From positions 1 through 51,193 of the forward strand of contig JAIPBL010000045.1 of assembly GCA_021739645.1 (NCBI GenBank): DNA of 51,193 nt, in the 5' to 3' direction. The position numbers and the translations under genes are program-made. Every line of letters starts with the position of its first letter. Position 1 is the stretch's first letter. A model generated the notes under the pieces. It worked only from the letters and a program-made list of their open reading frames with translations. It was not told where the DNA came from and did not search any database. Below are positions 1-51,193 of this stretch, one piece after another. This stretch comes from Saprospiraceae bacterium. GTDB taxonomy: Bacteria; Bacteroidota; Bacteroidia; Chitinophagales; Saprospiraceae.

Positions 1-2
1 TG

Positions 3-884
3 GGGTTTGCGATTGCGGATTTGGGATTTCGGATTGCGGATTGGGGGCCGGGGCAATCCGCAATCCGCAATCCCAAATCCGCAATCGTAGCCTTTTTCCT
101 CCTCAACACCTGGGTCGTCTGCGCTTGGGATATTTGGTGGTACGGAGGTGCTTTCGGGCAGCGGGCGATGGTGCAATCGTATCCGTTGCTGGCGTTTCCA
201 CTGGCGGCATTTTTGGCTTGGACTTCCGCAATCCGCAACCCGCAATCCGCAATCTTGAAATTCTTGCTAGCGGCTTGCCTTGTGCTCAATTTGTTCCAGA
301 CCTACCAAGCCCACTGGGGCCCGTGGGAAGCCGAGGCGATGAACCGGGCGTACTACTGGCGCATTTTTGCGAAGCTAAAAAACGAACCCAACGACCGCCT
401 GTTGCTGGATACGAGGGAGGGATTTTTTGGTGTAAAACGGAACGTGCAACCCTTCTATTCCACTGATTTTGAGGCAGTTGCCGATTCTGTTGGATTGAGT
501 CGGCAGTTCGCTCACAGTGGCGTTTGGGCAGCGTTGGCAAGCCCAGCGGCAGAATATTCACAGTCAATTTTGTTGCCCCGACCTGCCAATTTGAAGGCAG
601 GCGATTGGCTGCACATCGGCGGCTGGTTTTACGGGGAGGCATTGGAATACGACTCCTGGCGGATGCCGCAGCTCGTGGTGCGATTTGAGAAGGATGGGCA
701 AGTCGTTCGGGAGCGGGCGCTGCGCCCGTTCCGGGTGATGCAGCCGGGGCAATGGACAGAGGTGGGCATGGACATCCGAGCACCTCGCAAGGATTTCGAC
801 AGCCTCAAAATCTTCGTCTGGAACGCTGGCAGCGGGGCGGGGATGTGGCTGGATGATTTACGGGTAGAGACGTTTGAAGACTAA
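3..884 (+). CDS. C-terminal part of a membrane glycosyltransferase-like protein (5' end outside window)
   Basis: The frame is open to the window edge, so the true start lies upstream; a TTG at position 21 is not a credible start because it lies in a repeat. Visible are hydrophobic segments around FFLLNTWVVCAWDIWW, YPLLAFPLAAFLAW and LKFLLAACLVLNLF, with a loop WWYGGAFGQRAMVQSYP between the first two. This loop resembles ArnT/PMT-like (GT39-type) proteins of Bacteroidota. The last about 150 residues look like a soluble beta-sandwich domain ending in GAGMWLDDLRVETFED. Two tandem 7-bp repeat blocks are translated in frame as SAIRNP-like peptides in the loops between helices. The cyclase-family gene starts 12 nt downstream, suggesting one operon. 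The assignment to GT39 is from resemblance only; the catalytic N-terminus is not in view. Confidence 0.6.
   Translation, partial: GFAIADLGFRIADWGPGQSAIRNPKSAIVAFFLLNTWVVCAWDIWWYGGAFGQRAMVQSYPLLAFPLAAFLAWTSAIRNPQSAILKFLLAACLVLNLFQTYQAHWGPWEAEAMNRAYYWRIFAKLKNEPNDRLLLDTREGFFGVKRNVQPFYSTDFEAVADSVGLSRQFAHSGVWAALASPAAEYSQSILLPRPANLKAGDWLHIGGWFYGEALEYDSWRMPQLVVRFEKDGQVVRERALRPFRVMQPGQWTEVGMDIRAPRKDFDSLKIFVWNAGSGAGMWLDDLRVETFED
10..87. repeat. Intragenic 7-bp repeat hairpin
   Basis: Arms at 10-42 and 55-87 are 33-nt reverse complements with one mismatch, built from degenerate units such as GGATTGC / GCAATCC, around a 12-nt loop. It lies inside the open frame of the membrane protein and is translated as IADLGF... 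and ...SAIRNPKSAI. Confidence 0.85.
226..254. repeat. Intragenic tandem 7-bp repeat
   Basis: Four tandem copies of CCGCAAT (second copy CCGCAAC) encode SAIRNPQSAI between two hydrophobic segments of the same membrane protein. The unit matches the right arm of the hairpin at 10-87. Confidence 0.85.
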
Positions 885-895
885 AAAATTAAGCC

Positions 896-1663
896 ATGAA
901 AATTAAATTTGAAAACAACGGCCTCAGCTACACCTCCGACCTCTCCCACCCCCTCGACCTCTCCATCCCCCTCCGGGCCGGCCTCGAAAATCCCAACTGC
1001 TACTGGGCGCCTCCGGTCGAAATCTGGCCCGTAGTGGCGGGCGATTTTGTGGGCGATACCAACCAGGGCGGTGCGGTCAATTTCAAAAACATCACCCTGA
1101 ACCCGCACGGAAACGGTACGCACACCGAGTGCGTCGGGCATATTTCCACAGAAAAATTCACCATCAACGAGTGCTTGACCAGTTTCCATTTTCTGGCGAA
1201 ACTGGCCACCGTTTACCCCACCAAAATGCCCGACGGCGACCGTGTCGTGCTGCGCCATCAGTTGGAAGAACTGGTGCAACTGGGCGAGGCCGAGGCGTTC
1301 ATCCTGCGCACCCTGCCCAACGACGACCACAAGCTCACCGCCAACTACTCCGGCACGAACCCACCCTACTTCCACCACGAGGCCGTGGACTGGCTGGTGC
1401 AATGTGGCATCCAGCACCTGCTGCTCGACCTGCCCAGCGTGGACCGGGAAGAAGACGGCGGAAAGCTGCTCGCCCACCGGGCTTTTTGGCGCTACGGCGG
1501 TCAGCCAGCCGACATCCGAAAAAATTGCACCATCACCGAGCTAATTTTTGTGGGAAATGACATCCAAGACGGCGTATATTTGTTGAACTTGCAAATCACC
1601 AGTTTGGAACTGGATGCCAGCCCCTCAAAGCCCGTTCTTTTTGAAGTAAAAAGTACAAAGTAG
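896..1663 (+). CDS. Cyclase-family (kynurenine formamidase-like) metal-dependent hydrolase
   Basis: A 255-aa protein of the cyclase family (PF04199), whose members include kynurenine formamidases that hydrolyse amide or lactone bonds with bound metal. The metal-binding signature is visible as HGNGTHTE at residues 71-78 followed by GH at 81-82; it has one residue more than the usual HxGTHxD spacing. The N-terminus SYTSDLSHPLDLSIPL matches the usual DLSHPL start of the family. ATG at 896 lies 12 nt after the preceding stop, so co-transcription is likely. No kynurenine pathway gene is adjacent, so the substrate is unknown. Confidence 0.8.
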   Translation: MKIKFENNGLSYTSDLSHPLDLSIPLRAGLENPNCYWAPPVEIWPVVAGDFVGDTNQGGAVNFKNITLNPHGNGTHTECVGHISTEKFTINECLTSFHFLAKLATVYPTKMPDGDRVVLRHQLEELVQLGEAEAFILRTLPNDDHKLTANYSGTNPPYFHHEAVDWLVQCGIQHLLLDLPSVDREEDGGKLLAHRAFWRYGGQPADIRKNCTITELIFVGNDIQDGVYLLNLQITSLELDASPSKPVLFEVKSTK

Positions 1664-1700
1664 AAAGGAAAAAGTAGGGAGCGAAATCAACCGACGCCCC

Positions 1701-1726
1701 TCCGCAATCCGAAATCCGAAATCGAA
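1701..1726. repeat. Tandem 7-bp repeat abutting a start codon
   Basis: Units CCGCAAT, CCGAAAT, CCGAAAT and a partial CGAA run directly into the ATG at 1727. The vocabulary is the same as in the repeats at 10-87 and 226-254. Confidence 0.75.
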
Positions 1727-2395
1727 ATGCTTTCGCAATCAACATACCATTCCAAGGAGTACCGTGACTTTCGGGCCATCGAACCGGGAGATTGGCGGGG
1801 CATTATTCATTTCTACGAAAAAAACGAGACTGCCATCCGTGGGCTGGATTTTGAGGAATACTTCGAGTTGCTGCTGGGCTACGCCGATGCGCTTTTTGAA
1901 ATTGGCGCTTGGCAAAAGCACCTGCTAATGGCCGATGTGGTCATCGAAACCAGCGTGATGGAAAACCTGCCGGATTTCAATGGCCGGGAGGTGTTCCGGC
2001 ATTCCCTGTTCCGCAAGGCCGCCTCCCACTTCAACCTGCTGGAACTGCACCAGGCCGAGCATGTGCTGCGGGAACTGCTGCGCATCGCCCCGCACGATAC
2101 CGACTGCGCCGCTTTCCTCCAAAAATGCCTGCGAACCATGCAACCTTGGCTAGTGCGGCAGACGAGGGCGATGGCGGTGCTGCTTTTCTTTGTGGCAGCG
2201 TTCGGCATCTTGCTTGAGATACTCGTAATTCATAATTTTTATGAAACCTGGACGAGTACTTGGCGCATTGCATCTTGGGGTTCGTTGGGACTCGGCCTAG
2301 TGGTGCTGGCAGGTGGGGAGGTGTTTCACCGCAGGCGGTGCAGGCGGGAGGTGGAGCGGTTTTTACAAAAAGTGGAGAGACGGAAAAAATCTTAA
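1727..2395 (+). CDS. Membrane protein with helical (TPR-like) N-terminal domain
   Basis: A 222-aa protein of unrecognised family. Residues 1 to about 140 are helix-rich with paired amphipathic helices (for example ALFEIGAWQKHLLMADVV and HQAEHVLRELLRIAPHDTDC), reminiscent of TPR motifs. Two hydrophobic segments follow at about 148-168 (AMAVLLFFVAAFGILLEILV) and 180-202, then a very basic C-terminal tail rich in R and K that would be cytoplasmic. The gene converges with the large minus-strand lipoprotein gene, leaving only 26 nt between the stops. No function is assigned. Confidence 0.65.
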   Translation: MLSQSTYHSKEYRDFRAIEPGDWRGIIHFYEKNETAIRGLDFEEYFELLLGYADALFEIGAWQKHLLMADVVIETSVMENLPDFNGREVFRHSLFRKAASHFNLLELHQAEHVLRELLRIAPHDTDCAAFLQKCLRTMQPWLVRQTRAMAVLLFFVAAFGILLEILVIHNFYETWTSTWRIASWGSLGLGLVVLAGGEVFHRRRCRREVERFLQKVERRKKS

Positions 2396-2421
2396 TTTTC
2401 CCCATCTCCTCACGGGCTGCC

Positions 2422-5400
2422 TTATTTCTTCAACGAACTCAGATACTCCACCAAATCCCGCAACTCCCGTTTCTTCAGTGCCTCCCCCATCGGCGGCATC
2501 CCGGAGAGCAAGTTTTCCCGCTTCGAAATCCTTGAAACCGGGACTTTCAAAGGCTCGGCATTGTTCGTTTTCAGCGTCAATTCCTCAGCAGTTTCTTTGG
2601 TCAGCATCCCGAAAACCTCAGAGCCGTCTTTGAGTTTCAGCACCACATTGCCGTAGCCCGGGGCGATTCGGGCACTGGGGTCCACCATCGCCTCCAATAT
2701 TTGTTCCCGGGTCAAAGTGTTGCCGATATTGCCGAGGTCAGGACCGACCGTAGCACCCTCGCCATTGATGGCATGACACCGTACGCACTGTGCCGTGGAG
2801 TTCCAATAGAAAATGCCCCTGCCTGAGCCACTGTTGCCACCAAACAGCGCCGTTTCATACTCACCCAAATTTGAATCGGCTATTTTAATAGCTGCCATTT
2901 GAGCTATCAAATCCGATGAACCAGAGGAATCTATTGCTTCTCGCAATTCCAGGCTCAGGCTGGGAGGGATTTCTTTGTTCTTGAACTTGGCAAACAAATC
3001 GGCCAGCACAGGCTGTATTTTTTCATCGTCCAGTTTGCCCATTGTCACCAATAATTGCTGTTGCTCCTTGATGCTACCCTTCGTAAAAATGAGCTGCACC
3101 AACTCCGGCAGCCGCTCCTTTGACACCGTTTCGTCGCTCAACAAACCGATGCCGGTTGCCCGTACTTTTTCATCGGCATCGGCCATGGCCAATTTTATCA
3201 ACTCTTCAATTTTGCCATACTTCAATTCTTTTAAAGCGGGCAATATGGCCATTTTAACTTCGCTGTTTTGAGTCGTTGCATATATAATGGCCAATTGGCC
3301 ATTTGCATCCATGATGTTTAAATTGACCAACATATTTGCTACCGCAATTAATGTGGCCGGGTTTCTTTCCGTTAAATAATTGGTGATATACGATTTAACC
3401 TTCGCCTGCACCTTCGCAGGGTCACGCTCCACTTTTCCACGGTAGCGGCCATCCACCCGGTCGGTTTCCGAGGGGTTGGCCCAGGTGCCGAGTGCTGCCA
3501 ACGCCTCCGTTTTGATGGCGTCTGAGAGGTCAGTACGCTTTGAAAACTCGAAGAGCAGGTCGAGTTCCTTGTCGCCGCCCAGCCGCTGGGCAGCCCCGAT
3601 AGCACGGCGCAGCAGCGGCTCGCTCGTGAAGCGCTTATCCGCTAAACAGCCCGCCAATGCTGGCATCGCCACAGGGATGGACAGGTCGTCGTTGATGGCA
3701 CGGGCAGCTTCCGTGACGATGTATTCGTCTTGGTCTTGCAGGAAAAGTTGGACGTTCTCGTTTTGCAAGCGGCGCAGCACCAACACGGCAGCCGTTCGCA
3801 GCGCCTTGCTCGGGTCGTAGGCGAGGGCAATCATCGGCTCGGCCTTTCCAATTCTCGTCAGCGCCAATACCGCCGCATGTCGCAGGTATAAATCGGCGTC
3901 ATTATTTTCCTTTAGTAAATTAATTAATGGCTGTATGGCGGCTTCATGCTTTATTTGCCCCAATACTTCGGCGGCATAAAACTGGAGGCGGGGATTGGCA
4001 GATTGCAGCATCGGAATTATATCATTTCCAATGCTTTTAATCTCCGAATCTCCCAGCATTCGCAGGGCTTGCACGATGATTTCCTCGTCTTTGTCTTTTA
4101 ACAATGTGATTAATTCAGCGGCATATTTTTTATCCTTTCTCAAAAATTGACCCATGCCCCATATCGCATGAATTCTTTCCATTTGATTCTCCTTCTGTGC
4201 GATGGCATTTTTTAGCTCCGCAATGCCCGCCTTGCCCCGCTTTACGAGTTCAAACTGCGCCCTCAGTCGGATGCGTTGGTCGGAATAACCCATTAAAGTG
4301 GCCAATCTTTCGGGCATTGCAGCGGTATAATCCAGCTGCATCAGCCGCTTTGTTTCCTTGCGTTCTACTTCTAAATTGTTCTTTTCCTTGGTCACGTCTA
4401 TCTTCCAGACACGGCCTTCTTCCTTGGGATCCCAGCCGTTTATCCAATCGGCGACGTAGAGCGCACCATCTGGCCCGAACTGGATGCCCGTGGGCAAGAT
4501 GCCACTCAACACGTCCTTTTCACCATCCAATTCAAACGAAGCACCCTTTGGTTTCAGCCCAAAAGACCAGATATGCGAACCTGTGGTTGTACCCACGAAT
4601 TCCACGAGGAAAAACTTCTTCACCCAATCCTTGCCCAACGCCGTACCGGGATTATAGACCATGCCCGTCGGGCCATTGTGGTAATTCATGATGGGCGGAA
4701 TAATATATGCGGCCTGTCCTTCCCAACGTGGCACATATAGTTTCTCGTCCATCCATACGTTATAGCCATTGTTTTTCGGGTCGGTATATTTGCCATATTG
4801 CCAATTGGAGCGCCAGCCTGCATCATGCCCCTCCACGATATGCACGAGGCGCTCGCTTTCGCCCGCATGGTCGCCGTCATTATCGGAGGTGATAATATTT
4901 CCATAATCGTCAAAAACGAACTCATAAGTATTGCGCACCCCCGTGGCGAATATCTCAAAATCACTGCCGTCAGGATTTGAGCGGCAGATGAAGCCAGAGT
5001 TCGGGTTCTCGATTTTGCGGCCATCCACGGTGGTGATATTGGCTCCAATGTCGCCAATCCCCCAGTAAATTCGGCCATCCGGCCCTTCCCGCACACCGGA
5101 CATGCCATGCCCACCGAAGCCGATATGCACCTGAAAGCCTGTGGCGATGGACGATTTTTTGTCCCACATCCCATCGCCATTGATGTCCTCGAAGTGCCAG
5201 AGGTCGGGCGCAATGGCCACGAACGCATCGTGGTCACGCACCAGTAGGCCCTCGGCAACGTCGGTCACTTCCGTGTTGAAATCGTGCACTACCCGGCTCG
5301 AAACATCGGCGAGGCCGTCGCCGTCCGTGTCCTCCAGGCGCCAGATATCGTCCTTTTCGACGGTCAAATCATGCCAGTCGTGGCTGCCGTCGTTGTTCAG

Positions 5401-5826
5401 GTCCTTGAGGTATTCGTTTTTCTTGCTGTTTTCTGGGGCAAATTCCTTGCGCAGGAAAGCCTGCCGGTCCTCCACCGTTTGGAAGGAAATGGACTGCGTC
5501 ATCCAGTCCTGGTGCCCCCGGATGTCGAACTCGGAACTGAGTTGGCGGTTGGAATTGGTCAGATAGACCCGCCCCTGGTTGTCAATGGCCATGCAGGTGG
5601 GGTCATTGGCCAGCGAGTCGGAGGCCCAGAGGCTGATTTGCAGGCCATCGGCCAGCTTGGCAGTCACTTGGCTTTCGATTTCCCTGGCCTTTTTCTGTGC
5701 CGCAGCCGCATCCAACCGGACGGTGAGGAGGTCGGGGTGCTTGGGTTCGGGATTGCAGGCCGCAAAAATCAGGGCGAAAATGGCCGTCCATGCAGCCCAT
5801 TTTTTCAAGGTGGTGGTGTGTGTCAT
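2422..5826 (-). CDS. Haem-binding propeller/HEAT-repeat lipoprotein (PVC-type CxxCH protein)
   Basis: 1134 aa from the ATG at 5826; an in-frame extension to 5922 is rejected because it passes through a palindromic repeat and would hide the lipoprotein signal MTHTTTLKK...ALIFAAC. The N-terminal half resembles the sugar-dehydrogenase-like propeller of PVC-type haem proteins (WGIGDIGANI, SNPDGSDFEIFATGVRNTYEF, FGPDGALYVADW). The middle is a run of HEAT-like repeats. The C-terminal cytochrome c domain has CVRCH at 1014-1018, with MPPM near 1111-1114 as a possible axial-ligand region. It is probably an envelope-anchored redox protein or sugar dehydrogenase; the substrate is unknown. It converges with the gene ending at 2395. 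Confidence 0.8.
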   Translation of the reverse strand: MTHTTTLKKWAAWTAIFALIFAACNPEPKHPDLLTVRLDAAAAQKKAREIESQVTAKLADGLQISLWASDSLANDPTCMAIDNQGRVYLTNSNRQLSSEFDIRGHQDWMTQSISFQTVEDRQAFLRKEFAPENSKKNEYLKDLNNDGSHDWHDLTVEKDDIWRLEDTDGDGLADVSSRVVHDFNTEVTDVAEGLLVRDHDAFVAIAPDLWHFEDINGDGMWDKKSSIATGFQVHIGFGGHGMSGVREGPDGRIYWGIGDIGANITTVDGRKIENPNSGFICRSNPDGSDFEIFATGVRNTYEFVFDDYGNIITSDNDGDHAGESERLVHIVEGHDAGWRSNWQYGKYTDPKNNGYNVWMDEKLYVPRWEGQAAYIIPPIMNYHNGPTGMVYNPGTALGKDWVKKFFLVEFVGTTTGSHIWSFGLKPKGASFELDGEKDVLSGILPTGIQFGPDGALYVADWINGWDPKEEGRVWKIDVTKEKNNLEVERKETKRLMQLDYTAAMPERLATLMGYSDQRIRLRAQFELVKRGKAGIAELKNAIAQKENQMERIHAIWGMGQFLRKDKKYAAELITLLKDKDEEIIVQALRMLGDSEIKSIGNDIIPMLQSANPRLQFYAAEVLGQIKHEAAIQPLINLLKENNDADLYLRHAAVLALTRIGKAEPMIALAYDPSKALRTAAVLVLRRLQNENVQLFLQDQDEYIVTEAARAINDDLSIPVAMPALAGCLADKRFTSEPLLRRAIGAAQRLGGDKELDLLFEFSKRTDLSDAIKTEALAALGTWANPSETDRVDGRYRGKVERDPAKVQAKVKSYITNYLTERNPATLIAVANMLVNLNIMDANGQLAIIYATTQNSEVKMAILPALKELKYGKIEELIKLAMADADEKVRATGIGLLSDETVSKERLPELVQLIFTKGSIKEQQQLLVTMGKLDDEKIQPVLADLFAKFKNKEIPPSLSLELREAIDSSGSSDLIAQMAAIKIADSNLGEYETALFGGNSGSGRGIFYWNSTAQCVRCHAINGEGATVGPDLGNIGNTLTREQILEAMVDPSARIAPGYGNVVLKLKDGSEVFGMLTKETAEELTLKTNNAEPLKVPVSRISKRENLLSGMPPMGEALKKRELRDLVEYLSSLKK

Positions 5827-5880
5827 GTATGGTAGAAGTTGGTGAATCAATTTTGGGTAAATGTAGAAAGATTCAGCAAC

Positions 5881-5902
5881 ACGGACTGGCAGTCCGTGCT
5901 TT
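5881..5902. repeat. Palindromic repeat, ACGGACT family
   Basis: ACGGACTGGCAGTCCGT forms a 7-bp stem with a 3-nt loop. The same stem occurs twice more at 27973-28064. It lies upstream of the haem lipoprotein start. Confidence 0.7.
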
Positions 5903-5957
5903 CCTAAGTAGCCAACTTTCAACGAGGCAGGAGAGGTGAAGGAAGGCGAAAGTTATG

Positions 5958-5965
5958 TAGCTTTG
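5958..5965 (+). promoter_or_regulatory. -7 promoter element TAGCTTTG
   Basis: Exact match to the Bacteroidota -7 consensus TAnnTTTG, 19 nt before the ATG at 5985 of the broken small gene. Confidence 0.5.
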
Positions 5966-5984
5966 TAACAACAACTGGCAAACC

Positions 5985-6249
5985 ATGGTAACGATACAAA
6001 ATCCGGTACTGGAAAAGCAGTTCGAACAGTTTTCAACAAAATTTTGAAGCCTTGAATGAGCCTGAGAAAGAGGCCATACGACAAGCTTGGGGGCCCAACG
6101 TCACCAATATTGAAAATCGCTTAAATGTTATTGGCAGCCAATTGGACAGGCATGTTGCTGAAATCATCGTATTCCCTGCCGATGCGGATGAAGCAAAATT
6201 GATTGAAGATTTGCTTTCGAGGATGCGGGTGAGGTTTAAGGTGGCGTGA
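5985..6249 (+). pseudogene. Small gene broken by a 1-nt frameshift
   Basis: Reading from the ATG at 5985 gives MVTIQNPVLEKQFEQ and then a premature stop at 6045. Skipping one T in the TTTT run at 6030-6033 restores a continuous frame (FQQNFEALNEPEKEAIRQAW...) to the stop at 6247-6249. The reconstructed protein is about 87 aa, acidic, and ends SRMRVRFKVA. The sense of the restored frame and the promoter upstream argue that this is a real gene with a single-base insertion, or a sequencing error. The size and C-terminal style resemble small antitoxin-like proteins, but the family is not recognised. Confidence 0.6.
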
Positions 6250-6501
6250 GTATGACACACTTTTTATTACAGTCTCGATTAGAACTTGTTTTCCCTAAAA
6301 ACCACTAAACTTCCTGGCGGATTGACGCAGTACAGTTGTTTTGACGGCAATCCGGAAGATGAGAGGTGTAAGGCGGGAATCAAGATGTTATTGAGAATCT
6401 AAAAAGCAGCAGAGGTTGCAATTTTGGCTAAATTTGAAAAAAAAAAATTATGAATGATAGAAAGTAGGCTTTACCCAGAAAGAAAAATCAATGTGAACTT
6501 A
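6250..6501. other. Gene-free junction before the restriction-modification island
   Basis: About 250 nt without a convincing frame. Base composition drops from G+C-balanced to AT-rich across it, ending in A-runs near 6435. It probably contains the left boundary of the acquired R-M pair and perhaps decayed remains of a partner of the broken small gene; no direct repeat or integrase remnant was seen. Confidence 0.4.
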
Positions 6502-6509
6502 TATCTTTG
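6502..6509 (+). promoter_or_regulatory. -7 promoter element TATCTTTG
   Basis: Matches TAnnTTTG 21 nt before the methyltransferase ATG at 6531. It overlaps the TTG at 6507, which argues against that codon as the translation start. Confidence 0.6.
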
Positions 6510-6530
6510 CATCAAAATTTGAAATACAAT

Positions 6531-7883
6531 ATGGGAGATAAAAAGTCATTGATATCATTGTTTGCTGGTGCTGGCGGCCTAGATTTAGGTCTAGAAATGG
6601 CAGGTTTTAAAACAATTGTTGCTAATGAGTTAGAAACTCATGCCTGTGAGACTTTAGAAAAAAATAAAGAACTTTGTAATTTAAATTCCTTTGAAGTAGA
6701 TGATTTTATTGAGAAAGTGATTCAGCAAAAGTGTTTTAATAGTCTCAGTGAGAAGGAAAAAAAATTGTTCTTTGACCGTTTAAAAAGAAATCAGCATCAA
6801 ACAAAGTTTCTTCAAGATGCCACTATAATCCAAGGGGATATAAGAACTATTGAATCTTCTGTTTTCAAAAAGCATATAAAAGGCAATGAACTTTTTTGCA
6901 TTGCAGGGGGTCCACCATGCCAACCATTTAGTAAAGCAGGTAAGCAAAAATCTTTGGATTGCACAAAAAATGGAGATTTATTTAGTGAATTTGTTCGTTT
7001 AGTTGACGACTTAAGGCCTAAGTGGTTTCTATTTGAAAATGTCAAAGGAATAACTTTCACAAAAACTGATGTAATTTATCAGAGCTGTAAAAATTGCCAT
7101 GCAATTAATATCGCACCTTTTAAAATTAGACAAGATTTTGAGACATTTCAGAATGACCGTAAATGTGAAAATTGTGGAAGCCAAAATACGGATTGGTTAA
7201 CTGAAAATGAACCAGGAGGTTCATTGAAGATAATATTTAATGAATTTCAAAAATTAGGCTATAAATGTACGTACAAGGTACTTAATGCTGCAGATTTTGG
7301 TGCGCCTCAAATAAGAGAAAGATTAATTATTGTTGGAAATAGAGATGGTAAAAATTTCGATTGGCCCATACCGACACATTCAAAAAGTATAAACGGGTTT
7401 AGTCAGGGAGATTTATTTCAGAAAATATCACCGCTGAAAAAGTGGGTAACGTTGAAAGAAAAGATATGGGCACAAGGACATAACTATTATGGGGAGATTG
7501 ATGAAAGTCAAGCAAAACTCTGGGTTAAGAACGTTGTACGACCTCATGATGAACCTGTAACATGGAATTTAGATAGACCTTCACCAACAATAGGTGCTCA
7601 TCAGGGTGCTAAATTAGCATTTGCCCCTTTTGGAATTCCTGAAAAACAATTATTTAGGCAGCAATGGGCAACAAAAGGTAGGAAACAAGGGGATACACCA
7701 CCTGTACCAGTTGAACATCGTTATCTTAGTGATGAAGAGTTGCTAAAATTACAGACATTTCCAGATTGGTGGTATTTGCATGGAACAAGAATGCAAAGAG
7801 CTTTTCAGATAGGTAATGCTGTCCCACCAATTTTAGGGAAAGTCATCGGAGATGCTATTATTAAATCTGAGAATACATTATGA
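6531..7883 (+). CDS. DNA (cytosine-5) methyltransferase, type II R-M system
   Basis: 450 aa; modifies cytosine in the recognition site of the partner nuclease. Seen motifs: SAM-binding LFAGAGGLDLGLEMAGF (10-26), catalytic GGPPCQPFS with Cys130, FENV (168-171), QIRER (260-264), and the closing QIGNAVPP near 426-433. Between the FENV and QIRER motifs there is a four-cysteine zinc-ribbon-like insert, CKNC at 186-189 and CENC at 212-215, not part of the standard fold. The target-recognition region is about 275-400. The stop overlaps the next start (ATGA at 7880-7883), implying translational coupling. The gene is clearly richer in A+T than its neighbours, a sign of horizontal transfer. Confidence 0.95.
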   Translation: MGDKKSLISLFAGAGGLDLGLEMAGFKTIVANELETHACETLEKNKELCNLNSFEVDDFIEKVIQQKCFNSLSEKEKKLFFDRLKRNQHQTKFLQDATIIQGDIRTIESSVFKKHIKGNELFCIAGGPPCQPFSKAGKQKSLDCTKNGDLFSEFVRLVDDLRPKWFLFENVKGITFTKTDVIYQSCKNCHAINIAPFKIRQDFETFQNDRKCENCGSQNTDWLTENEPGGSLKIIFNEFQKLGYKCTYKVLNAADFGAPQIRERLIIVGNRDGKNFDWPIPTHSKSINGFSQGDLFQKISPLKKWVTLKEKIWAQGHNYYGEIDESQAKLWVKNVVRPHDEPVTWNLDRPSPTIGAHQGAKLAFAPFGIPEKQLFRQQWATKGRKQGDTPPVPVEHRYLSDEELLKLQTFPDWWYLHGTRMQRAFQIGNAVPPILGKVIGDAIIKSENTL

Positions 7884-8854
7884 GTATCAAAACATTAAAA
7901 GCTTTTACAGATGTAGAACTGGATTTGGCAAGAGATTTATTATCTGCTAAAATCGCAAGTATGCTAGGTCGCAAAATGGAAGAAGGAGATTGGGATTTCG
8001 TGTACTGTAATGCTAAAAAGATACCAAGTTCGGATTGGAGCAACCTACACATTGATATCAATCACAAAGGGTTAGGTGTTGAGCATAAGATGCTAAGAGT
8101 TACAAAATCAGGAACTATATTAGGGGAATGTGGCACAACAAAAATGCACCCTGCAGGAACAAGAAGTATAAGGATACCTGATGAAGCAGACCCAAATAAA
8201 GCTATGATAAATATACTTGGACAATATTCTGATTTGATTAAAGAAAGAACAACCTCGGTAAAAGTGCATAGTGAAGATGGAAATACCGATATGAGAATTG
8301 GTTGGCTACTATGGAATGAATCGCTAGATGAATTTCTGTACTTTGAAGAAGAAATGATTATTCCTACACCTGAAGATTATTATGCAACGTGGAATGTAAC
8401 CCCAGCTAGAGGAGCAAGGAAAGAATCTCGAAGTTTATGGATTTTTGATAAAAAAACAGACAAAAAGAAATATTCAGTTACAACCACAGCAGGTGCAAAG
8501 ATTCAGCCATATTTTGATATTCCTTCGCCTAAAGACCCCAATTTATATCATTTTAAAGTGCAGGGAGTTGCCGAAGGAGATGGTTTAGTGAAAGTGTGGT
8601 TAACCAAAAGTACAGCAAGATATTTAGAATTGCTCTTAGGTAATTTGGATTCTGAATCAGTATCAAAGTCAATTTTAGAATTTAATGGAGAAGCTACAAA
8701 AGAAGCAGGTATTGATTTCTTTAAAGGACAAGATATAGCAACGCCTATAATTATTTCCGATACCGCATATCAAAAATTGCAAAAAATGTATTCCCCGATA
8801 AGTGATGAATATATGCTTCAGCAATTTGCAATGGATTTAGGGGCGACAAAATAA
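7880..8854 (+). CDS. Putative type II restriction endonuclease paired with the methyltransferase
   Basis: 324 aa. Identification rests on the coupled position behind a C5 methyltransferase and on a candidate PD-(D/E)xK core: D59, then GVEHK with E68 and K70, next to a conserved-looking GTTKMHPAGTRSIRIP region. I do not recognise the specific family or recognition site. It shares the AT-rich composition of the methyltransferase. Cleaving unmodified foreign DNA would be the expected role. An alternative is another nuclease type or a methyl-dependent partner, but the ATGA overlap favours a classic R-M pair. Confidence 0.75.
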   Translation: MSIKTLKAFTDVELDLARDLLSAKIASMLGRKMEEGDWDFVYCNAKKIPSSDWSNLHIDINHKGLGVEHKMLRVTKSGTILGECGTTKMHPAGTRSIRIPDEADPNKAMINILGQYSDLIKERTTSVKVHSEDGNTDMRIGWLLWNESLDEFLYFEEEMIIPTPEDYYATWNVTPARGARKESRSLWIFDKKTDKKKYSVTTTAGAKIQPYFDIPSPKDPNLYHFKVQGVAEGDGLVKVWLTKSTARYLELLLGNLDSESVSKSILEFNGEATKEAGIDFFKGQDIATPIIISDTAYQKLQKMYSPISDEYMLQQFAMDLGATK

Positions 8855-8922
8855 AATCCCCACAACAATGTATAAAAATATATTGGTCGGTTCATTAGAA
8901 GACTCAAGGGCTGTAGCTCGCC

Positions 8923-8950
8923 AACGGCTCCTGTTCTTTTAAGAGCCGTT
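8923..8950. terminator. Candidate bidirectional terminator between convergent genes
   Basis: AACGGCTC (8923-8930) pairs with GAGCCGTT (8943-8950) around a 12-nt loop containing a T-run. It lies between the convergent nuclease gene and NAD kinase. The T-tract after the stem is weak. Confidence 0.5.
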
Positions 8951-8989
8951 AACTTTTCATATTTGCCCCCTGTCGAACTGCCACCTGAA

Positions 8990-9874
8990 TCAGTGATTCC
9001 TCAAATCCACCCCCCAGTTCAACTTCTTCCGCATCGTATCCAAAAAGCTATCGTCCAGCAACTGCACCACCTTCACCGGGAAGTCGCCACGGCGCACGGC
9101 GATTTTGTTGTCGGAAGTAATGATTTCATGGCGGGAGTCGAGGGTGCAGAGGAAATTATCGGTGCGGCCCTCCACCTCGAAGGAGATGGTGGCCGAATCG
9201 GCGATGACGAGTGGGCGCACGTTCAGGTTGTGCGGTGCGACGGGCGTCAGCACGAAGTTGTTGGAGTCAGGGAAGACTATCGGGCCGCCGCAACTGAGCG
9301 AGTAGCCGGTGCTGCCCGTCGGGGTGGCCACCACGAGGCCATCGGCCCAGTAGGTGTTCAAGTAAGCGCCGTTCACGAAGGCATGAACGGTAATCATCGA
9401 GGAAGTGTCCCGTTTCAGGATGGTGAAGTCGTTGAGGGCAAAAGGCATGTCGTCAAACAACGGCGGGTCGCTCTCCAAGTGCAAGGTGCTGCGCTCGCCC
9501 ACCGTATATTCGCCTTTCGCCAACATACCAATGGCCGCTGCGACTTGGTCCTTGCCCACCGTGGCCAAAAATCCCAACCGCCCGAGGTTGATGCCAAGAA
9601 TGGGCACCCCCAAGCCTCGAATCAAGGTGGCCGCTGCGAGTATGGTGCCATCACCACCCAGCGTGATGACGAAATCGAAAGGGCGCACTTTGAAATCCGA
9701 ATGCCCGTCAAAGCTGCCGATGCTGGCTTTGAACGTGATTTTGCCCTGCAATTCCTGCAAGTACGGTGTGTTGACGAATGCAGCGATACCATTTGCCGCC
9801 AGTGCATCGAAAAGATGTTGAACGAACGGTAAATCGCCTTCCTTTAAGTATTGACTGTAAACTACAACCTGCAT
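8990..9874 (-). CDS. nadK: NAD kinase
   Basis: 294 aa from the ATG at 9874; a TTG two codons upstream is also possible but the ATG gives the usual MxVVVYSQ-type start. The enzyme phosphorylates NAD to NADP in the cytosol. The GGDGT motif (VITLGGDGTILAAA) with the catalytic Asp, the ALNDFTI motif and the glycine-rich DGLVVATPTGSTGYSLSCGG segment are all present. Length is normal. The region between its start and the next gene upstream on the same strand is filled by a large inverted repeat at 9891-10003, so separate transcription is possible. Confidence 0.95.
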   Translation of the reverse strand: MQVVVYSQYLKEGDLPFVQHLFDALAANGIAAFVNTPYLQELQGKITFKASIGSFDGHSDFKVRPFDFVITLGGDGTILAAATLIRGLGVPILGINLGRLGFLATVGKDQVAAAIGMLAKGEYTVGERSTLHLESDPPLFDDMPFALNDFTILKRDTSSMITVHAFVNGAYLNTYWADGLVVATPTGSTGYSLSCGGPIVFPDSNNFVLTPVAPHNLNVRPLVIADSATISFEVEGRTDNFLCTLDSRHEIITSDNKIAVRRGDFPVKVVQLLDDSFLDTMRKKLNWGVDLRNH

Positions 9875-9890
9875 CAGCAATGATATTGGG

Positions 9891-10003
9891 CGCGAGGAGG
9901 ATGGAACACAGATTAAATTGATTTAATGGATTTGAACTGATTTCCTTATAAAATTTGTGTGAATCAGTTTAATCAGTAAAATCTGTGTCCCATCCTCCTC
10001 GCG
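9891..10003. repeat. Large imperfect inverted repeat filling an intergenic gap
   Basis: The left arm begins CGCGAGGAGGATGGAACACA at 9891; the right arm ends with TCCCATCCTCCTCGCG at 10003, directly against the stop codon of the outer-membrane protein gene (10004). Arms of about 34 nt match with a few mismatches; inner sequence has further ATTGATTT / AATCAGTTT complementarity. The style resembles the repeat at 30045-30108. Confidence 0.75.
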
Positions 10004-11512
10004 TCAGAAACTAAACGTCCAGTGTAGATAAAATCCGTACTCCCCCAACCTGTTCCTACTCACCTCAAAGTTAAAAACCTTATCGTAATACAGCACCAAA
10101 TCCAGACCGAGGGTCGTGCCCCAGAGCAGGTCGTTGGCGAGGGGGTTGCCTTCGCTGTAAAATGGATTGTGGGCATAGCCCAGTTCATTGTGCAGCACAA
10201 GGAACAACTTCAGCGGCATTTCCCGAAACGATTCTAATTTCATGTACGGGCCAAGGTTGAATTTCCGGTCGAAAAGTCGGTAGCGCAACAGCGATTTGTT
10301 GTAGGCAAAATCGAGTCCGTCCACCACATAGTATTCGTAGCCACGTATAAAATCGGGTTCGTAACCGAGCGCCTGGCTACCGTAGTAAGGTTGTTTGTTG
10401 CGGAGCAAACCCAGCTTGCCTTTCACCACGAAGCCGGTGCTCCATTTTTTACCGAAGGAAAAAAACTGCTGGTAGCCAGCCTGCACATCCAACGCATCCA
10501 TGCCTTCATGGATGAGCAGCCCGTGTCTGGCAGCGCCTGCTTCAAGTCGAAACCCGTGCATCGGGTACGGTCGGATGTCCCGTTTGTCCAGCACCATTTG
10601 ATAGGAGGCAGCGAGGTATCGCTGTTCTTTATTTCCAAGAAAATAATCAGGATTCAGCTCCGTCCTCACCGATTCATCAATCAAGTTTTCGTGGAAAGTC
10701 AGGTTGAAATGGTGCGTAATATCCAGGCGACGGCGATACTGGGCACCAACGCCGAGCCGGAAACGGCGCAGCAGCGGGTGGTCGCTGTTGCGGGAAAAAA
10801 CAAGCTCGTCGCCCGCCGTCGTGTAGCCGATTTCCTTCTCACGGGTGTGCAGGAAATTGACGTTCAGCCCCAGCGTCTTGTTTTCATTGATAAACGGCAG
10901 GGTGTAAATCAACTCGTATTTTTTGGTAAAACCCTGCTGGATGACGGCTTTCAACTGGTCACGCCGCCCGGTGAGGTTGGTGTGGTAAAAACGGACGCCG
11001 TAGTTCAGGCGGCGGAGCGAGTGGTCGTAGGTGTCCCACCAGACGTTGAAGTTCCGGTCGGCCATTTCGAGGATGGGGAAGGGGAACACGTACCAGCCCT
11101 CTTGCACCGTGATGAGGAGCCCCACCTCGTTCGTGGCGCCGACCCATTCCTTGAAGTTGAATTTTGCGGTGGTAAAAAGCCCAGTGTTGAGCACTTTCAG
11201 CTCGTTCTGCACCAGCCGCTCGGTAAGCGAGGCCAACGAAATCGTGTCGTTTACCCCAAAATCCAGTTCCCGAAGTATGATGTCGGTCTTGGTGCGGTGG
11301 TTGCCTTCGACGTAGATGTTGCGGATGGTAACGGAGGTGAGCGGGTGAGCGGGTGTCCCGATAGCTATCGGGATGAGAGCGTGAGCGGGGGTATCTGCTG
11401 CATTGGGCTGGGCATTTAAAGTTGTGGAAACGGCAAATACAGCAAGGCAAAAAAGGCTTTTGCGGAGCAAAAAAAACAGGTGCGATGATATTGGTCTTAG
11501 GCTACGATTCAT
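10004..11512 (-). CDS. Omp85/BamA-TamA-like outer-membrane protein with POTRA-like domain
   Basis: 502 aa with a signal peptide (FCLAVFAVSTTLNAQ, residues 21-35). Residues about 60-150 resemble a POTRA domain (VTIRNIYVEGNHRTKTDIILREL). The remainder is alternating beta-strand sequence ending in HWTFSF, a typical outer-membrane beta-barrel C-terminus. It is shorter than BamA and has one clear POTRA, so it is better called a surface-antigen (D15)-like family member than BamA. Residues about 41-60 (TPAHALIPIAIGTPAHP) are encoded by a palindromic low-complexity repeat between signal peptide and POTRA. TACCTTCG at 11519-11526 on the coding strand is only 6 nt from the ATG. Confidence 0.8.
   Translation of the reverse strand: MNRSLRPISSHLFFLLRKSLFCLAVFAVSTTLNAQPNAADTPAHALIPIAIGTPAHPLTSVTIRNIYVEGNHRTKTDIILRELDFGVNDTISLASLTERLVQNELKVLNTGLFTTAKFNFKEWVGATNEVGLLITVQEGWYVFPFPILEMADRNFNVWWDTYDHSLRRLNYGVRFYHTNLTGRRDQLKAVIQQGFTKKYELIYTLPFINENKTLGLNVNFLHTREKEIGYTTAGDELVFSRNSDHPLLRRFRLGVGAQYRRRLDITHHFNLTFHENLIDESVRTELNPDYFLGNKEQRYLAASYQMVLDKRDIRPYPMHGFRLEAGAARHGLLIHEGMDALDVQAGYQQFFSFGKKWSTGFVVKGKLGLLRNKQPYYGSQALGYEPDFIRGYEYYVVDGLDFAYNKSLLRYRLFDRKFNLGPYMKLESFREMPLKLFLVLHNELGYAHNPFYSEGNPLANDLLWGTTLGLDLVLYYDKVFNFEVSRNRLGEYGFYLHWTFSF
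11336..11390. repeat. Intragenic palindromic repeat in the Omp85-like gene
   Basis: GTGAGCG-type units flank a perfect 16-bp palindrome CCCGATAGCTATCGGG at 11357-11372. The block is translated in frame into the linker between signal peptide and POTRA domain. Confidence 0.65.
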
Positions 11513-11630
11513 CGGTGGCGAAGGTACGATGTTGAACGCATTTGAAACGATTAGGCATATTAGGCGTTTAGGTATTTTTCAATCACACTACATTTGATGC
11601 TGAGCAGCCCTGTCGTTTTAGCAGTATTTT

Positions 11631-11662
11631 ACTGCCAACTGCCAACTGCCGAACTGCCAACT
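11631..11662. repeat. Tandem 7-bp repeat abutting the lpxK start
   Basis: Units of ACTGCCA (ACTGCCA ACTGCCA ACTGCCG A ACTGCCA) end one base before the ATG at 11664. A near-identical block lies upstream of the S24-type regulator at 28149-28180. Confidence 0.8.
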
Positions 11663-11663
11663 C

Positions 11664-12731
11664 ATGATTCAAGACCCACTCATACGTATCCTGCTACTGC
11701 CTTTCTCGCTTTTGTACGGGTTAGGGATTAGCATTCGTGATTTTTTGTACCGACAGAAAGTGCTCATCAGCGTAAAATTTGACCTGCCCGTCATCTCCGT
11801 GGGCAACCTGACCGTGGGCGGGGCGGGCAAAACGCCGCACATCGAGCACCTCATCAGGCTGCTGCGGCCCTACCTGAACGTGGCGACCCTCAGCAGGGGC
11901 TATCGCCGAAAAACGCAGGGCCACCAAATCGTGGAGTACTGGAGCAAAGCAGACCAGGTAGGTGACGAGCCGCTGATGTTCAAACGAAAGTACCCTGACG
12001 TGTTTGCCACGGTGAACGAAAACCGGGCGCTCGGCATCCCTGACTTGATTGGGCAAGCGCCCGAAACGCAGGTGGTGCTTCTCGATGATGCCTTCCAACA
12101 CCGGGGCGTTTCGCCGGGGCTGAACATCTTGCTGACGGAGTTCCGACGGCCATTTACCCGGGACTGGCTGTTGCCCAGCGGTCGCCTTCGGGAGTGGAAA
12201 AGTGCCTACCGCCGTGCCGATGTCATCGTGGTGACGAAGTGCCCCGACGACCTCCACGACGACGAACGGGCAAAAATGTTGGCTGAAATAAAGCCCTTTC
12301 CGCACCAGCAGGTTTTCTTTTCCAGCTATCGGTATTTGAAGCCCTACTATGTGCTCAACCCGAAATTCACCATTGATTTACAGGAAGATATGTCGGTGCT
12401 CATGGTCTGCGCCATCGCCAATTCAGATTACCTGCGGGACTGGCTGGAAACCAAGGTCGGCACCGTGCGGGTGAAGGAGTACGAAGACCACCACTATTTC
12501 ACCGAAGATGACTTAACGGACATTGAAAAACAGTTTGCCGATTTGAAAGGCAGTAAAAAAATCATCCTCACCACCGAAAAAGATGCCATGCGTTTGGAAC
12601 TGCTCCGTGAGCGATTGTTGGAAAATAAGCTGCCGTTCATGGTGCTGCCCGTGGAGGTAGCGTTCCATGGCCAGGATGGGCAGGGGTTTGACAAGTTGGT
12701 GAAGGAGTTTATGCTCAATTTCAAAGTCTGA
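11664..12731 (+). CDS. lpxK: Tetraacyldisaccharide 4'-kinase (lipid A biosynthesis)
   Basis: 355 aa. Phosphorylates the 4' position of the lipid A disaccharide precursor at the inner membrane. The signature PVISVGNLTVGGAGKTPHIE (about 45-64) contains the P-loop, and the N-terminal hydrophobic segment (LIRILLLPFSLLYGLGISIRD) is the usual membrane anchor. The DDAFQHR motif (VVLLDDAFQHRGV) is present. Length fits the family. Finding this enzyme shows that the organism makes lipid A and is Gram-negative. The start is fixed by the family N-terminus and follows a repeat. Confidence 0.95.
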   Translation: MIQDPLIRILLLPFSLLYGLGISIRDFLYRQKVLISVKFDLPVISVGNLTVGGAGKTPHIEHLIRLLRPYLNVATLSRGYRRKTQGHQIVEYWSKADQVGDEPLMFKRKYPDVFATVNENRALGIPDLIGQAPETQVVLLDDAFQHRGVSPGLNILLTEFRRPFTRDWLLPSGRLREWKSAYRRADVIVVTKCPDDLHDDERAKMLAEIKPFPHQQVFFSSYRYLKPYYVLNPKFTIDLQEDMSVLMVCAIANSDYLRDWLETKVGTVRVKEYEDHHYFTEDDLTDIEKQFADLKGSKKIILTTEKDAMRLELLRERLLENKLPFMVLPVEVAFHGQDGQGFDKLVKEFMLNFKV

Positions 12732-12736
12732 TTTAA

Positions 12737-12919
12737 TTGAAAATGGATAATTGATAATTGATAATTGATAATTGATAATTATGCTAACCACTCTGTTTCT
12801 TTTTTGAATCAAATTTATCCAGCCCACCGTTTCAGCCGACAACCCTGTTAACTTTGCGCCAAAATTGAAATTTGGGCAACGCCTTAATTATCAATTTTTC
12901 ATTTTCAATTTTCAATTCC
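12737..12919. repeat. Split 7-bp repeat hairpin flanking a promoter
   Basis: The left block (12737-12780) is tandem TTGATAA; the right block (12884-12919) is its degenerate reverse complement (TTAATTATCAATTTTTC...). The about 100 nt between them hold the -7 element of the next gene. Confidence 0.75.
12849..12856 (+). promoter_or_regulatory. -7 promoter element TAACTTTG
   Basis: Matches TAnnTTTG 67 nt before the ATG at 12924. It lies between the arms of a 7-bp repeat hairpin, so the right arm would be in the 5' leader. Confidence 0.55.
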
Positions 12920-12923
12920 AACC

Positions 12924-14279
12924 ATGTATTACCAAAATATTCTCGAAACCATCGGCCACACCCCACTCGTCAAACTAAACAAAGTCGTAGCGGAAGTGCC
13001 AGCACTCGTGCTCGGCAAAATCGAAACCTTCAATCCCGGCCACAGCATCAAGGACCGCATGGCAGTGAAAATGCTCGAAGTGGCAGAGGCTGAGGGCAAA
13101 ATCAAGCCCGGCGGCACCATTATCGAGTGTACGAGCGGCAACACGGGCATGGGCCTCGCCATCGCTGCCTGCGTGAAGGGCTACCGTTGCATTTTCACGA
13201 CCAGCGACAAACAATCCAAAGAAAAATTCGACTTGCTGCGGGCGATGGGCGCCGAGGTCATCGTCTGCCCAACCAACGTAGAAGCCACCGACCCCCGCAG
13301 CTACTACTCCGTGGCCGAGCGCCTGAGCAAAGAAATCCCCAATAGCTACTGGTTTAACCAGTACGATAACCTCGCCAACCGGGAGGCGCATTACGAAAGC
13401 ACAGGGCCTGAGATTTGGGAACAAACCGAGGGCAAAGTGACGCACATCGTCGTGGGCGCTGGTACCGGCGGAACCATCACGGGCGTGGGGCGGTATTTGA
13501 AGGAAAAAAATCCGAAGATCCAGATTTGGGGCATCGACACGTATGGTTCGACCATAAAAGCCTACCACGAGACCGGCAAGATTGACGAAAAGGAAATCTA
13601 TTCCTACATCACGGAGGGCATTGGCGAGGACATCATCCCGGAAAATTATGACTTCAGCGTGATTGACCATTTTGAAAAAGTGACGGACAAAGACGGCGCC
13701 GTGATGGCTCGGCGCATCGCCAAAGAAGAAGGCATCCTGCTCGGCTACTCCGCAGGCAGCGCCATTGCTGGGCTTTTGCAAATGAAAGACAGGCTCACGA
13801 AAGACGACGTGGTGGTAGTCATCTTCCACGACCACGGCAGCCGCTACGTCGGAAAACTCTTCAACGACGACTGGATGCGGGAACGTGGCTTCCTCGACAC
13901 TGAGCTGAAAATCAAGGATTTGCTGGCGCAAAAACAGAGCAAGCACTTCCTCACCGTCAGCCCGACGGACAATGTGCGCCATGCTTTCAACCTGATGAAA
14001 GAAAACGACATCTCGCAACTTCCCGTCATGCAGGACGGCAAGATGGTGGGTGGCGTGACGGAGACCGAAGTGCTGAAATACCTCCTCGACAACCCCCTGC
14101 TCCACGCCGAAAAACCGGTGACGAGTGTGATGGGAATGCCGTTCCCCATCGTCGAGGATGACATGCCGTTCCGGCAGTTGGGCAAATATTTGACGAAGGA
14201 AATGCAGGCGGTGGTGGTGCGAGACCGGGCGGGGAGCTTTCACATGCTGACACAGTATGATGTGATTCAGGCGGTTTGA
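12924..14279 (+). CDS. PLP-dependent cystathionine beta-synthase / cysteine synthase with CBS pair
   Basis: 451 aa. Residues 1 to about 320 form a fold-type II PLP enzyme: Schiff-base Lys43 in NPGHSIKDRMA, the SGNTGMGLAIAA loop, the phosphate-binding GAGTGGTITGVG and SAGSAIAGL. Residues about 335-451 form two CBS domains (HFLTVSPTDNVRHAFNLM and PVTSVMGMPFPIVEDDMPF), normally a nucleotide- or SAM-sensing module. The architecture matches cystathionine beta-synthase of the transsulfuration route; O-acetylserine sulfhydrylase activity is an alternative that sequence alone does not exclude. Confidence 0.9.
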   Translation: MYYQNILETIGHTPLVKLNKVVAEVPALVLGKIETFNPGHSIKDRMAVKMLEVAEAEGKIKPGGTIIECTSGNTGMGLAIAACVKGYRCIFTTSDKQSKEKFDLLRAMGAEVIVCPTNVEATDPRSYYSVAERLSKEIPNSYWFNQYDNLANREAHYESTGPEIWEQTEGKVTHIVVGAGTGGTITGVGRYLKEKNPKIQIWGIDTYGSTIKAYHETGKIDEKEIYSYITEGIGEDIIPENYDFSVIDHFEKVTDKDGAVMARRIAKEEGILLGYSAGSAIAGLLQMKDRLTKDDVVVVIFHDHGSRYVGKLFNDDWMRERGFLDTELKIKDLLAQKQSKHFLTVSPTDNVRHAFNLMKENDISQLPVMQDGKMVGGVTETEVLKYLLDNPLLHAEKPVTSVMGMPFPIVEDDMPFRQLGKYLTKEMQAVVVRDRAGSFHMLTQYDVIQAV

Positions 14280-14281
14280 TG

Positions 14282-14713
14282 TCAATCTTTAGGTGGGTGG
14301 CGATTTACTTCGATGAGTTCTTTTCTCATGCGTATCAATGCTGGGCGGTTGAGTTGTAAAGCATGTACTGTTGCTCTTCCCGTGGGTGTCAGTCCTAAAA
14401 TTTTGGTAAATGAAATTGCATCCCAAATGAAATGGTCATTCCAATTTTGGTTTCTTGGGTCAAACAATTTAGCCTCTTGTTGAGTAAATGGGTCAACTGC
14501 GGTAGTCTTATCGTGTTTGCACCGATTGCAGCCAAAACAAGCATAGGCAAGATTTTCTGGTGATTCTGTCCCTTCCTTGGAAGGAGGAATGATATGGTCA
14601 ATTGTAAAGGGATGCGGCGAAAACTGAACCATGGCCTTGCAATATTCGCATTTGCCATTGGCTCGTGCCTCGACCAAATCTCGGGTTCCTGAAGGGATTT
14701 TAGGCTTTCCCAT
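14282..14713 (-). CDS. HNH endonuclease
   Basis: 143 aa. The HNH fold is seen as KCEYCK, then FTIDHIIPPSKEGTESPENL, then CFGCNRCKHDK: two zinc-binding CxxC pairs with the catalytic DH and the Asn in between. Its start overlaps the end of the upstream partner gene by 14 nt (14700-14713), so the two are translationally coupled. The C-terminus IRMRKELIEVNRHPPKD is charged. It could be a stand-alone nuclease toxin, a homing-type remnant or a defence effector; the sequence does not decide. It is convergent with the CBS-domain gene with only 2 nt between stops. Confidence 0.85.
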   Translation of the reverse strand: MGKPKIPSGTRDLVEARANGKCEYCKAMVQFSPHPFTIDHIIPPSKEGTESPENLAYACFGCNRCKHDKTTAVDPFTQQEAKLFDPRNQNWNDHFIWDAISFTKILGLTPTGRATVHALQLNRPALIRMRKELIEVNRHPPKD

Positions 14714-15083
14714 TGGTCATGCCCAATTCGGCTATTATTTTATCAATAGAAACATTACGAAGCAAAGCCAGTTTTTTTATCCAACGCAATCGCTGAACGG
14801 TAAAATGCTCATATTCTTCGGTTAAAGCCGTAAGTGCTTCCATTTCTTTTTCGTCAATGCCTGACGATTCCATCTTATCATCCAACACCTGCATTTTGGT
14901 CCATTTCTCTACAGGGAAGCCATTATTGATTTTTTCGAGGAGTGCCGATTCCTTCGTTTGCTTGCCAGCAACTTGCTTTTTGGAGCGAAGCAAACTTACT
15001 TGTTTGACGAACTTCTCGTAATCCTGAAACTCAAGATTTACCGCTTCATTTACCAAGTCACTGAATGAAAGTCGAAGGCTCAT
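14700..15083 (-). CDS. Small helical protein coupled to HNH endonuclease
   Basis: 127 aa, strongly charged and predicted helical (SFSDLVNEAVNLEFQDYEKFVKQVSLLRSKKQ). I do not recognise a named family. The 14-nt overlap with the HNH gene and the shared promoter suggest a functional pair such as antitoxin/toxin or specificity/nuclease; this is inference. A -7 element lies at 15102-15109. Confidence 0.65.
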   Translation of the reverse strand: MSLRLSFSDLVNEAVNLEFQDYEKFVKQVSLLRSKKQVAGKQTKESALLEKINNGFPVEKWTKMQVLDDKMESSGIDEKEMEALTALTEEYEHFTVQRLRWIKKLALLRNVSIDKIIAELGMTNGKA

Positions 15084-15101
15084 ATTCTTTAGATTTTACT
15101 G

Positions 15102-15109
15102 CAAAAATA
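15102..15109 (-). promoter_or_regulatory. -7 promoter element TATTTTTG (minus strand)
   Basis: Reverse complement of CAAAAATA; matches TAnnTTTG 18 nt before the ATG of the 127-aa gene. Confidence 0.55.
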
Positions 15110-15329
15110 ACAAAAAAAAGGTCGCTTCCCATTGTCCTCCCAATTTTAGAACTGCTGTTTTCAAAACTCGAAACTTCTCATAGGTGAAGAAAATATGATT
15201 TTCAAGGGTGGATTCTAACCCAGCTGTTTGGTACTTTTGAGGGTTATTACGCTGTAAAACACTATTTTTTGCCTTTTGGAGGGAAAACCATTGGGCAAGA
15301 AAACGACTCAAAAAAAATTAGACAGCGCT

Positions 15330-17516
15330 ATGAAGAAACTTCACCTCCCAATGCTTGCAGGGGCTATTTGCCTTGCATTCAGCGCATTTGCACAAGACTC
15401 GCTTCAGCTTGTCAACCTCGAAGAAATTGTCATCTCCGGCAACAAAATCATCGAGCGAAAAAGCGACATCCCTCATCAAATTGACCTCGTCCTGCAATCT
15501 CAAATCAGCAAAATAAGTCCGCTCACCACTGCCGATGCACTCTCCAACAGTGGAGCAGTTTACGTGCAAAAATCACAACAGGGCGGCGGAAGCCCAGTGC
15601 TGAGGGGCTTTGAGGCCAACCGCATCCTGTTGGTAGTGGACGGGGTGCGAATGAACAACGCCATCTTTCGGGCTGGTCACCTCCAGAACAGCATCTCCAC
15701 CGACCCGAACGTGATGGAACGCATCGAAGTGCTGCAAGGTGCTGGCTCAGTGATTTATGGAACGGATGCCATTGGGGGTGTCATCAGTTTTTTCACCAAA
15801 CGGCCAAGCCTCAGCGACAGCCTGAAATTACGAGGAAAAACAAACGGATTTGTGCGCTATTCCTCTGTGAATCAAGGTAAAACCGTACATGCCAACGTTA
15901 ATTTGGGCAGTAAAAAATGGGCCTCTCTGACCGCTGTGACAGCCAGCGAATTTGGCGATTTGCGAAGCGGAAAAAAGGACATGATGGACTACCCCAACTT
16001 TGGCGATGCCAATTTTTATGTAAAAAGGATAAACGGCCGGGACAGCATGGTGACCAACGACGACCCAGAAGTTCAGCGTTTCAGCGGGTACAAACAGTTG
16101 GATGTTTTGCAAAAAATCTTGTACAGCCCGGGCAACGGCGTTGAGCATTTGCTCAATTTCCAGCTCTCCACTACCACTGACGTGCCTCGCTACGACCGCC
16201 TCTCCATCCTCTCAAACGGCAAGCCCAGATTTGCTGAATGGTATTACGGCCCACAAAATCGGCAGTTTTTGAGCTATGAATTGAAGAAGGAAACCAAGAA
16301 ATGGTGGGCGGACGACCTACGCTTTACGCCCGCTGTACAGTTCATTGGGGAGAGCCGCCACGACCGGGGCTTCGGAAAGATAGAACGGAACAACTACCAC
16401 GAAAGCCTGACGATTTACTCCGCAAATATTGACCTGTACAAACAGGTCAGCGGCCACGAAATCCGCTACGGAGCAGAAGTGGTGCAGAACACGCTGGAAA
16501 GTGCCGCTCACGCCGACAATCTCGAATCTGCACAGCAAAAAACCATCGCCAGCCGCTACCCTGATGGTACTTATGCCACGGCTGGGCTTTACTTTTCGCA
16601 CCGATGGGAACTGCTGGACAGCAAGCTGATACTCTCGGATGGCATCCGGTTTAGTTCCGTCACGATTGACGCCCGTTTTGACCCGAGTTTTTACGATACC
16701 GACATGGCCCATGTCCGTCAGCAAACGCAATCGCAAAATTTACACCTCGGTGTAGTTGGCAACCTGTCTGGCGGCCTACGACTGAATGCGCTGCTCTCCA
16801 CTGGCTTCCGCAATCCCAACATTGATGATTTGGGAAAAACCTTCGAGACCAACGGCGGCGACCTGATGGTGGCCAATGCTGACCTGCGCCCGGAACAGGT
16901 TTTTTATCGGGAAATCGGCATGACGCAAACCATCGGCTCCTACGGCTTCCTGCATATCAATGCTTATTTCAGCACCTTGACCGATGCCATTGTACCACGC
17001 CCCTACCTCATCAGTGGGCAGGACAGTGTGGACTTCATGGGCGCCCGCTACCGCACCTTGGCCAATGTGAACGTGGGCAAGGCCAAGGTTTGGGGCATTG
17101 CCGCCAATGGCAAATTTCAGGTAGCGCCTAACTGGATTTTGCGAGGCAACATCACCTACACCCAAGGCCGTGACCTGACCAATAAAGTACCGCTTGACCA
17201 TATCCCACCTTTGTACGGCAACACCAGCTTGCAGTACGAAAATGCAAAGTTTTTTGCGCAAGCCGATTTCCTTTTCAACGGCATGAAAAAACTGGCCGAC
17301 TACTCCCCTTCTGGTGAAGACAACCAACAGTACGCCACACCTGATGGCACCCCAGCTTGGCAGACTTGGAACCTTCGAATTGGAAGGCAACTGACCAAGT
17401 TGCTGCGCCTGCAAATCGGTGTTGAAAACATCGCCGACTTGAATTACCGCAGTTTTGCAAGCGGGATAAATGCGCCCGGGCGAAACGTGGTAGTGAGCTT
17501 GCATTGGGGGATTTGA
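15330..17516 (+). CDS. TonB-dependent outer-membrane receptor (haem/siderophore type)
   Basis: 728 aa from the ATG at 15330, which begins a signal peptide MKKLHLPMLAGAICLAFSAFA; an upstream in-frame GTG/TTG-type extension is rejected. After the signal a plug domain is seen: NLEEIVISGNKIIERKSDIP, PVLRGFEANRILLVVDGVRMN, IEVLQGAGSVIYGTDAIGGV. A 22-strand-type barrel fills the rest. The C-terminus VVVSLHWGI lacks the usual terminal Phe. The plug and barrel style are close to haemin/haemoglobin receptors and catecholate receptors; the ligand is not certain. A near-consensus -7 (TATTTTTTG) lies at about 15263-15271. Confidence 0.9.
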   Translation: MKKLHLPMLAGAICLAFSAFAQDSLQLVNLEEIVISGNKIIERKSDIPHQIDLVLQSQISKISPLTTADALSNSGAVYVQKSQQGGGSPVLRGFEANRILLVVDGVRMNNAIFRAGHLQNSISTDPNVMERIEVLQGAGSVIYGTDAIGGVISFFTKRPSLSDSLKLRGKTNGFVRYSSVNQGKTVHANVNLGSKKWASLTAVTASEFGDLRSGKKDMMDYPNFGDANFYVKRINGRDSMVTNDDPEVQRFSGYKQLDVLQKILYSPGNGVEHLLNFQLSTTTDVPRYDRLSILSNGKPRFAEWYYGPQNRQFLSYELKKETKKWWADDLRFTPAVQFIGESRHDRGFGKIERNNYHESLTIYSANIDLYKQVSGHEIRYGAEVVQNTLESAAHADNLESAQQKTIASRYPDGTYATAGLYFSHRWELLDSKLILSDGIRFSSVTIDARFDPSFYDTDMAHVRQQTQSQNLHLGVVGNLSGGLRLNALLSTGFRNPNIDDLGKTFETNGGDLMVANADLRPEQVFYREIGMTQTIGSYGFLHINAYFSTLTDAIVPRPYLISGQDSVDFMGARYRTLANVNVGKAKVWGIAANGKFQVAPNWILRGNITYTQGRDLTNKVPLDHIPPLYGNTSLQYENAKFFAQADFLFNGMKKLADYSPSGEDNQQYATPDGTPAWQTWNLRIGRQLTKLLRLQIGVENIADLNYRSFASGINAPGRNVVVSLHWGI

Positions 17517-17640
17517 GCAGCATCCGCAACTAATTTTAGCCGAGCCACCTGAACATGCCTGCAAACAGCGGTTGTTTTGTCACCCGTTTGCCAATCTTGC
17601 TTTTGCCAAAGGTGAAATCCTTGAACCCTTTGAAAAAAAC

Positions 17641-17648
17641 TATCTTTG
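17641..17648 (+). promoter_or_regulatory. -7 promoter element TATCTTTG
   Basis: Matches TAnnTTTG 68 nt before the ATG at 17717 and supports that start rather than the longer open frame beginning at 17555. Confidence 0.6.
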
Positions 17649-17716
17649 CCACCCTTCAATTGACACCTATCTCTAAACAAGACCTTCATTTTATTTCACA
17701 AACTAAGCATCCTGTT

Positions 17717-20700
17717 ATGAAAAAATTTTTATTCGCTTTATTGTTCGCTGGCGCAATCGGCCAAGCCTTCGGCCAGTTGAACATGACCCTGCTCGACCAG
17801 ATAGACTACACCCAAAACCTCAATGATGTTTGGGGATGGGTAGATCCCGACGATGGTACTGAATACGCTTTAGTTGGCACAGTCACTGGTGTTTCCGTCG
17901 TAAGTCTTGCCGACCCAAGCAATGCAGTTGAGGTGGCTTTTTTGCCAGGCGCCAACTCTACTTGGCGTGACATTAAAACATGGGGAGACTACGCCTATGT
18001 CATCAACGAGACAAGCGGCGGTTTGATGGTGATAAACTTGACCAATGCACCAGGGAACATCACTGCCACCAACTGGTCTCCAAACCTTCCGGGCCTGGGC
18101 AATTATACCTCATCCCACAATATTTATATTGATGAATTCGGCTATGCCTACATCGCTGGTGCAAACGTCAACAGCGGCGGGATGCTTATTGTGGATGTTT
18201 TCACCACACCAGGCACACCGATATTCGTTGCGCCAGCGCCAGCCACTTACGCACACGACGTGTACGTTCGTGACAATAAAATGTATGCTTCTGAAATTTA
18301 TGGTGGCAACCTCACGATTTACGATGTGTCGAACAAAATGAACATCACCACCTTGGGCCAGCAGCCAACGCCGTATCTTTTCACGCACAATGCTTGGTTG
18401 AACGATGCTGGCGACGTGGTTTTTACCACCGATGAAAAGGCAAATGCCCCAATCGGTGTTTACGATATTTCAGACCTGAGCAATATCCAAGAACTTGACC
18501 AGTTCAGGCCAATAGCCACCTTGGGCGCAAACGTCATCCCGCACAACGTCCATGTTTGGCAGGACTGGCTCATCATTTCTTACTACACGGATGGCGGCAT
18601 CATTGCCGACGCTTCTCGCCCAGAAAATGTTATTGAAGTCGGCAACTGGGACTCGTTCCTCGGTGGGAACGGAGGCTTTAGCGGTGCTTGGGGTGCCTAC
18701 CCATTTCTACCTTCTGGACTTGTGCTTCTGACTGATATTGGAAACGGCCTTTTTGTTTGCGGAGCAACCTACGTCCGTGCCTGCTGGCTGGAAGGAACCG
18801 TGACGGATGCCGTGACTGGCCTTCCCATTGCAGGTGCAAGTGCACATATCGCCAGTACCCAAGCCAATGCTGCAACCACGGGACTTGATGGTGTTTACAA
18901 AACAGGTCAGGCCATTGCGGGCGATTTTGATGTGACTTACTCCGCAAATGGCTATATCTCCAAAACGGTGAGTGCCACGCTTGACAACGGCGTACTGACT
19001 ATCGTTGACGTAGAATTGGAGCCACTTTCTTCCTTTACTTTTTCTGGCCAAACGGTGAAGGCCACCGATGGCTCGCCAGTGGGGGGTGCTCAAGTGGTTC
19101 TGCAAAATGGCCAAGCACAGTACACCACTGTCTCTGACGGAAGCGGCAATTTCAATTTCCCCGGCGTATTTGGCGGAGACTACTCGCTTTACGCTGGTGC
19201 TTGGGGCTACGTTACTACGGAAATAGCTGTCACCATCGGGTCAGGCACAACGCCGCCTGTTGTGGAATTGGCCAAAGGGTATTACGACGATTTTGCACTG
19301 GATTTCGGTTGGGAAACTTCTGGCAATGCCAGCACTGGCGCTTGGGAGCTGGGCGAGCCTGTCGGCACCGACTTCAATGGCCAACAGTCTAATCCCGACT
19401 TTGACATTCCAGGTGACTTTGGCGACCAGTGCTACGTGACCTGCAATGCGGGTGGTGGCGCAGGGGATTGTGATATCGACGGTGGTACGGTCACGCTTAC
19501 CAGCCCGATGATGGATCTTTCGACTTACAACCAACCTGTGTTGAAATACACTGCTTGGTTTTTCAACGCGGGTGGCTCTGGCACTCCCAACGACAACTTT
19601 GAAATAAGAATATCCAACGGTACTGACGTAGTGACGCTCGAAAACATTACCCAGTCGGGCAGCGTATGGCGTCCAGAATCGGAGTTTGACCTCGCAAGCC
19701 TAATCCCAATCACGAGCACCATGCAGGTGAGCTTCATTGGTAGCGATTTAGCCCCCGGTCATATTTCAGAGGCTGCTGTGGACGGGTTCAAAGTGGAAGA
19801 CACTTCTCCCTACCCGATTTTTAGCGCCAGTACAACACAAGGTTGCCTGCCAGAAACAATTCAATTTTTTGACTCCTCTGACACCACCTTCCTCTGGGAA
19901 TGGACATTCGAAGGGGGTACGCCAGCCACTTCGACAGAGCAGAATCCGACAGTTGTTTATAACACACCAGGCACTTTCGATGTATCATTGACAGTAACTA
20001 CCCAAACGGCAACTGTTTACACCATTGACCGTCCAAACCTGATCACCATAGGCCAAGCACCAGTGGCTGGCTTCACCAACACTGTTGGCAGCAACGTAAT
20101 AGCTTTCACCAACGGCTCGGTAGGAGCAAGCACGTATGCATGGGATTTCGGTGATGGAAATACCAGTTCCCAAGCCAACCCAAGCAACACCTATACCGCT
20201 ACTGGCCTTTATCCGGTGACTTTGACCGTTACCAATGCTTGCGGTTCTGATACTTTTACCCAAGATGTGCAAGTGCTTGCCGTACCTCCTACCGCAACTT
20301 TCACCCTCAGTGGTACAAATGGTTGCGCACCTTTCACCGTTGATTTTACAAGTGCCCCCGTTGGTAATCCAGACACTTACAGTTGGACTTTCCCCGGCGG
20401 AACGCCATCCAGTTCCACCGACCCTAACCCAACGGTCGTTTACAATACAGTGGGCACATTCAGTGTACAACTTACAGTTACCAACCCGGCAGGCACCAAC
20501 ACCGCTTCGTTGAACCAAGGCATCACCGTTGGCGCATCCCCTTCCGCTTTGTTTAGCTTTGGGGTAGCGCAGTACAATGCGACGTTTACCAACGGTTCTG
20601 CTGGCGCAACGAGCTACGTTTGGACTTTCGGGGATGGCAACTCTAGCACAGAGGCTAATCCAACCCATACCTACGCTGCCAATGGCCAGTATGAGGTAAC

Positions 20701-21040
20701 ATTGGAGGCCACCAACGAGTGCGGCTTTGCGGTGTTCACACAAACGGTCAACATCAACGTTTCCGGCACGGAGTTTTTGGATGAAGCGGGCTACTCACTC
20801 AATGCTTCCCCGAACCCGTTCAGCCACCAACTGATGGTCAGCTACGAGCTTCCCAATGAGTCCACCACTGCTAACTTGCTGATTTTCAATGTACTCGGTG
20901 AGCAGGTTGGCGATGTTGCCCTTTCGGGCAATGTTGGCAATGCTGCCATTGGAGAGAAAATAACTGGCAGCGGCGTCTATTTCATCCGCCTTCAGGTAGA
21001 TGGAAAAATGGGCCGGGCAGTTAGGGTAGTGAAAATGTAA
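17717..21040 (+). CDS. Secreted multidomain PKD protein with T9SS type A sorting domain
   Basis: 1107 aa. Domain order: signal peptide MKKFLFALLFAGAIGQAFG; a choice-of-anchor B type beta-propeller-like region (about 20-360, with DVWGWVDPDDGTEYALVGT and SHNIYIDEFGYAYI); two carboxypeptidase-regulatory-like modules (LEGTVTDAVTGLPIAGASA and FSGQTVKATDGSPVGGAQV); a jelly-roll region (about 520-690); four PKD-type repeats with WDFGDGNTSSQANPSNTY-like motifs; and a C-terminal sorting domain (NASPNPFSHQLMVSYELP ... GVYFIRLQVDGK). It would cross the outer membrane by type IX secretion and stay on or leave the surface. Function is probably adhesive or carbohydrate-related; no catalytic residues were identified. 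Confidence 0.9.
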   Translation: MKKFLFALLFAGAIGQAFGQLNMTLLDQIDYTQNLNDVWGWVDPDDGTEYALVGTVTGVSVVSLADPSNAVEVAFLPGANSTWRDIKTWGDYAYVINETSGGLMVINLTNAPGNITATNWSPNLPGLGNYTSSHNIYIDEFGYAYIAGANVNSGGMLIVDVFTTPGTPIFVAPAPATYAHDVYVRDNKMYASEIYGGNLTIYDVSNKMNITTLGQQPTPYLFTHNAWLNDAGDVVFTTDEKANAPIGVYDISDLSNIQELDQFRPIATLGANVIPHNVHVWQDWLIISYYTDGGIIADASRPENVIEVGNWDSFLGGNGGFSGAWGAYPFLPSGLVLLTDIGNGLFVCGATYVRACWLEGTVTDAVTGLPIAGASAHIASTQANAATTGLDGVYKTGQAIAGDFDVTYSANGYISKTVSATLDNGVLTIVDVELEPLSSFTFSGQTVKATDGSPVGGAQVVLQNGQAQYTTVSDGSGNFNFPGVFGGDYSLYAGAWGYVTTEIAVTIGSGTTPPVVELAKGYYDDFALDFGWETSGNASTGAWELGEPVGTDFNGQQSNPDFDIPGDFGDQCYVTCNAGGGAGDCDIDGGTVTLTSPMMDLSTYNQPVLKYTAWFFNAGGSGTPNDNFEIRISNGTDVVTLENITQSGSVWRPESEFDLASLIPITSTMQVSFIGSDLAPGHISEAAVDGFKVEDTSPYPIFSASTTQGCLPETIQFFDSSDTTFLWEWTFEGGTPATSTEQNPTVVYNTPGTFDVSLTVTTQTATVYTIDRPNLITIGQAPVAGFTNTVGSNVIAFTNGSVGASTYAWDFGDGNTSSQANPSNTYTATGLYPVTLTVTNACGSDTFTQDVQVLAVPPTATFTLSGTNGCAPFTVDFTSAPVGNPDTYSWTFPGGTPSSSTDPNPTVVYNTVGTFSVQLTVTNPAGTNTASLNQGITVGASPSALFSFGVAQYNATFTNGSAGATSYVWTFGDGNSSTEANPTHTYAANGQYEVTLEATNECGFAVFTQTVNINVSGTEFLDEAGYSLNASPNPFSHQLMVSYELPNESTTANLLIFNVLGEQVGDVALSGNVGNAAIGEKITGSGVYFIRLQVDGKMGRAVRVVKM

Positions 21041-21065
21041 TACAGGGAATCTCATGCAAAACCTG

Positions 21066-21103
21066 AAAGCCGCTTCGAACGAAAAGTTTGGAGCGGCTTT
21101 TTT
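21066..21103 (+). terminator. Rho-independent terminator after the PKD protein
   Basis: AAAGCCGCTTC (21066-21076) pairs with GAGCGGCTTT (21091-21100), loop of 14 nt, followed by a T-run (TTTTTT in total). It is 25 nt after the stop. Confidence 0.85.
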
Positions 21104-21127
21104 ATGCTCGCATGTTCCACTTTCCGC

Positions 21128-21135
21128 TACTTTTG
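21128..21135 (+). promoter_or_regulatory. -7 promoter element TACTTTTG
   Basis: Matches TAnnTTTG 35 nt before the ATG at 21171 and rules out the longer reading frame from 21054, which would span the terminator. Confidence 0.6.
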
Positions 21136-21170
21136 CCCCCTCATATACTCAAATACGCAAATACTCAGTA

Positions 21171-21515
21171 ATGTCATTAGTCAAAGAATTCAACGACTAT
21201 CGGGTGAAGATGAACGAAAAGATTTTTGCCCAAAACAACAAAGCCCTCAACCGCTTTTTTGCCCTCGACAAAACCACCTACGAAGCCGGGGCGCTCGATG
21301 TCAAAACCAAGGAACTGCTTGGCCTGGTAGCCTCGATGGTCTTGCGCTGCGACGATTGCATCCGTTACCACCTCGGCACCTGCCACAAACTCGGCATTAC
21401 CCGCGACGAGGTTTTTGAGGTATTTTCTGTCGCAAACCTTGTCGGCGGTTCCATCTGCATCCCTCACACACGACGGGCAGTGGAGTACTGGGAAGAACTG
21501 GAGCGTACCCCGTAG
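21171..21515 (+). CDS. Carboxymuconolactone decarboxylase/AhpD-family protein
   Basis: 114 aa. The family motif is seen as CDDCIRYHLGTCHKLGITRDEVFEV, with the redox-active CxxC and following His typical of AhpD-like peroxidase partners rather than of true decarboxylases. A role as a small thiol-disulphide/peroxide-reducing protein is inferred from that motif. Its stop codon (21513-21515) lies inside a hairpin repeat at 21509-21528. Confidence 0.85.
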   Translation: MSLVKEFNDYRVKMNEKIFAQNNKALNRFFALDKTTYEAGALDVKTKELLGLVASMVLRCDDCIRYHLGTCHKLGITRDEVFEVFSVANLVGGSICIPHTRRAVEYWEELERTP

Positions 21516-21565
21516 CTCCGGCTACGGGTAGCATTAATTTACTTCGTAGCTCTCGCCACGAAGTA
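21509..21565. repeat. Two adjacent hairpin repeats spanning a stop codon
   Basis: CCCGTAGC (21509-21516) pairs with GCTACGGG (21521-21528), and TACTTCGT (21540-21547) pairs with ACGAAGTA (21558-21565). Both contain GTAGCTC in or near the loop, so they look related. They could act together as a terminator but lack a T-run. Confidence 0.65.
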
Positions 21566-21582
21566 CAAGGCACAATAACAAC

Positions 21583-23391
21583 ATGCACATTTACCAAACC
21601 AGAGCTACCGACTTCCAAGCTGAAGCCACTGCATTGCGCAGCAAATACGACCGCTATTCGTGGGTGCGGCTGGTGGCTTTTTTCGGGGGATTGGGGCTAA
21701 CGATTCTGATGTACACCGTGCACTGGGCAGCAGGGTCATTTTTCATTGGTGGGTTTTTGCCTGGGTTTTACCATCTGATGCAGTGGCACCGAGGCATCCA
21801 GAAGGCAGCCGAACACGCCGAAAGACTGGCGGCCATCAACCTAGCGGAAGCCGAGGCAATGGAACACCGTTTCACCAGCTTCCCCGACGGCGCCCGTTTT
21901 CTAAAAACAGACCATTCGAATGCACTCGACCTCGATTTGTTCGGGCCGCACTCAATGTTCCAGATGAGCTGCCGGGCCACGACCGCCATCGGACAGGAGC
22001 GGCTGGCGCAATACCTGCTCGAACCCGCCTCCGTCACTGACATTGCGGAGCGACAAAATGCCATCGCCGAGCTGCGCCCAATGCTGGACTGGCGCCAAAA
22101 CTTCCAGGCACACGGCCTCGAAACAGCAGACGACCCCAAGCACCTCGACCTTCTCCGGGCTTGGCTCCACGACCCCAACCTCGTACTCGACAACCGCCGA
22201 CTGACCATCGCAACGAAGGTGGGCGGGTGGTGGTTTCTGGCTTGCTTAATTGCCTGGGCGACGCTCGTTCCATGGCCGATTTTCGTGCTGCTGCTGATAC
22301 CCATTTTTTGGGTTTTGAGGAAAACAAATGAGCAGGTCAGCCGAATCCACCTGCGCACGGCATACGCCGAAGCCGCTTTGGCGGCGTATGCCCGCTTGAT
22401 GGAACAGATTGAAAAACAGCCGTTTACAGCAAAACTGACCGCCAATTTGCGGAGCAAACTGACTGCAAATTTGAGTGACAAGCTGACAACACTTGAACGG
22501 TCTTCTTCCTTTCAAGTTGGGCGGCTATCACACATCATCCGGCAGTTGAACCTGCGGTTCAACTTCTTCGCCATCTTCTTCAATATAGGCTCGCTGTGGG
22601 ATTTGCGGTATGTATTAAAACTGGAAAAATGGCGTACCGACAACCGGGACAACCTGCCCAATTGGTTCGATGCCTTGCAGGAAATGGAGGCGCTGTGCAG
22701 CCTCGCCGGCCTGTGGCACAACAACCCGGACTGGGTGCTGCCCGTTTTTGACGACACAAACCACTTGGGGGCTACGAGCCTCGGACATCCGCTCATCCAC
22801 CCAGCCAAGCGCCGCTGCAACGATTTTTCGATGGCAACCCGTGGACATATCAAGCTCGTGACTGGCTCGAACATGGCTGGGAAAAGTACCTTCCTGCGCA
22901 CCGTCGGATTGAACGTGGTGCTGGCGCAAGCTGGTGCTCCTGTTTGCGCCAGCGAACTCTCGCTCTCACCCATGCGGGTGTACACATCCATGCGCACGCA
23001 GGACGACCTCTCGGAAAGCACCTCCTCGTTTTACGCTGAACTGAAGCGGTTGAAAGTCATCATCGAAGCGGTGAAAGCGGCGGGAAACGGCGGCCTTCCG
23101 GTCTTTTTTCTCCTCGACGAAATCCTGAAAGGCACCAACTCCGTGGACCGCCACACGGGGTCGGCGGCACTGATTCGGCAGCTCATCCGCTTGCAAGGCG
23201 GCGGCTTGATTGCCACGCACGACCTGGAGCTTGGCCGGTTGGAGGCCGAGTCAAACGGGACGGTAGAGAACCTGTGCATGGAGGTGGAAATTCGGGACGG
23301 GAAACTATTTTTCGATTACACCATCAAGCCAGGTGTGAGCAAGAGTTTCAACGCCACGCTGCTGATGCGGCAGATGGGGATTGAGGTGTAG
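21583..23391 (+). CDS. Membrane-anchored MutS-like ATPase
   Basis: 602 aa. The C-terminal part is a MutS domain V ATPase: Walker A TGSNMAGKSTFLRTVGLN, the STSSFYAELKRLK signature and Walker B FFLLDEILKGTNSVDRHTG followed by the ATHDLELG His switch. The N-terminal mismatch-recognition domain of MutS is absent; instead there are two pairs of hydrophobic segments (about 30-62 and 206-245). It belongs to the MutS-related family common in Bacteroidota whose role is unknown; classical mismatch repair is unlikely. Confidence 0.85.
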   Translation: MHIYQTRATDFQAEATALRSKYDRYSWVRLVAFFGGLGLTILMYTVHWAAGSFFIGGFLPGFYHLMQWHRGIQKAAEHAERLAAINLAEAEAMEHRFTSFPDGARFLKTDHSNALDLDLFGPHSMFQMSCRATTAIGQERLAQYLLEPASVTDIAERQNAIAELRPMLDWRQNFQAHGLETADDPKHLDLLRAWLHDPNLVLDNRRLTIATKVGGWWFLACLIAWATLVPWPIFVLLLIPIFWVLRKTNEQVSRIHLRTAYAEAALAAYARLMEQIEKQPFTAKLTANLRSKLTANLSDKLTTLERSSSFQVGRLSHIIRQLNLRFNFFAIFFNIGSLWDLRYVLKLEKWRTDNRDNLPNWFDALQEMEALCSLAGLWHNNPDWVLPVFDDTNHLGATSLGHPLIHPAKRRCNDFSMATRGHIKLVTGSNMAGKSTFLRTVGLNVVLAQAGAPVCASELSLSPMRVYTSMRTQDDLSESTSSFYAELKRLKVIIEAVKAAGNGGLPVFFLLDEILKGTNSVDRHTGSAALIRQLIRLQGGGLIATHDLELGRLEAESNGTVENLCMEVEIRDGKLFFDYTIKPGVSKSFNATLLMRQMGIEV

Positions 23392-23427
23392 GGATTTAGG
23401 ATTTACGATTTTGGATTTACGATTTGA
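23392..23427. repeat. Tandem 7-bp repeat after the MutS-like gene
   Basis: Units GGATTTA, GGATTTA, CGATTTT, GGATTTA, CGATTT follow directly on the TAG stop. No complementary arm was found nearby, so this is a one-sided example. Confidence 0.7.
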
Positions 23428-23444
23428 GGGAGGGATTTTTTCAA

Positions 23445-23452
23445 TAGCTTTG
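23445..23452 (+). promoter_or_regulatory. -7 promoter element TAGCTTTG
   Basis: Matches TAnnTTTG 32 nt before the ATG at 23485. Confidence 0.55.
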
Positions 23453-23484
23453 ACATTGTTTTTTGACCTTCAAAGGTGAAGATT

Positions 23485-24537
23485 ATGGGCTTAAAAGTTG
23501 CAAAAAAGAAAATTGGGGATAAACACTATGCCACAGACCCCCTCAGGTTGAATCCTGCCAAGACCAAGTTCTTGCTGGTCGGCGTCAGCAGTTTTTCCAT
23601 AGACTCGGCACTACCCGGTGTCTTGAACGACATTGCCCATTTGAAACGCACACTCCTCTCGTCAGTGGTTGGGATGCCAGAAGAAAACGTGATTGCCCTC
23701 ATCAACCCACCCAGCGACCTGATACTTGAAAACATTCGGGTTTTGGTAAATGAAGCCGACCTTGAAACCATTGTTATTTACTTCTCGGGCACTAGCACGG
23801 TCAACAACGACAAGGTTTTCGAGTTGGCATGTAGTCCAGCAACGCAGCAGAAAAACGGCTATGACCTCCTGCCCATAACGGCGGTGGATGAGGCGCTGGG
23901 CGATACCACGGCCAATGTCGTGGTCTTCCTGGACTGCTGCCATTCGCAGGCTGCGTTTATCAATTTGTACCTGGAAAATTTCTTCATCATGACCGCTGCC
24001 AGCGTGGACCAGGTCACTTACGAACAGATGATTGATGGGGAGCAACGGGGCGTTTTCACGCATTATTTGGTAAAAGCCCTGGCAGAGGGAGTTGAAAATG
24101 GCAAAGAATGGCTAAACCTCTCCGATTTATATTTAAGGGTACGGGAGTTGTTGGCCAACGCAACAGAGGAGAATGTAACGGAGCCAAAGATGATGACGAC
24201 CAATATGGTCTCGTTTCTTGAAATCGCTCGGAATAGCATCAGAACCGAAAAACCGGAAAGGCCAAAGTTGCATCGAATTTCTGCTTTCCAACTAAAAAAC
24301 CTGGTGGCTGAGGATGAACTGGGGAAGGTGCTGACTCAAATGATGGAGGCCGCAAAGGAAAACAACGACCTGCTCAACACCATCGTCACTTTGAAAAATC
24401 AACTCACGGACTATGAAAACAAGAAGATTCTCAACCTGTTTTTTGAGCAGGAGGGCATTGTTATCAAAAGTCGATTGACGCAAAGCATTCTGTCCAGCAT
24501 CGATTTTTGCAAACATGGAGGGCTGCTGGATGAATAA
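23485..24537 (+). CDS. Caspase-like (C14) protein lacking the catalytic His, with EAD-like C-terminal domain
   Basis: 350 aa from the ATG at 23485 (a GTG at 23476 is also in frame). The caspase fold is seen in KFLLVGVSSF, ALPGVLNDIAHLKRTLL and VVVFLDCCHSQA, the last holding catalytic Cys152. The matching YFSGHG motif reads YFSGTS at 99-104, so the catalytic His is Thr103. Residues about 270-350 are helical (LKNLVAEDELGKVLTQMMEA, then VIKSRLTQSILSSID) and resemble effector-associated domain 11 found on caspases, NTPases and other conflict-system proteins of Bacteroidota. Such domains recruit effectors by self-association. The protein may be a decoy, a scaffold or a decayed effector. Confidence 0.75.
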   Translation: MGLKVAKKKIGDKHYATDPLRLNPAKTKFLLVGVSSFSIDSALPGVLNDIAHLKRTLLSSVVGMPEENVIALINPPSDLILENIRVLVNEADLETIVIYFSGTSTVNNDKVFELACSPATQQKNGYDLLPITAVDEALGDTTANVVVFLDCCHSQAAFINLYLENFFIMTAASVDQVTYEQMIDGEQRGVFTHYLVKALAEGVENGKEWLNLSDLYLRVRELLANATEENVTEPKMMTTNMVSFLEIARNSIRTEKPERPKLHRISAFQLKNLVAEDELGKVLTQMMEAAKENNDLLNTIVTLKNQLTDYENKKILNLFFEQEGIVIKSRLTQSILSSIDFCKHGGLLDE

Positions 24538-24539
24538 AA

Positions 24540-24561
24540 GGAATTTATGGCCATAAATTCC
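24540..24561. terminator. Perfect 22-bp palindrome after the caspase-like gene
   Basis: GGAATTTATGG and CCATAAATTCC are perfect inverse partners with no loop, 3 nt after the stop. A short T-rich stretch (TTTATTTCC) follows. It could be a terminator for both flanking reading directions or a protein-binding site. Confidence 0.5.
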
Positions 24562-24575
24562 AAGGCTTTATTTCC

Positions 24576-24926
24576 TTATTTATTGTCCCACATACCTTGA
24601 CCTAAGACCTTTCCAGTGACAGTTTCCAGCATATTCATGCCCTTCCAATAACGAACAGTCAAGTCTCCTTCCTTCCCAAGTCCCACTGTAAAAGCTGAAA
24701 CGGGTTTGCCTTCAATTGCCTCCTGCAAGTTGAGTCAGGTGCCTGATTCAAATATTCGAATACGCTCATTCTTTAGTTCGGGCCAGGCATAGCCTGCTGA
24801 GGCATTGCAGCCATGCTGTCTGTGTCGGCGCCGACGATGGGGGAGACTGCCTTACCTGCATTGTCTGGGGAAGCTGGTTGGCTATTGCAAGCAAGAAAAG
24901 AGAAAACAGCGGTGGAAAGGTTTCAT
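24576..24926 (-). pseudogene. Decayed small lipoprotein gene
   Basis: Reading the minus strand from ATG at 24926 gives MKPFHRCFLF; a one-base slip then yields the lipobox-like LACNSQPASPDN, followed by KAVSPIVGADTDSMAAMPQQ. A second slip gives PELKNERIRIFESGT, an in-frame TGA, and then LNLQEAIEGKPVSAFTVGLG to the stop at 24576, which ends GQGMWDNK. At least two frameshifts and one nonsense codon are therefore needed. The fragments are coherent, so a functional lipoprotein of about 115 aa probably existed. The family is not recognised. Confidence 0.6.
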
Positions 24927-25391
24927 TTTTTGTAGAATTGACGTAAGGAAAATTTGCGCAATCGGGTTATTTATTCGAACGTTTCGAACCGTTTCATCGG
25001 CGCCTTCGACAACGATTTCTTTGTTCATACCAATCAGAAACATACTGAGACCGATGTGGTATTTTTTGTTCCTTTTCCAGTCAAGTGCAAAGCCGGGTAG
25101 GGTAAATAAAGGTTGAACAAAAATGCAAACATGGTCAGTTTCTCAGAAAAAATTAATGAGCAAAAGTGATGATTTTTTGACTAAATTCTTTGTGGAACCG
25201 CCAAACCTTTTTTAGGTTTGTCTAGAATTTCGAATGAACCTGAAATGACTCAACCATTTAGTCTGCTGCTCTTACCCGAATTCCGATTTTAAGTAGTTTT
25301 TTACCAAATGAATTTATTGACGACCTGACAAGTCTGCTATATATTTTCATCAAATTGAATAACCATAATCGTAAATCCTAAATGAAAAACA
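24927..25391. other. Low-coding stretch with possible gene remnant
   Basis: No complete gene. On the minus strand a frame reads LPGFALDWKRNKKYHIGLSM, then FLIGMNKEIVVEGADETV, and runs on into the broken lipoprotein start, which suggests another decayed gene of the same strand. The rest is AT-rich with no recognised signal. Confidence 0.35.
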
Positions 25392-25502
25392 ATGGAAAAT
25401 TTTATCCTATTCGCAATGACCGTGGTAGTATTGGTAGTCCTGCATCTACCAGATAAATCATCAGAAAAGCACCCCGAAGACATACCACCACCAAATTCTT
25501 AA
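25392..25502 (+). CDS. Possible 36-aa single-pass membrane peptide
   Basis: ATG at 25392 opens a frame of 36 codons: MENFILFAMTVVVLVVLHLP followed by a short polar, proline-containing tail ending PPPNS. The single hydrophobic stretch and abrupt switch to a charged tail are typical of small membrane proteins. No exact -7 element is seen close upstream (TATATTTT near 25340 is imperfect). It is too short for a family assignment and may be chance. Confidence 0.4.
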   Translation: MENFILFAMTVVVLVVLHLPDKSSEKHPEDIPPPNS

Positions 25503-25560
25503 AAAAAAAATTTCGGGGAACTATTGGGGAACAAGACTGGATTTTGAGCATAAATAACTC

Positions 25561-25612
25561 AATCACACCACCAACACTTGAAAAGGTATTTTTCAATGAT
25601 GGTGGTGTGATT
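25561..25612. terminator. Strong hairpin between convergent genes
   Basis: AATCACACCACCA (25561-25573) pairs perfectly with TGGTGGTGTGATT (25600-25612); inside it TTGAAAA pairs with TTTTTCAA. It lies 33 nt after the S46 peptidase stop and is the likely terminator for that minus-strand gene and for the short gene opposite. Confidence 0.7.
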
Positions 25613-25644
25613 GGGAATATTTGCGGTCAAGCCATGCCGCAACA

Positions 25645-27900
25645 TTATTCCTTCTCCAATGGCTTCTCCTCCCTAATATTACCCGACTGCGACTTCAACT
25701 GCGGCTTCCTCGCCTTCTCTTTCGTCGGTGCAGCAGGCACAGCTTTCTTAGGGTGCACCAGTTTCATCTCTTTAATGAGCCTGGTTGCCCCGGCGTATTT
25801 GTCCACAATAAACAGTACATAGCGGGCATCCACCATGATGTTGCGGCAGATGCTCGGGTCGTAGTTGTAGTCGGACATGGTGCCCTCCCATACCCGGTCA
25901 AAGTTGAGGCCGATGAGGTTGCCGTGGGCGTCAATGGCTGGGCTGCCGGAGTTGCCGCCCGTGGTGTGGTTTGAGCCGATAAACCCGACTGGCAGCTTGC
26001 CACCCTCCCCGTACTGGCCGTAGTCTTTTTTCTCGTACAGCTCCCGTAGCCGAGCCGGTACATCGAACTCGTAATCACCGGGCACGTACTTCTCCATCAC
26101 CCCTTCGAGGTAAGTCTGTGGCGAGTAGGTCACGGCGTCTTGTGGGTGGTAGCCCTGCACCTGGCCGTAGCTGCATCGCATGGTCGAGTTGGCATCTGGG
26201 TAGAATTTTTTGTTGGGAAAAACGGCCATCTGCGCCCGCATATAAGTCGCTTGAAGGTCGTCTATTTGGTCGTTGTACTCGTTGTACTTGGGTGAAATGC
26301 TTTGCATGTAAATGTCCCGCAGGCTGTTGTACAACTGGCAGGCAGGGTCGCTCACGATGCCCCGCATGGCCTCTGCTATTGGTTTGTCGAGCAGGGCATT
26401 GGCGGCGGTTGGGTTGGTAAGCACAGAGTTTTTGAAGATGTCTTCCGCCAGCTTTTCATAGCTGCCACCAGCGTTGGCGAGCATTTGTGCCAGCAAATCA
26501 GATTGGAATTCTTTGCCCAGTTTTTTCACCAAAACCTCCATTTGCGCAGCAAAAACACGTTGGTCTATCTCTGGCCGGTAGTTTTTGTAAAAACCTTCGA
26601 GGCCATCCTGCACCTTCTTTTTTTCTTCGTAAAAACCTGCCTCACCGTTCTTGTCGTTGGCCCGCATGATACCAGCAAACCGGCTGGCCGTGCGCAGCAA
26701 TTCCACGTTGCTGCCCAGTATTTCGTCGAAATAAGCTTTGGCCTCGGCATACGGCATGATGTCACGGTACAGTTGCTCGAATTGAGGCAGCAGGTTTTGG
26801 TACTTCGCAAACTTTGGGTCAATGGCCACCAGCTTTTTGAAGTCGGCCTCGTACAATTCCTTCTTTTTCACGGCGCCAGTTTTGCGGAGACCAAGCACTT
26901 CACCCTGCCATTTTTTCCACGCATTGGCAAGGCTAGCCTGTTTGCTGGCATACTGGATTTTCACCTGGGCATCGGCCCGCATGGCCCCGTCCCAGATGGC
27001 AAGTGTTTTGTCACGAACCATGACACGGGCGGGGTCGAGCACATCGGCAAGCTGCGAAATGGCGTAGCTCGGTAAGTACTCATTGGTGCGACCAGGGAAC
27101 CCAAAAACCAGTGTAAAATCTCCCTCCGCCACGCCGTCGAGGCTGATGGGGAGGAAGTGCTTGGGCTTCATCGGCACGTTGTCGGCACTGTATTCGGCGG
27201 GCAGGTTGTTCTTGTCAGCGTAGATGCGGAACATGGAAAAATCGCCCGTATGGCGGGGCCAGACCCAGTTGTCCGTATCTGCCCCGAACTTGCCAATGCT
27301 AGACGGCGGTGTTCCCACTAGCCGTATGTCTTTGTAGGTGATGGTGACGAACATAAAGTATTGATTGCCATTGAAGAACGGGCGAATCATAGACGCTTCG
27401 TAAGCTTCCATTTTTGCTGCCTTCTTGATGGCATCGAGGTTTTTATCGATGGTACTTTGGCGGGTTTTCTTGTCCATGTCGTCGGTAACGCCGACCAGCG
27501 CTGCCGCTGTCACATCCTCGATGCGAGAGATGAAGGTGACAGTTAGACCCTCGTTCGGCAGTTCGTCCTTGAGTGTTTTTGCCCAAAAGCCGTCTTCGAG
27601 GTAGTTGTGTTCCAGCGAGCTGTGCTGCTGTATTTGCCCGAAACCACAGTGGTGGTTGGTGAGCAACAGCCCTTGTCCACTGATGACCTCAGCGGTACAG
27701 CCGCCACCGAACTGCACGATGGCGTCCTTGAGCGAGCCTTTATTGACGGAGTAGATGTCCTCGGCGGTCATTTTCATGCCAAGGCTTTTCATTTCAGTTT
27801 CGTTGAGCATGCCGAGCAAAAGCGGCAACCACATGCCTTCCACGGCGAAAACGAGCCGGGCGGCAAAAATAAAGGTTAGGGAAAGGATGAGTTTTTTCAT
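25645..27900 (-). CDS. S46-family dipeptidyl-peptidase, DPP11-like (Asp/Glu specificity predicted)
   Basis: 751 aa from the ATG at 27900, which starts the signal peptide MKKLILSLTFIFAARLVFA; the frame upstream to 27927 is rejected. S46 peptidases are periplasmic serine exopeptidases that remove N-terminal dipeptides. Seen are the His region LLLTNHHCGFGQIQQHSS (His at 83-84) and the nucleophile GGNSGSP with Ser651. In GLNFDRVWEG, Arg669 is 18 residues after the Ser, the spacing of Ser655 and Arg673 in Porphyromonas gingivalis DPP11, whose Arg gives preference for acidic P1 residues; DPP7 has Gly there. The basic C-terminal tail beyond about 700 is an extension. Confidence 0.9.
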   Translation of the reverse strand: MKKLILSLTFIFAARLVFAVEGMWLPLLLGMLNETEMKSLGMKMTAEDIYSVNKGSLKDAIVQFGGGCTAEVISGQGLLLTNHHCGFGQIQQHSSLEHNYLEDGFWAKTLKDELPNEGLTVTFISRIEDVTAAALVGVTDDMDKKTRQSTIDKNLDAIKKAAKMEAYEASMIRPFFNGNQYFMFVTITYKDIRLVGTPPSSIGKFGADTDNWVWPRHTGDFSMFRIYADKNNLPAEYSADNVPMKPKHFLPISLDGVAEGDFTLVFGFPGRTNEYLPSYAISQLADVLDPARVMVRDKTLAIWDGAMRADAQVKIQYASKQASLANAWKKWQGEVLGLRKTGAVKKKELYEADFKKLVAIDPKFAKYQNLLPQFEQLYRDIMPYAEAKAYFDEILGSNVELLRTASRFAGIMRANDKNGEAGFYEEKKKVQDGLEGFYKNYRPEIDQRVFAAQMEVLVKKLGKEFQSDLLAQMLANAGGSYEKLAEDIFKNSVLTNPTAANALLDKPIAEAMRGIVSDPACQLYNSLRDIYMQSISPKYNEYNDQIDDLQATYMRAQMAVFPNKKFYPDANSTMRCSYGQVQGYHPQDAVTYSPQTYLEGVMEKYVPGDYEFDVPARLRELYEKKDYGQYGEGGKLPVGFIGSNHTTGGNSGSPAIDAHGNLIGLNFDRVWEGTMSDYNYDPSICRNIMVDARYVLFIVDKYAGATRLIKEMKLVHPKKAVPAAPTKEKARKPQLKSQSGNIREEKPLEKE

Positions 27901-27959
27901 GATAATTTGATTTGTCATTAAAGTCATTGGTCATTGGCGTCATTGGTCATTCGGAGGTG

Positions 27960-27967
27960 CGAAGATA
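27960..27967 (-). promoter_or_regulatory. Variant -7 element TATCTTCG (minus strand)
   Basis: Reverse complement of CGAAGATA, one base off TAnnTTTG, about 60 nt before the S46 peptidase ATG. Confidence 0.4.
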
Positions 27968-27972
27968 AGTAA

Positions 27973-28064
27973 TGTAACACGGACTACCAGTCCGTGCCGC
28001 CACGTTTTAAAATGGGTAATTTCATTTGAAAGTGGAAAAGCACGGACTGGTAGTCCGTGTTACA
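27973..28064. repeat. Inverted pair of ACGGACT palindromes
   Basis: A 25-nt sequence (27973-27997) containing ACGGACTACCAGTCCGT is repeated as a perfect reverse complement at 28040-28064. The two copies are separated by 42 nt, and each copy is itself a hairpin. The pair lies between the divergent S46 peptidase and S24-type regulator genes. Confidence 0.85.
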
Positions 28065-28148
28065 TCACCTTTTTGCAACAATTCCCCCCATCTTTATCAC
28101 CAAACCCCTTAAATTCGCCCATCACAGTAGCCAAGTAGCAGCCCAAAG

Positions 28149-28180
28149 ACTGCCAACTGCCAACTGTCAAACTGCCAACT
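28149..28180. repeat. Tandem 7-bp repeat upstream of the S24-type regulator
   Basis: ACTGCCA-type units as at 11631-11662, ending 5 nt before the ATG at 28186. Confidence 0.75.
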
Positions 28181-28185
28181 TCAGC

Positions 28186-29016
28186 ATGAACAGTATCATC
28201 ACCGACCGCTTCATCAACTGCCACAACAAGCTCCGGGAGGACGGCAAGGTGCGCTCCAGCCGCATGTTTGCCCTTACGCTCGACTACCTGCCGCAGAGCC
28301 TCAGTGAAATCCTCAAAGGCCGCCGAGATGTGACCATTGAGCTGCTGCGCAAAGCAGTGGAGGAGTATAATTTCAACCCGGTTTACCTGTTCACGGGGGA
28401 GGGCACGATGTTCGTTTCCGGTGAGGAAAACAAGAGCTTTCGCACGCTCACCGTGGTGACAGACGTGAGCAACGACGAGCGTATCGTGCACGTGCCAGTA
28501 CCTGCGCAAGCTGGCTACGCCGGGGAGCAGCTAGACCCAATTTTTTTCGAAGACCTGCCCACCTACACCCTGCCCGACTACAAGTACAAAGTGGGTACGC
28601 ACCGCTCCTTCGACGTCAGCGGGGACAGCATGGAACCCACACTTTTTGAGGGAGATAAAGTGGTGTGTAGCTTCCTGGAGCCGAGTTATTGGGAGACGAG
28701 CTTGAAGGACAATTACGTCTATGTCATCGTCACCCGGGGCGATGTAGTGGTCAAGCGAGTCTTCAACCAAATCCGAACGGGCCGCTGTCTGGAGCTGCAT
28801 TCCGACAACGAGTTTTACCAGCCCTTCAACGTCCCCATCGGCGACGTGCGGGAAATCTGGTACGTGCGGGCGAAAATCAGCCCATTCCTGCCAGCCCCGG
28901 CGAGTTTGCAGAACAATATGAAAACGGAAATGTCGGAATTGACGAAGGTGATCCAGCAGCAGAGCAAGTTGATAGAAAATTTGTACGAGACTATCGAAAA
29001 ACTGGCTGCTCGGTGA
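28186..29016 (+). CDS. LexA-like/phage-repressor-type regulator (HTH + S24 peptidase)
   Basis: 276 aa from the ATG at 28186; the longer open frame from 28057 reads through repeats and is rejected. The N-terminal about 75 residues form an XRE-like helix-turn-helix (FALTLDYLPQSLSEILKGRR). Residues about 130-230 are an S24 peptidase domain with the Ser in FDVSGDSMEPTLFEGD and the Lys in VVVKRVF, the Ser-Lys pair of self-cleaving repressors. A short coiled-coil tail (LTKVIQQQSKLIENLYETIE) ends the protein. A stress- or prophage-type regulator is likely; no prophage genes are nearby. Its TGA stop is part of a repeat. Confidence 0.85.
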   Translation: MNSIITDRFINCHNKLREDGKVRSSRMFALTLDYLPQSLSEILKGRRDVTIELLRKAVEEYNFNPVYLFTGEGTMFVSGEENKSFRTLTVVTDVSNDERIVHVPVPAQAGYAGEQLDPIFFEDLPTYTLPDYKYKVGTHRSFDVSGDSMEPTLFEGDKVVCSFLEPSYWETSLKDNYVYVIVTRGDVVVKRVFNQIRTGRCLELHSDNEFYQPFNVPIGDVREIWYVRAKISPFLPAPASLQNNMKTEMSELTKVIQQQSKLIENLYETIEKLAAR

Positions 29017-29087
29017 TTGGTGATTGGTGATTTGTGATTAGTTTAGCCCACCCCAATCACCAGTCACGAATCACGAATCACTAAATC
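29012..29087. repeat. 7-bp repeat hairpin running from a stop codon to a start codon
   Basis: Left arm: units GGTGATT, GGTGATT, TGTGATT beginning in the TGA stop at 29014-29016. Right arm at 29055-29087: AATCACC, AGTCACG, AATCACG, AATCACT, ending at the ATG (29088). The gap between the two genes is therefore nearly all repeat. Confidence 0.85.
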
Positions 29088-29309
29088 ATGAAAACACATA
29101 AAATTCACGGCGTCGTAACTTTCCAGCACCTTGGCACTGGCTTCTGGGGCATCATTGACAACCACGGCAGGGAATGGCGGGCCATCAACATGCCGGAACA
29201 GCTCAAACATGCTGGAAAGGCCATCAACGTAACGGTCAAAGAAGTGGACGAGGGCATGTCCATTTTCATGTGGGGTACGCCTGTGGAGATTGTGTCGTTT
29301 CATACTTGA
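29088..29309 (+). CDS. Small protein, OB-fold-like, unknown function
   Basis: 73 aa. The pattern GTGFWGIIDNHGREWRAINM, then NVTVKEVDEGMSIFMWGTPV, suggests a small beta-barrel; I recall similar short proteins in Bacteroidota and cyanobacteria, but I cannot name a family. It is bounded on both sides by repeats. Confidence 0.6.
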   Translation: MKTHKIHGVVTFQHLGTGFWGIIDNHGREWRAINMPEQLKHAGKAINVTVKEVDEGMSIFMWGTPVEIVSFHT

Positions 29310-29313
29310 ATCC

Positions 29314-29392
29314 TTGGGTTGATAAAAGTTGATAAGGGTTTATGATGTTGATATGCCCAAATCAACCCTTATCGACCTTTATAAACTTTTAG
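29314..29392. repeat. Short-unit repeat hairpin
   Basis: GTTGATAAAAGTTGATAAGG-type units on the left are matched by AATCAACCCTTATCGACC on the right. The block lies between two genes and ends 5 nt before the ATG at 29398. The vocabulary is the same as in the palindrome at 40078-40133. Confidence 0.7.
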
Positions 29393-29397
29393 CAACC

Positions 29398-30033
29398 ATG
29401 AGAATCACCATTTTCGGCGCTACCGGAATGACCGGCCAACGAGCAATTGACGAAGCACTGGCCCACGGCCACGAAGTCCGGGCCTTCGGGCGAAATGTAT
29501 TTGAAGCCCTCAGCACCGAGCGGGAGCGGCTCGAACTTTTCAAAGGCGGCGTACTCAGCCACGGTGACGTGGAAGATGCCGTCAAAGGTGCAGACGCTGT
29601 GATATCCTGTCTCGGCGGCGGCATTGACGGCATTGACCGCACCCGCTCGTTGGGTATGAAAACCATCGTGGAAGCCATGAAAAAGAAAGGGCCGAAGCGC
29701 ATCATCGCCATTGGCACCATTGGCATCCTGCAAGCGAAGGAAGCGGGCAAACTCCGCTACCAAATGCCAGGCTATTCGCCCAAATTTAAAGCCGTAGCTG
29801 TCGAGCATTTTGAGGCTTGGCAATACCTCCTCAACTCACCGCTCAACTGGACGTTACTTTGCCCGCCCGAAATCAGGGACGAGCCAACCACTGGCCAGTA
29901 TAACTTAAAGCTTGATTACCCCGCCGATGGGCCGATGTGGGTCAATGCAGGCGACTTGGCGCATTTCATGATGCATGAGTTGCAAGCGGACGAGTGGGTA
30001 AAAGCAAGGGTGGGGATTGCGGCACGGGTGTGA
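29398..30033 (+). CDS. NAD(P)-binding NmrA-like/atypical SDR protein
   Basis: 211 aa from the ATG at 29398, which begins directly with the Rossmann loop MRITIFGATGMTGQRAIDEA; the frame upstream to 29329 runs through repeat sequence. The continuing pattern DAVISCLGGG and the later helix match atypical short-chain dehydrogenases that bind NAD(P) without a complete catalytic tetrad. Substrate unknown. Confidence 0.8.
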   Translation: MRITIFGATGMTGQRAIDEALAHGHEVRAFGRNVFEALSTERERLELFKGGVLSHGDVEDAVKGADAVISCLGGGIDGIDRTRSLGMKTIVEAMKKKGPKRIIAIGTIGILQAKEAGKLRYQMPGYSPKFKAVAVEHFEAWQYLLNSPLNWTLLCPPEIRDEPTTGQYNLKLDYPADGPMWVNAGDLAHFMMHELQADEWVKARVGIAARV

Positions 30034-30044
30034 AAGTATAGCAC

Positions 30045-30108
30045 ACTGATTGGACTGATTTTCATTGATTTTTGTAAAACTTAATCAGTGAAAATCAGTC
30101 CAATCAGT
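30045..30108. repeat. Imperfect inverted repeat between SDR and UbiB-type genes
   Basis: ACTGATTGGACTGATTTTCA (from 30045) pairs with sequence ending at 30108 (TGAAAATCAGTCCAATCAGT with one upstream mismatch). Further CAGTCCAAT units follow. Style resembles the repeat at 9891-10003. Confidence 0.75.
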
Positions 30109-30137
30109 CCAATCTGCGTCCCATCAAACCTACTATC

Positions 30138-31811
30138 ATGAAAGACAAAACCCAATCCGCCGCTTGGCGATTTAGAAGAGCCTATCGCACCGCCCTCACT
30201 GTCATGTTTAGCTACCTCTGGCTGAGTTTTCTCAAGCATTTTTTATCGAAGAAAAAATACGAAAAACGCCAAATGGCGCTCCATGTCCGCAATGCCGAGC
30301 GGGTGAAAACGGCCATTTTGGAGCTAAAAGGGCTTTTCATCAAAATCGGGCAACTGCTGTCGGTGATGGGCAATTTCCTGCCGGAGCAGTTCCAAAAACC
30401 GCTGGAATCCTTGCAGGACAAGATACCGCCACGCCCCATCGAGGAGGTGCGGGAACGGCTGCTGAAGGAGTTTGGGAAAGGCCCGGAGGAACTGTTTGCC
30501 CGCTTCGATGAACGGCCGCTGGCCTCGGCGTCCATCGGTCAGGCGCACCGGGCGGCGCTGCACGACGGCACGGAGGTAGTGGTGAAAGTACAGCACGCCA
30601 ACATCGAGGAAATGGCGCAGGTGGACCTCAAAATCATGCAGCAACTCGTCAAAATCCACAACTGGTTTTACGACATAAAAGGCTTTGATTACGTCTATTC
30701 GCAGGTGCGGCAGATGATTGAGGAGGAACTCGATTTTGCGAAGGAAGCCACTGCCATGCAGCGCATCGCCGAGCAATTGCGGGGCGAAGAAAAGTTCGTA
30801 ATCCCGGCGGTACACCCCGCCTTCTCCACCGGGCGGGTGCTCACCACCACTTGGCACAGTGGAGTGAAAATCGGCGAACTGGCGCAGCTCGACGCTTGGT
30901 CGCTCGACCGCCGTGACCTCGCTACCCGGCTTCTGCGGGTGTACTGCCACATGCTGTTCAAGGATGGCTACTACCACGCCGACCCGCATCCCGGCAATAT
31001 TTTGGTGAAACCCGACGGCACGCTCGTGCTCCTAGACTTCGGGGCAGTGGCCGAGCTGTCTGACAATTTCCGCAAGGGTTTCCCACGGCTCATCGAGGCG
31101 GCGGTGAAGAACGACACGGATGCGATGGTGGAGGCCGCACAACTGCTCGGCTTCATCGCCAAGGGTCAGGAGGCCACCGAAATGGCGGAGAAGATGATTG
31201 ACGCCATGCGCAATTTCCTCCAGAACGAAATCCAGATGGACGGCCTCAACCTCAAGGAAATCAAGGTGAACCCACTGAACAACAGCCTCACCGACCTCAT
31301 CAACGACATCGGCCTGAGCGGTATCATGGGCACGGTGCAAGTGCCGAAAGACTGGGTGCTGCTCAACCGAACCATCACCCTGCTGCTGGGCATCTGCTCC
31401 ACCCTCGATGCCTCGCTGAACCCGCTCGACGTGGTCCGGCCCTACGCCCGTGATTTTGTGTTGGGGGAAAAAGAGAACCTCGCCACCATGGTCGGGAACA
31501 TCCTCAAGCGCACCGTCACCACCTCGCTCGGCCTCCCCGACGAGCTGCACCGGGTGCTCCTCAAAATCGAAAAGGGCAAGCTCGAAACCCGAATCCCTGA
31601 CATCCGGGCCGCTGCAAAGCTGCTCTACCAGTCCGGTCAGCAGTTCGTGCTGACCATTCTGAGTATCGCTTCGGCGTATTTCGGCTGGCTTTTTTATGAA
31701 AAAGGGGAGGTGACAGGCGAGAAATGGGGCTTCGGACTGGCAGCATTTTTTATACTGCTGCTGCTCAGGTCGCTGCGGAAGGGGAGCAAGATTAGGCAGA
31801 AATTGGATTAA
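30138..31811 (+). CDS. ABC1/AarF/UbiB-family atypical kinase
   Basis: 557 aa. Characteristic motifs: KIGQLLSVMGNFLPEQFQ (the KxGQ nucleotide-binding region), PLASASIGQAHRAAL, and YHADPHPGNILVKPDGTLVL followed by LLDFG, the metal-binding triad. Two hydrophobic segments near 505-550 anchor the C-terminus. Members act as atypical ATPases/kinases in isoprenoid-quinone or lipid biology. It is therefore likely a quinone-related membrane protein; there are no ubi or men genes beside it. Confidence 0.9.
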   Translation: MKDKTQSAAWRFRRAYRTALTVMFSYLWLSFLKHFLSKKKYEKRQMALHVRNAERVKTAILELKGLFIKIGQLLSVMGNFLPEQFQKPLESLQDKIPPRPIEEVRERLLKEFGKGPEELFARFDERPLASASIGQAHRAALHDGTEVVVKVQHANIEEMAQVDLKIMQQLVKIHNWFYDIKGFDYVYSQVRQMIEEELDFAKEATAMQRIAEQLRGEEKFVIPAVHPAFSTGRVLTTTWHSGVKIGELAQLDAWSLDRRDLATRLLRVYCHMLFKDGYYHADPHPGNILVKPDGTLVLLDFGAVAELSDNFRKGFPRLIEAAVKNDTDAMVEAAQLLGFIAKGQEATEMAEKMIDAMRNFLQNEIQMDGLNLKEIKVNPLNNSLTDLINDIGLSGIMGTVQVPKDWVLLNRTITLLLGICSTLDASLNPLDVVRPYARDFVLGEKENLATMVGNILKRTVTTSLGLPDELHRVLLKIEKGKLETRIPDIRAAAKLLYQSGQQFVLTILSIASAYFGWLFYEKGEVTGEKWGFGLAAFFILLLLRSLRKGSKIRQKLD

Positions 31812-31863
31812 GCATCTTTGTCTCCGATATTGTCCAAACCATTTACGGAGTGAATACACACTT

Positions 31864-33282
31864 TTATTTCAAAAACTTCCCCAGCACCGCCTCCAACTGC
31901 CAGTCCGCCATTTCTCCGTTCTGTTTGTAAACGATTTTTTTGTTGGCATCCAGCATGAAAAGCCTTGGGTAGCTTTTCACGCTGAACATCGAAACAAGGT
32001 TGGCCTGACGGTTCGGGTCGGCGAGCAGGTACCAGTCTTTGGGCAGCGTTTGGCTGTCAGTGTATTCCCAGCATTGGGCACAATCTTCGCCGGTTTTCAG
32101 GCAAACGGCAGCCACCTTCAAACCCTTGTCTTTGTAGCGTTCGTACAGCTTTGCGATTTCCGGTATTTCCCGCTTGCAGTGGGAACAGTCGGGCATGTAA
32201 AACACCAGTAGCGTCAGGTTGGCGGCGATGTCATAGAGCGGCACGGGGTTGTTGTCCTTATCGTACATGGTAACGGGCGGCGCATCTTTTCCTTCGAACA
32301 GAAATGCCATTTGGTTGGCATTGTTGGTGGCATTCCGCAGGTCATTGCTGGAAGCCCAGGTGGCTTTGCCCGTTTCGAGGTAGTTGTGTACGACATAAGC
32401 GTACACCTCGTCGTTACGAAATTTGCTGAGTTTGAGGAGCGAGGTGGTGATGTATTTCTGGTAATACTCGTAGCCATCGGGGTAGGCCTCCAGTTTTTTG
32501 AACACCATGTCAATCAAGGTTTTCATCGTGTCAGGGTCGGCAGGAGGCAGGTTGACCAGGAAAAAATCGGTTCGGTCGAGCCATTGCAGGTAGCGCATGA
32601 AATCGGGCGTGCCGATGTCCGTGCCATCAAAGAAATGCGCCCGTTGGTACAGCCAGCGTTTGTTGGCTTCCTGTTTCCAGTCGCCTTTTTGGGCAGAACT
32701 TGTTGGTGGTATTGGGAAAAGCGTCTGTTCTACCAGCCGGGTCGTTGGCCCAGCTTTGTTGTTTTTGATAAAATCAAGCTGCATTTGCCGCATCCCTTCC
32801 TCCACTTTTACCCGCAGTCGAAAGTCCGCTGCAGTTTGCAAAAAGCGGTCACGTTCCACGGCTTCGTCCATGCGCTTGTCCTCCGTGTTGAGTTGACGGA
32901 GGTAGTCGAAAAGTGCCACGTTTTCCGGGGAGCCAACGATTTCGGGCTTTTCATAAGGCACGGAGATATGGGTGGAGATGCTGAATTTCCGCTGGCCGTC
33001 CACTAGCCAGCACTGGAAATATTGGAGGCTGGAATTGGGGGTGCGCTTGTAGATGATAGCATACATTCCTTCTTCCAATGGCTTGTCGGTTTTGAGGTGG
33101 AAGGTGCCATCGGGCTGAATGGCAGCGGCAAAGTCGGGCACTGCACGTTTTCCGAAGGAAGTACCGAACCAAAGCGTGTCGTATCGGTAAAAATCCAGTT
33201 TAATGGTGATATCACAGCCATTTTCGGCTTTTGTGGCTGTCGCAAAAAACAGGGCGAGCAGCATGGAAATGGTATATTTCAT
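31864..33282 (-). CDS. TlpA-like thioredoxin-fold lipid/periplasmic protein
   Basis: 472 aa with a signal peptide (MKYTISMLLALFFATATKA). A long N-terminal region, about 20-330, is of the beta-sandwich/helical type found in Bacteroidota thioredoxin-like proteins (DUF4369/DUF5106-like; my assignment is tentative). The C-terminal thioredoxin fold has LLVFYMPDCSHCKREIPEIA with the redox pair CSHC and the cis-Pro region SYPRLFMLD. Likely a periplasmic thiol-disulphide oxidoreductase. A -7 element lies at 33311-33318. Confidence 0.85.
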   Translation of the reverse strand: MKYTISMLLALFFATATKAENGCDITIKLDFYRYDTLWFGTSFGKRAVPDFAAAIQPDGTFHLKTDKPLEEGMYAIIYKRTPNSSLQYFQCWLVDGQRKFSISTHISVPYEKPEIVGSPENVALFDYLRQLNTEDKRMDEAVERDRFLQTAADFRLRVKVEEGMRQMQLDFIKNNKAGPTTRLVEQTLFPIPPTSSAQKGDWKQEANKRWLYQRAHFFDGTDIGTPDFMRYLQWLDRTDFFLVNLPPADPDTMKTLIDMVFKKLEAYPDGYEYYQKYITTSLLKLSKFRNDEVYAYVVHNYLETGKATWASSNDLRNATNNANQMAFLFEGKDAPPVTMYDKDNNPVPLYDIAANLTLLVFYMPDCSHCKREIPEIAKLYERYKDKGLKVAAVCLKTGEDCAQCWEYTDSQTLPKDWYLLADPNRQANLVSMFSVKSYPRLFMLDANKKIVYKQNGEMADWQLEAVLGKFLK

Positions 33283-33310
33283 TCAAAAAAATTTAGGCAA
33301 AAAGGAAAGG

Positions 33311-33318
33311 CAAAGTTA
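33311..33318 (-). promoter_or_regulatory. -7 promoter element TAACTTTG (minus strand)
   Basis: Reverse complement of CAAAGTTA, 28 nt before the ATG at 33282. Confidence 0.6.
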
Positions 33319-33433
33319 ACGCCGAAATGATTTTAGCAGGGCCAAGTCGATGTTAACCATTCTCAAACGGGCGTGTTGCTGACATTTGAAAGTAATTGTT
33401 CGTACAATTATTTTACATGTCAACGCCTTTGGC

Positions 33434-33441
33434 TACCTTTG
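33434..33441 (+). promoter_or_regulatory. -7 promoter element TACCTTTG
   Basis: Matches TAnnTTTG 47 nt before the ATG at 33489; it shows that the longer frame from 33396 is not the gene start. Confidence 0.6.
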
Positions 33442-33488
33442 GAAAAGCCCTGCCAACTATCGGCCACTCACGTTTCAATCCATCGCCT

Positions 33489-35123
33489 ATGAAACTGCTG
33501 TCCATCCTGCTACCCATGTTTTTTGGGGGATATTTTTTGGTAAACAACAGCACCACAGCTCCAAAGCGGCTGCCGGTGGAAATTTGCGACAACGGTATTG
33601 ACGACGACGCTGACGGCCTCATTGACCTCAACGATACCACAGACTGCAACTGCCCAGTGGCCCAGCCGCTTTCGCTCATCCCCAACCCCTCCTTTGAAGA
33701 AAAGAACTGTTGCCCACAAGACCGCTCCCAACTGAACTGCGCCAACGACTGGATTCAAGCCTCGGAGCCTACCACCGACTACCTGCACACTTGCGGCTGG
33801 ATGGGCTGGCCTGACCTGCCACCACCCCTACCTTTCCCGGATGGCGAAGCCTGCGTGGGGTTTCGCAATGGCAGGACTGGCGGGAATGGCGGAAACGGCG
33901 GGAACACCGACCCCAATCCCAACTGGAAAGAGTATGCAGGCGCCTGCTTGCTTTCCCCGCTAAAAGCAGGCACGGCTTACCGTTTTGAGTTTTGGGTGGG
34001 TTTCACCAAAGCTTTCAACTCTCCCCCGACCACCTTGGCTTTTTACGGCTCCCCCGACTGCACCAATTTGCCGTTCGGCAACGGAAACAACCAGTTTGGC
34101 TGCCCTACCAATGGCCCCGGCTGGGTGGAACTTGGCGCTCTCCAGATTTTTGGCTCGCTGCAATGGAAACAATATGAAATCAATGTGACGCCCCAACAAG
34201 ATATGTATGCCATGGCCATCGGGCCAAACTGTGTCCCGGACCAACTAGTTGCAAGTACCTACTATTTCTTCGACAACTTGGTGTTGGCCGATGTGCAGCA
34301 GTTCGGGTTCAAGATAACCGCCACTGGCAACCCCTGCGGCAACAGTTTTGCGCTGAACTTGCCCGATCAAGATACTTTGCAATACCAATGGTACAAGGAT
34401 GGCATAGCCCTAGTTGGCGAAACCGAGCCAACCCTTCAAGGCATCGCCGACCAAGAGGGCAAGTACCAGGTGCGGCTTTTGGGGCCAAACAGTTGCAAAA
34501 TCACGCCAGCCTACCAACTGATAATTCCGGTTTATGAAACCTTCGTTGATACGGTCATCTGCCATAAAGAATCGGTGTTTTTCAATGAAACCAAACTCAA
34601 CAAGGCCGGCCAGTACCTTGCAAACCTGAAAACCTGGAACGGCTGCGACAGCATCGTGCACCTCAGCCTGAGCATTTCTGCGGAAGGTGTGGACACCGTG
34701 TTCGCTCAGATATTTGAGTCGGAAACTTATCGGTTGGGCAACAAATCTTACACCCAACAGGGTGAGTACGACGCCATTTTTGCTTCGCAAATCGGTTGCG
34801 ACAGCCTTGTACACCTTGTCCTTGATTTTTACGATGTGTACATCCCCAACGCCATTTCGCCGAACGGCGATGGCATCAACGACGTGTTCACCATTTTTTC
34901 CGGAGCAGATGTGAAGGAAGTGCTCAATCTCGAAGTTTATGACCGTTGGGGTGGCCGGGTGTATGAGCATGGCAACCTCGCTCCCAACGATGTTCAAGCT
35001 GGTTGGGACGGCTCCCACAAAGGCAAACCCGCTTCTCCCGGCGTATTTGTTTGGCAGGTCACCATTGTTTTTCAAGATGGCAAGGAACGGGAGTTGACCG
35101 GCTCAGTAACCCTAATTCGGTAG
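33489..35123 (+). CDS. Secreted protein with T9SS type B (gliding-motility) C-terminal domain
   Basis: 544 aa from the ATG at 33489. Signal peptide MKLLSILLPMFFGGYFLVNN, then ICDNGIDDDADGLIDLNDTT, an acidic Asp/Gly-rich motif typical of Ca-binding surface proteins of this phylum. A jelly-roll-like middle (about 60-280) and an Ig-like region (about 285-370) are followed by short repeated modules (DTVICHKESVFFNETKLNKA). The C-terminus VYIPNAISPNGDGINDVFTI, then LEVYDRWGGRVYE and SPGVFVWQVTI, is the CHU_C/type B sorting domain. It is exported by the type IX system and probably kept at the surface; enzymatic function is not seen. Confidence 0.9.
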   Translation: MKLLSILLPMFFGGYFLVNNSTTAPKRLPVEICDNGIDDDADGLIDLNDTTDCNCPVAQPLSLIPNPSFEEKNCCPQDRSQLNCANDWIQASEPTTDYLHTCGWMGWPDLPPPLPFPDGEACVGFRNGRTGGNGGNGGNTDPNPNWKEYAGACLLSPLKAGTAYRFEFWVGFTKAFNSPPTTLAFYGSPDCTNLPFGNGNNQFGCPTNGPGWVELGALQIFGSLQWKQYEINVTPQQDMYAMAIGPNCVPDQLVASTYYFFDNLVLADVQQFGFKITATGNPCGNSFALNLPDQDTLQYQWYKDGIALVGETEPTLQGIADQEGKYQVRLLGPNSCKITPAYQLIIPVYETFVDTVICHKESVFFNETKLNKAGQYLANLKTWNGCDSIVHLSLSISAEGVDTVFAQIFESETYRLGNKSYTQQGEYDAIFASQIGCDSLVHLVLDFYDVYIPNAISPNGDGINDVFTIFSGADVKEVLNLEVYDRWGGRVYEHGNLAPNDVQAGWDGSHKGKPASPGVFVWQVTIVFQDGKERELTGSVTLIR

Positions 35124-35151
35124 GTAGTTCTATCAACGATTACTGGCTGCC

Positions 35152-35184
35152 AAAAGCTAGCAAGTGCCTAGCTGTTAGCTTTTT
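35152..35184 (+). terminator. Candidate terminator after the T9SS type B protein
   Basis: AAAAGCTAG near 35152-35160 pairs with CTGTTAGCTTTTT ending at about 35184, with an internal partial match. It is followed by an AT-rich tail. Confidence 0.6.
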
Positions 35185-35235
35185 ATAAAAAATAATTAAA
35201 TCTGTAAGAAATTGTTTTTGTATGTCATTTGTATA

Positions 35236-35243
35236 TACCTTTG
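35236..35243 (+). promoter_or_regulatory. -7 promoter element TACCTTTG with -33 TTG
   Basis: Matches TAnnTTTG; a TTG at 35212-35214 lies 21 nt upstream. The next start is at 35450, giving a predicted leader of about 200 nt. Confidence 0.6.
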
Positions 35244-35449
35244 TCGTGTTCTTTGAGAAATTTTCTGCAAGCAAGAGAGATTTATCCGGCAAGGGTCTCT
35301 GTCAGTAGCCCGGTAAGCTAGTTTTCGTAAGTTCCTTTAACTCCGCAAATCGTCTTCCGCTATCTGCCTTTTTTCCCCATTTTTGTTCGTTCCTAAATAT
35401 TTACTGCTTCAGGAGTTGCTCTGATTTTTAACTTTAATCATTTTTTGCA
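35244..35449 (+). promoter_or_regulatory. Long 5' leader of the RRM protein gene
   Basis: About 200 nt without a gene between the promoter and the RRM ATG. CCGGCAAGGGTC and GCCCGG (near 35288-35313) and AGAGA/TCTCT can pair. Such long leaders are common in cold-shock or autoregulated RNA-binding protein genes; regulatory function here is inference. Confidence 0.4.
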
Positions 35450-35863
35450 ATGAACATTTTCGTAGCAAAACTGAACTTTGACACACAGGAAGATTACCTG
35501 CGTGAAGTGTTCGAAGAGTATGGCGAAGTCACTTCGGCTTCTGTCATCACAGACAAATTCACTGGCAAATCGAAGGGCTATGCCTTCGTGGAAATGCCAA
35601 ACGACGAGGAAGCAGAGAAGGCAATTGCGGAACTGAACGACAGCGAAATCGACGGACGTACCATCGTAGTTAAGAAAGCTGAACCACGTGAAGCACGTAG
35701 CGGCGGCGGCGGTCGCGGCGGTGGAGGTTACGGCGGCGGCGGTCGCGGCGGTGGAGGTTACGGCGGCGGCGGCGGTCGCGGCGGTGGAGGTTACGGCGGC
35801 GGCGGCGGTCGCGGCGGCGGAGACCGTGGCGGCTACGGCGGCGGCGGCGGAGACCGTTGGTAA
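35450..35863 (+). CDS. RRM RNA-binding protein with glycine-rich tail
   Basis: 137 aa. Residues 1 to about 80 are one RNA recognition motif with RNP2 (IFVAKL, 3-8) and RNP1 (KGYAFVEM, about 43-50). The tail from about residue 84 consists of GGGG, GR and GYGGGG repeats, with R/Y-rich RGG-type boxes. Similar proteins are small cold-inducible RNA chaperones in cyanobacteria and Bacteroidota. The tail is encoded by about four imperfect 30-bp DNA repeats (35698-35850), which could vary in number. A textbook terminator follows. Confidence 0.95.
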   Translation: MNIFVAKLNFDTQEDYLREVFEEYGEVTSASVITDKFTGKSKGYAFVEMPNDEEAEKAIAELNDSEIDGRTIVVKKAEPREARSGGGGRGGGGYGGGGRGGGGYGGGGGRGGGGYGGGGGRGGGDRGGYGGGGGDRW

Positions 35864-35896
35864 TCTGCTTGCTTTTGCAACCAAGATACTCGTAAA

Positions 35897-35928
35897 AAAA
35901 AGCCCTGGAGTTCGCTCCAGGGCTTTTT
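35897..35928. terminator. Rho-independent terminator with UUCG tetraloop
   Basis: AAAAAGCCCTGGAG (35897-35910), loop TTCG, CTCCAGGGCTTTTT (35915-35928). It sits between the RRM gene and the convergent DUF3089 gene and is symmetrical enough to work both ways. Confidence 0.95.
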
Positions 35929-35980
35929 CATTGGGAAAATTTGGTCGATAAGTCATTGCCAATGGCCTATTTCTCAGCAC

Positions 35981-36982
35981 TCATTTCCAAAACAAATCCA
36001 CCCGGTGCTGGGCGTTCTTTCGGAGGTTGATATAGAACAAGTTGTAATCAGCGATGTGGTAATTTTTTCTTCGGAAAAAAAAGCTGCCCGGAAACTTCGG
36101 TTTATGTACCCAAAGCACGCCATTTTGTTCCTGCGCATCGGCCCGCTGGGGCAGTATCTTCTCAAAATTCCGGGCGATCATTCCTTCATTCAAGGATTTT
36201 GGGGCGGGCAAGCCGTCCATCCGCCACGACAGGGGGTTCGTGACAGCAATGCTATCTCCTATCAATGCATCTTCAGGCATATACCCGTACTTGAAGCTCC
36301 TCCAAGCGCAAAAACAGCCCGTCTGTTCGGGGTTTTCGCAGGGCGGAATACTGGCGAACTCGTTTTTTAAGATGGGCCATCCGACAAGATAGGCCACCAC
36401 CAGTTTGTTGCCCAACGGCTTTCTATCGAAAAACTCCTTCATCAATCGCATTGCGTGAAGTGTACCCTGACTATGGGCGGCAATGATGATGGGCCTTCCT
36501 TGATTGTAGTTTTTTAGATAAAATTCAAAGGCCGCCTTAACGTCTTTGTAGGCAATGTCTAGCGCCTGCTTGGCAGAAGCTTTGTCTTCCGTAAAAAAAC
36601 TGCGGTAGTGTGCCTGTCGGTACCTTGGCGCATAGACCTTTCCCGACCCGTTAAAGGCACTCGCTTGGTACAGAATGGTGGATTCATCCACCTCATTGTT
36701 CAGCTTGTTATCATCCAAATCACCGTTCCAGTCTTTCACCTTGAAATTGAGCAAAATCGTGGGGTGTAAAAAGAAAATATCCACCTGCGAAGTGGCTTGA
36801 AGGTTGGGGAAATCGGGGTTAGGGGTTCGGTCGGCAGGGTCAGACAGGTCGGGCAGCGCCGCCCAAGATGGATTTTTTGAATAGTCGGGTGCAGCCGGAA
36901 CGGATTTTGTTAGAAAGGGCTGAACCGGGGCACAGGAATAGAGCAACAACATCCACACACCAAGCAAAAAAGGGTTTTTCAT
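35981..36982 (-). CDS. DUF3089-type alpha/beta-hydrolase lipoprotein
   Basis: 333 aa. Lipoprotein signal MKNPFLLGVWMLLLYSCAP with the lipobox LYSC. The body matches the DUF3089 family: DIFFLHPTILLNFKVKDWNG, YAPRYRQAHYRSF, and the nucleophile elbow AAHSQGT. It is probably a membrane-anchored esterase-like enzyme of unknown substrate. A -7 element TACATTTG lies at 36999-37006 on the coding strand, 16 nt before the ATG. Confidence 0.85.
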   Translation of the reverse strand: MKNPFLLGVWMLLLYSCAPVQPFLTKSVPAAPDYSKNPSWAALPDLSDPADRTPNPDFPNLQATSQVDIFFLHPTILLNFKVKDWNGDLDDNKLNNEVDESTILYQASAFNGSGKVYAPRYRQAHYRSFFTEDKASAKQALDIAYKDVKAAFEFYLKNYNQGRPIIIAAHSQGTLHAMRLMKEFFDRKPLGNKLVVAYLVGWPILKNEFASIPPCENPEQTGCFCAWRSFKYGYMPEDALIGDSIAVTNPLSWRMDGLPAPKSLNEGMIARNFEKILPQRADAQEQNGVLWVHKPKFPGSFFFRRKNYHIADYNLFYINLRKNAQHRVDLFWK

Positions 36983-36998
36983 ACTATATTGTTTTTGG

Positions 36999-37006
36999 CA
37001 AATGTA
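36999..37006 (-). promoter_or_regulatory. -7 promoter element TACATTTG (minus strand)
   Basis: Reverse complement of CAAATGTA; matches TAnnTTTG 16 nt before the ATG at 36982. Confidence 0.6.
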
Positions 37007-37180
37007 AGTTTTAAACCAAAATAAACGGTTTGCTATCTTCTAATCAGCGATAATCCAGCTGCTTTGCCAATTGAACTTCGAAATAAAATACGCTGATTGC
37101 CTCATCCACCAAAACGTTATGAAAAAAAACGCTCCAAATAGTTTCAATAGCCGAATGTTGAATCATAACTTGGTTAGCAG

Positions 37181-37188
37181 TATTTTTG
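37181..37188 (+). promoter_or_regulatory. -7 promoter element TATTTTTG with -33 TTG
   Basis: Matches TAnnTTTG 39 nt before the ATG at 37228; a TTG at 37158-37160 lies 20 nt upstream, a good Bacteroidota promoter spacing. Confidence 0.65.
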
Positions 37189-37227
37189 CGCCTCAAATAA
37201 CTTTTCATACAAAAAATCCATCATAAA

Positions 37228-38541
37228 ATGAATATCGCAGTAGTTGGAACAGGATATGTTGGCCTTGTCACAGGCACTTGTTTTGCTGAGACTGGCAACA
37301 CGGTAATTTGTGTTGACATTGATGAAAACAAAGTCAAGCAAATGCAAAATGGGAAAATCCCCATTTATGAGCCGGGCCTCGACATCATCTTCGACCGCAA
37401 CACCAAACAGGGCCGTTTGACTTTCACCACCGACCTTGCCGCAGGCATCAAAGATGCCGAAGTTATTTTCCTTGCGCTACCCACGCCACCAGGCGAAGAT
37501 GGGTCTGCCGACCTCAAATACATTTTGGGCGTTGCGAAGGATCTCTCCAAAATCATCACAGACTACAAAGTCATCATTGATAAAAGCACAGTGCCAGTTG
37601 GGACAGCTGAGAAGGTGCACGCGCTTTTGGCAGAAGGCCTCAGCACCGACCTTTTCGATGTGGTTTCCAACCCTGAATTTCTTCGGGAAGGCGTAGCCGT
37701 GGAAGATTTCATGAAGCCGGACCGGGTGGTTATCGGCACGGAATCAGATAAGGCTCGCAAAGTGATGAAGCAGTTGTACGAGCCGTTTGTTCGCCAGGGC
37801 AATCCTATCTACTTTATGGACGAGCGTTCTGCTGAAATGACCAAGTACGCCGCCAATTCTTATCTCGCCACCCGTATTTCTTTTATGAATGAGATAGCCA
37901 ACCTCTGTGAGAAATTGGGAGCAAATGTGGACGCCGTTCGGGTAGGCATGGGCAGTGACAGCCGCATCGGCAAACGCTTTCTCTTCCCCGGCGTCGGCTA
38001 CGGTGGGTCTTGTTTCCCAAAAGACGTTCAAGCTTTGGCAAAAACTGCTGAAGAAAACGGCTATAATTTCAAGATTTTGGAAGCGGTAATGGGTGTGAAC
38101 ACATTGCAAAAGCACCGGCTTACCGAGAAAATTAAGGCGTATTTCAACAATGACCTAAAAGGCAAAACCATTGCGCTTTGGGGGTTGGCCTTCAAGCCAA
38201 ATACCGATGATATCCGGGAGGCGCCAGCGCTTTACCTGATCAACGACCTCCTTGCCGCTGGCGCTACGGTGAAAGCTTTTGACCCAGAGGCCATGAACAA
38301 TGTAAAAGCCGAATACAATGGTCAAGTGACCATGGCCGCCGACCAGTACGAAGCACTCATTGGTGCCGATGCACTGGCTATCGTGACAGAATGGAGCGTC
38401 TTCCGCACGCCTAGCTACGAGGTCATGAAACAATTGCTGAAAAAACCCGTGATTTTTGATGGCCGCAACCTCTACGACGTAGAAGCCATGCAGGACAAGG
38501 GCTTTTATTATGACAGCATTGGCCGCAATACGGTAAAATAA
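37228..38541 (+). CDS. ugd: UDP-glucose 6-dehydrogenase
   Basis: 437 aa. Oxidises UDP-glucose to UDP-glucuronate with NAD for polysaccharide synthesis. Seen: the N-terminal NAD loop MNIAVVGTGYVGLVTGTCFA, STVPVGTA, NPEFLREGVAVEDF, and the catalytic Cys in VGYGGSCFPKD near residue 261, with the C-terminal UDP-binding domain GLAFKPNTDDIREAP. Length and motif order are standard. A monocistronic unit with its own promoter and terminator. UDP-mannuronate dehydrogenase or related enzymes are less likely because of the motif spacing. Confidence 0.93.
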   Translation: MNIAVVGTGYVGLVTGTCFAETGNTVICVDIDENKVKQMQNGKIPIYEPGLDIIFDRNTKQGRLTFTTDLAAGIKDAEVIFLALPTPPGEDGSADLKYILGVAKDLSKIITDYKVIIDKSTVPVGTAEKVHALLAEGLSTDLFDVVSNPEFLREGVAVEDFMKPDRVVIGTESDKARKVMKQLYEPFVRQGNPIYFMDERSAEMTKYAANSYLATRISFMNEIANLCEKLGANVDAVRVGMGSDSRIGKRFLFPGVGYGGSCFPKDVQALAKTAEENGYNFKILEAVMGVNTLQKHRLTEKIKAYFNNDLKGKTIALWGLAFKPNTDDIREAPALYLINDLLAAGATVKAFDPEAMNNVKAEYNGQVTMAADQYEALIGADALAIVTEWSVFRTPSYEVMKQLLKKPVIFDGRNLYDVEAMQDKGFYYDSIGRNTVK

Positions 38542-38575
38542 ATTCACCCCCAAGTGGGGATGCCTGTAATAAAAG

Positions 38576-38630
38576 AGCCTCTTGTGTAAATTTGAGCATT
38601 CTCACAACTCAAACACACAAGAGGCTTTTT
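38576..38630. terminator. Bidirectional rho-independent terminator
   Basis: AGCCTCTTGTGT (38576-38587) pairs with ACACAAGAGGCT (38615-38626), followed by TTTTTG; inner TTTGAG and CTCAAA also pair. Located between convergent ugd and the MORN-caspase gene. Confidence 0.85.
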
Positions 38631-38708
38631 GTTTTAAGCATTCTTCAAAATGGGCCAGCCATCAAACTTGAACACCTCCGCCTCCATCTCTTACTTCGCT
38701 AGTCATAA

Positions 38709-40214
38709 CTACCTCACCACTCCCACCGGGAGATTCCCGTCATATTTCCCAGTCAAAACAGGCGTTTGCGCCCCAGCCGTATAACGGCTAACTTTCAAGT
38801 TCACATAATCGAAAAGCTCTTGGATGGAAACAATCTTGTCGTGGTCGGCATCCGCCTCGCCTTTCAAGCCTTTTATCAAAAAATGGCTAAAAACGCCTGA
38901 CCTGAGACCCGAATCTTCCAGCGAAACCTCTGCCCCTTTCGACGACATGAACAGCGCTGTACCGCTTTCGCAATTCTCAAAAGCCTTGTAGTATTTGTTC
39001 AGCATATCGCCGATGGACGGCGCTTTCGCAGCCAGCATCTCCGGCACAAATTCACCTCCAACGAGTGAACCAGAGTGGCAGGCGTCGCCAAGAACCAGTT
39101 TTTGCCGGGCATGGCTTTGTTCCAAAATATGCCGGATTTCAGCATGCTCCAGTCGGTGACTGTACCCATCGAAATCCACCGGAACAAAGGCGCCTTCAAT
39201 GCCGTGGCCCGAGAAGTAAAACAGCACCACATCGTTTTTGTCTGCCTGAAGAAAAATGCTGCGCATGGCTTCCAGCAGGTTGTCACGAGTAGCATTGTCG
39301 TCAACCAGCACCCGCACCTGTTCGTCGGGCAGGGCGCCGCCCTCGGGGCTTTTCAGGAAAGCGTAAAACTGGTAGGCATCATCATCGGTGTATCGAAGGG
39401 CAGGCATGTGTTCATAGCTGGCCACACCTGCCACCACCGCCCAAACCTTCACTTGTGGGTCGAATGCGGGGGCGTTCTCGGTTGTTTTTGAGATAGCATC
39501 TGGCTCGTTCAAAGGAGGGTCGGCAGGCTCCTGAGCGGTGGGGCGGCGAGCCTTGCCGTCCACCCATTCGCCGGGGTTTGCGCTGCCATTTTCATCAAAA
39601 AAAATACCGTCGCCGTGCTTTTGATTGTCTGACCATTGCCCCACATACCTAGCGCCACTTTTATAAAACATGGTGCCTTTTCCGTTGAATCTCCCCTCCC
39701 GAAACCGGCCCTCATATCGGTCGCCCGTGTGGAAGGCATAGCTACCAAGGCCCTCTTGTTTGTTGGCTTGCCAATCGCCGTCATAAACATCGCCATTGGC
39801 ATAGTGCATGATGCCCTTGCCATGGAATTGGCTCCGCTGGAACTGTCCAAAGTATTCGTGGCCTTCATTGTAAATGAACTTGCCCTCGCCCTGTTGCCAG
39901 TTGTCTTCCCAGTGGCCGATGTACTTGTTGCCATTGGCACAATAGAGAATGCCCTTTCCGTTGGGTTTGCCATATTGGAAGTCCCCCATGTATTTGTTGC
40001 CGTTTGGGTAAACATACGTGCCGTAACCATCCGAGCAGTTGCCGTTTACGCAACCATCAACTGGGGGTTGATGAGGGTTGATAAGGGTTGATGAAGTTGA
40101 TAGGCGCCTATCAACTTCATCAACCCTTATCAATTTTGAATTGTCGGCCGAGGCCGGAATTGTAAAAAGGAGGGCGAACCCTGTCATCACTGCCCATTGC
40201 ATTAGATTCCGCAT
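38709..40214 (-). CDS. Secreted MORN-repeat caspase-family (C14) protein
   Basis: 501 aa from the ATG at 40214 (longer frame to 40253 rejected because MRNLMQWAVMTGFALLFTIP is a signal peptide). Domain order: signal; a linker whose residues about 28-46 (IRVDEVDRRLSTSSTLIN) are encoded by a perfect palindrome; about seven MORN repeats (GYGTYVYPNGNKYMGDF-type, residues about 55-225); then a caspase domain with VLFYFSGHG (His) and LVLGDACHSGS (Cys). Both catalytic residues are intact, unlike the caspase-like protein at 23.5 kb. MORN repeats often bind lipid or protein. A signal-peptide metacaspase-like protease of the envelope is inferred. A variant -7 (TAACTTCG) lies at 40286-40293 on the coding strand. 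Confidence 0.88.
   Translation of the reverse strand: MRNLMQWAVMTGFALLFTIPASADNSKLIRVDEVDRRLSTSSTLINPHQPPVDGCVNGNCSDGYGTYVYPNGNKYMGDFQYGKPNGKGILYCANGNKYIGHWEDNWQQGEGKFIYNEGHEYFGQFQRSQFHGKGIMHYANGDVYDGDWQANKQEGLGSYAFHTGDRYEGRFREGRFNGKGTMFYKSGARYVGQWSDNQKHGDGIFFDENGSANPGEWVDGKARRPTAQEPADPPLNEPDAISKTTENAPAFDPQVKVWAVVAGVASYEHMPALRYTDDDAYQFYAFLKSPEGGALPDEQVRVLVDDNATRDNLLEAMRSIFLQADKNDVVLFYFSGHGIEGAFVPVDFDGYSHRLEHAEIRHILEQSHARQKLVLGDACHSGSLVGGEFVPEMLAAKAPSIGDMLNKYYKAFENCESGTALFMSSKGAEVSLEDSGLRSGVFSHFLIKGLKGEADADHDKIVSIQELFDYVNLKVSRYTAGAQTPVLTGKYDGNLPVGVVR
40067..40135. repeat. Perfect 56-bp palindrome inside the MORN-caspase gene
   Basis: 40078-40105 and 40106-40133 are exact reverse complements with no loop, built from GGTTGAT-type units; a further GGTTGATGAG unit lies at 40067-40077. 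Because the block is palindromic, the same peptide (IRVDEVDRRLSTSSTLIN) is encoded on both strands. The unit vocabulary is shared with the block at 29314-29392. Confidence 0.95.
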
Positions 40215-40519
40215 TATTCCGGGTTTTACTTTTGAAAGAAAAAATATTTGCAAGCAAGTAGCAGTGTTGCATCGGGTGATGTTAACGAAGTTAGGAAATC
40301 GTAAAAAAGGAAATTTGAACGGCTGGGGCGGATAGCTGGAAGCTAGTTTTGCGGTTTGGTGTTACTCAAACGCAAAGCCCTGCACCACTTATTTTATGAT
40401 AAAATCTTTTACGAGAAAAAAATCACCCATGCGGGTTTTGCCTTCAAGTCCTTGCTTTGGAAATGAATGGCTATTTTTGCCCCACAACAAAAATATTCTT
40501 CATCAAAAATTCAGAATCA
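40215..40519. other. Divergent intergenic region
   Basis: About 300 nt between the MORN-caspase and DUF4920 genes. It holds the variant -7 TAACTTCG (40286-40293, minus strand) and the -7 TATTTTTG (40472-40479, plus strand). An inverted pair GATAGCTGGAAGCTA and other short palindromes near 40330 are weak. Otherwise nothing was recognised. Confidence 0.4.
40472..40479 (+). promoter_or_regulatory. -7 promoter element TATTTTTG
   Basis: Matches TAnnTTTG; a TTG at 40452-40454 lies 17 nt upstream. It lies within the longer open frame from 40457, which supports the ATG at 40520 as start. Confidence 0.6.
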
Positions 40520-41017
40520 ATGGTTAAAAAATTCTTATTCCTGAGCATCTTGTCCACGTTTCTGTGGGCATGCGGCGGCAACCAGCCCGCAGACACCACT
40601 GCGCAAACCGGCCAGCCACAAACCTTCGGCGAGGCTATTACCACTGATGGCGCTGTTTCAATGGCGGAAATGGTCGCCAAACTGCAAGGTCTAGACTCCG
40701 TGCAGGTGAAAGTGAAGGGCAAAGTCGAGTCCGTTTGCCAAACCAAAGGCTGCTGGGTCAACCTACACGACGACCAAGCTGGTGACGTTTTCGTCAAGTT
40801 TAAAGATTATGGCTTTTTCCTCCCAAAGGACATCGCTGGCCGTGAGGTCGTGATGGATGGGTATGCTTTCCGGGAGACTACCTCGGTGGAAGACCTCAAG
40901 CACTATGCCGAGGACGAAGGCAAAACAAAGGAAGAAATCGATGCTATCACCCAGCCGAAAGAGGAACTTAAGTTCATGGCAAGCGGTGTGGTGTTGCTGC
41001 CGGAAGATAAGAAATGA
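40520..41017 (+). CDS. DUF4920 lipoprotein
   Basis: 165 aa. Lipoprotein signal MVKKFLFLSILSTFLWACGG. The conserved core QVKVKGKVESVCQTKGCWVN, then FVKFKDYGFFLPKDIAGREV and VVMDGYAF, matches DUF4920, a small OB-fold-like family of unknown function with a Cys pair (CQTKGC) suggestive of metal or redox binding. Its stop codon (41015-41017) lies in a repeat that reaches to the cyclase ATG, so the two genes may be co-transcribed. Confidence 0.85.
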   Translation: MVKKFLFLSILSTFLWACGGNQPADTTAQTGQPQTFGEAITTDGAVSMAEMVAKLQGLDSVQVKVKGKVESVCQTKGCWVNLHDDQAGDVFVKFKDYGFFLPKDIAGREVVMDGYAFRETTSVEDLKHYAEDEGKTKEEIDAITQPKEELKFMASGVVLLPEDKK

Positions 41018-41090
41018 GTTTCGAGTTTTGAGTTTTGAGTTTCGAGTGCTTGCTCGGCAACTCAAAACTCAAAACCACCAACTCAAAACT
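41015..41090. repeat. 7-bp repeat hairpin joining two genes
   Basis: Left arm from 41016: GAGTTTC, GAGTTTT, GAGTTTT, GAGTTTC, GAGT, beginning in the TGA stop codon. Right arm 41060-41090: ACTCAAA, ACTCAAA, ACCACCA, ACTCAAA, ACT, ending at the ATG (41091). Confidence 0.9.
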
Positions 41091-43208
41091 ATGAAAAGCT
41101 GGCCCATTCACATCGCCCTGGCGTTGCTGCCGTGCCTTGCGTTCTCGCAGGTTGCCGACAGTTTGGCGGGGTTGCTGAAAACTTCAAAGCCAGATACTCA
41201 CCGGGTCAACCTGCTCAACGACCTCGCTTGGGAACTCAAATTTGACGACCCAAAATCTGCTATTCTCCACCTCGATTCTGCAATCGTACTGTCAATTAAA
41301 CTTAATTTTATAAAAGGTGAAGGCACTGCCTTCAACTACCGGGGCGTGGTGGCCGACATACATGGGGAAAGCGATTTGGCCATTGATTTTTTTCAAAAAT
41401 CTATGCGTCTGCGGCGAATGATGGGCGATAAAAAAGGCGTCGCCTCGCTCCTCAACAATATCGCAAATGTCAAGGAAAACAAGGGCGACTTCCTCGGTGC
41501 GCTCGATGGTTACCAGCAGTCACTCAAGGTTCGGGAGGAACTACGGGACACGGCGAGGGTGCTCCGGTGCTACTACAACATCGCCAACGTGATGGAGAAA
41601 ATGGGCGACTACCCGGAGGCGCTCGACAATATTTTCCAGTACCTCGAAGGCACGGATGCGGAAGCAGATGCGGAGGGAGTGGCCAATGCCTGGAACATTG
41701 TCGGCAATATCAGAACAGAAACAGACCGCTACCCGGAAGCACTGGAAGCCTACCAAAAAGCACTGGATTTACACAAAAAACTGGGCAACGAATGGCAGCA
41801 GGCCAGCGTGCTTACCAACATCGCCAACCTCAGCGACACACGTGCCGAAGACCTGATGGATGATGAAATTCTCACCGACAGCGTGCGGGTTTTGTATGAA
41901 AACGCCATCAAGATTTTCAGGGAAGCACTGGCTATCCGGGAGCGGCTGGAAGATAAAAGCGGTCAAGCCGAAGTGTTCAACAACCTCGGCTATGTGCTCA
42001 AAAACTTTGGCAGTTTTTACGATAAAAAAGGCGATAATGCACGTGCGTTTCGGACTTGGGCGGAAACCGAGGACTACTTCGCCCGCTCCCTGAAAATCCG
42101 GGAAGAACTGGGCGAAAAAGCTGGAATCATGGAAGTGTACAACGGCATCGCCGACGTGCGCCGCCGCCAAAAACGCTACCCTGAAGCACTGGACTATTCG
42201 GAGCGATACTTTGCTATTGCGAACGAAATAAACAACAAAAAATACCAACAAAACGCCCTGAAAGACCTCGCCCGAATCCACTTCAAGTTGGGCAATTTTG
42301 AGCAGGCATACCGTTATCGGGAGCAGTATGACGAGCTGCGCTACTCGACCTTTACGGAGGAGCGGCTGGTAGCCGAGCAGCGCCGGGAGGCTGTTTACAC
42401 CGACAAAAAGAAGCAGCAGGAAATCGAAAAACAGCAACAGGAACTGAAACTCCAGGATGCCCAGTTGCGCAGCGAACGGAACTTCCGCTACTCGCTGATT
42501 GGCGGGGCGGGGCTGTTGACACTGCTGGCGCTCACGCTTTTCAACCGCAACAAAATCATCCGAAAAGAGAAAAAGCGTTCGGAAGACCTGCTGCTCAACA
42601 TCCTGCCAGCCAAAACTGCCGAAGAACTCAAGGCGCACGGCAAAGCCAAGGCCCGCCGCTATGATTCGGTGACGGTGCTTTTCACCGATTTCAAGTCGTT
42701 TACCACCATTGCGGAGCAAATGCCAGCCGAGGCACTGGTGGCCGAGTTGGACGAATGTTTTCGGGCTTTTGATGAAATTGTCGGGCGCCACGGTATCGAG
42801 AAAATCAAGACTATCGGCGATGCGTATTTCTGCGCCGCCGGCCTGCCCGAACCGACCACCACACATGCCGAAGACATGGTGCTGGCGGCGTTGGAGATGC
42901 AGGTTTTTATGCAAAAATTCCAGCAAAAACAACGGGAGGCAGGGAAGCCAGTTTTCGTTTGCCGACTCGGCATCCACACGGGGCCAGTGGTGGCCGGGGT
43001 GGTCGGGCAGAAGAAGTTCGCCTACGACATTTGGGGCGACACGGTGAACATGGGCGCCCGCATGGAATCCAGCGGTGAGCCGGACAAGGTGAACATCTCT
43101 GAGGCCACTTTTTTGCTGGTGAAAGATAAGTTCAAGTGCATCCCACGGGGGAAGGTACTGGCGAAGGGGAAAGGCGAGGTGGAGATGTATTTTGTGGAAG
43201 CTAATTGA
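41091..43208 (+). CDS. TPR-containing class III adenylate cyclase
   Basis: 705 aa from the ATG at 41091 (MKSWPIHIALALLPCLAFSQ signal peptide). Residues about 25-440 are TPR repeats of the tetratricopeptide type (NIANVKENKGDFLGALDGYQ). A coiled coil (EEQRREAVYTDKKKQQEIEK region) and a hydrophobic segment (FRYSLIGGAGLLTLLALTLF) lead to the cyclase domain at about 520-700: metal-binding VTVLFTDFKSFTTIAEQM and IKTIGDAYFCAAG, and RLGIHTGPVVAGVVG. The Lys in EKIKTIGDAY and the Asp in FAYDIWGDTVN are those expected for ATP rather than GTP. The sensor portion faces the periplasm and the cyclase the cytoplasm. Confidence 0.9.
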   Translation: MKSWPIHIALALLPCLAFSQVADSLAGLLKTSKPDTHRVNLLNDLAWELKFDDPKSAILHLDSAIVLSIKLNFIKGEGTAFNYRGVVADIHGESDLAIDFFQKSMRLRRMMGDKKGVASLLNNIANVKENKGDFLGALDGYQQSLKVREELRDTARVLRCYYNIANVMEKMGDYPEALDNIFQYLEGTDAEADAEGVANAWNIVGNIRTETDRYPEALEAYQKALDLHKKLGNEWQQASVLTNIANLSDTRAEDLMDDEILTDSVRVLYENAIKIFREALAIRERLEDKSGQAEVFNNLGYVLKNFGSFYDKKGDNARAFRTWAETEDYFARSLKIREELGEKAGIMEVYNGIADVRRRQKRYPEALDYSERYFAIANEINNKKYQQNALKDLARIHFKLGNFEQAYRYREQYDELRYSTFTEERLVAEQRREAVYTDKKKQQEIEKQQQELKLQDAQLRSERNFRYSLIGGAGLLTLLALTLFNRNKIIRKEKKRSEDLLLNILPAKTAEELKAHGKAKARRYDSVTVLFTDFKSFTTIAEQMPAEALVAELDECFRAFDEIVGRHGIEKIKTIGDAYFCAAGLPEPTTTHAEDMVLAALEMQVFMQKFQQKQREAGKPVFVCRLGIHTGPVVAGVVGQKKFAYDIWGDTVNMGARMESSGEPDKVNISEATFLLVKDKFKCIPRGKVLAKGKGEVEMYFVEAN

Positions 43209-43275
43209 ATTTGGGCTTTTCCAGTTTCTCCCTTAATTTCGTGATACTTTAAGTTTCTATTTTCAAAAATTGGTC

Positions 43276-43506
43276 ATGAAAAATTACCGTTCATTCATCA
43301 GCATCAATCCGAATATCCGCTTTGGAAAGCCTTGTATAAAAGGCACCCGCATTGCTGTGGGCGATATTTTGGGCTGGTTGGCGGCTGGCATGACCAATGA
43401 AGAAATCATTGAAGACTTTCCAGAGTTGAGTATAGAAGCCATCCGGGCGGCACTTGCCTTTGCTGCCGATAGGGAAGAAAGCACTAAAATATTGGCTGCC
43501 GCATGA
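43276..43506 (+). CDS. DUF433 antitoxin-type protein
   Basis: 76 aa from the ATG at 43276. The family motif is seen in IRFGKPCIKGTRIAVGDILG, then LAAGMTNEEIIEDFPELSIE and IRAALAFAADREE, a compact helix-turn-helix. DUF433 proteins are typically antitoxins of DUF5615 toxins; the 4-nt ATGA overlap with the next gene supports that. Confidence 0.9.
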   Translation: MKNYRSFISINPNIRFGKPCIKGTRIAVGDILGWLAAGMTNEEIIEDFPELSIEAIRAALAFAADREESTKILAAA

Positions 43507-43838
43507 AGCTGTTACTGGATGCGAACCTATCATGGCGGTTGGTTAAACGACTATCCGCTGACTTTCCGCAAGTCGAACACGTGACGAGGACAGGTCTGGC
43601 TATTCCTGCAAGTGACAGGGAGATATGGAAATGGGCAAAAAACAATGAATTTTATATCGTCACCAATGACGAGGACTTTGGCAATTTGCTGTTGCTGCGG
43701 GGATTTCCACCCAAAATAATCCTCATCCGCCGGGGAAATCAAACTACAGAACAGGTTGCTAATTTGCTGATTTCAAGTCGTCGGTCTATTGAAGCAATGG
43801 GCGAAAGTGAGCACCAAGGGTTAATTGAGATTTTTTGA
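43503..43838 (+). CDS. DUF5615 PIN-like toxin-type protein
   Basis: 111 aa. MKLLLDANLSWRLVKRLSAD with the PIN-like acidic residue (D6), then IVTNDEDFGNLLLLRGFPPK. The pair DUF433/DUF5615 is a predicted type II toxin-antitoxin module, the toxin being a nuclease of the PIN-like fold. Start and upstream stop overlap as ATGA. Confidence 0.88.
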   Translation: MKLLLDANLSWRLVKRLSADFPQVEHVTRTGLAIPASDREIWKWAKNNEFYIVTNDEDFGNLLLLRGFPPKIILIRRGNQTTEQVANLLISSRRSIEAMGESEHQGLIEIF

Positions 43839-43966
43839 AATGAAGAATTTCCCTGTTCTGATTTCCAAACTCAAATTTTTTTAAGAAAATCTTAACCCCC
43901 AAGCAGCGAACCGAAACCCCTGTACGTATTGGTAATGGTTTAAAGAAATAGGCGTTATTTACATGC

Positions 43967-44018
43967 AGGCGGCTTCGTTTACTCTCACTAAAATGTAAAC
44001 AAAATTCAGAAGCCGCCT
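43967..44018 (+). terminator. Rho-independent terminator after the toxin-antitoxin pair
   Basis: AGGCGGCTTC (43967-43976) pairs with GAAGCCGCCT (44009-44018); inner GTTTAC (43977-43982) pairs with GTAAAC. A T-run (TTCATTTTTT) follows. Confidence 0.8.
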
Positions 44019-44072
44019 TCATTTTTTCCTTCCTTTTACATTTCCTTTCCCTGCTTTTGAATCTCAAGACCG

Positions 44073-44080
44073 TAGCTTTG
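44073..44080 (+). promoter_or_regulatory. -7 promoter element TAGCTTTG
   Basis: Matches TAnnTTTG 44 nt before the TTG start at 44125. Confidence 0.55.
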
Positions 44081-44087
44081 CCCAGAC

Positions 44088-44123
44088 AACCTAATTCCCT
44101 AATTCTCTAATTCCCAATTTCCT
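44088..44123. repeat. Tandem 8-bp repeat abutting a start codon
   Basis: CCTAATTC, CCTAATTC(T), TCTAATTC, CCAATTTC units ending at the TTG start at 44125. The period is 8 rather than 7, an exception to the usual pattern. Confidence 0.65.
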
Positions 44124-44124
44124 G

Positions 44125-44892
44125 TTGACCTTCACCTTCCTCGGCACCGGCACCTCTCAAGGCGTACCCATCATTGGCTGCGAATGCGAAGTCTGCACGT
44201 CAACAGACCCACGTGACAAACGGCTGCGAACTTCCCTGCTCGTTTCCCACGAGAGCCGGAACGTGGTGATTGACTGCGGCCCTGACTTCCGCCAACAGAT
44301 GCTGCGGGCCAAGGTCAAGCACCTCGACGCCGTGGTGCTCACCCACGAGCACAACGACCACATCATCGGCCTCGACGATGTGCGCCCCTTCAACTTCCTT
44401 CAAAACCGCCACATGCCGCTCTACGGCACCTTGCCCGTATTGGAGGAGGTGCGGGAGCGCTTCTCCTATATTTTTGAGAAAAACCCTTACCCGGGTGCGC
44501 CCATGATTGCGCCGATGCCAATTGCAAAGGAATTTGACTTCACGGTGGCTGGTATCCACTTTCGCCCTATCGAAATGATGCACGGCAACTTGCCCGTGCT
44601 CGGCTTCCGCATCGGCGACTTCGCCTACCTCACCGATATGAAGACCATTGACGAAGTTGAAAAGCAAAAATTGGCTGGCATCAAAACGCTGGTGGTCAAT
44701 GCCCTTCACCACTCGTGGCACCACTCCCACCTGAACCTGGAAGAGGCGCTGGCTTTTATCGAAGAAATACAGCCGGAGCAGGCTTGGCTCACGCATATCA
44801 GCCACCGCATGGGGCTGCACGAGGTCGTGAATCGGAAACTGCCAAAGGGCGTGGGGCTGGCTTGGGATGGGTTGGTGGTGGAAGGATTCTAA
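44125..44892 (+). CDS. PhnP-like metallo-beta-lactamase-fold hydrolase (TTG start)
   Basis: 255 aa starting at TTG; the family start MxFTFLGTGTSQGVPIIGC falls exactly there and no ATG is near, so TTG initiation is well supported. Zinc motifs THEHNDHIIGLDD (metallo-hydrolase HxHxDH) and the later HGNLPV and HHSWHHSHL histidines are seen. The GCECEVC cluster near residues 19-25 is typical of PhnP, a phosphoribosyl cyclic phosphodiesterase; but the other phn operon genes are absent. A function in cyclic phosphate hydrolysis is plausible but unproven. Confidence 0.85.
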   Translation: MTFTFLGTGTSQGVPIIGCECEVCTSTDPRDKRLRTSLLVSHESRNVVIDCGPDFRQQMLRAKVKHLDAVVLTHEHNDHIIGLDDVRPFNFLQNRHMPLYGTLPVLEEVRERFSYIFEKNPYPGAPMIAPMPIAKEFDFTVAGIHFRPIEMMHGNLPVLGFRIGDFAYLTDMKTIDEVEKQKLAGIKTLVVNALHHSWHHSHLNLEEALAFIEEIQPEQAWLTHISHRMGLHEVVNRKLPKGVGLAWDGLVVEGF

Positions 44893-44969
44893 ATACACTG
44901 GAAACAAAAATTCTTTGCTTTTGCTCCTCCTCGCCGCTCTCCTAAAGGTGCTGTGTTCTTTCTGCTGTG

Positions 44970-45072
44970 CGCCGTTTTTGGCATCGCCGCAGGCGACCCG
45001 CCTCGTATTACGTGCAAACGTGACGTGAAGCGAGGCGTGGACGGGTCGCCTGCGGCAATGCCAAAGGCGGCG
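44970..45072. repeat. Structured repeat element, copy A
   Basis: A 31-nt left arm (44970-45000) and right arm (45042-45072) pair with three mismatches around a 41-nt loop (45001-45041). Loop and flanks are related to copy B at 49820-49919 (in reverse orientation), but the stem sequence differs. The gene-free stretch 44893-45288 is otherwise only the PhnA promoter and leader. Confidence 0.85.
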
Positions 45073-45198
45073 ACAACCGTGACAACAACTAAGGCGTGAA
45101 AGGTCAAAAGTCAAGGAATTTAATTTCCAGTGTACTGAACTTGCCAAGTTAAGGACTTGGAATGTCTTCGCCAAAACTGTTCATTTTGCAATAAAAAC

Positions 45199-45206
45199 TA
45201 TCTTTG
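45199..45206 (+). promoter_or_regulatory. -7 promoter element TATCTTTG
   Basis: Matches TAnnTTTG; 82 nt before the PhnA-like ATG at 45289, with a hairpin between. Confidence 0.6.
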
Positions 45207-45218
45207 CCCCCCGAAAAT

Positions 45219-45270
45219 GCAGCGCCAACGTTTACTAATCTTTTGGAAGATTAGTAAACGTTGGCGCTGC
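45219..45270. promoter_or_regulatory. Perfect 24-bp stem hairpin in the leader of the PhnA-like gene
   Basis: 45219-45242 and 45247-45270 are exact reverse complements around the loop TTGG. It begins 12 nt after the -7 element and ends 18 nt before the ATG, and so is at the 5' end of the transcript. It may protect the mRNA 5' end, act as a regulator target, or be another mobile repeat. Confidence 0.75.
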
Positions 45271-45288
45271 GATAAACTTGAAATAAAA

Positions 45289-45864
45289 ATGACCAACGAA
45301 GAAATATTGCAACAGCGCAGCGGCTCAACCTGTGAGCTTTGCAAGGCTACCGAGACATTGACTCCCTACACCGTGGCTCCAAAATCCGGCGACAACGCCG
45401 ATGAGATGACGCTCCTCTGCGACACCTGCCGCACCCAAATCGAGGACCCCAGCCTAGCCGACGAGAACCACTGGCGCTGCCTCAACGACAGCATGTGGAG
45501 CGAAGTGCCAGCCGTGAAAGTGCTGGCCTGGCGGATGCTAGACCACCTGCGCCCAGTGGGTTGGCCCGCCGAACTGATTGACATGCTCTACCTCGATGAT
45601 GAGACTTTGGCCTGGGCCAAATCGGGTCAATCTGCTGCCGACCAAGAACCCGAACAAAAGCACGTGGACTGCAATGGCGTGGAATTGGAAAACGGCGACA
45701 CGATTGTTTTGACAAAAGACCTAGACGTGAAAGGCGCCAGTTTCGCTGCCAAGCGGGGCACCGCCGTCCGCAATATCCGACTGGTGTTCGACAACCCAGA
45801 GCAGATTGAGGGCAAGGTGAATGGCCAGCAGATTGTGATTTTGACGAAGTATGTGAAGAAGTAG
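45289..45864 (+). CDS. PhnA-family zinc-ribbon protein
   Basis: 191 aa from the ATG at 45289. The N-terminal zinc ribbon is CELCKATETLTPYTV with MTLLCDTCRTQI; the C-terminal SH3-like domain reads DCNGVELENGDTIVLTKDLD, then VKGASFAAKRGTAVRNIRL and IVILTKYVKK. It matches the PhnA/YjdM family, historically linked to alkylphosphonate use although the role is uncertain. It neighbours a PhnP-like gene, but the family link to phosphonates is weak. Confidence 0.88.
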   Translation: MTNEEILQQRSGSTCELCKATETLTPYTVAPKSGDNADEMTLLCDTCRTQIEDPSLADENHWRCLNDSMWSEVPAVKVLAWRMLDHLRPVGWPAELIDMLYLDDETLAWAKSGQSAADQEPEQKHVDCNGVELENGDTIVLTKDLDVKGASFAAKRGTAVRNIRLVFDNPEQIEGKVNGQQIVILTKYVKK

Positions 45865-45881
45865 GGATGAGCATGAAAACT

Positions 45882-45914
45882 AGACCTGCCAAGTTTCGAA
45901 AACTTGGCAGGTCT
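45882..45914. terminator. Hairpin after the PhnA-like gene (dispersed repeat type)
   Basis: AGACCTGCCAAGTTT (45882-45896) pairs perfectly with AAACTTGGCAGGTCT (45900-45914), loop CGA. GACCTGCCAGGTTT-type hairpins are a widespread dispersed repeat in Bacteroidota; it may also terminate transcription, although the T-run is short. Confidence 0.75.
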
Positions 45915-45936
45915 TTGACAAATCTGGCCTACTAGT

Positions 45937-45944
45937 TATCTTCG
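45937..45944 (+). promoter_or_regulatory. Variant -7 element TATCTTCG close to a start
   Basis: One base off TAnnTTTG and only 4 nt before the ATG of the Vsr gene; if used, the mRNA would be nearly leaderless or translation would start further in. Confidence 0.4.
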
Positions 45945-45948
45945 CTTC

Positions 45949-46452
45949 ATGCCGAAGCGTTATTCCCAACCTAAAATTCAAGTCCCCCGCTTCGCCGAAG
46001 AAGCAGGCTTCTACACCACCCCGCAGCGGTCGGTGCTGATGAGCCGCATCCGTTCCAAAAACTCCAAGCCGGAAGTGGCGCTGCGCAAGGCACTCTGGCA
46101 TTTCGGGTACCGCTACCGCTGCCACGACAAGCGGCTGCCGGGCAAGCCAGACCTTGTGTTTGCGAAGCAAAAAACCGTCGTGTTCGTGGATGGCGACTTC
46201 TGGCACGGCTTCGACTGGCGGCACAAACGGGAAAAAATCAAGAAAAATGCTGCTTTCTGGATTCCGAAAATCGAGCGGAACATGCAGCGTGACCGGGAAG
46301 TGACCGCCCAACTTGAGGCCCTCGGCTGGCGGGTCGTGCGCATTTGGGAGCACGAACTGAAAAAGGCGGAATTCGGGGCCACCGTCTATCGAATTGTGCG
46401 GCTACTGTGTGAAACCGCTGGCCATATCGAATTTTTACTGGAAGATGATTAA
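45949..46452 (+). CDS. vsr: Very short patch repair endonuclease
   Basis: 167 aa. Vsr nicks DNA next to T:G mismatches left by deamination of 5-methylcytosine. Seen: RSVLMSRIRSKNSKPEVALR, LPGKPDLVFAKQKTVVFVDG with catalytic Asp68, and DGDFWHGFDW with His86, followed by NMQRDREVTAQLEALGWRVV. The N-terminus is about 15 residues longer than typical, so the real start could be downstream. The composition is like its neighbours, unlike the AT-rich R-M pair about 38 kb away. Confidence 0.92.
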   Translation: MPKRYSQPKIQVPRFAEEAGFYTTPQRSVLMSRIRSKNSKPEVALRKALWHFGYRYRCHDKRLPGKPDLVFAKQKTVVFVDGDFWHGFDWRHKREKIKKNAAFWIPKIERNMQRDREVTAQLEALGWRVVRIWEHELKKAEFGATVYRIVRLLCETAGHIEFLLEDD

Positions 46453-46467
46453 TTAAATACACAGCAC

Positions 46468-48030
46468 ATGAAACCCAGAACCGGGATACGGCTTTTGGCG
46501 GCACTGCTACTTGCCAAACTAATTTTGCACTTATATCTCAATGGCCAGTGGTCGTTTCACCGTGACGAACTGCTCTACCTGGCCTTGGGTAGGCACCTTG
46601 ACTGGGGCTATGCTTCTGTCCCGGCGGGTATCGGATTTTGGGCGTGGCTCGGCGATGAGGTGCTGGGCGGTTCAGTTTGGGTTGTCCGATTGATTTCTAC
46701 GCTTTTTGGCTTGGGCACGGTACTGCTCACGGCACTGATGGCCAAAGAGATGCTGCCGAAAGGCGGAGGCGGTGGTGGGTTTGCCATGCTCATCATTGGT
46801 TTGGCGGGCCTGACCTGTGGGGCATTATTGCGGCCTTGTATGTTGTTCCAACCCGTTGTTTTTGACATTTTTTATTGGGCGCTGCTATCTTGGCTTTTTT
46901 TGAAGTACATCAACTCCGAACGGCCAGTTTGGCTGCTGTCGTTTGGGGCAGCGGTGGGCTTGGGGCTGCTGAATAAATACACCGTCCTGATGTTCCTGTT
47001 CGCCATGCTGCCGGGAGTCTTGTTCACGAAGCATCGTCGCATTTTTAGTGACAAATATTTTTACCTCGCCATGGGCCTTGCCCTGCTCATTTTCTCACCG
47101 AACATTGCTTGGCAATGGGAGCATAAATTCCCAGTGTTTCGGCACATGAGCGAATTGGCGGCTACACAGTTTGCGAATGTATCTATCGGGAGTATTTTCA
47201 CAGACCAACTTGGGTTTTTCTTTGCCGCACTACCTGTTTGGTTGAGCGGCTTGTATTTCCTGTTGTTCCGGCGGGAAGCGGCGGCTTGGCGGCCCTTCGG
47301 TTGGATGTACCTCATGGTGATGACCGTGTTGCTTTTTTTCAATGCAAAAAGCTATTACTCACTGGGGGCGTACCCCGTATTGTTGGCGGCGGGTGCGGCG
47401 TTTTTGGAGCAAAAAACTCAACAAAATCGGCGATGGCTGCGGGTGGCATTGCCAGTGTTTATGCTGATTTTTGGAGCGATGATGCTGCCAATGTCCCTGC
47501 CTTTGCTGCCGCCCGCAAAAGAAGCTCAATTTTTGAAAAATTTTGCGGACTCGCCTTTATTGGAAAGCAGCCTGCGCTGGGAGGATGGTAATTACTATGC
47601 TTTGCCACAAGATTATGCGGACATGTTGGGTTGGGAGGAATTAGGCATGAAAGTGGGCGAAACCTGGCAGCGAATCCCCGATAAAAATACCGCCGCCATC
47701 TATGCCGAAAATTATGGGCAAGCTTGCGCAATTGAGCAGTTTGGAAAAGCCTTTGCTGTACCCGACGTGCTTTGTTTTAGCGACAATTACCGCTATTGGC
47801 TTCCAGATTCACTGCCTGCCAATTTCAAAACCTTGATTTACATAAATGACGAACTCGGCGATGATATGCCCGGCTTTTTTCAAAACATAGAAAAAGTTTG
47901 GGAACTGGATATGCCGCTTTCTCGGCAGCACGGCGACCAGATATATCTTTGCCAAAACCCGAAGCCGGCATTTTTTGAGCGCCTTAACACTGCCATGAAG
48001 CAGGCGAAGAACGAGGAAGTGATTGACTGA
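46468..48030 (+). CDS. GT39-type (ArnT/PMT-like) integral-membrane glycosyltransferase
   Basis: 520 aa with about 10 hydrophobic segments in the first 400 residues and a soluble C-terminal portion. The N-terminal loop after helix 1 reads GQWSFHRDELLYLALGRHLD, the DE-containing catalytic loop of lipid-linked sugar transferases, and is followed by WGYASVPAGIGFWAWL. The C-terminal region holds AENYGQACAIEQFGKAFAVP, typical of these proteins in Bacteroidota. It resembles the partial gene at the window start, but no paralogue relation was measured. Confidence 0.85.
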   Translation: MKPRTGIRLLAALLLAKLILHLYLNGQWSFHRDELLYLALGRHLDWGYASVPAGIGFWAWLGDEVLGGSVWVVRLISTLFGLGTVLLTALMAKEMLPKGGGGGGFAMLIIGLAGLTCGALLRPCMLFQPVVFDIFYWALLSWLFLKYINSERPVWLLSFGAAVGLGLLNKYTVLMFLFAMLPGVLFTKHRRIFSDKYFYLAMGLALLIFSPNIAWQWEHKFPVFRHMSELAATQFANVSIGSIFTDQLGFFFAALPVWLSGLYFLLFRREAAAWRPFGWMYLMVMTVLLFFNAKSYYSLGAYPVLLAAGAAFLEQKTQQNRRWLRVALPVFMLIFGAMMLPMSLPLLPPAKEAQFLKNFADSPLLESSLRWEDGNYYALPQDYADMLGWEELGMKVGETWQRIPDKNTAAIYAENYGQACAIEQFGKAFAVPDVLCFSDNYRYWLPDSLPANFKTLIYINDELGDDMPGFFQNIEKVWELDMPLSRQHGDQIYLCQNPKPAFFERLNTAMKQAKNEEVID

Positions 48031-48042
48031 TTACCGTTGAAA

Positions 48043-48194
48043 TTACTCGTTGATTTGCGATTCCTCCACACGCTGCATCTCGTACTGCTCGTAATAGTAC
48101 CCCTTGTTTTGCAGCAGTTCCAATTGCGTCCCCTCCTCAAGGATTCGCCCGTCGCCTAGCACGATGATTTTGTCAAATTCCAACAGCGAATAAA
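48043..48194 (-). pseudogene. 3' remnant of an ABC transporter ATP-binding gene
   Basis: Reading the minus strand into the stop at 48043 gives FYSLLEFDKIIVLGDGRILE, then EGTQLELLQNKGYYYEQYEM and QRVEESQINE, the typical end of an ABC exporter nucleotide-binding domain (D-loop onwards: IIVLGDGRILEEGT, then GYYYEQY). No Walker A or signature motif is present; the sequence is cut at about 48195 by a hairpin. Confidence 0.75.
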
Positions 48195-48223
48195 AGCGGC
48201 AGCTCCTTACAGGAACTGCCGCT
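48195..48223 (-). terminator. Terminator-like hairpin at the break of the ABC remnant
   Basis: AGCGGCAGCTCC (48195-48206) pairs with GGAACTGCCGCT (48212-48223) with one mismatch. On the minus strand it is followed by TTTTATT, so it reads as a terminator immediately upstream of the remnant, marking a rearrangement junction. Confidence 0.6.
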
Positions 48224-48676
48224 AATACTTTGGCTATTGGATAAAATAGTAGGTAGCCAATTGTTCGTATTTAGTGCTGAACTACTAACGTTCTGACAAA
48301 GCGTTGTTGGCCCGTTGTGTCAAGTCTTCCGTGCCCTCCCAAAAACCACACACTTTTCTTGAAAAAGCACAAGTTCCAGCCAGTGTTGAGCGCAGCGGCA
48401 CTGGCGGTTTTATAGCAGATGCTTCACCCAGTTGTTGCAAGTGTAATTCAGGCGGCCACAAAAAATAGAAGTTCTGTGAAGTTGGCAACTTCACAGGCTG
48501 CGCAGCAGCAAATAGCACAGGCTTTTGGAGCACAAAGCCCGATAATGACAGCGACCACGCTGTGCCAAGAGTTCTATAAAAATAAAAGCAGTTGAGCTCA
48601 AAATAAGAATTCACCTACCCTTCCAAAACTTTAACTGCAATTCTCTACACCGGAACTACCCAACTCCATTTCCTGT
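48224..48676. other. Gene-free region before rsgA
   Basis: No gene was accepted. A minus-strand open frame (48285-48614) has a composition unlike a protein. A hairpin CTGTGAAGTT / AACTTCACAG lies at 48474-48496. Probably a decayed region continuing from the ABC remnant. Confidence 0.4.
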
Positions 48677-48684
48677 TACCTTTG
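48677..48684 (+). promoter_or_regulatory. -7 promoter element TACCTTTG
   Basis: Matches TAnnTTTG; the rsgA start is 102 nt downstream, with a 7-bp repeat hairpin between. Confidence 0.6.
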
Positions 48685-48696
48685 TCGTTGAACGAA

Positions 48697-48775
48697 GACG
48701 TTAGACATTAGATGTTTGACATTAGACAGGACAGCGGTTCTTCTAAAGTCTATCGTCTAAAATCTAAAGTCTAAC
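48697..48775. repeat. 7-bp repeat hairpin in the leader of rsgA
   Basis: Left arm 48697-48727: GACGTTA, GACATTA, GATGTTT, GACATTA, GAC. Right arm 48749-48775: GTCTATC, GTCTAAA, ATCTAAA, GTCTAAC. Units degenerate but the period is 7 on both sides and the arms are complementary. Confidence 0.85.
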
Positions 48776-48786
48776 AAAGAATTCAT

Positions 48787-49731
48787 TTGAAGAAAGGAAC
48801 CGTCATCAAATCCACCGGCAGTTGGTACCAGGTGCTGCTGGAATCTGGAGAGGTGCAGGATTGCCGCATCATTGGCAAGCTGCGGCTCGAAGACCTGAAG
48901 ACCACCAACCCCATTGCCGTCGGGGACGAGGTGATGATTGGGCCGGACGAGGAGGGTAGGGGCGTCATCAAGGAAGTGCTGCCCCGCCGCAACTGTGTCA
49001 TCCGGCAGTCACCCCGCCGCAAGCGGGACATGCACCTCATCGCCGCCAACGTGGACCAGGCGCTGCTCATCACCACCATCGTCGAGCCGAACCTGAAGCA
49101 GGGATTCATTGACCGATTCCTGCTGATGACCGAGCCGTACAATATCCCCACCTGCATCGCCTTCAACAAGGCCGACCTCTACGACAACTACGCACTGGAA
49201 ACCTTCCAAATCCTGAAAGACCTCTACGAAGGCATCGGTTACGAAGTGCTGCTCGTCTCCGCAGAAACGGGCGATGGAATTGATACCCTGAGGGAATTTT
49301 TGCAAAGCAAAACAACGCTGATAGCCGGGCAATCTGGTGTCGGCAAGTCCACGCTGGTGAACGCAGTGGAACCCAACCTCGACCTTCGCACGGGCGACCT
49401 CTCCGACTCTTCTGGGAAGGGGCAGCACACCACCACTTTCGCCGAGATGTTCCCCCTCAGCTTTGGCGGCAGCATCATTGACACACCGGGCATCAAGATG
49501 CTGGCTTTCAACAACCTAACACCGTTGGATGTGGCCCATAATTTTCGGGAGTTGTTTGAAAAATCTTCGGAATGCAGGTTCGGTGGGCAGTGCCTCCACA
49601 AAAATGAGCCGAAATGCGCCGTGAAAGCCGCCGTTGAGTCCGGCGAAATCAGTCCGTTGCGCTACATGAATTACCTTTCCATTCTGGATGATGTGGAGAA
49701 TCAGAATGCCTGGGAGATTCACGAGATGTAA
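48787..49731 (+). CDS. rsgA: Small ribosomal subunit biogenesis GTPase RsgA (TTG start)
   Basis: 314 aa; starts with TTG (KKGTVIKSTGSWYQVL follows) since no ATG is in frame before the conserved N-terminus. RsgA has a circularly permuted GTPase order: here NKAD (AFNKADLYD) comes before the P-loop GQSGVGKSTLVN and the later DTPG. The N-terminal OB domain and the C-terminal zinc knuckle (CRFGGQCLHKNEPKC) are both present. It matures 30S ribosomal subunits in the cytosol. The leader contains a repeat hairpin. Confidence 0.95.
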   Translation: MKKGTVIKSTGSWYQVLLESGEVQDCRIIGKLRLEDLKTTNPIAVGDEVMIGPDEEGRGVIKEVLPRRNCVIRQSPRRKRDMHLIAANVDQALLITTIVEPNLKQGFIDRFLLMTEPYNIPTCIAFNKADLYDNYALETFQILKDLYEGIGYEVLLVSAETGDGIDTLREFLQSKTTLIAGQSGVGKSTLVNAVEPNLDLRTGDLSDSSGKGQHTTTFAEMFPLSFGGSIIDTPGIKMLAFNNLTPLDVAHNFRELFEKSSECRFGGQCLHKNEPKCAVKAAVESGEISPLRYMNYLSILDDVENQNAWEIHEM

Positions 49732-49819
49732 GCGGGTGATCGGTTGGCTACGGTGCTATGAAAGCGCAATTTAAATTCCTTGCTTTGTCATTATACGCCG
49801 TAGTTGTCGTCACGGTGGA

Positions 49820-49919
49820 CGCCGCCTTTGTCATTGCGAAGCAACCCGTCCACGTCTCGCTTCATGTCATGTTTGCTCGTATTACGTGAACGGGTTGCTT
49901 CGCAATGACAAAGGCGGCG
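49820..49919. repeat. Structured repeat element, copy B
   Basis: The 30-nt arms 49820-49849 and 49890-49919 are exact reverse complements around a 40-nt loop. The reverse complement of this copy matches copy A (44970-45072) in the loop and both flanks while the stem core differs in sequence and length. It fills most of the gene-free stretch 49732-50022. Confidence 0.9.
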
Positions 49920-50022
49920 CATAGCAGGGCGAATACATTGCTGCGAGAACCGACAAAAGTGAAGAAATCTTGGTTACATTGTACTTAGTGCCGAAGCGAG
50001 CCTTTTATGTTTATCACTTCTC

Positions 50023-50616
50023 TCACGCTCTTAACAACCAACCAGCTATGCTCATTCTTTCCCGCTTGGCCGGCCGCACTTCGTGCTCAATTTTGTCGGC
50101 TTTAAAGAAAACGACCCGTCCGCCTTGGGGCTGGATGATGATTTCCTTGCCATCGAGGTACAGCACCAACTCACCGCCATCGGTGTCCAACCAGTCCTCG
50201 TTGAGGTAGGTGAGCATGGAGAATTGGCGGTTGGAATCCAGCTTGAATTGGTCCAAATGGCGCTTGTAAAAACTGCCCATTTCATACAGGGTATTGTGAA
50301 ACTCACTGCCATTGATGCCCGTGTAGCAAGTTTGGTTCAGGTAGGCGTAAAAAGCAGTGACGATGGCCATGAACGCCAGTTCGGAAGGTTCGATGGAGTC
50401 GTTTTCCAGCCACAAAATCACGTCGCCCCGTATTTTTTGATTCTGCTGAAAACTGTTCTGTTTGCCCACGCCAGCTTGGTGCATCATGCCGTCGGCATGG
50501 CCTTTTTGGAGGTTTTTGCGCAGCGAAGCAATCAAGTTTAGGTCAAAAAAGTCCTCACAAGTAGCATAGTCATCGGCGAGGTAGCCTTGGATGAGTGCTT
50601 CGAATTTTTCATGCAA
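50023..50616 (-). CDS. 2-oxoglutarate/Fe(II)-dependent oxygenase (prolyl 4-hydroxylase-like)
   Basis: 197 aa. The iron-binding HxD is in YKRHLDQF and the distal His in DKIEHEVRP, followed by the 2-oxoglutarate-binding Arg (KRERMSIAGWL). The pattern QPQGGRVVFFKADKIEHEVR matches small bacterial P4H/PKHD-type oxygenases. It hydroxylates a protein or small-molecule substrate not deducible here. Confidence 0.85.
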   Translation of the reverse strand: MHEKFEALIQGYLADDYATCEDFFDLNLIASLRKNLQKGHADGMMHQAGVGKQNSFQQNQKIRGDVILWLENDSIEPSELAFMAIVTAFYAYLNQTCYTGINGSEFHNTLYEMGSFYKRHLDQFKLDSNRQFSMLTYLNEDWLDTDGGELVLYLDGKEIIIQPQGGRVVFFKADKIEHEVRPAKRERMSIAGWLLRA

Positions 50617-50641
50617 TTGTTAATTTCTAGCGCATTTATTA

Positions 50642-50720
50642 GAGCGTGAGAGGGTGAGAGATGTGAGAGGGTGAGAAATGGGGACCTCTCTCACCCTCTC
50701 ACATCTCTCACGCTCTCACG
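50642..50720. repeat. 7-bp repeat hairpin between two minus-strand genes
   Basis: Left arm: GAGCGTGAGAGGGTGAGAGA (from 50642) and onwards; right arm (50685-50720): CTCTCTCACCCTCTCACATC and onwards. The arms complement each other with a short loop; GTGAGAG is the core unit, spacing 7-8. Confidence 0.8.
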
Positions 50721-50731
50721 CTTCTCACCCG

Positions 50732-51100
50732 CTATTTCGTCCACACGCCAAACTCATCATACGTCTCCGGGTTTCTATCCCAGTGAAAGCCAATGACCTG
50801 CTTTGGTGCAACAAAGGAAGTGCCCACTGTCCCGACTTCTCCAGTCGGCATTTCAATCCGCAGGCTAAGGTAGTCCAGTTTCTTGCCGTTCCTCGAAAAA
50901 TCCATCCTATCGTAATCCAGCCTGATTTGGTAAGTGTCCCAAATCTGTTTTTTCAGGTCTAGCAGTTCAGCCTTGGTGGCGTCTTTGTTGATGGTGACGG
51001 TCAGGATGTTGTTCTCGTCCTTCATCCATTTGTTGGTTTGCTGCGCAACGGCGAGGTTGGCCACGAAAAGGAAGACGGCTAGGGTAAATAATGCTTTCAT
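50732..51100 (-). CDS. Small secreted protein, M56/BlaR1-linker-like
   Basis: 122 aa with a signal peptide (MKALFTLAVFLFVANLAVAQ). The body LTVTINKDATKAELLDLKKQ, then IWDTYQIRLDYDRMDFSRNG, resembles the small beta-alpha module seen in the linker of M56-type peptidases and related secreted proteins of Bacteroidota. Function unknown. A -7 element is at 51162-51169. Confidence 0.7.
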   Translation of the reverse strand: MKALFTLAVFLFVANLAVAQQTNKWMKDENNILTVTINKDATKAELLDLKKQIWDTYQIRLDYDRMDFSRNGKKLDYLSLRIEMPTGEVGTVGTSFVAPKQVIGFHWDRNPETYDEFGVWTK

Positions 51101-51161
51101 GTTTCAAGATTTTGATGAAAAAATAGGGGTGAAAAGGGCAATCATTATTGCCTAGTTTTAA

Positions 51162-51169
51162 CAAAAATA
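51162..51169 (-). promoter_or_regulatory. -7 promoter element TATTTTTG (minus strand)
   Basis: Reverse complement of CAAAAATA; about 61 nt before the ATG at 51100. Confidence 0.55.
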
Positions 51170-51193
51170 ACCGTTTTTTTGGCTTTGTGGTCG

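Follow-up and report, generated by a model that had tools for sequence, protein, structure and literature searches.

Short tandem arrays in the gene gaps of this Saprospiraceae bacterium follow a polarity rule: the C-poor strand runs 5' to 3' away from each flanking gene. Many of these arrays are dispersed modules of about 4.5 to 5 short units with a preferred length, occurring solo or as head-to-head pairs. The repeated words are members of genome-wide families, and orthologous gaps often carry another word instead. Reports of heptamer repeats from cyanobacteria and other bacteria go back decades; we know of no accepted origin for them.

Arrays and hairpins in the window and the genome sample

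The window (the whole stretch of 51,193 nt that was analyzed) had been described in a first-pass annotation as carrying about 15 loci with short tandem arrays of period mostly 7, sometimes 8-10, many of them followed by their own reverse complement. This description holds: our array detector returned 17 arrays at 15 places, again with a period of mostly 7 and also 8-10, and all six inverted arrays cited there beat 200 dinucleotide shuffles each in fold energy. Weaker extra arrays were added by Tandem Repeats Finder, and an Rfam scan of the window gave nothing at gathering score. Gene starts and stops were taken from our own longest-ORF rule, with no annotation used. In the following list, the strand is the G-rich strand of a single array and a dot denotes a hairpin.

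10..87, strand., hairpin of GGATTTG/GGATTGC followed by its reverse complement (arms 10-43 and 54-87, loop 10 nt, fold z -9.9)
225..254, strand -, TCCGCAA array within a rough-called ORF
1644..1723, strand., two degenerate arrays, AAGTAAA and TCCGAAA, the latter 3 nt 5' of ATG 1727
9885..9990, strand., 9-mer hairpin of the GATTTAATG type, a dispersed family (weak fold z -2.5); the orthologous gap holds other words in genomes G005, G006, G008, and G012, and no word was found in that of G003
11631..11662, strand -, ACTGCCA array, C-rich on the coding strand, stopping short of ATG 11664 of an LpxK-type gene
12735..12917, strand., TTGATAA inverted arrays with a long loop, lying between stop 12731 and start 12924 (fold z -3.6 for 12730-12919)
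21140..21167, strand -, 8-mer array CTCAAATA, 5' of ATG 21171
23392..23425, strand +, GGATTTA/GATTTTG array abutting the stop at 23391
27910..27951, strand +, GTCATTG-type array in a divergent gap, at the start of a minus-strand ORF
28149..28180, strand -, ACTGCCA array belonging to a copy of the GGCAGTT module, directly 5' of ATG 28186; G013 has a GAGTTTT hairpin at the orthologous site
29012..29087, strand., GGTGATT hairpin spanning from one gene's stop to the next gene's start (fold z -6.5)
29316..29399, strand., 10-mer hairpin GGTTGATAA, dispersed family
30045..30114, strand., 9-mer hairpin ACTGATTGG, 5' of ATG 30138
40065..40133, strand., 10-mer hairpin GGGTTGATAA
41015..41090, strand., GAGTTTT hairpin (fold z -7.1), with different words at this site in G008, G003, and G013 (G003 by eye only)
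44090..44123, strand -, CCTAATTC array between a TAGCTTTG box and the coding region, with a different word in G013 and, by eye, in G003 and G008
48696..48774, strand., imperfect GTTAGAC/ATTAGAC hairpin (fold z -5.9 for 48690-48779)
50642..50730, strand., GTGAGAGG hairpin with mirrored variant units of 8-9 nt (fold z -12.0 for 50640-50730)

Shuffled-sequence controls gave far fewer arrays and inverted repeats, or none. The window plus 400 kb contained 47 arrays, compared to 3 in five dinucleotide shuffles combined, and the 835 kb sampled of the 6.16-Mb genome contained 134 arrays and 102 inverted repeats, of which 43 were periodic, compared to 0 of either in one shuffle. The arrays and hairpins are genuine and far above chance; the earlier observation as a whole is partly confirmed. 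All contigs sampled came from the list of ACTGCCA matches, and this word is therefore over-represented. Period 7 was found in 72/134 arrays and period 8 in 41/134. A reverse-complement copy lay within 150 bp of 57/134 arrays, a direct copy within this distance of 13/134, and a reversed but non-complemented copy was seen for 1/134. According to simple ORF calls, 28 of the 43 hairpins occupy tandem gaps, 4 convergent and 3 divergent ones, while 6 fall within called ORFs and 2 at an edge.

Strand polarity relative to genes

The periodic hairpins of the genome were G-first in 42/43 cases; for comparison, 59 non-periodic hairpins comprised 35 G-first, 20 C-first, and 4 ties. Mirror unit order exceeded the permuted mean in 28/32 own hairpins, but because this test is biased by hairpin detection, we used an independent comparison of neighbouring arrays. 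Such arrays, each detected independently in the own genome and its relatives, were arranged head-to-head in 32 cases, tail-to-tail in none, and in the same orientation in 8. Arrays near stops were G-rich on the coding strand in 43/44 cases and those near starts C-rich on the coding strand in 31/32 (25-nt distance; arrays with G=C and periods other than 7/8 left out). Of 165 arrays counted for this rule, 82 were near neither gene end and 7 near both kinds. Unpaired arrays alone obey it as well (17/18 and 14/15). Loci from other phyla were baited with ACTGCCA, and 80 of the 120 (L051-L130) entered the polarity, quadruplex, Rho, folding, and length counts; when the polarity count was repeated with the ACTGCCA word left out, 17 of 20 were G-first, with 1 tie and 2 C-first. 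The DNA of the G-arm self-folded better than that of the C-arm in 16/43 own hairpins and worse in 2, the energies being tiny.

The STRR of cyanobacteria had been named as the nearest precedent. These long simple sequence repeats are intergenic with a dominant period of 7, and the comparison is fair in that our units are likewise 5-11 nt, mostly 7, and beyond chance. In the secondary sources on STRR considered here, we came across no test of outward polarity, of composite arms, or of whether module length is fixed. Closer, however, are the GGGAATC and GGGGA(C/T)T heptamers of Xanthomonas and Nostoc, which are intergenic, scarce between divergent genes, and have their G-strand on the coding strand after stops and on the non-coding strand before starts (Rehm et al. 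2015, PMC4692102). Two Xanthomonas genomes contain 70 and 75 convergent inverted heptamer pairs, four units are preferred, and a sister species keeps the gene context while length and sequence vary; the potential functional role "still remains to be elucidated" (PMC4692102). Our arrays share the outward G-strand polarity and the placement (43/44 and 31/32 here). In contrast to the single G4-forming word type of those genomes, many different words lacking a G3 motif are used here, words are exchanged between orthologous gaps, and composite modules carry a degenerate site. Heptamer repeats are thus already known, including a GGGAATC type with the same polarity and placement; new here are the words that obey the polarity rule without a G3-quadruplex motif, the fixed modules, and the word replacement.

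G-quadruplex elements have been proposed for the GGGAATC repeats, and polarity, placement, and four-unit preference are common to both systems. But none of the 43 hairpin arms contains a G3 quadruplex motif and only 5/43 a G2 motif, which renders quadruplexes the most improbable of the explanations weighed here. Bidirectional Rho loading, with the C-rich, G-poor arm always last, is very improbable too. Rho sites are C-rich and G-poor with regularly spaced YC dimers, so composition and spacing fit, and G000 encodes Rho. However, two array-bearing cyanobacterial genomes (completeness not given) have only weak Rho matches, none over cut-off, and cyanobacterial loci nevertheless follow the near-gene rule by 16:5 and 10:2 at a looser distance of 50 nt. 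Furthermore, YC is equally common in reversed words (63 vs 63 of 72, other phyla).

The frequent placement of arrays within about 18 nt of starts and about 10 nt of stops fits a selected RNA or DNA element, which would either be bound by a multimeric protein (each module offering about five cores) or act as a hairpin or leader controlling translation of the next gene. A candidate arm-binding protein is the glycine-rich RRM protein encoded at 35450-35863. Within about 20 nt upstream of start codons, the G-poor strand was found for 33/132 arrays and the other strand for 5/129. Even leaders without arrays are poor in G (.131, vs.217 for C), and the module, with its degenerate centre and conserved sides, resembles a binding site. 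TAACTGA direct repeats have been proposed as such sites (MacGregor 2015, PMC4679880). They are reported from Beggiatoaceae, Cyanobacteria, and some Bacteroidetes, often directly 5' of start codons as are arrays here, mostly in one orientation, patchily over phyla, and in some genomes with other heptamers close by. Unlike our arrays, they all repeat one word, in which G and C are equally frequent, present in the main genome as 169 direct sets with one indirect repeat, and no hairpin-pair architecture is described in the parts considered. If our arrays are selected elements, selection would set both polarity and word constraints. Against this stand the wholesale word replacement at orthologous gaps, the 51/85 congener sites without a detected array (see below), and the missing skew of array-free after-stop sequence (G.217 vs C.207); we regard a selected element as unlikely. 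A promoter box TANNTTTG 5' of leader arrays was dropped for too few cases (4/33 vs 0/33 in a control stretch). The reading as all-frame stop signals was dropped as well, since stop triplets occur in 29/52 distinct own G-strand words and in 36/52 when reversed.

Modules, word families, and word replacement

Heptamer arrays have a length mode of 31-33 nt (about 4.5 units), which comprises 23/72 own arrays, 18/59 from the genus, and 34/209 from other-phyla loci; 66/209 arrays from other phyla exceed 60 nt. Long pure arrays also occur at contig ends (ACTGCCA) and account for most G005 matches of the GATTTAC arm. A subset of arms consists of composite modules, about 31-36 nt long with sharp ends and degenerate at one position, which recur at many loci between unrelated loops and flanks. 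In the two families measured, unit order and sharp ends are kept at many loci. For the GGCAGTT module we counted 15 copies in 835 kb; their ends are sharp, and a single site is degenerate (C7 A6 T2). The composite GATTTAC arm was detected in 8/30 genomes, all 8 in the genus, compared to 0/30 for the reversed control, with 56 matches in G012 and 19 in G000; the 43 copies of the relatives' set were chosen by the pattern itself, some loci being counted twice. Nothing is conserved beyond the module ends in the GGCAGTT and GATTTAC copies compared.

The phrases had been called locus-specific, and the family was said to share form, not sequence. Neither statement can be maintained: words such as ACTGCCA recur genome-wide and fall into classes, making sequence families; composite-module arms recur at many loci, and the polarity is strict. 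An 18-nt ACTGCCA pattern gave 87 overlapping matches across the genome, and the top word classes contain 11, 10, 8, 8, and 7 of the 134 arrays (ACTGCCA being inflated by the choice of contigs). Three copies of ACTGCCA are present in many phyla among the matches listed, in a scan without control. Within the phylum they occur in 12/296 genomes, compared to 2/296 for the reversal (own genome included in both), while GGTGATT showed no excess (3/198 vs 5/198 for its reversal). Hence, only one of the two words tested is favoured, and a shared cross-phylum vocabulary was rejected. So was a GA/TC-dinucleotide grammar, which is present in own and genus words but missing in family and other phyla: words with only TC vs only CT numbered 17 vs 4 of 46 (own), 11 vs 2 of 25 (genus), 1 vs 1 of 10 (family), and 13 vs 14 of 72 (other phyla).

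What does stand of the earlier claim is that form is kept while the word changes, as seen when orthologous intergenic regions of relatives were compared: words were often switched, some were kept, and at many sites no array was detected. In the more distant congeners (pieces about 65-87% alike), 25/85 site comparisons gave a different word and 9/85 the same or a related one, and no array was detected in 51/85. In the nearest relative (85-93%), 7/19 sites had the same word, 3/19 a different one, and none was detected in 9/19. The earlier interpretation as a whole is partly supported.

Co-evolution of the two arms, or conversion-like copying between them, had also been suggested. Arm similarity within a locus exceeded the mean of other like-word loci in 20/27 testable pairs but was strictly best in only 6/27. 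Thus, co-variation is moderate, and arm-to-arm conversion is possible but not general. Among 16 same-arm hairpins, arm likeness was 0.945 within a locus vs 0.72 between loci, the former value being inflated since the inverted-repeat finder picks matching stretches; this favours local copying or pairing selection, and both arms of one hairpin were identical in just 2/16. The loops of these hairpins were about as alike as shuffled loops (0.273 vs 0.268). Because the G012 copies were picked by arm similarity, arm likeness is selected in this set but loop unlikeness is not. Loops of orthologous hairpins exceeded shuffled likeness in 4/6 measured pairs (2/8 tried gave no hairpin). Since loops also differ between orthologues, fast loop turnover after whole-hairpin copying may still apply.

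Ordinary long simple-sequence repeats, in which a 7-8-nt seed grows by local polymerase slippage and acquires its inverted copy through fold-back template switching, would account for length polymorphism, long pure arrays, the greater likeness of arms within than between loci, and the perfectly mirrored arms at L203:3675-3760 and L205:6264-6346. In many bacteria, long SSRs are also most often heptameric (Mrazek, cited in PMC4679880). We nevertheless consider this explanation rather unlikely, though deserving of some weight: identical composite arms occur at many loci, lengths peak instead of declining steadily, unpaired arrays are also strictly polar, and within-locus arms are so rarely identical.

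Mobility of the whole hairpin, as in REPIN/RAYT or MITE elements, would explain singlets and inverted doublets scattered over gene gaps. REP/REPIN/BIME elements are likewise built of short units that stand in gene gaps singly or as inverted doublets, their spacers being less conserved (PMC3116915, PMC3733652), and our arrays share this arrangement and the conserved ends. They differ in that there are many words per genome, the heptamer units are not palindromic themselves, no end tag was noticed (without a dedicated search), and no RAYT association was found. G000 has 7 Y1 transposase matches (6 over cut-off), but a heptamer hairpin adjoins the Y1 gene at 0/7 loci, and 6/7 bear non-heptamer palindromes. 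At one locus there is just an 8-mer hairpin, about 1.1 kb off, and three others have weak 8-mer arrays 0.3-2.4 kb away. The involvement of RAYT-type transposases, raised in the first-pass annotation, therefore finds no backing at these loci. G001 has no Y1 match (its array content was outside the survey). Unlike MITE copies, ours are not alike over their full length: the loops are unrelated (n=16) and the flanks beyond the modules unconserved. A mobile hairpin is thus quite improbable.

Origin of the arrays

The word-independent polarity and the length preference narrow the possibilities and speak against a general role of quadruplexes or Rho. We also rejected loss of SbcCD, the nuclease that acts on palindromes, since SbcD is present in G000 (E 4e-62); SbcD matches were found in 12/14 genomes, over cut-off in 10/14. 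All four candidates, namely quadruplexes, Rho, RAYT/REPIN, and loss of SbcCD, are thus improbable as general causes. That the layout is kept while words change suggests copying by an unknown process, strong filtering of sequences, or the two combined.

We tentatively favour arm-wise templated copying between gaps followed by selection, with a probability of roughly 40%. A module already present at another genomic site would be the source of a new arm, reached by template switching while a break is repaired or a fork restarts, and arms would be written singly, one per event. Head-to-head pairs, word families particular to a genome, and the exchange of words would all follow from copying one arm at a time. 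Before starts, selection against G-rich leaders may help to fix the orientation, which leaves the C-poor preference after stops unaccounted for. In RNA, the paired arms would form a long hairpin, with the G-poor arm as leader of the next gene. Polarity, the 31-33-nt mode, composite arms, unrelated loops, and word replacement support arm-wise copying. We infer the process from these features; our comparisons revealed neither a copying event nor an enzyme that would perform it. Against it are the long pure arrays, which slippage explains better, the lack of preference for GGTGATT in the phylum, and the permutation of units inside detected arrays, which lowered shared composite 24-mers only from 76 to 48.

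More doubtful is an end-writing process, in which a short-template enzyme or recombination pathway would add a C-poor module of about 32 nt to each 3' end at gap breaks, the ends then being joined. The modules would run outward from the gene, and the product would resemble a head-to-head telomere fusion, both ends having the same polarity and word family around an unrelated loop. A solo arm would represent one written end and a new word another template.

The polarity rule and the length preference make the origin of heptamer repeats testable by strain-level comparison. If arms are truly written one at a time, this would represent an unrecognised form of bacterial templated repair that continually rewrites gene leaders and trailers.

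Short-period arrays and their placement

With our own array detector, 17 short-period arrays were found at 15 places in the window, and Tandem Repeats Finder added further weak ones. Chance does not account for these arrays. The window and another 400 kb of its genome (G000) together contained 47 arrays compared with 3 in five shuffles summed, and a larger scan of G000 (835 kb) gave 134 arrays and one shuffle none. Their periods were 7 (n = 72), 8 (41), 9 (7), 6 (5), 12 (4), 10 (3), and 11 (2). The first-pass annotation had named six examples of arrays followed by their own reverse complement. All six folded more stably than their shuffled versions (z −3.6 to −12.0), and one place outside this group folded more weakly:
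10-87, hairpin
12737-12919, hairpin
29012-29087, hairpin
41015-41090, hairpin
48697-48775, hairpin
50642-50720, hairpin
9885-9990, weaker fold (z only −2.5)

Within 150 bp, 57 of the 134 arrays had an inverted copy, 13 a direct copy, and 1 a reversed, non-complemented copy; copies within the flanks of other arrays numbered 0. By rough ORF calls, 43 hairpins lay in tandem (28), convergent (4), and divergent (3) gaps, inside ORFs (6), or at edges (2). Many begin about 10 nt or less past a stop and end about 18 nt or less before the next start. A selected element, acting by binding or as RNA, is one of two main rivals to the explanation favored below.

The distribution across relatives is patchy. 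Densities per 100 kb, from 835 kb of G000 and 27-150 kb of each other genome, were 16.0 in G000, 15.7, 10.8, 8.7, 6.0, and 4.0 in its congeners G006, G013, G008, G007, and G003, 18.8, 6.2, and 0 in the family members G016, G014, and G015, and 1.2 and 0 in G020 and G026 of the order. Two other G000 contigs start with long pure ACTGCCA arrays (C49, 1-138; C69, 1-131); therefore, arrays of this kind probably interrupt assembly, leading to an undercount.

From its gene content and leader boxes, the genome is probably that of a member of the Bacteroidota. Several other features of the window were noted. A separate dispersed repeat outside the detected arrays (44970-45136) has many partial matches in congeners. 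The low-GC stretch 6001-8854 (0.36 at 6001-8000, about 0.5 around it) contains a C-5 cytosine DNA methylase ORF (6507-7883), followed by an ORF without a Pfam match, and could be an acquired restriction-modification island. A caspase-domain protein with the effector-associated domain EAD11 (23476-24537) is encoded about 50 nt past an array that trails the stop at 23391. A small RRM protein (35450-35863), with a GCG-rich 33-bp coding repeat after its RRM, is a candidate RNA-binding partner of leader arrays.

Strand polarity

In 42 of the 43 periodic hairpins of G000, the C-poor, G-containing arm was the 5′ one (opposite in one), and the same test split 59 non-periodic inverted repeats 35 to 20 with 4 ties. 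This arm also came first in 4/4 hairpins of a first set of relatives and, in larger samples, in G003 (1/1), G006 (3/3), G008 (5/5), G007 (2/2), G013 (2/2), and G016 (4/5), with one tie in G014. For loci from other phyla, fetched with the bait word ACTGCCA, the count was 27/30 (1 tie, 2 opposite), and 17/20 (1 tie, 2 opposite) for those lacking the bait word. Among 318 arrays from G000 and relatives, each detected independently of any inverted match, neighbors with similar words stood head-to-head in 32 cases and tail-to-tail in none (two-sided p = 4.7e-10), with 8 in the same orientation.

Near stops, the coding strand was G-rich in 26/26 paired and 17/18 unpaired arrays; near starts it was C-rich in 17/17 and 14/15, respectively. 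Hairpin and gene-relative polarity are a single rule: the C-poor strand reads 5′ to 3′ away from the gene. Gene-relative counts were 16:5 and 10:2 for cyanobacterial loci and 37:13 and 11:5 for the remaining loci of that set, the last not significant alone. Array-free leaders are G-poor (G.131, C.217), array-free post-stop sequence is unskewed (G.217, C.207), and post-stop arrays and hairpins are skewed (G.306, C.147). Therefore, leader composition could account for only one half of the rule.

According to PMC4692102, heptamers of the GGGAATC type form convergent inverted pairs in Xanthomonas and Nostoc, show a four-unit preference, and are scarce between divergent genes. Their strand placement is the same as here. 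They are discussed there in terms of G4 capacity, and the authors were unable to identify a role in gene regulation. PMC4679880 reports that TAACTGA repeats precede start codons in Beggiatoaceae, Cyanobacteria, and five Bacteroidetes. Our literature search, which covered few subscription journals, recognized no prior report of polarity for non-G4 words, of composite modules, or of word replacement. G-quadruplexes were rejected as a general cause, as the G3 motif occurs in 0/43 arms. Rho was also rejected as a general cause: its gene exceeded the cut-off in five of seven genomes checked and fell below it in both cyanobacterial ones.

Word turnover and fixed modules

The phrase switching that the first-pass annotation had suggested looking for in orthologous gaps was observed. 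The window and two further G000 regions were compared with as many as seven congeners, and six of these yielded comparable sites (a few of them coding repeats). In the nearest congener, G013, 7 of 19 sites had the same word, 3 a different one, and 9 none detected; in the others, 85 sites comprised 7 same, 2 related, 25 different, and 51 none detected. Some of the sites scored as none are detector misses (e.g., 29043 and 40105 in G013, visible by eye). The random-pair baseline for "same" was 3.2%. One gap, near 6217 in locus L196, holds a hairpin in 6/6 genomes compared, with four different words. Six orthologous G000-G013 hairpins (of eight tried) had arm identities of 0.41-0.77 between flanks of 87-91%, and loop likeness exceeded the shuffled level in 4/6. 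On this sequence comparison, hairpins change faster than their flanks.

Period-7 array lengths peaked at 31-33 nt in G000 (23/72), congeners (18/59), and other-phyla loci (34/209, with 66/209 longer than 60 nt); period-8 medians were 33 in G000 and 37 in the genus. Some arms are dispersed composite modules. The GGCAGTT module, AAGTTggCAGTT-N-GACAGTTGGCAGTTGGCAGTCaG, has 15 sharp-ended copies in 835 kb, matched over a 20-nt anchor only, with N being C in 7, A in 6, and T in 2. The GATTTAC module, ATTTACGATTTACGA-N-TGACGATTTACGATT, occurs with at most one mismatch in 8/14 genus genomes and in 0/16 outside the genus; its reversed control was found in 0/30. The matches number 56 in G012, 31 in G005, where most are pure arrays, 19 in G000, and 1-4 in each of the remaining five genomes. 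Copies of this module are both solo and paired. In 16 hairpins with this arm, loops were no more alike than shuffled ones (0.273 vs 0.268), both arms were identical in two, and arm likeness was 0.945 within a locus, a value inflated by hairpin finding, and 0.72 between loci. Further word families look module-like by eye.

The other main rival is slippage with fold-back; local slippage accounts for long pure arrays but fails for composite modules at many loci and for the length peak. A RAYT origin, which the first-pass annotation had proposed checking, found no support: 6/7 Y1 transposase loci carry their own unrelated palindromes, and a heptamer hairpin adjoins 0/7. The palindromes at own-genome Y1 loci (L333, L334, L336, and L337; e.g., CGCCGAACTGGGGTTCGGCG) are apparently RAYT/REP-like families distinct from the heptamer modules. 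Loss of SbcCD was rejected, as SbcD was found in the genome. Since quadruplexes, Rho, RAYT, SbcCD loss, and local slippage are each contradicted, unsupported, or insufficient, we tentatively favor, at a probability of roughly 0.4, arm-wise templated copying between gaps combined with selection. Arms would be copied singly from templates across gaps, with selection acting too.
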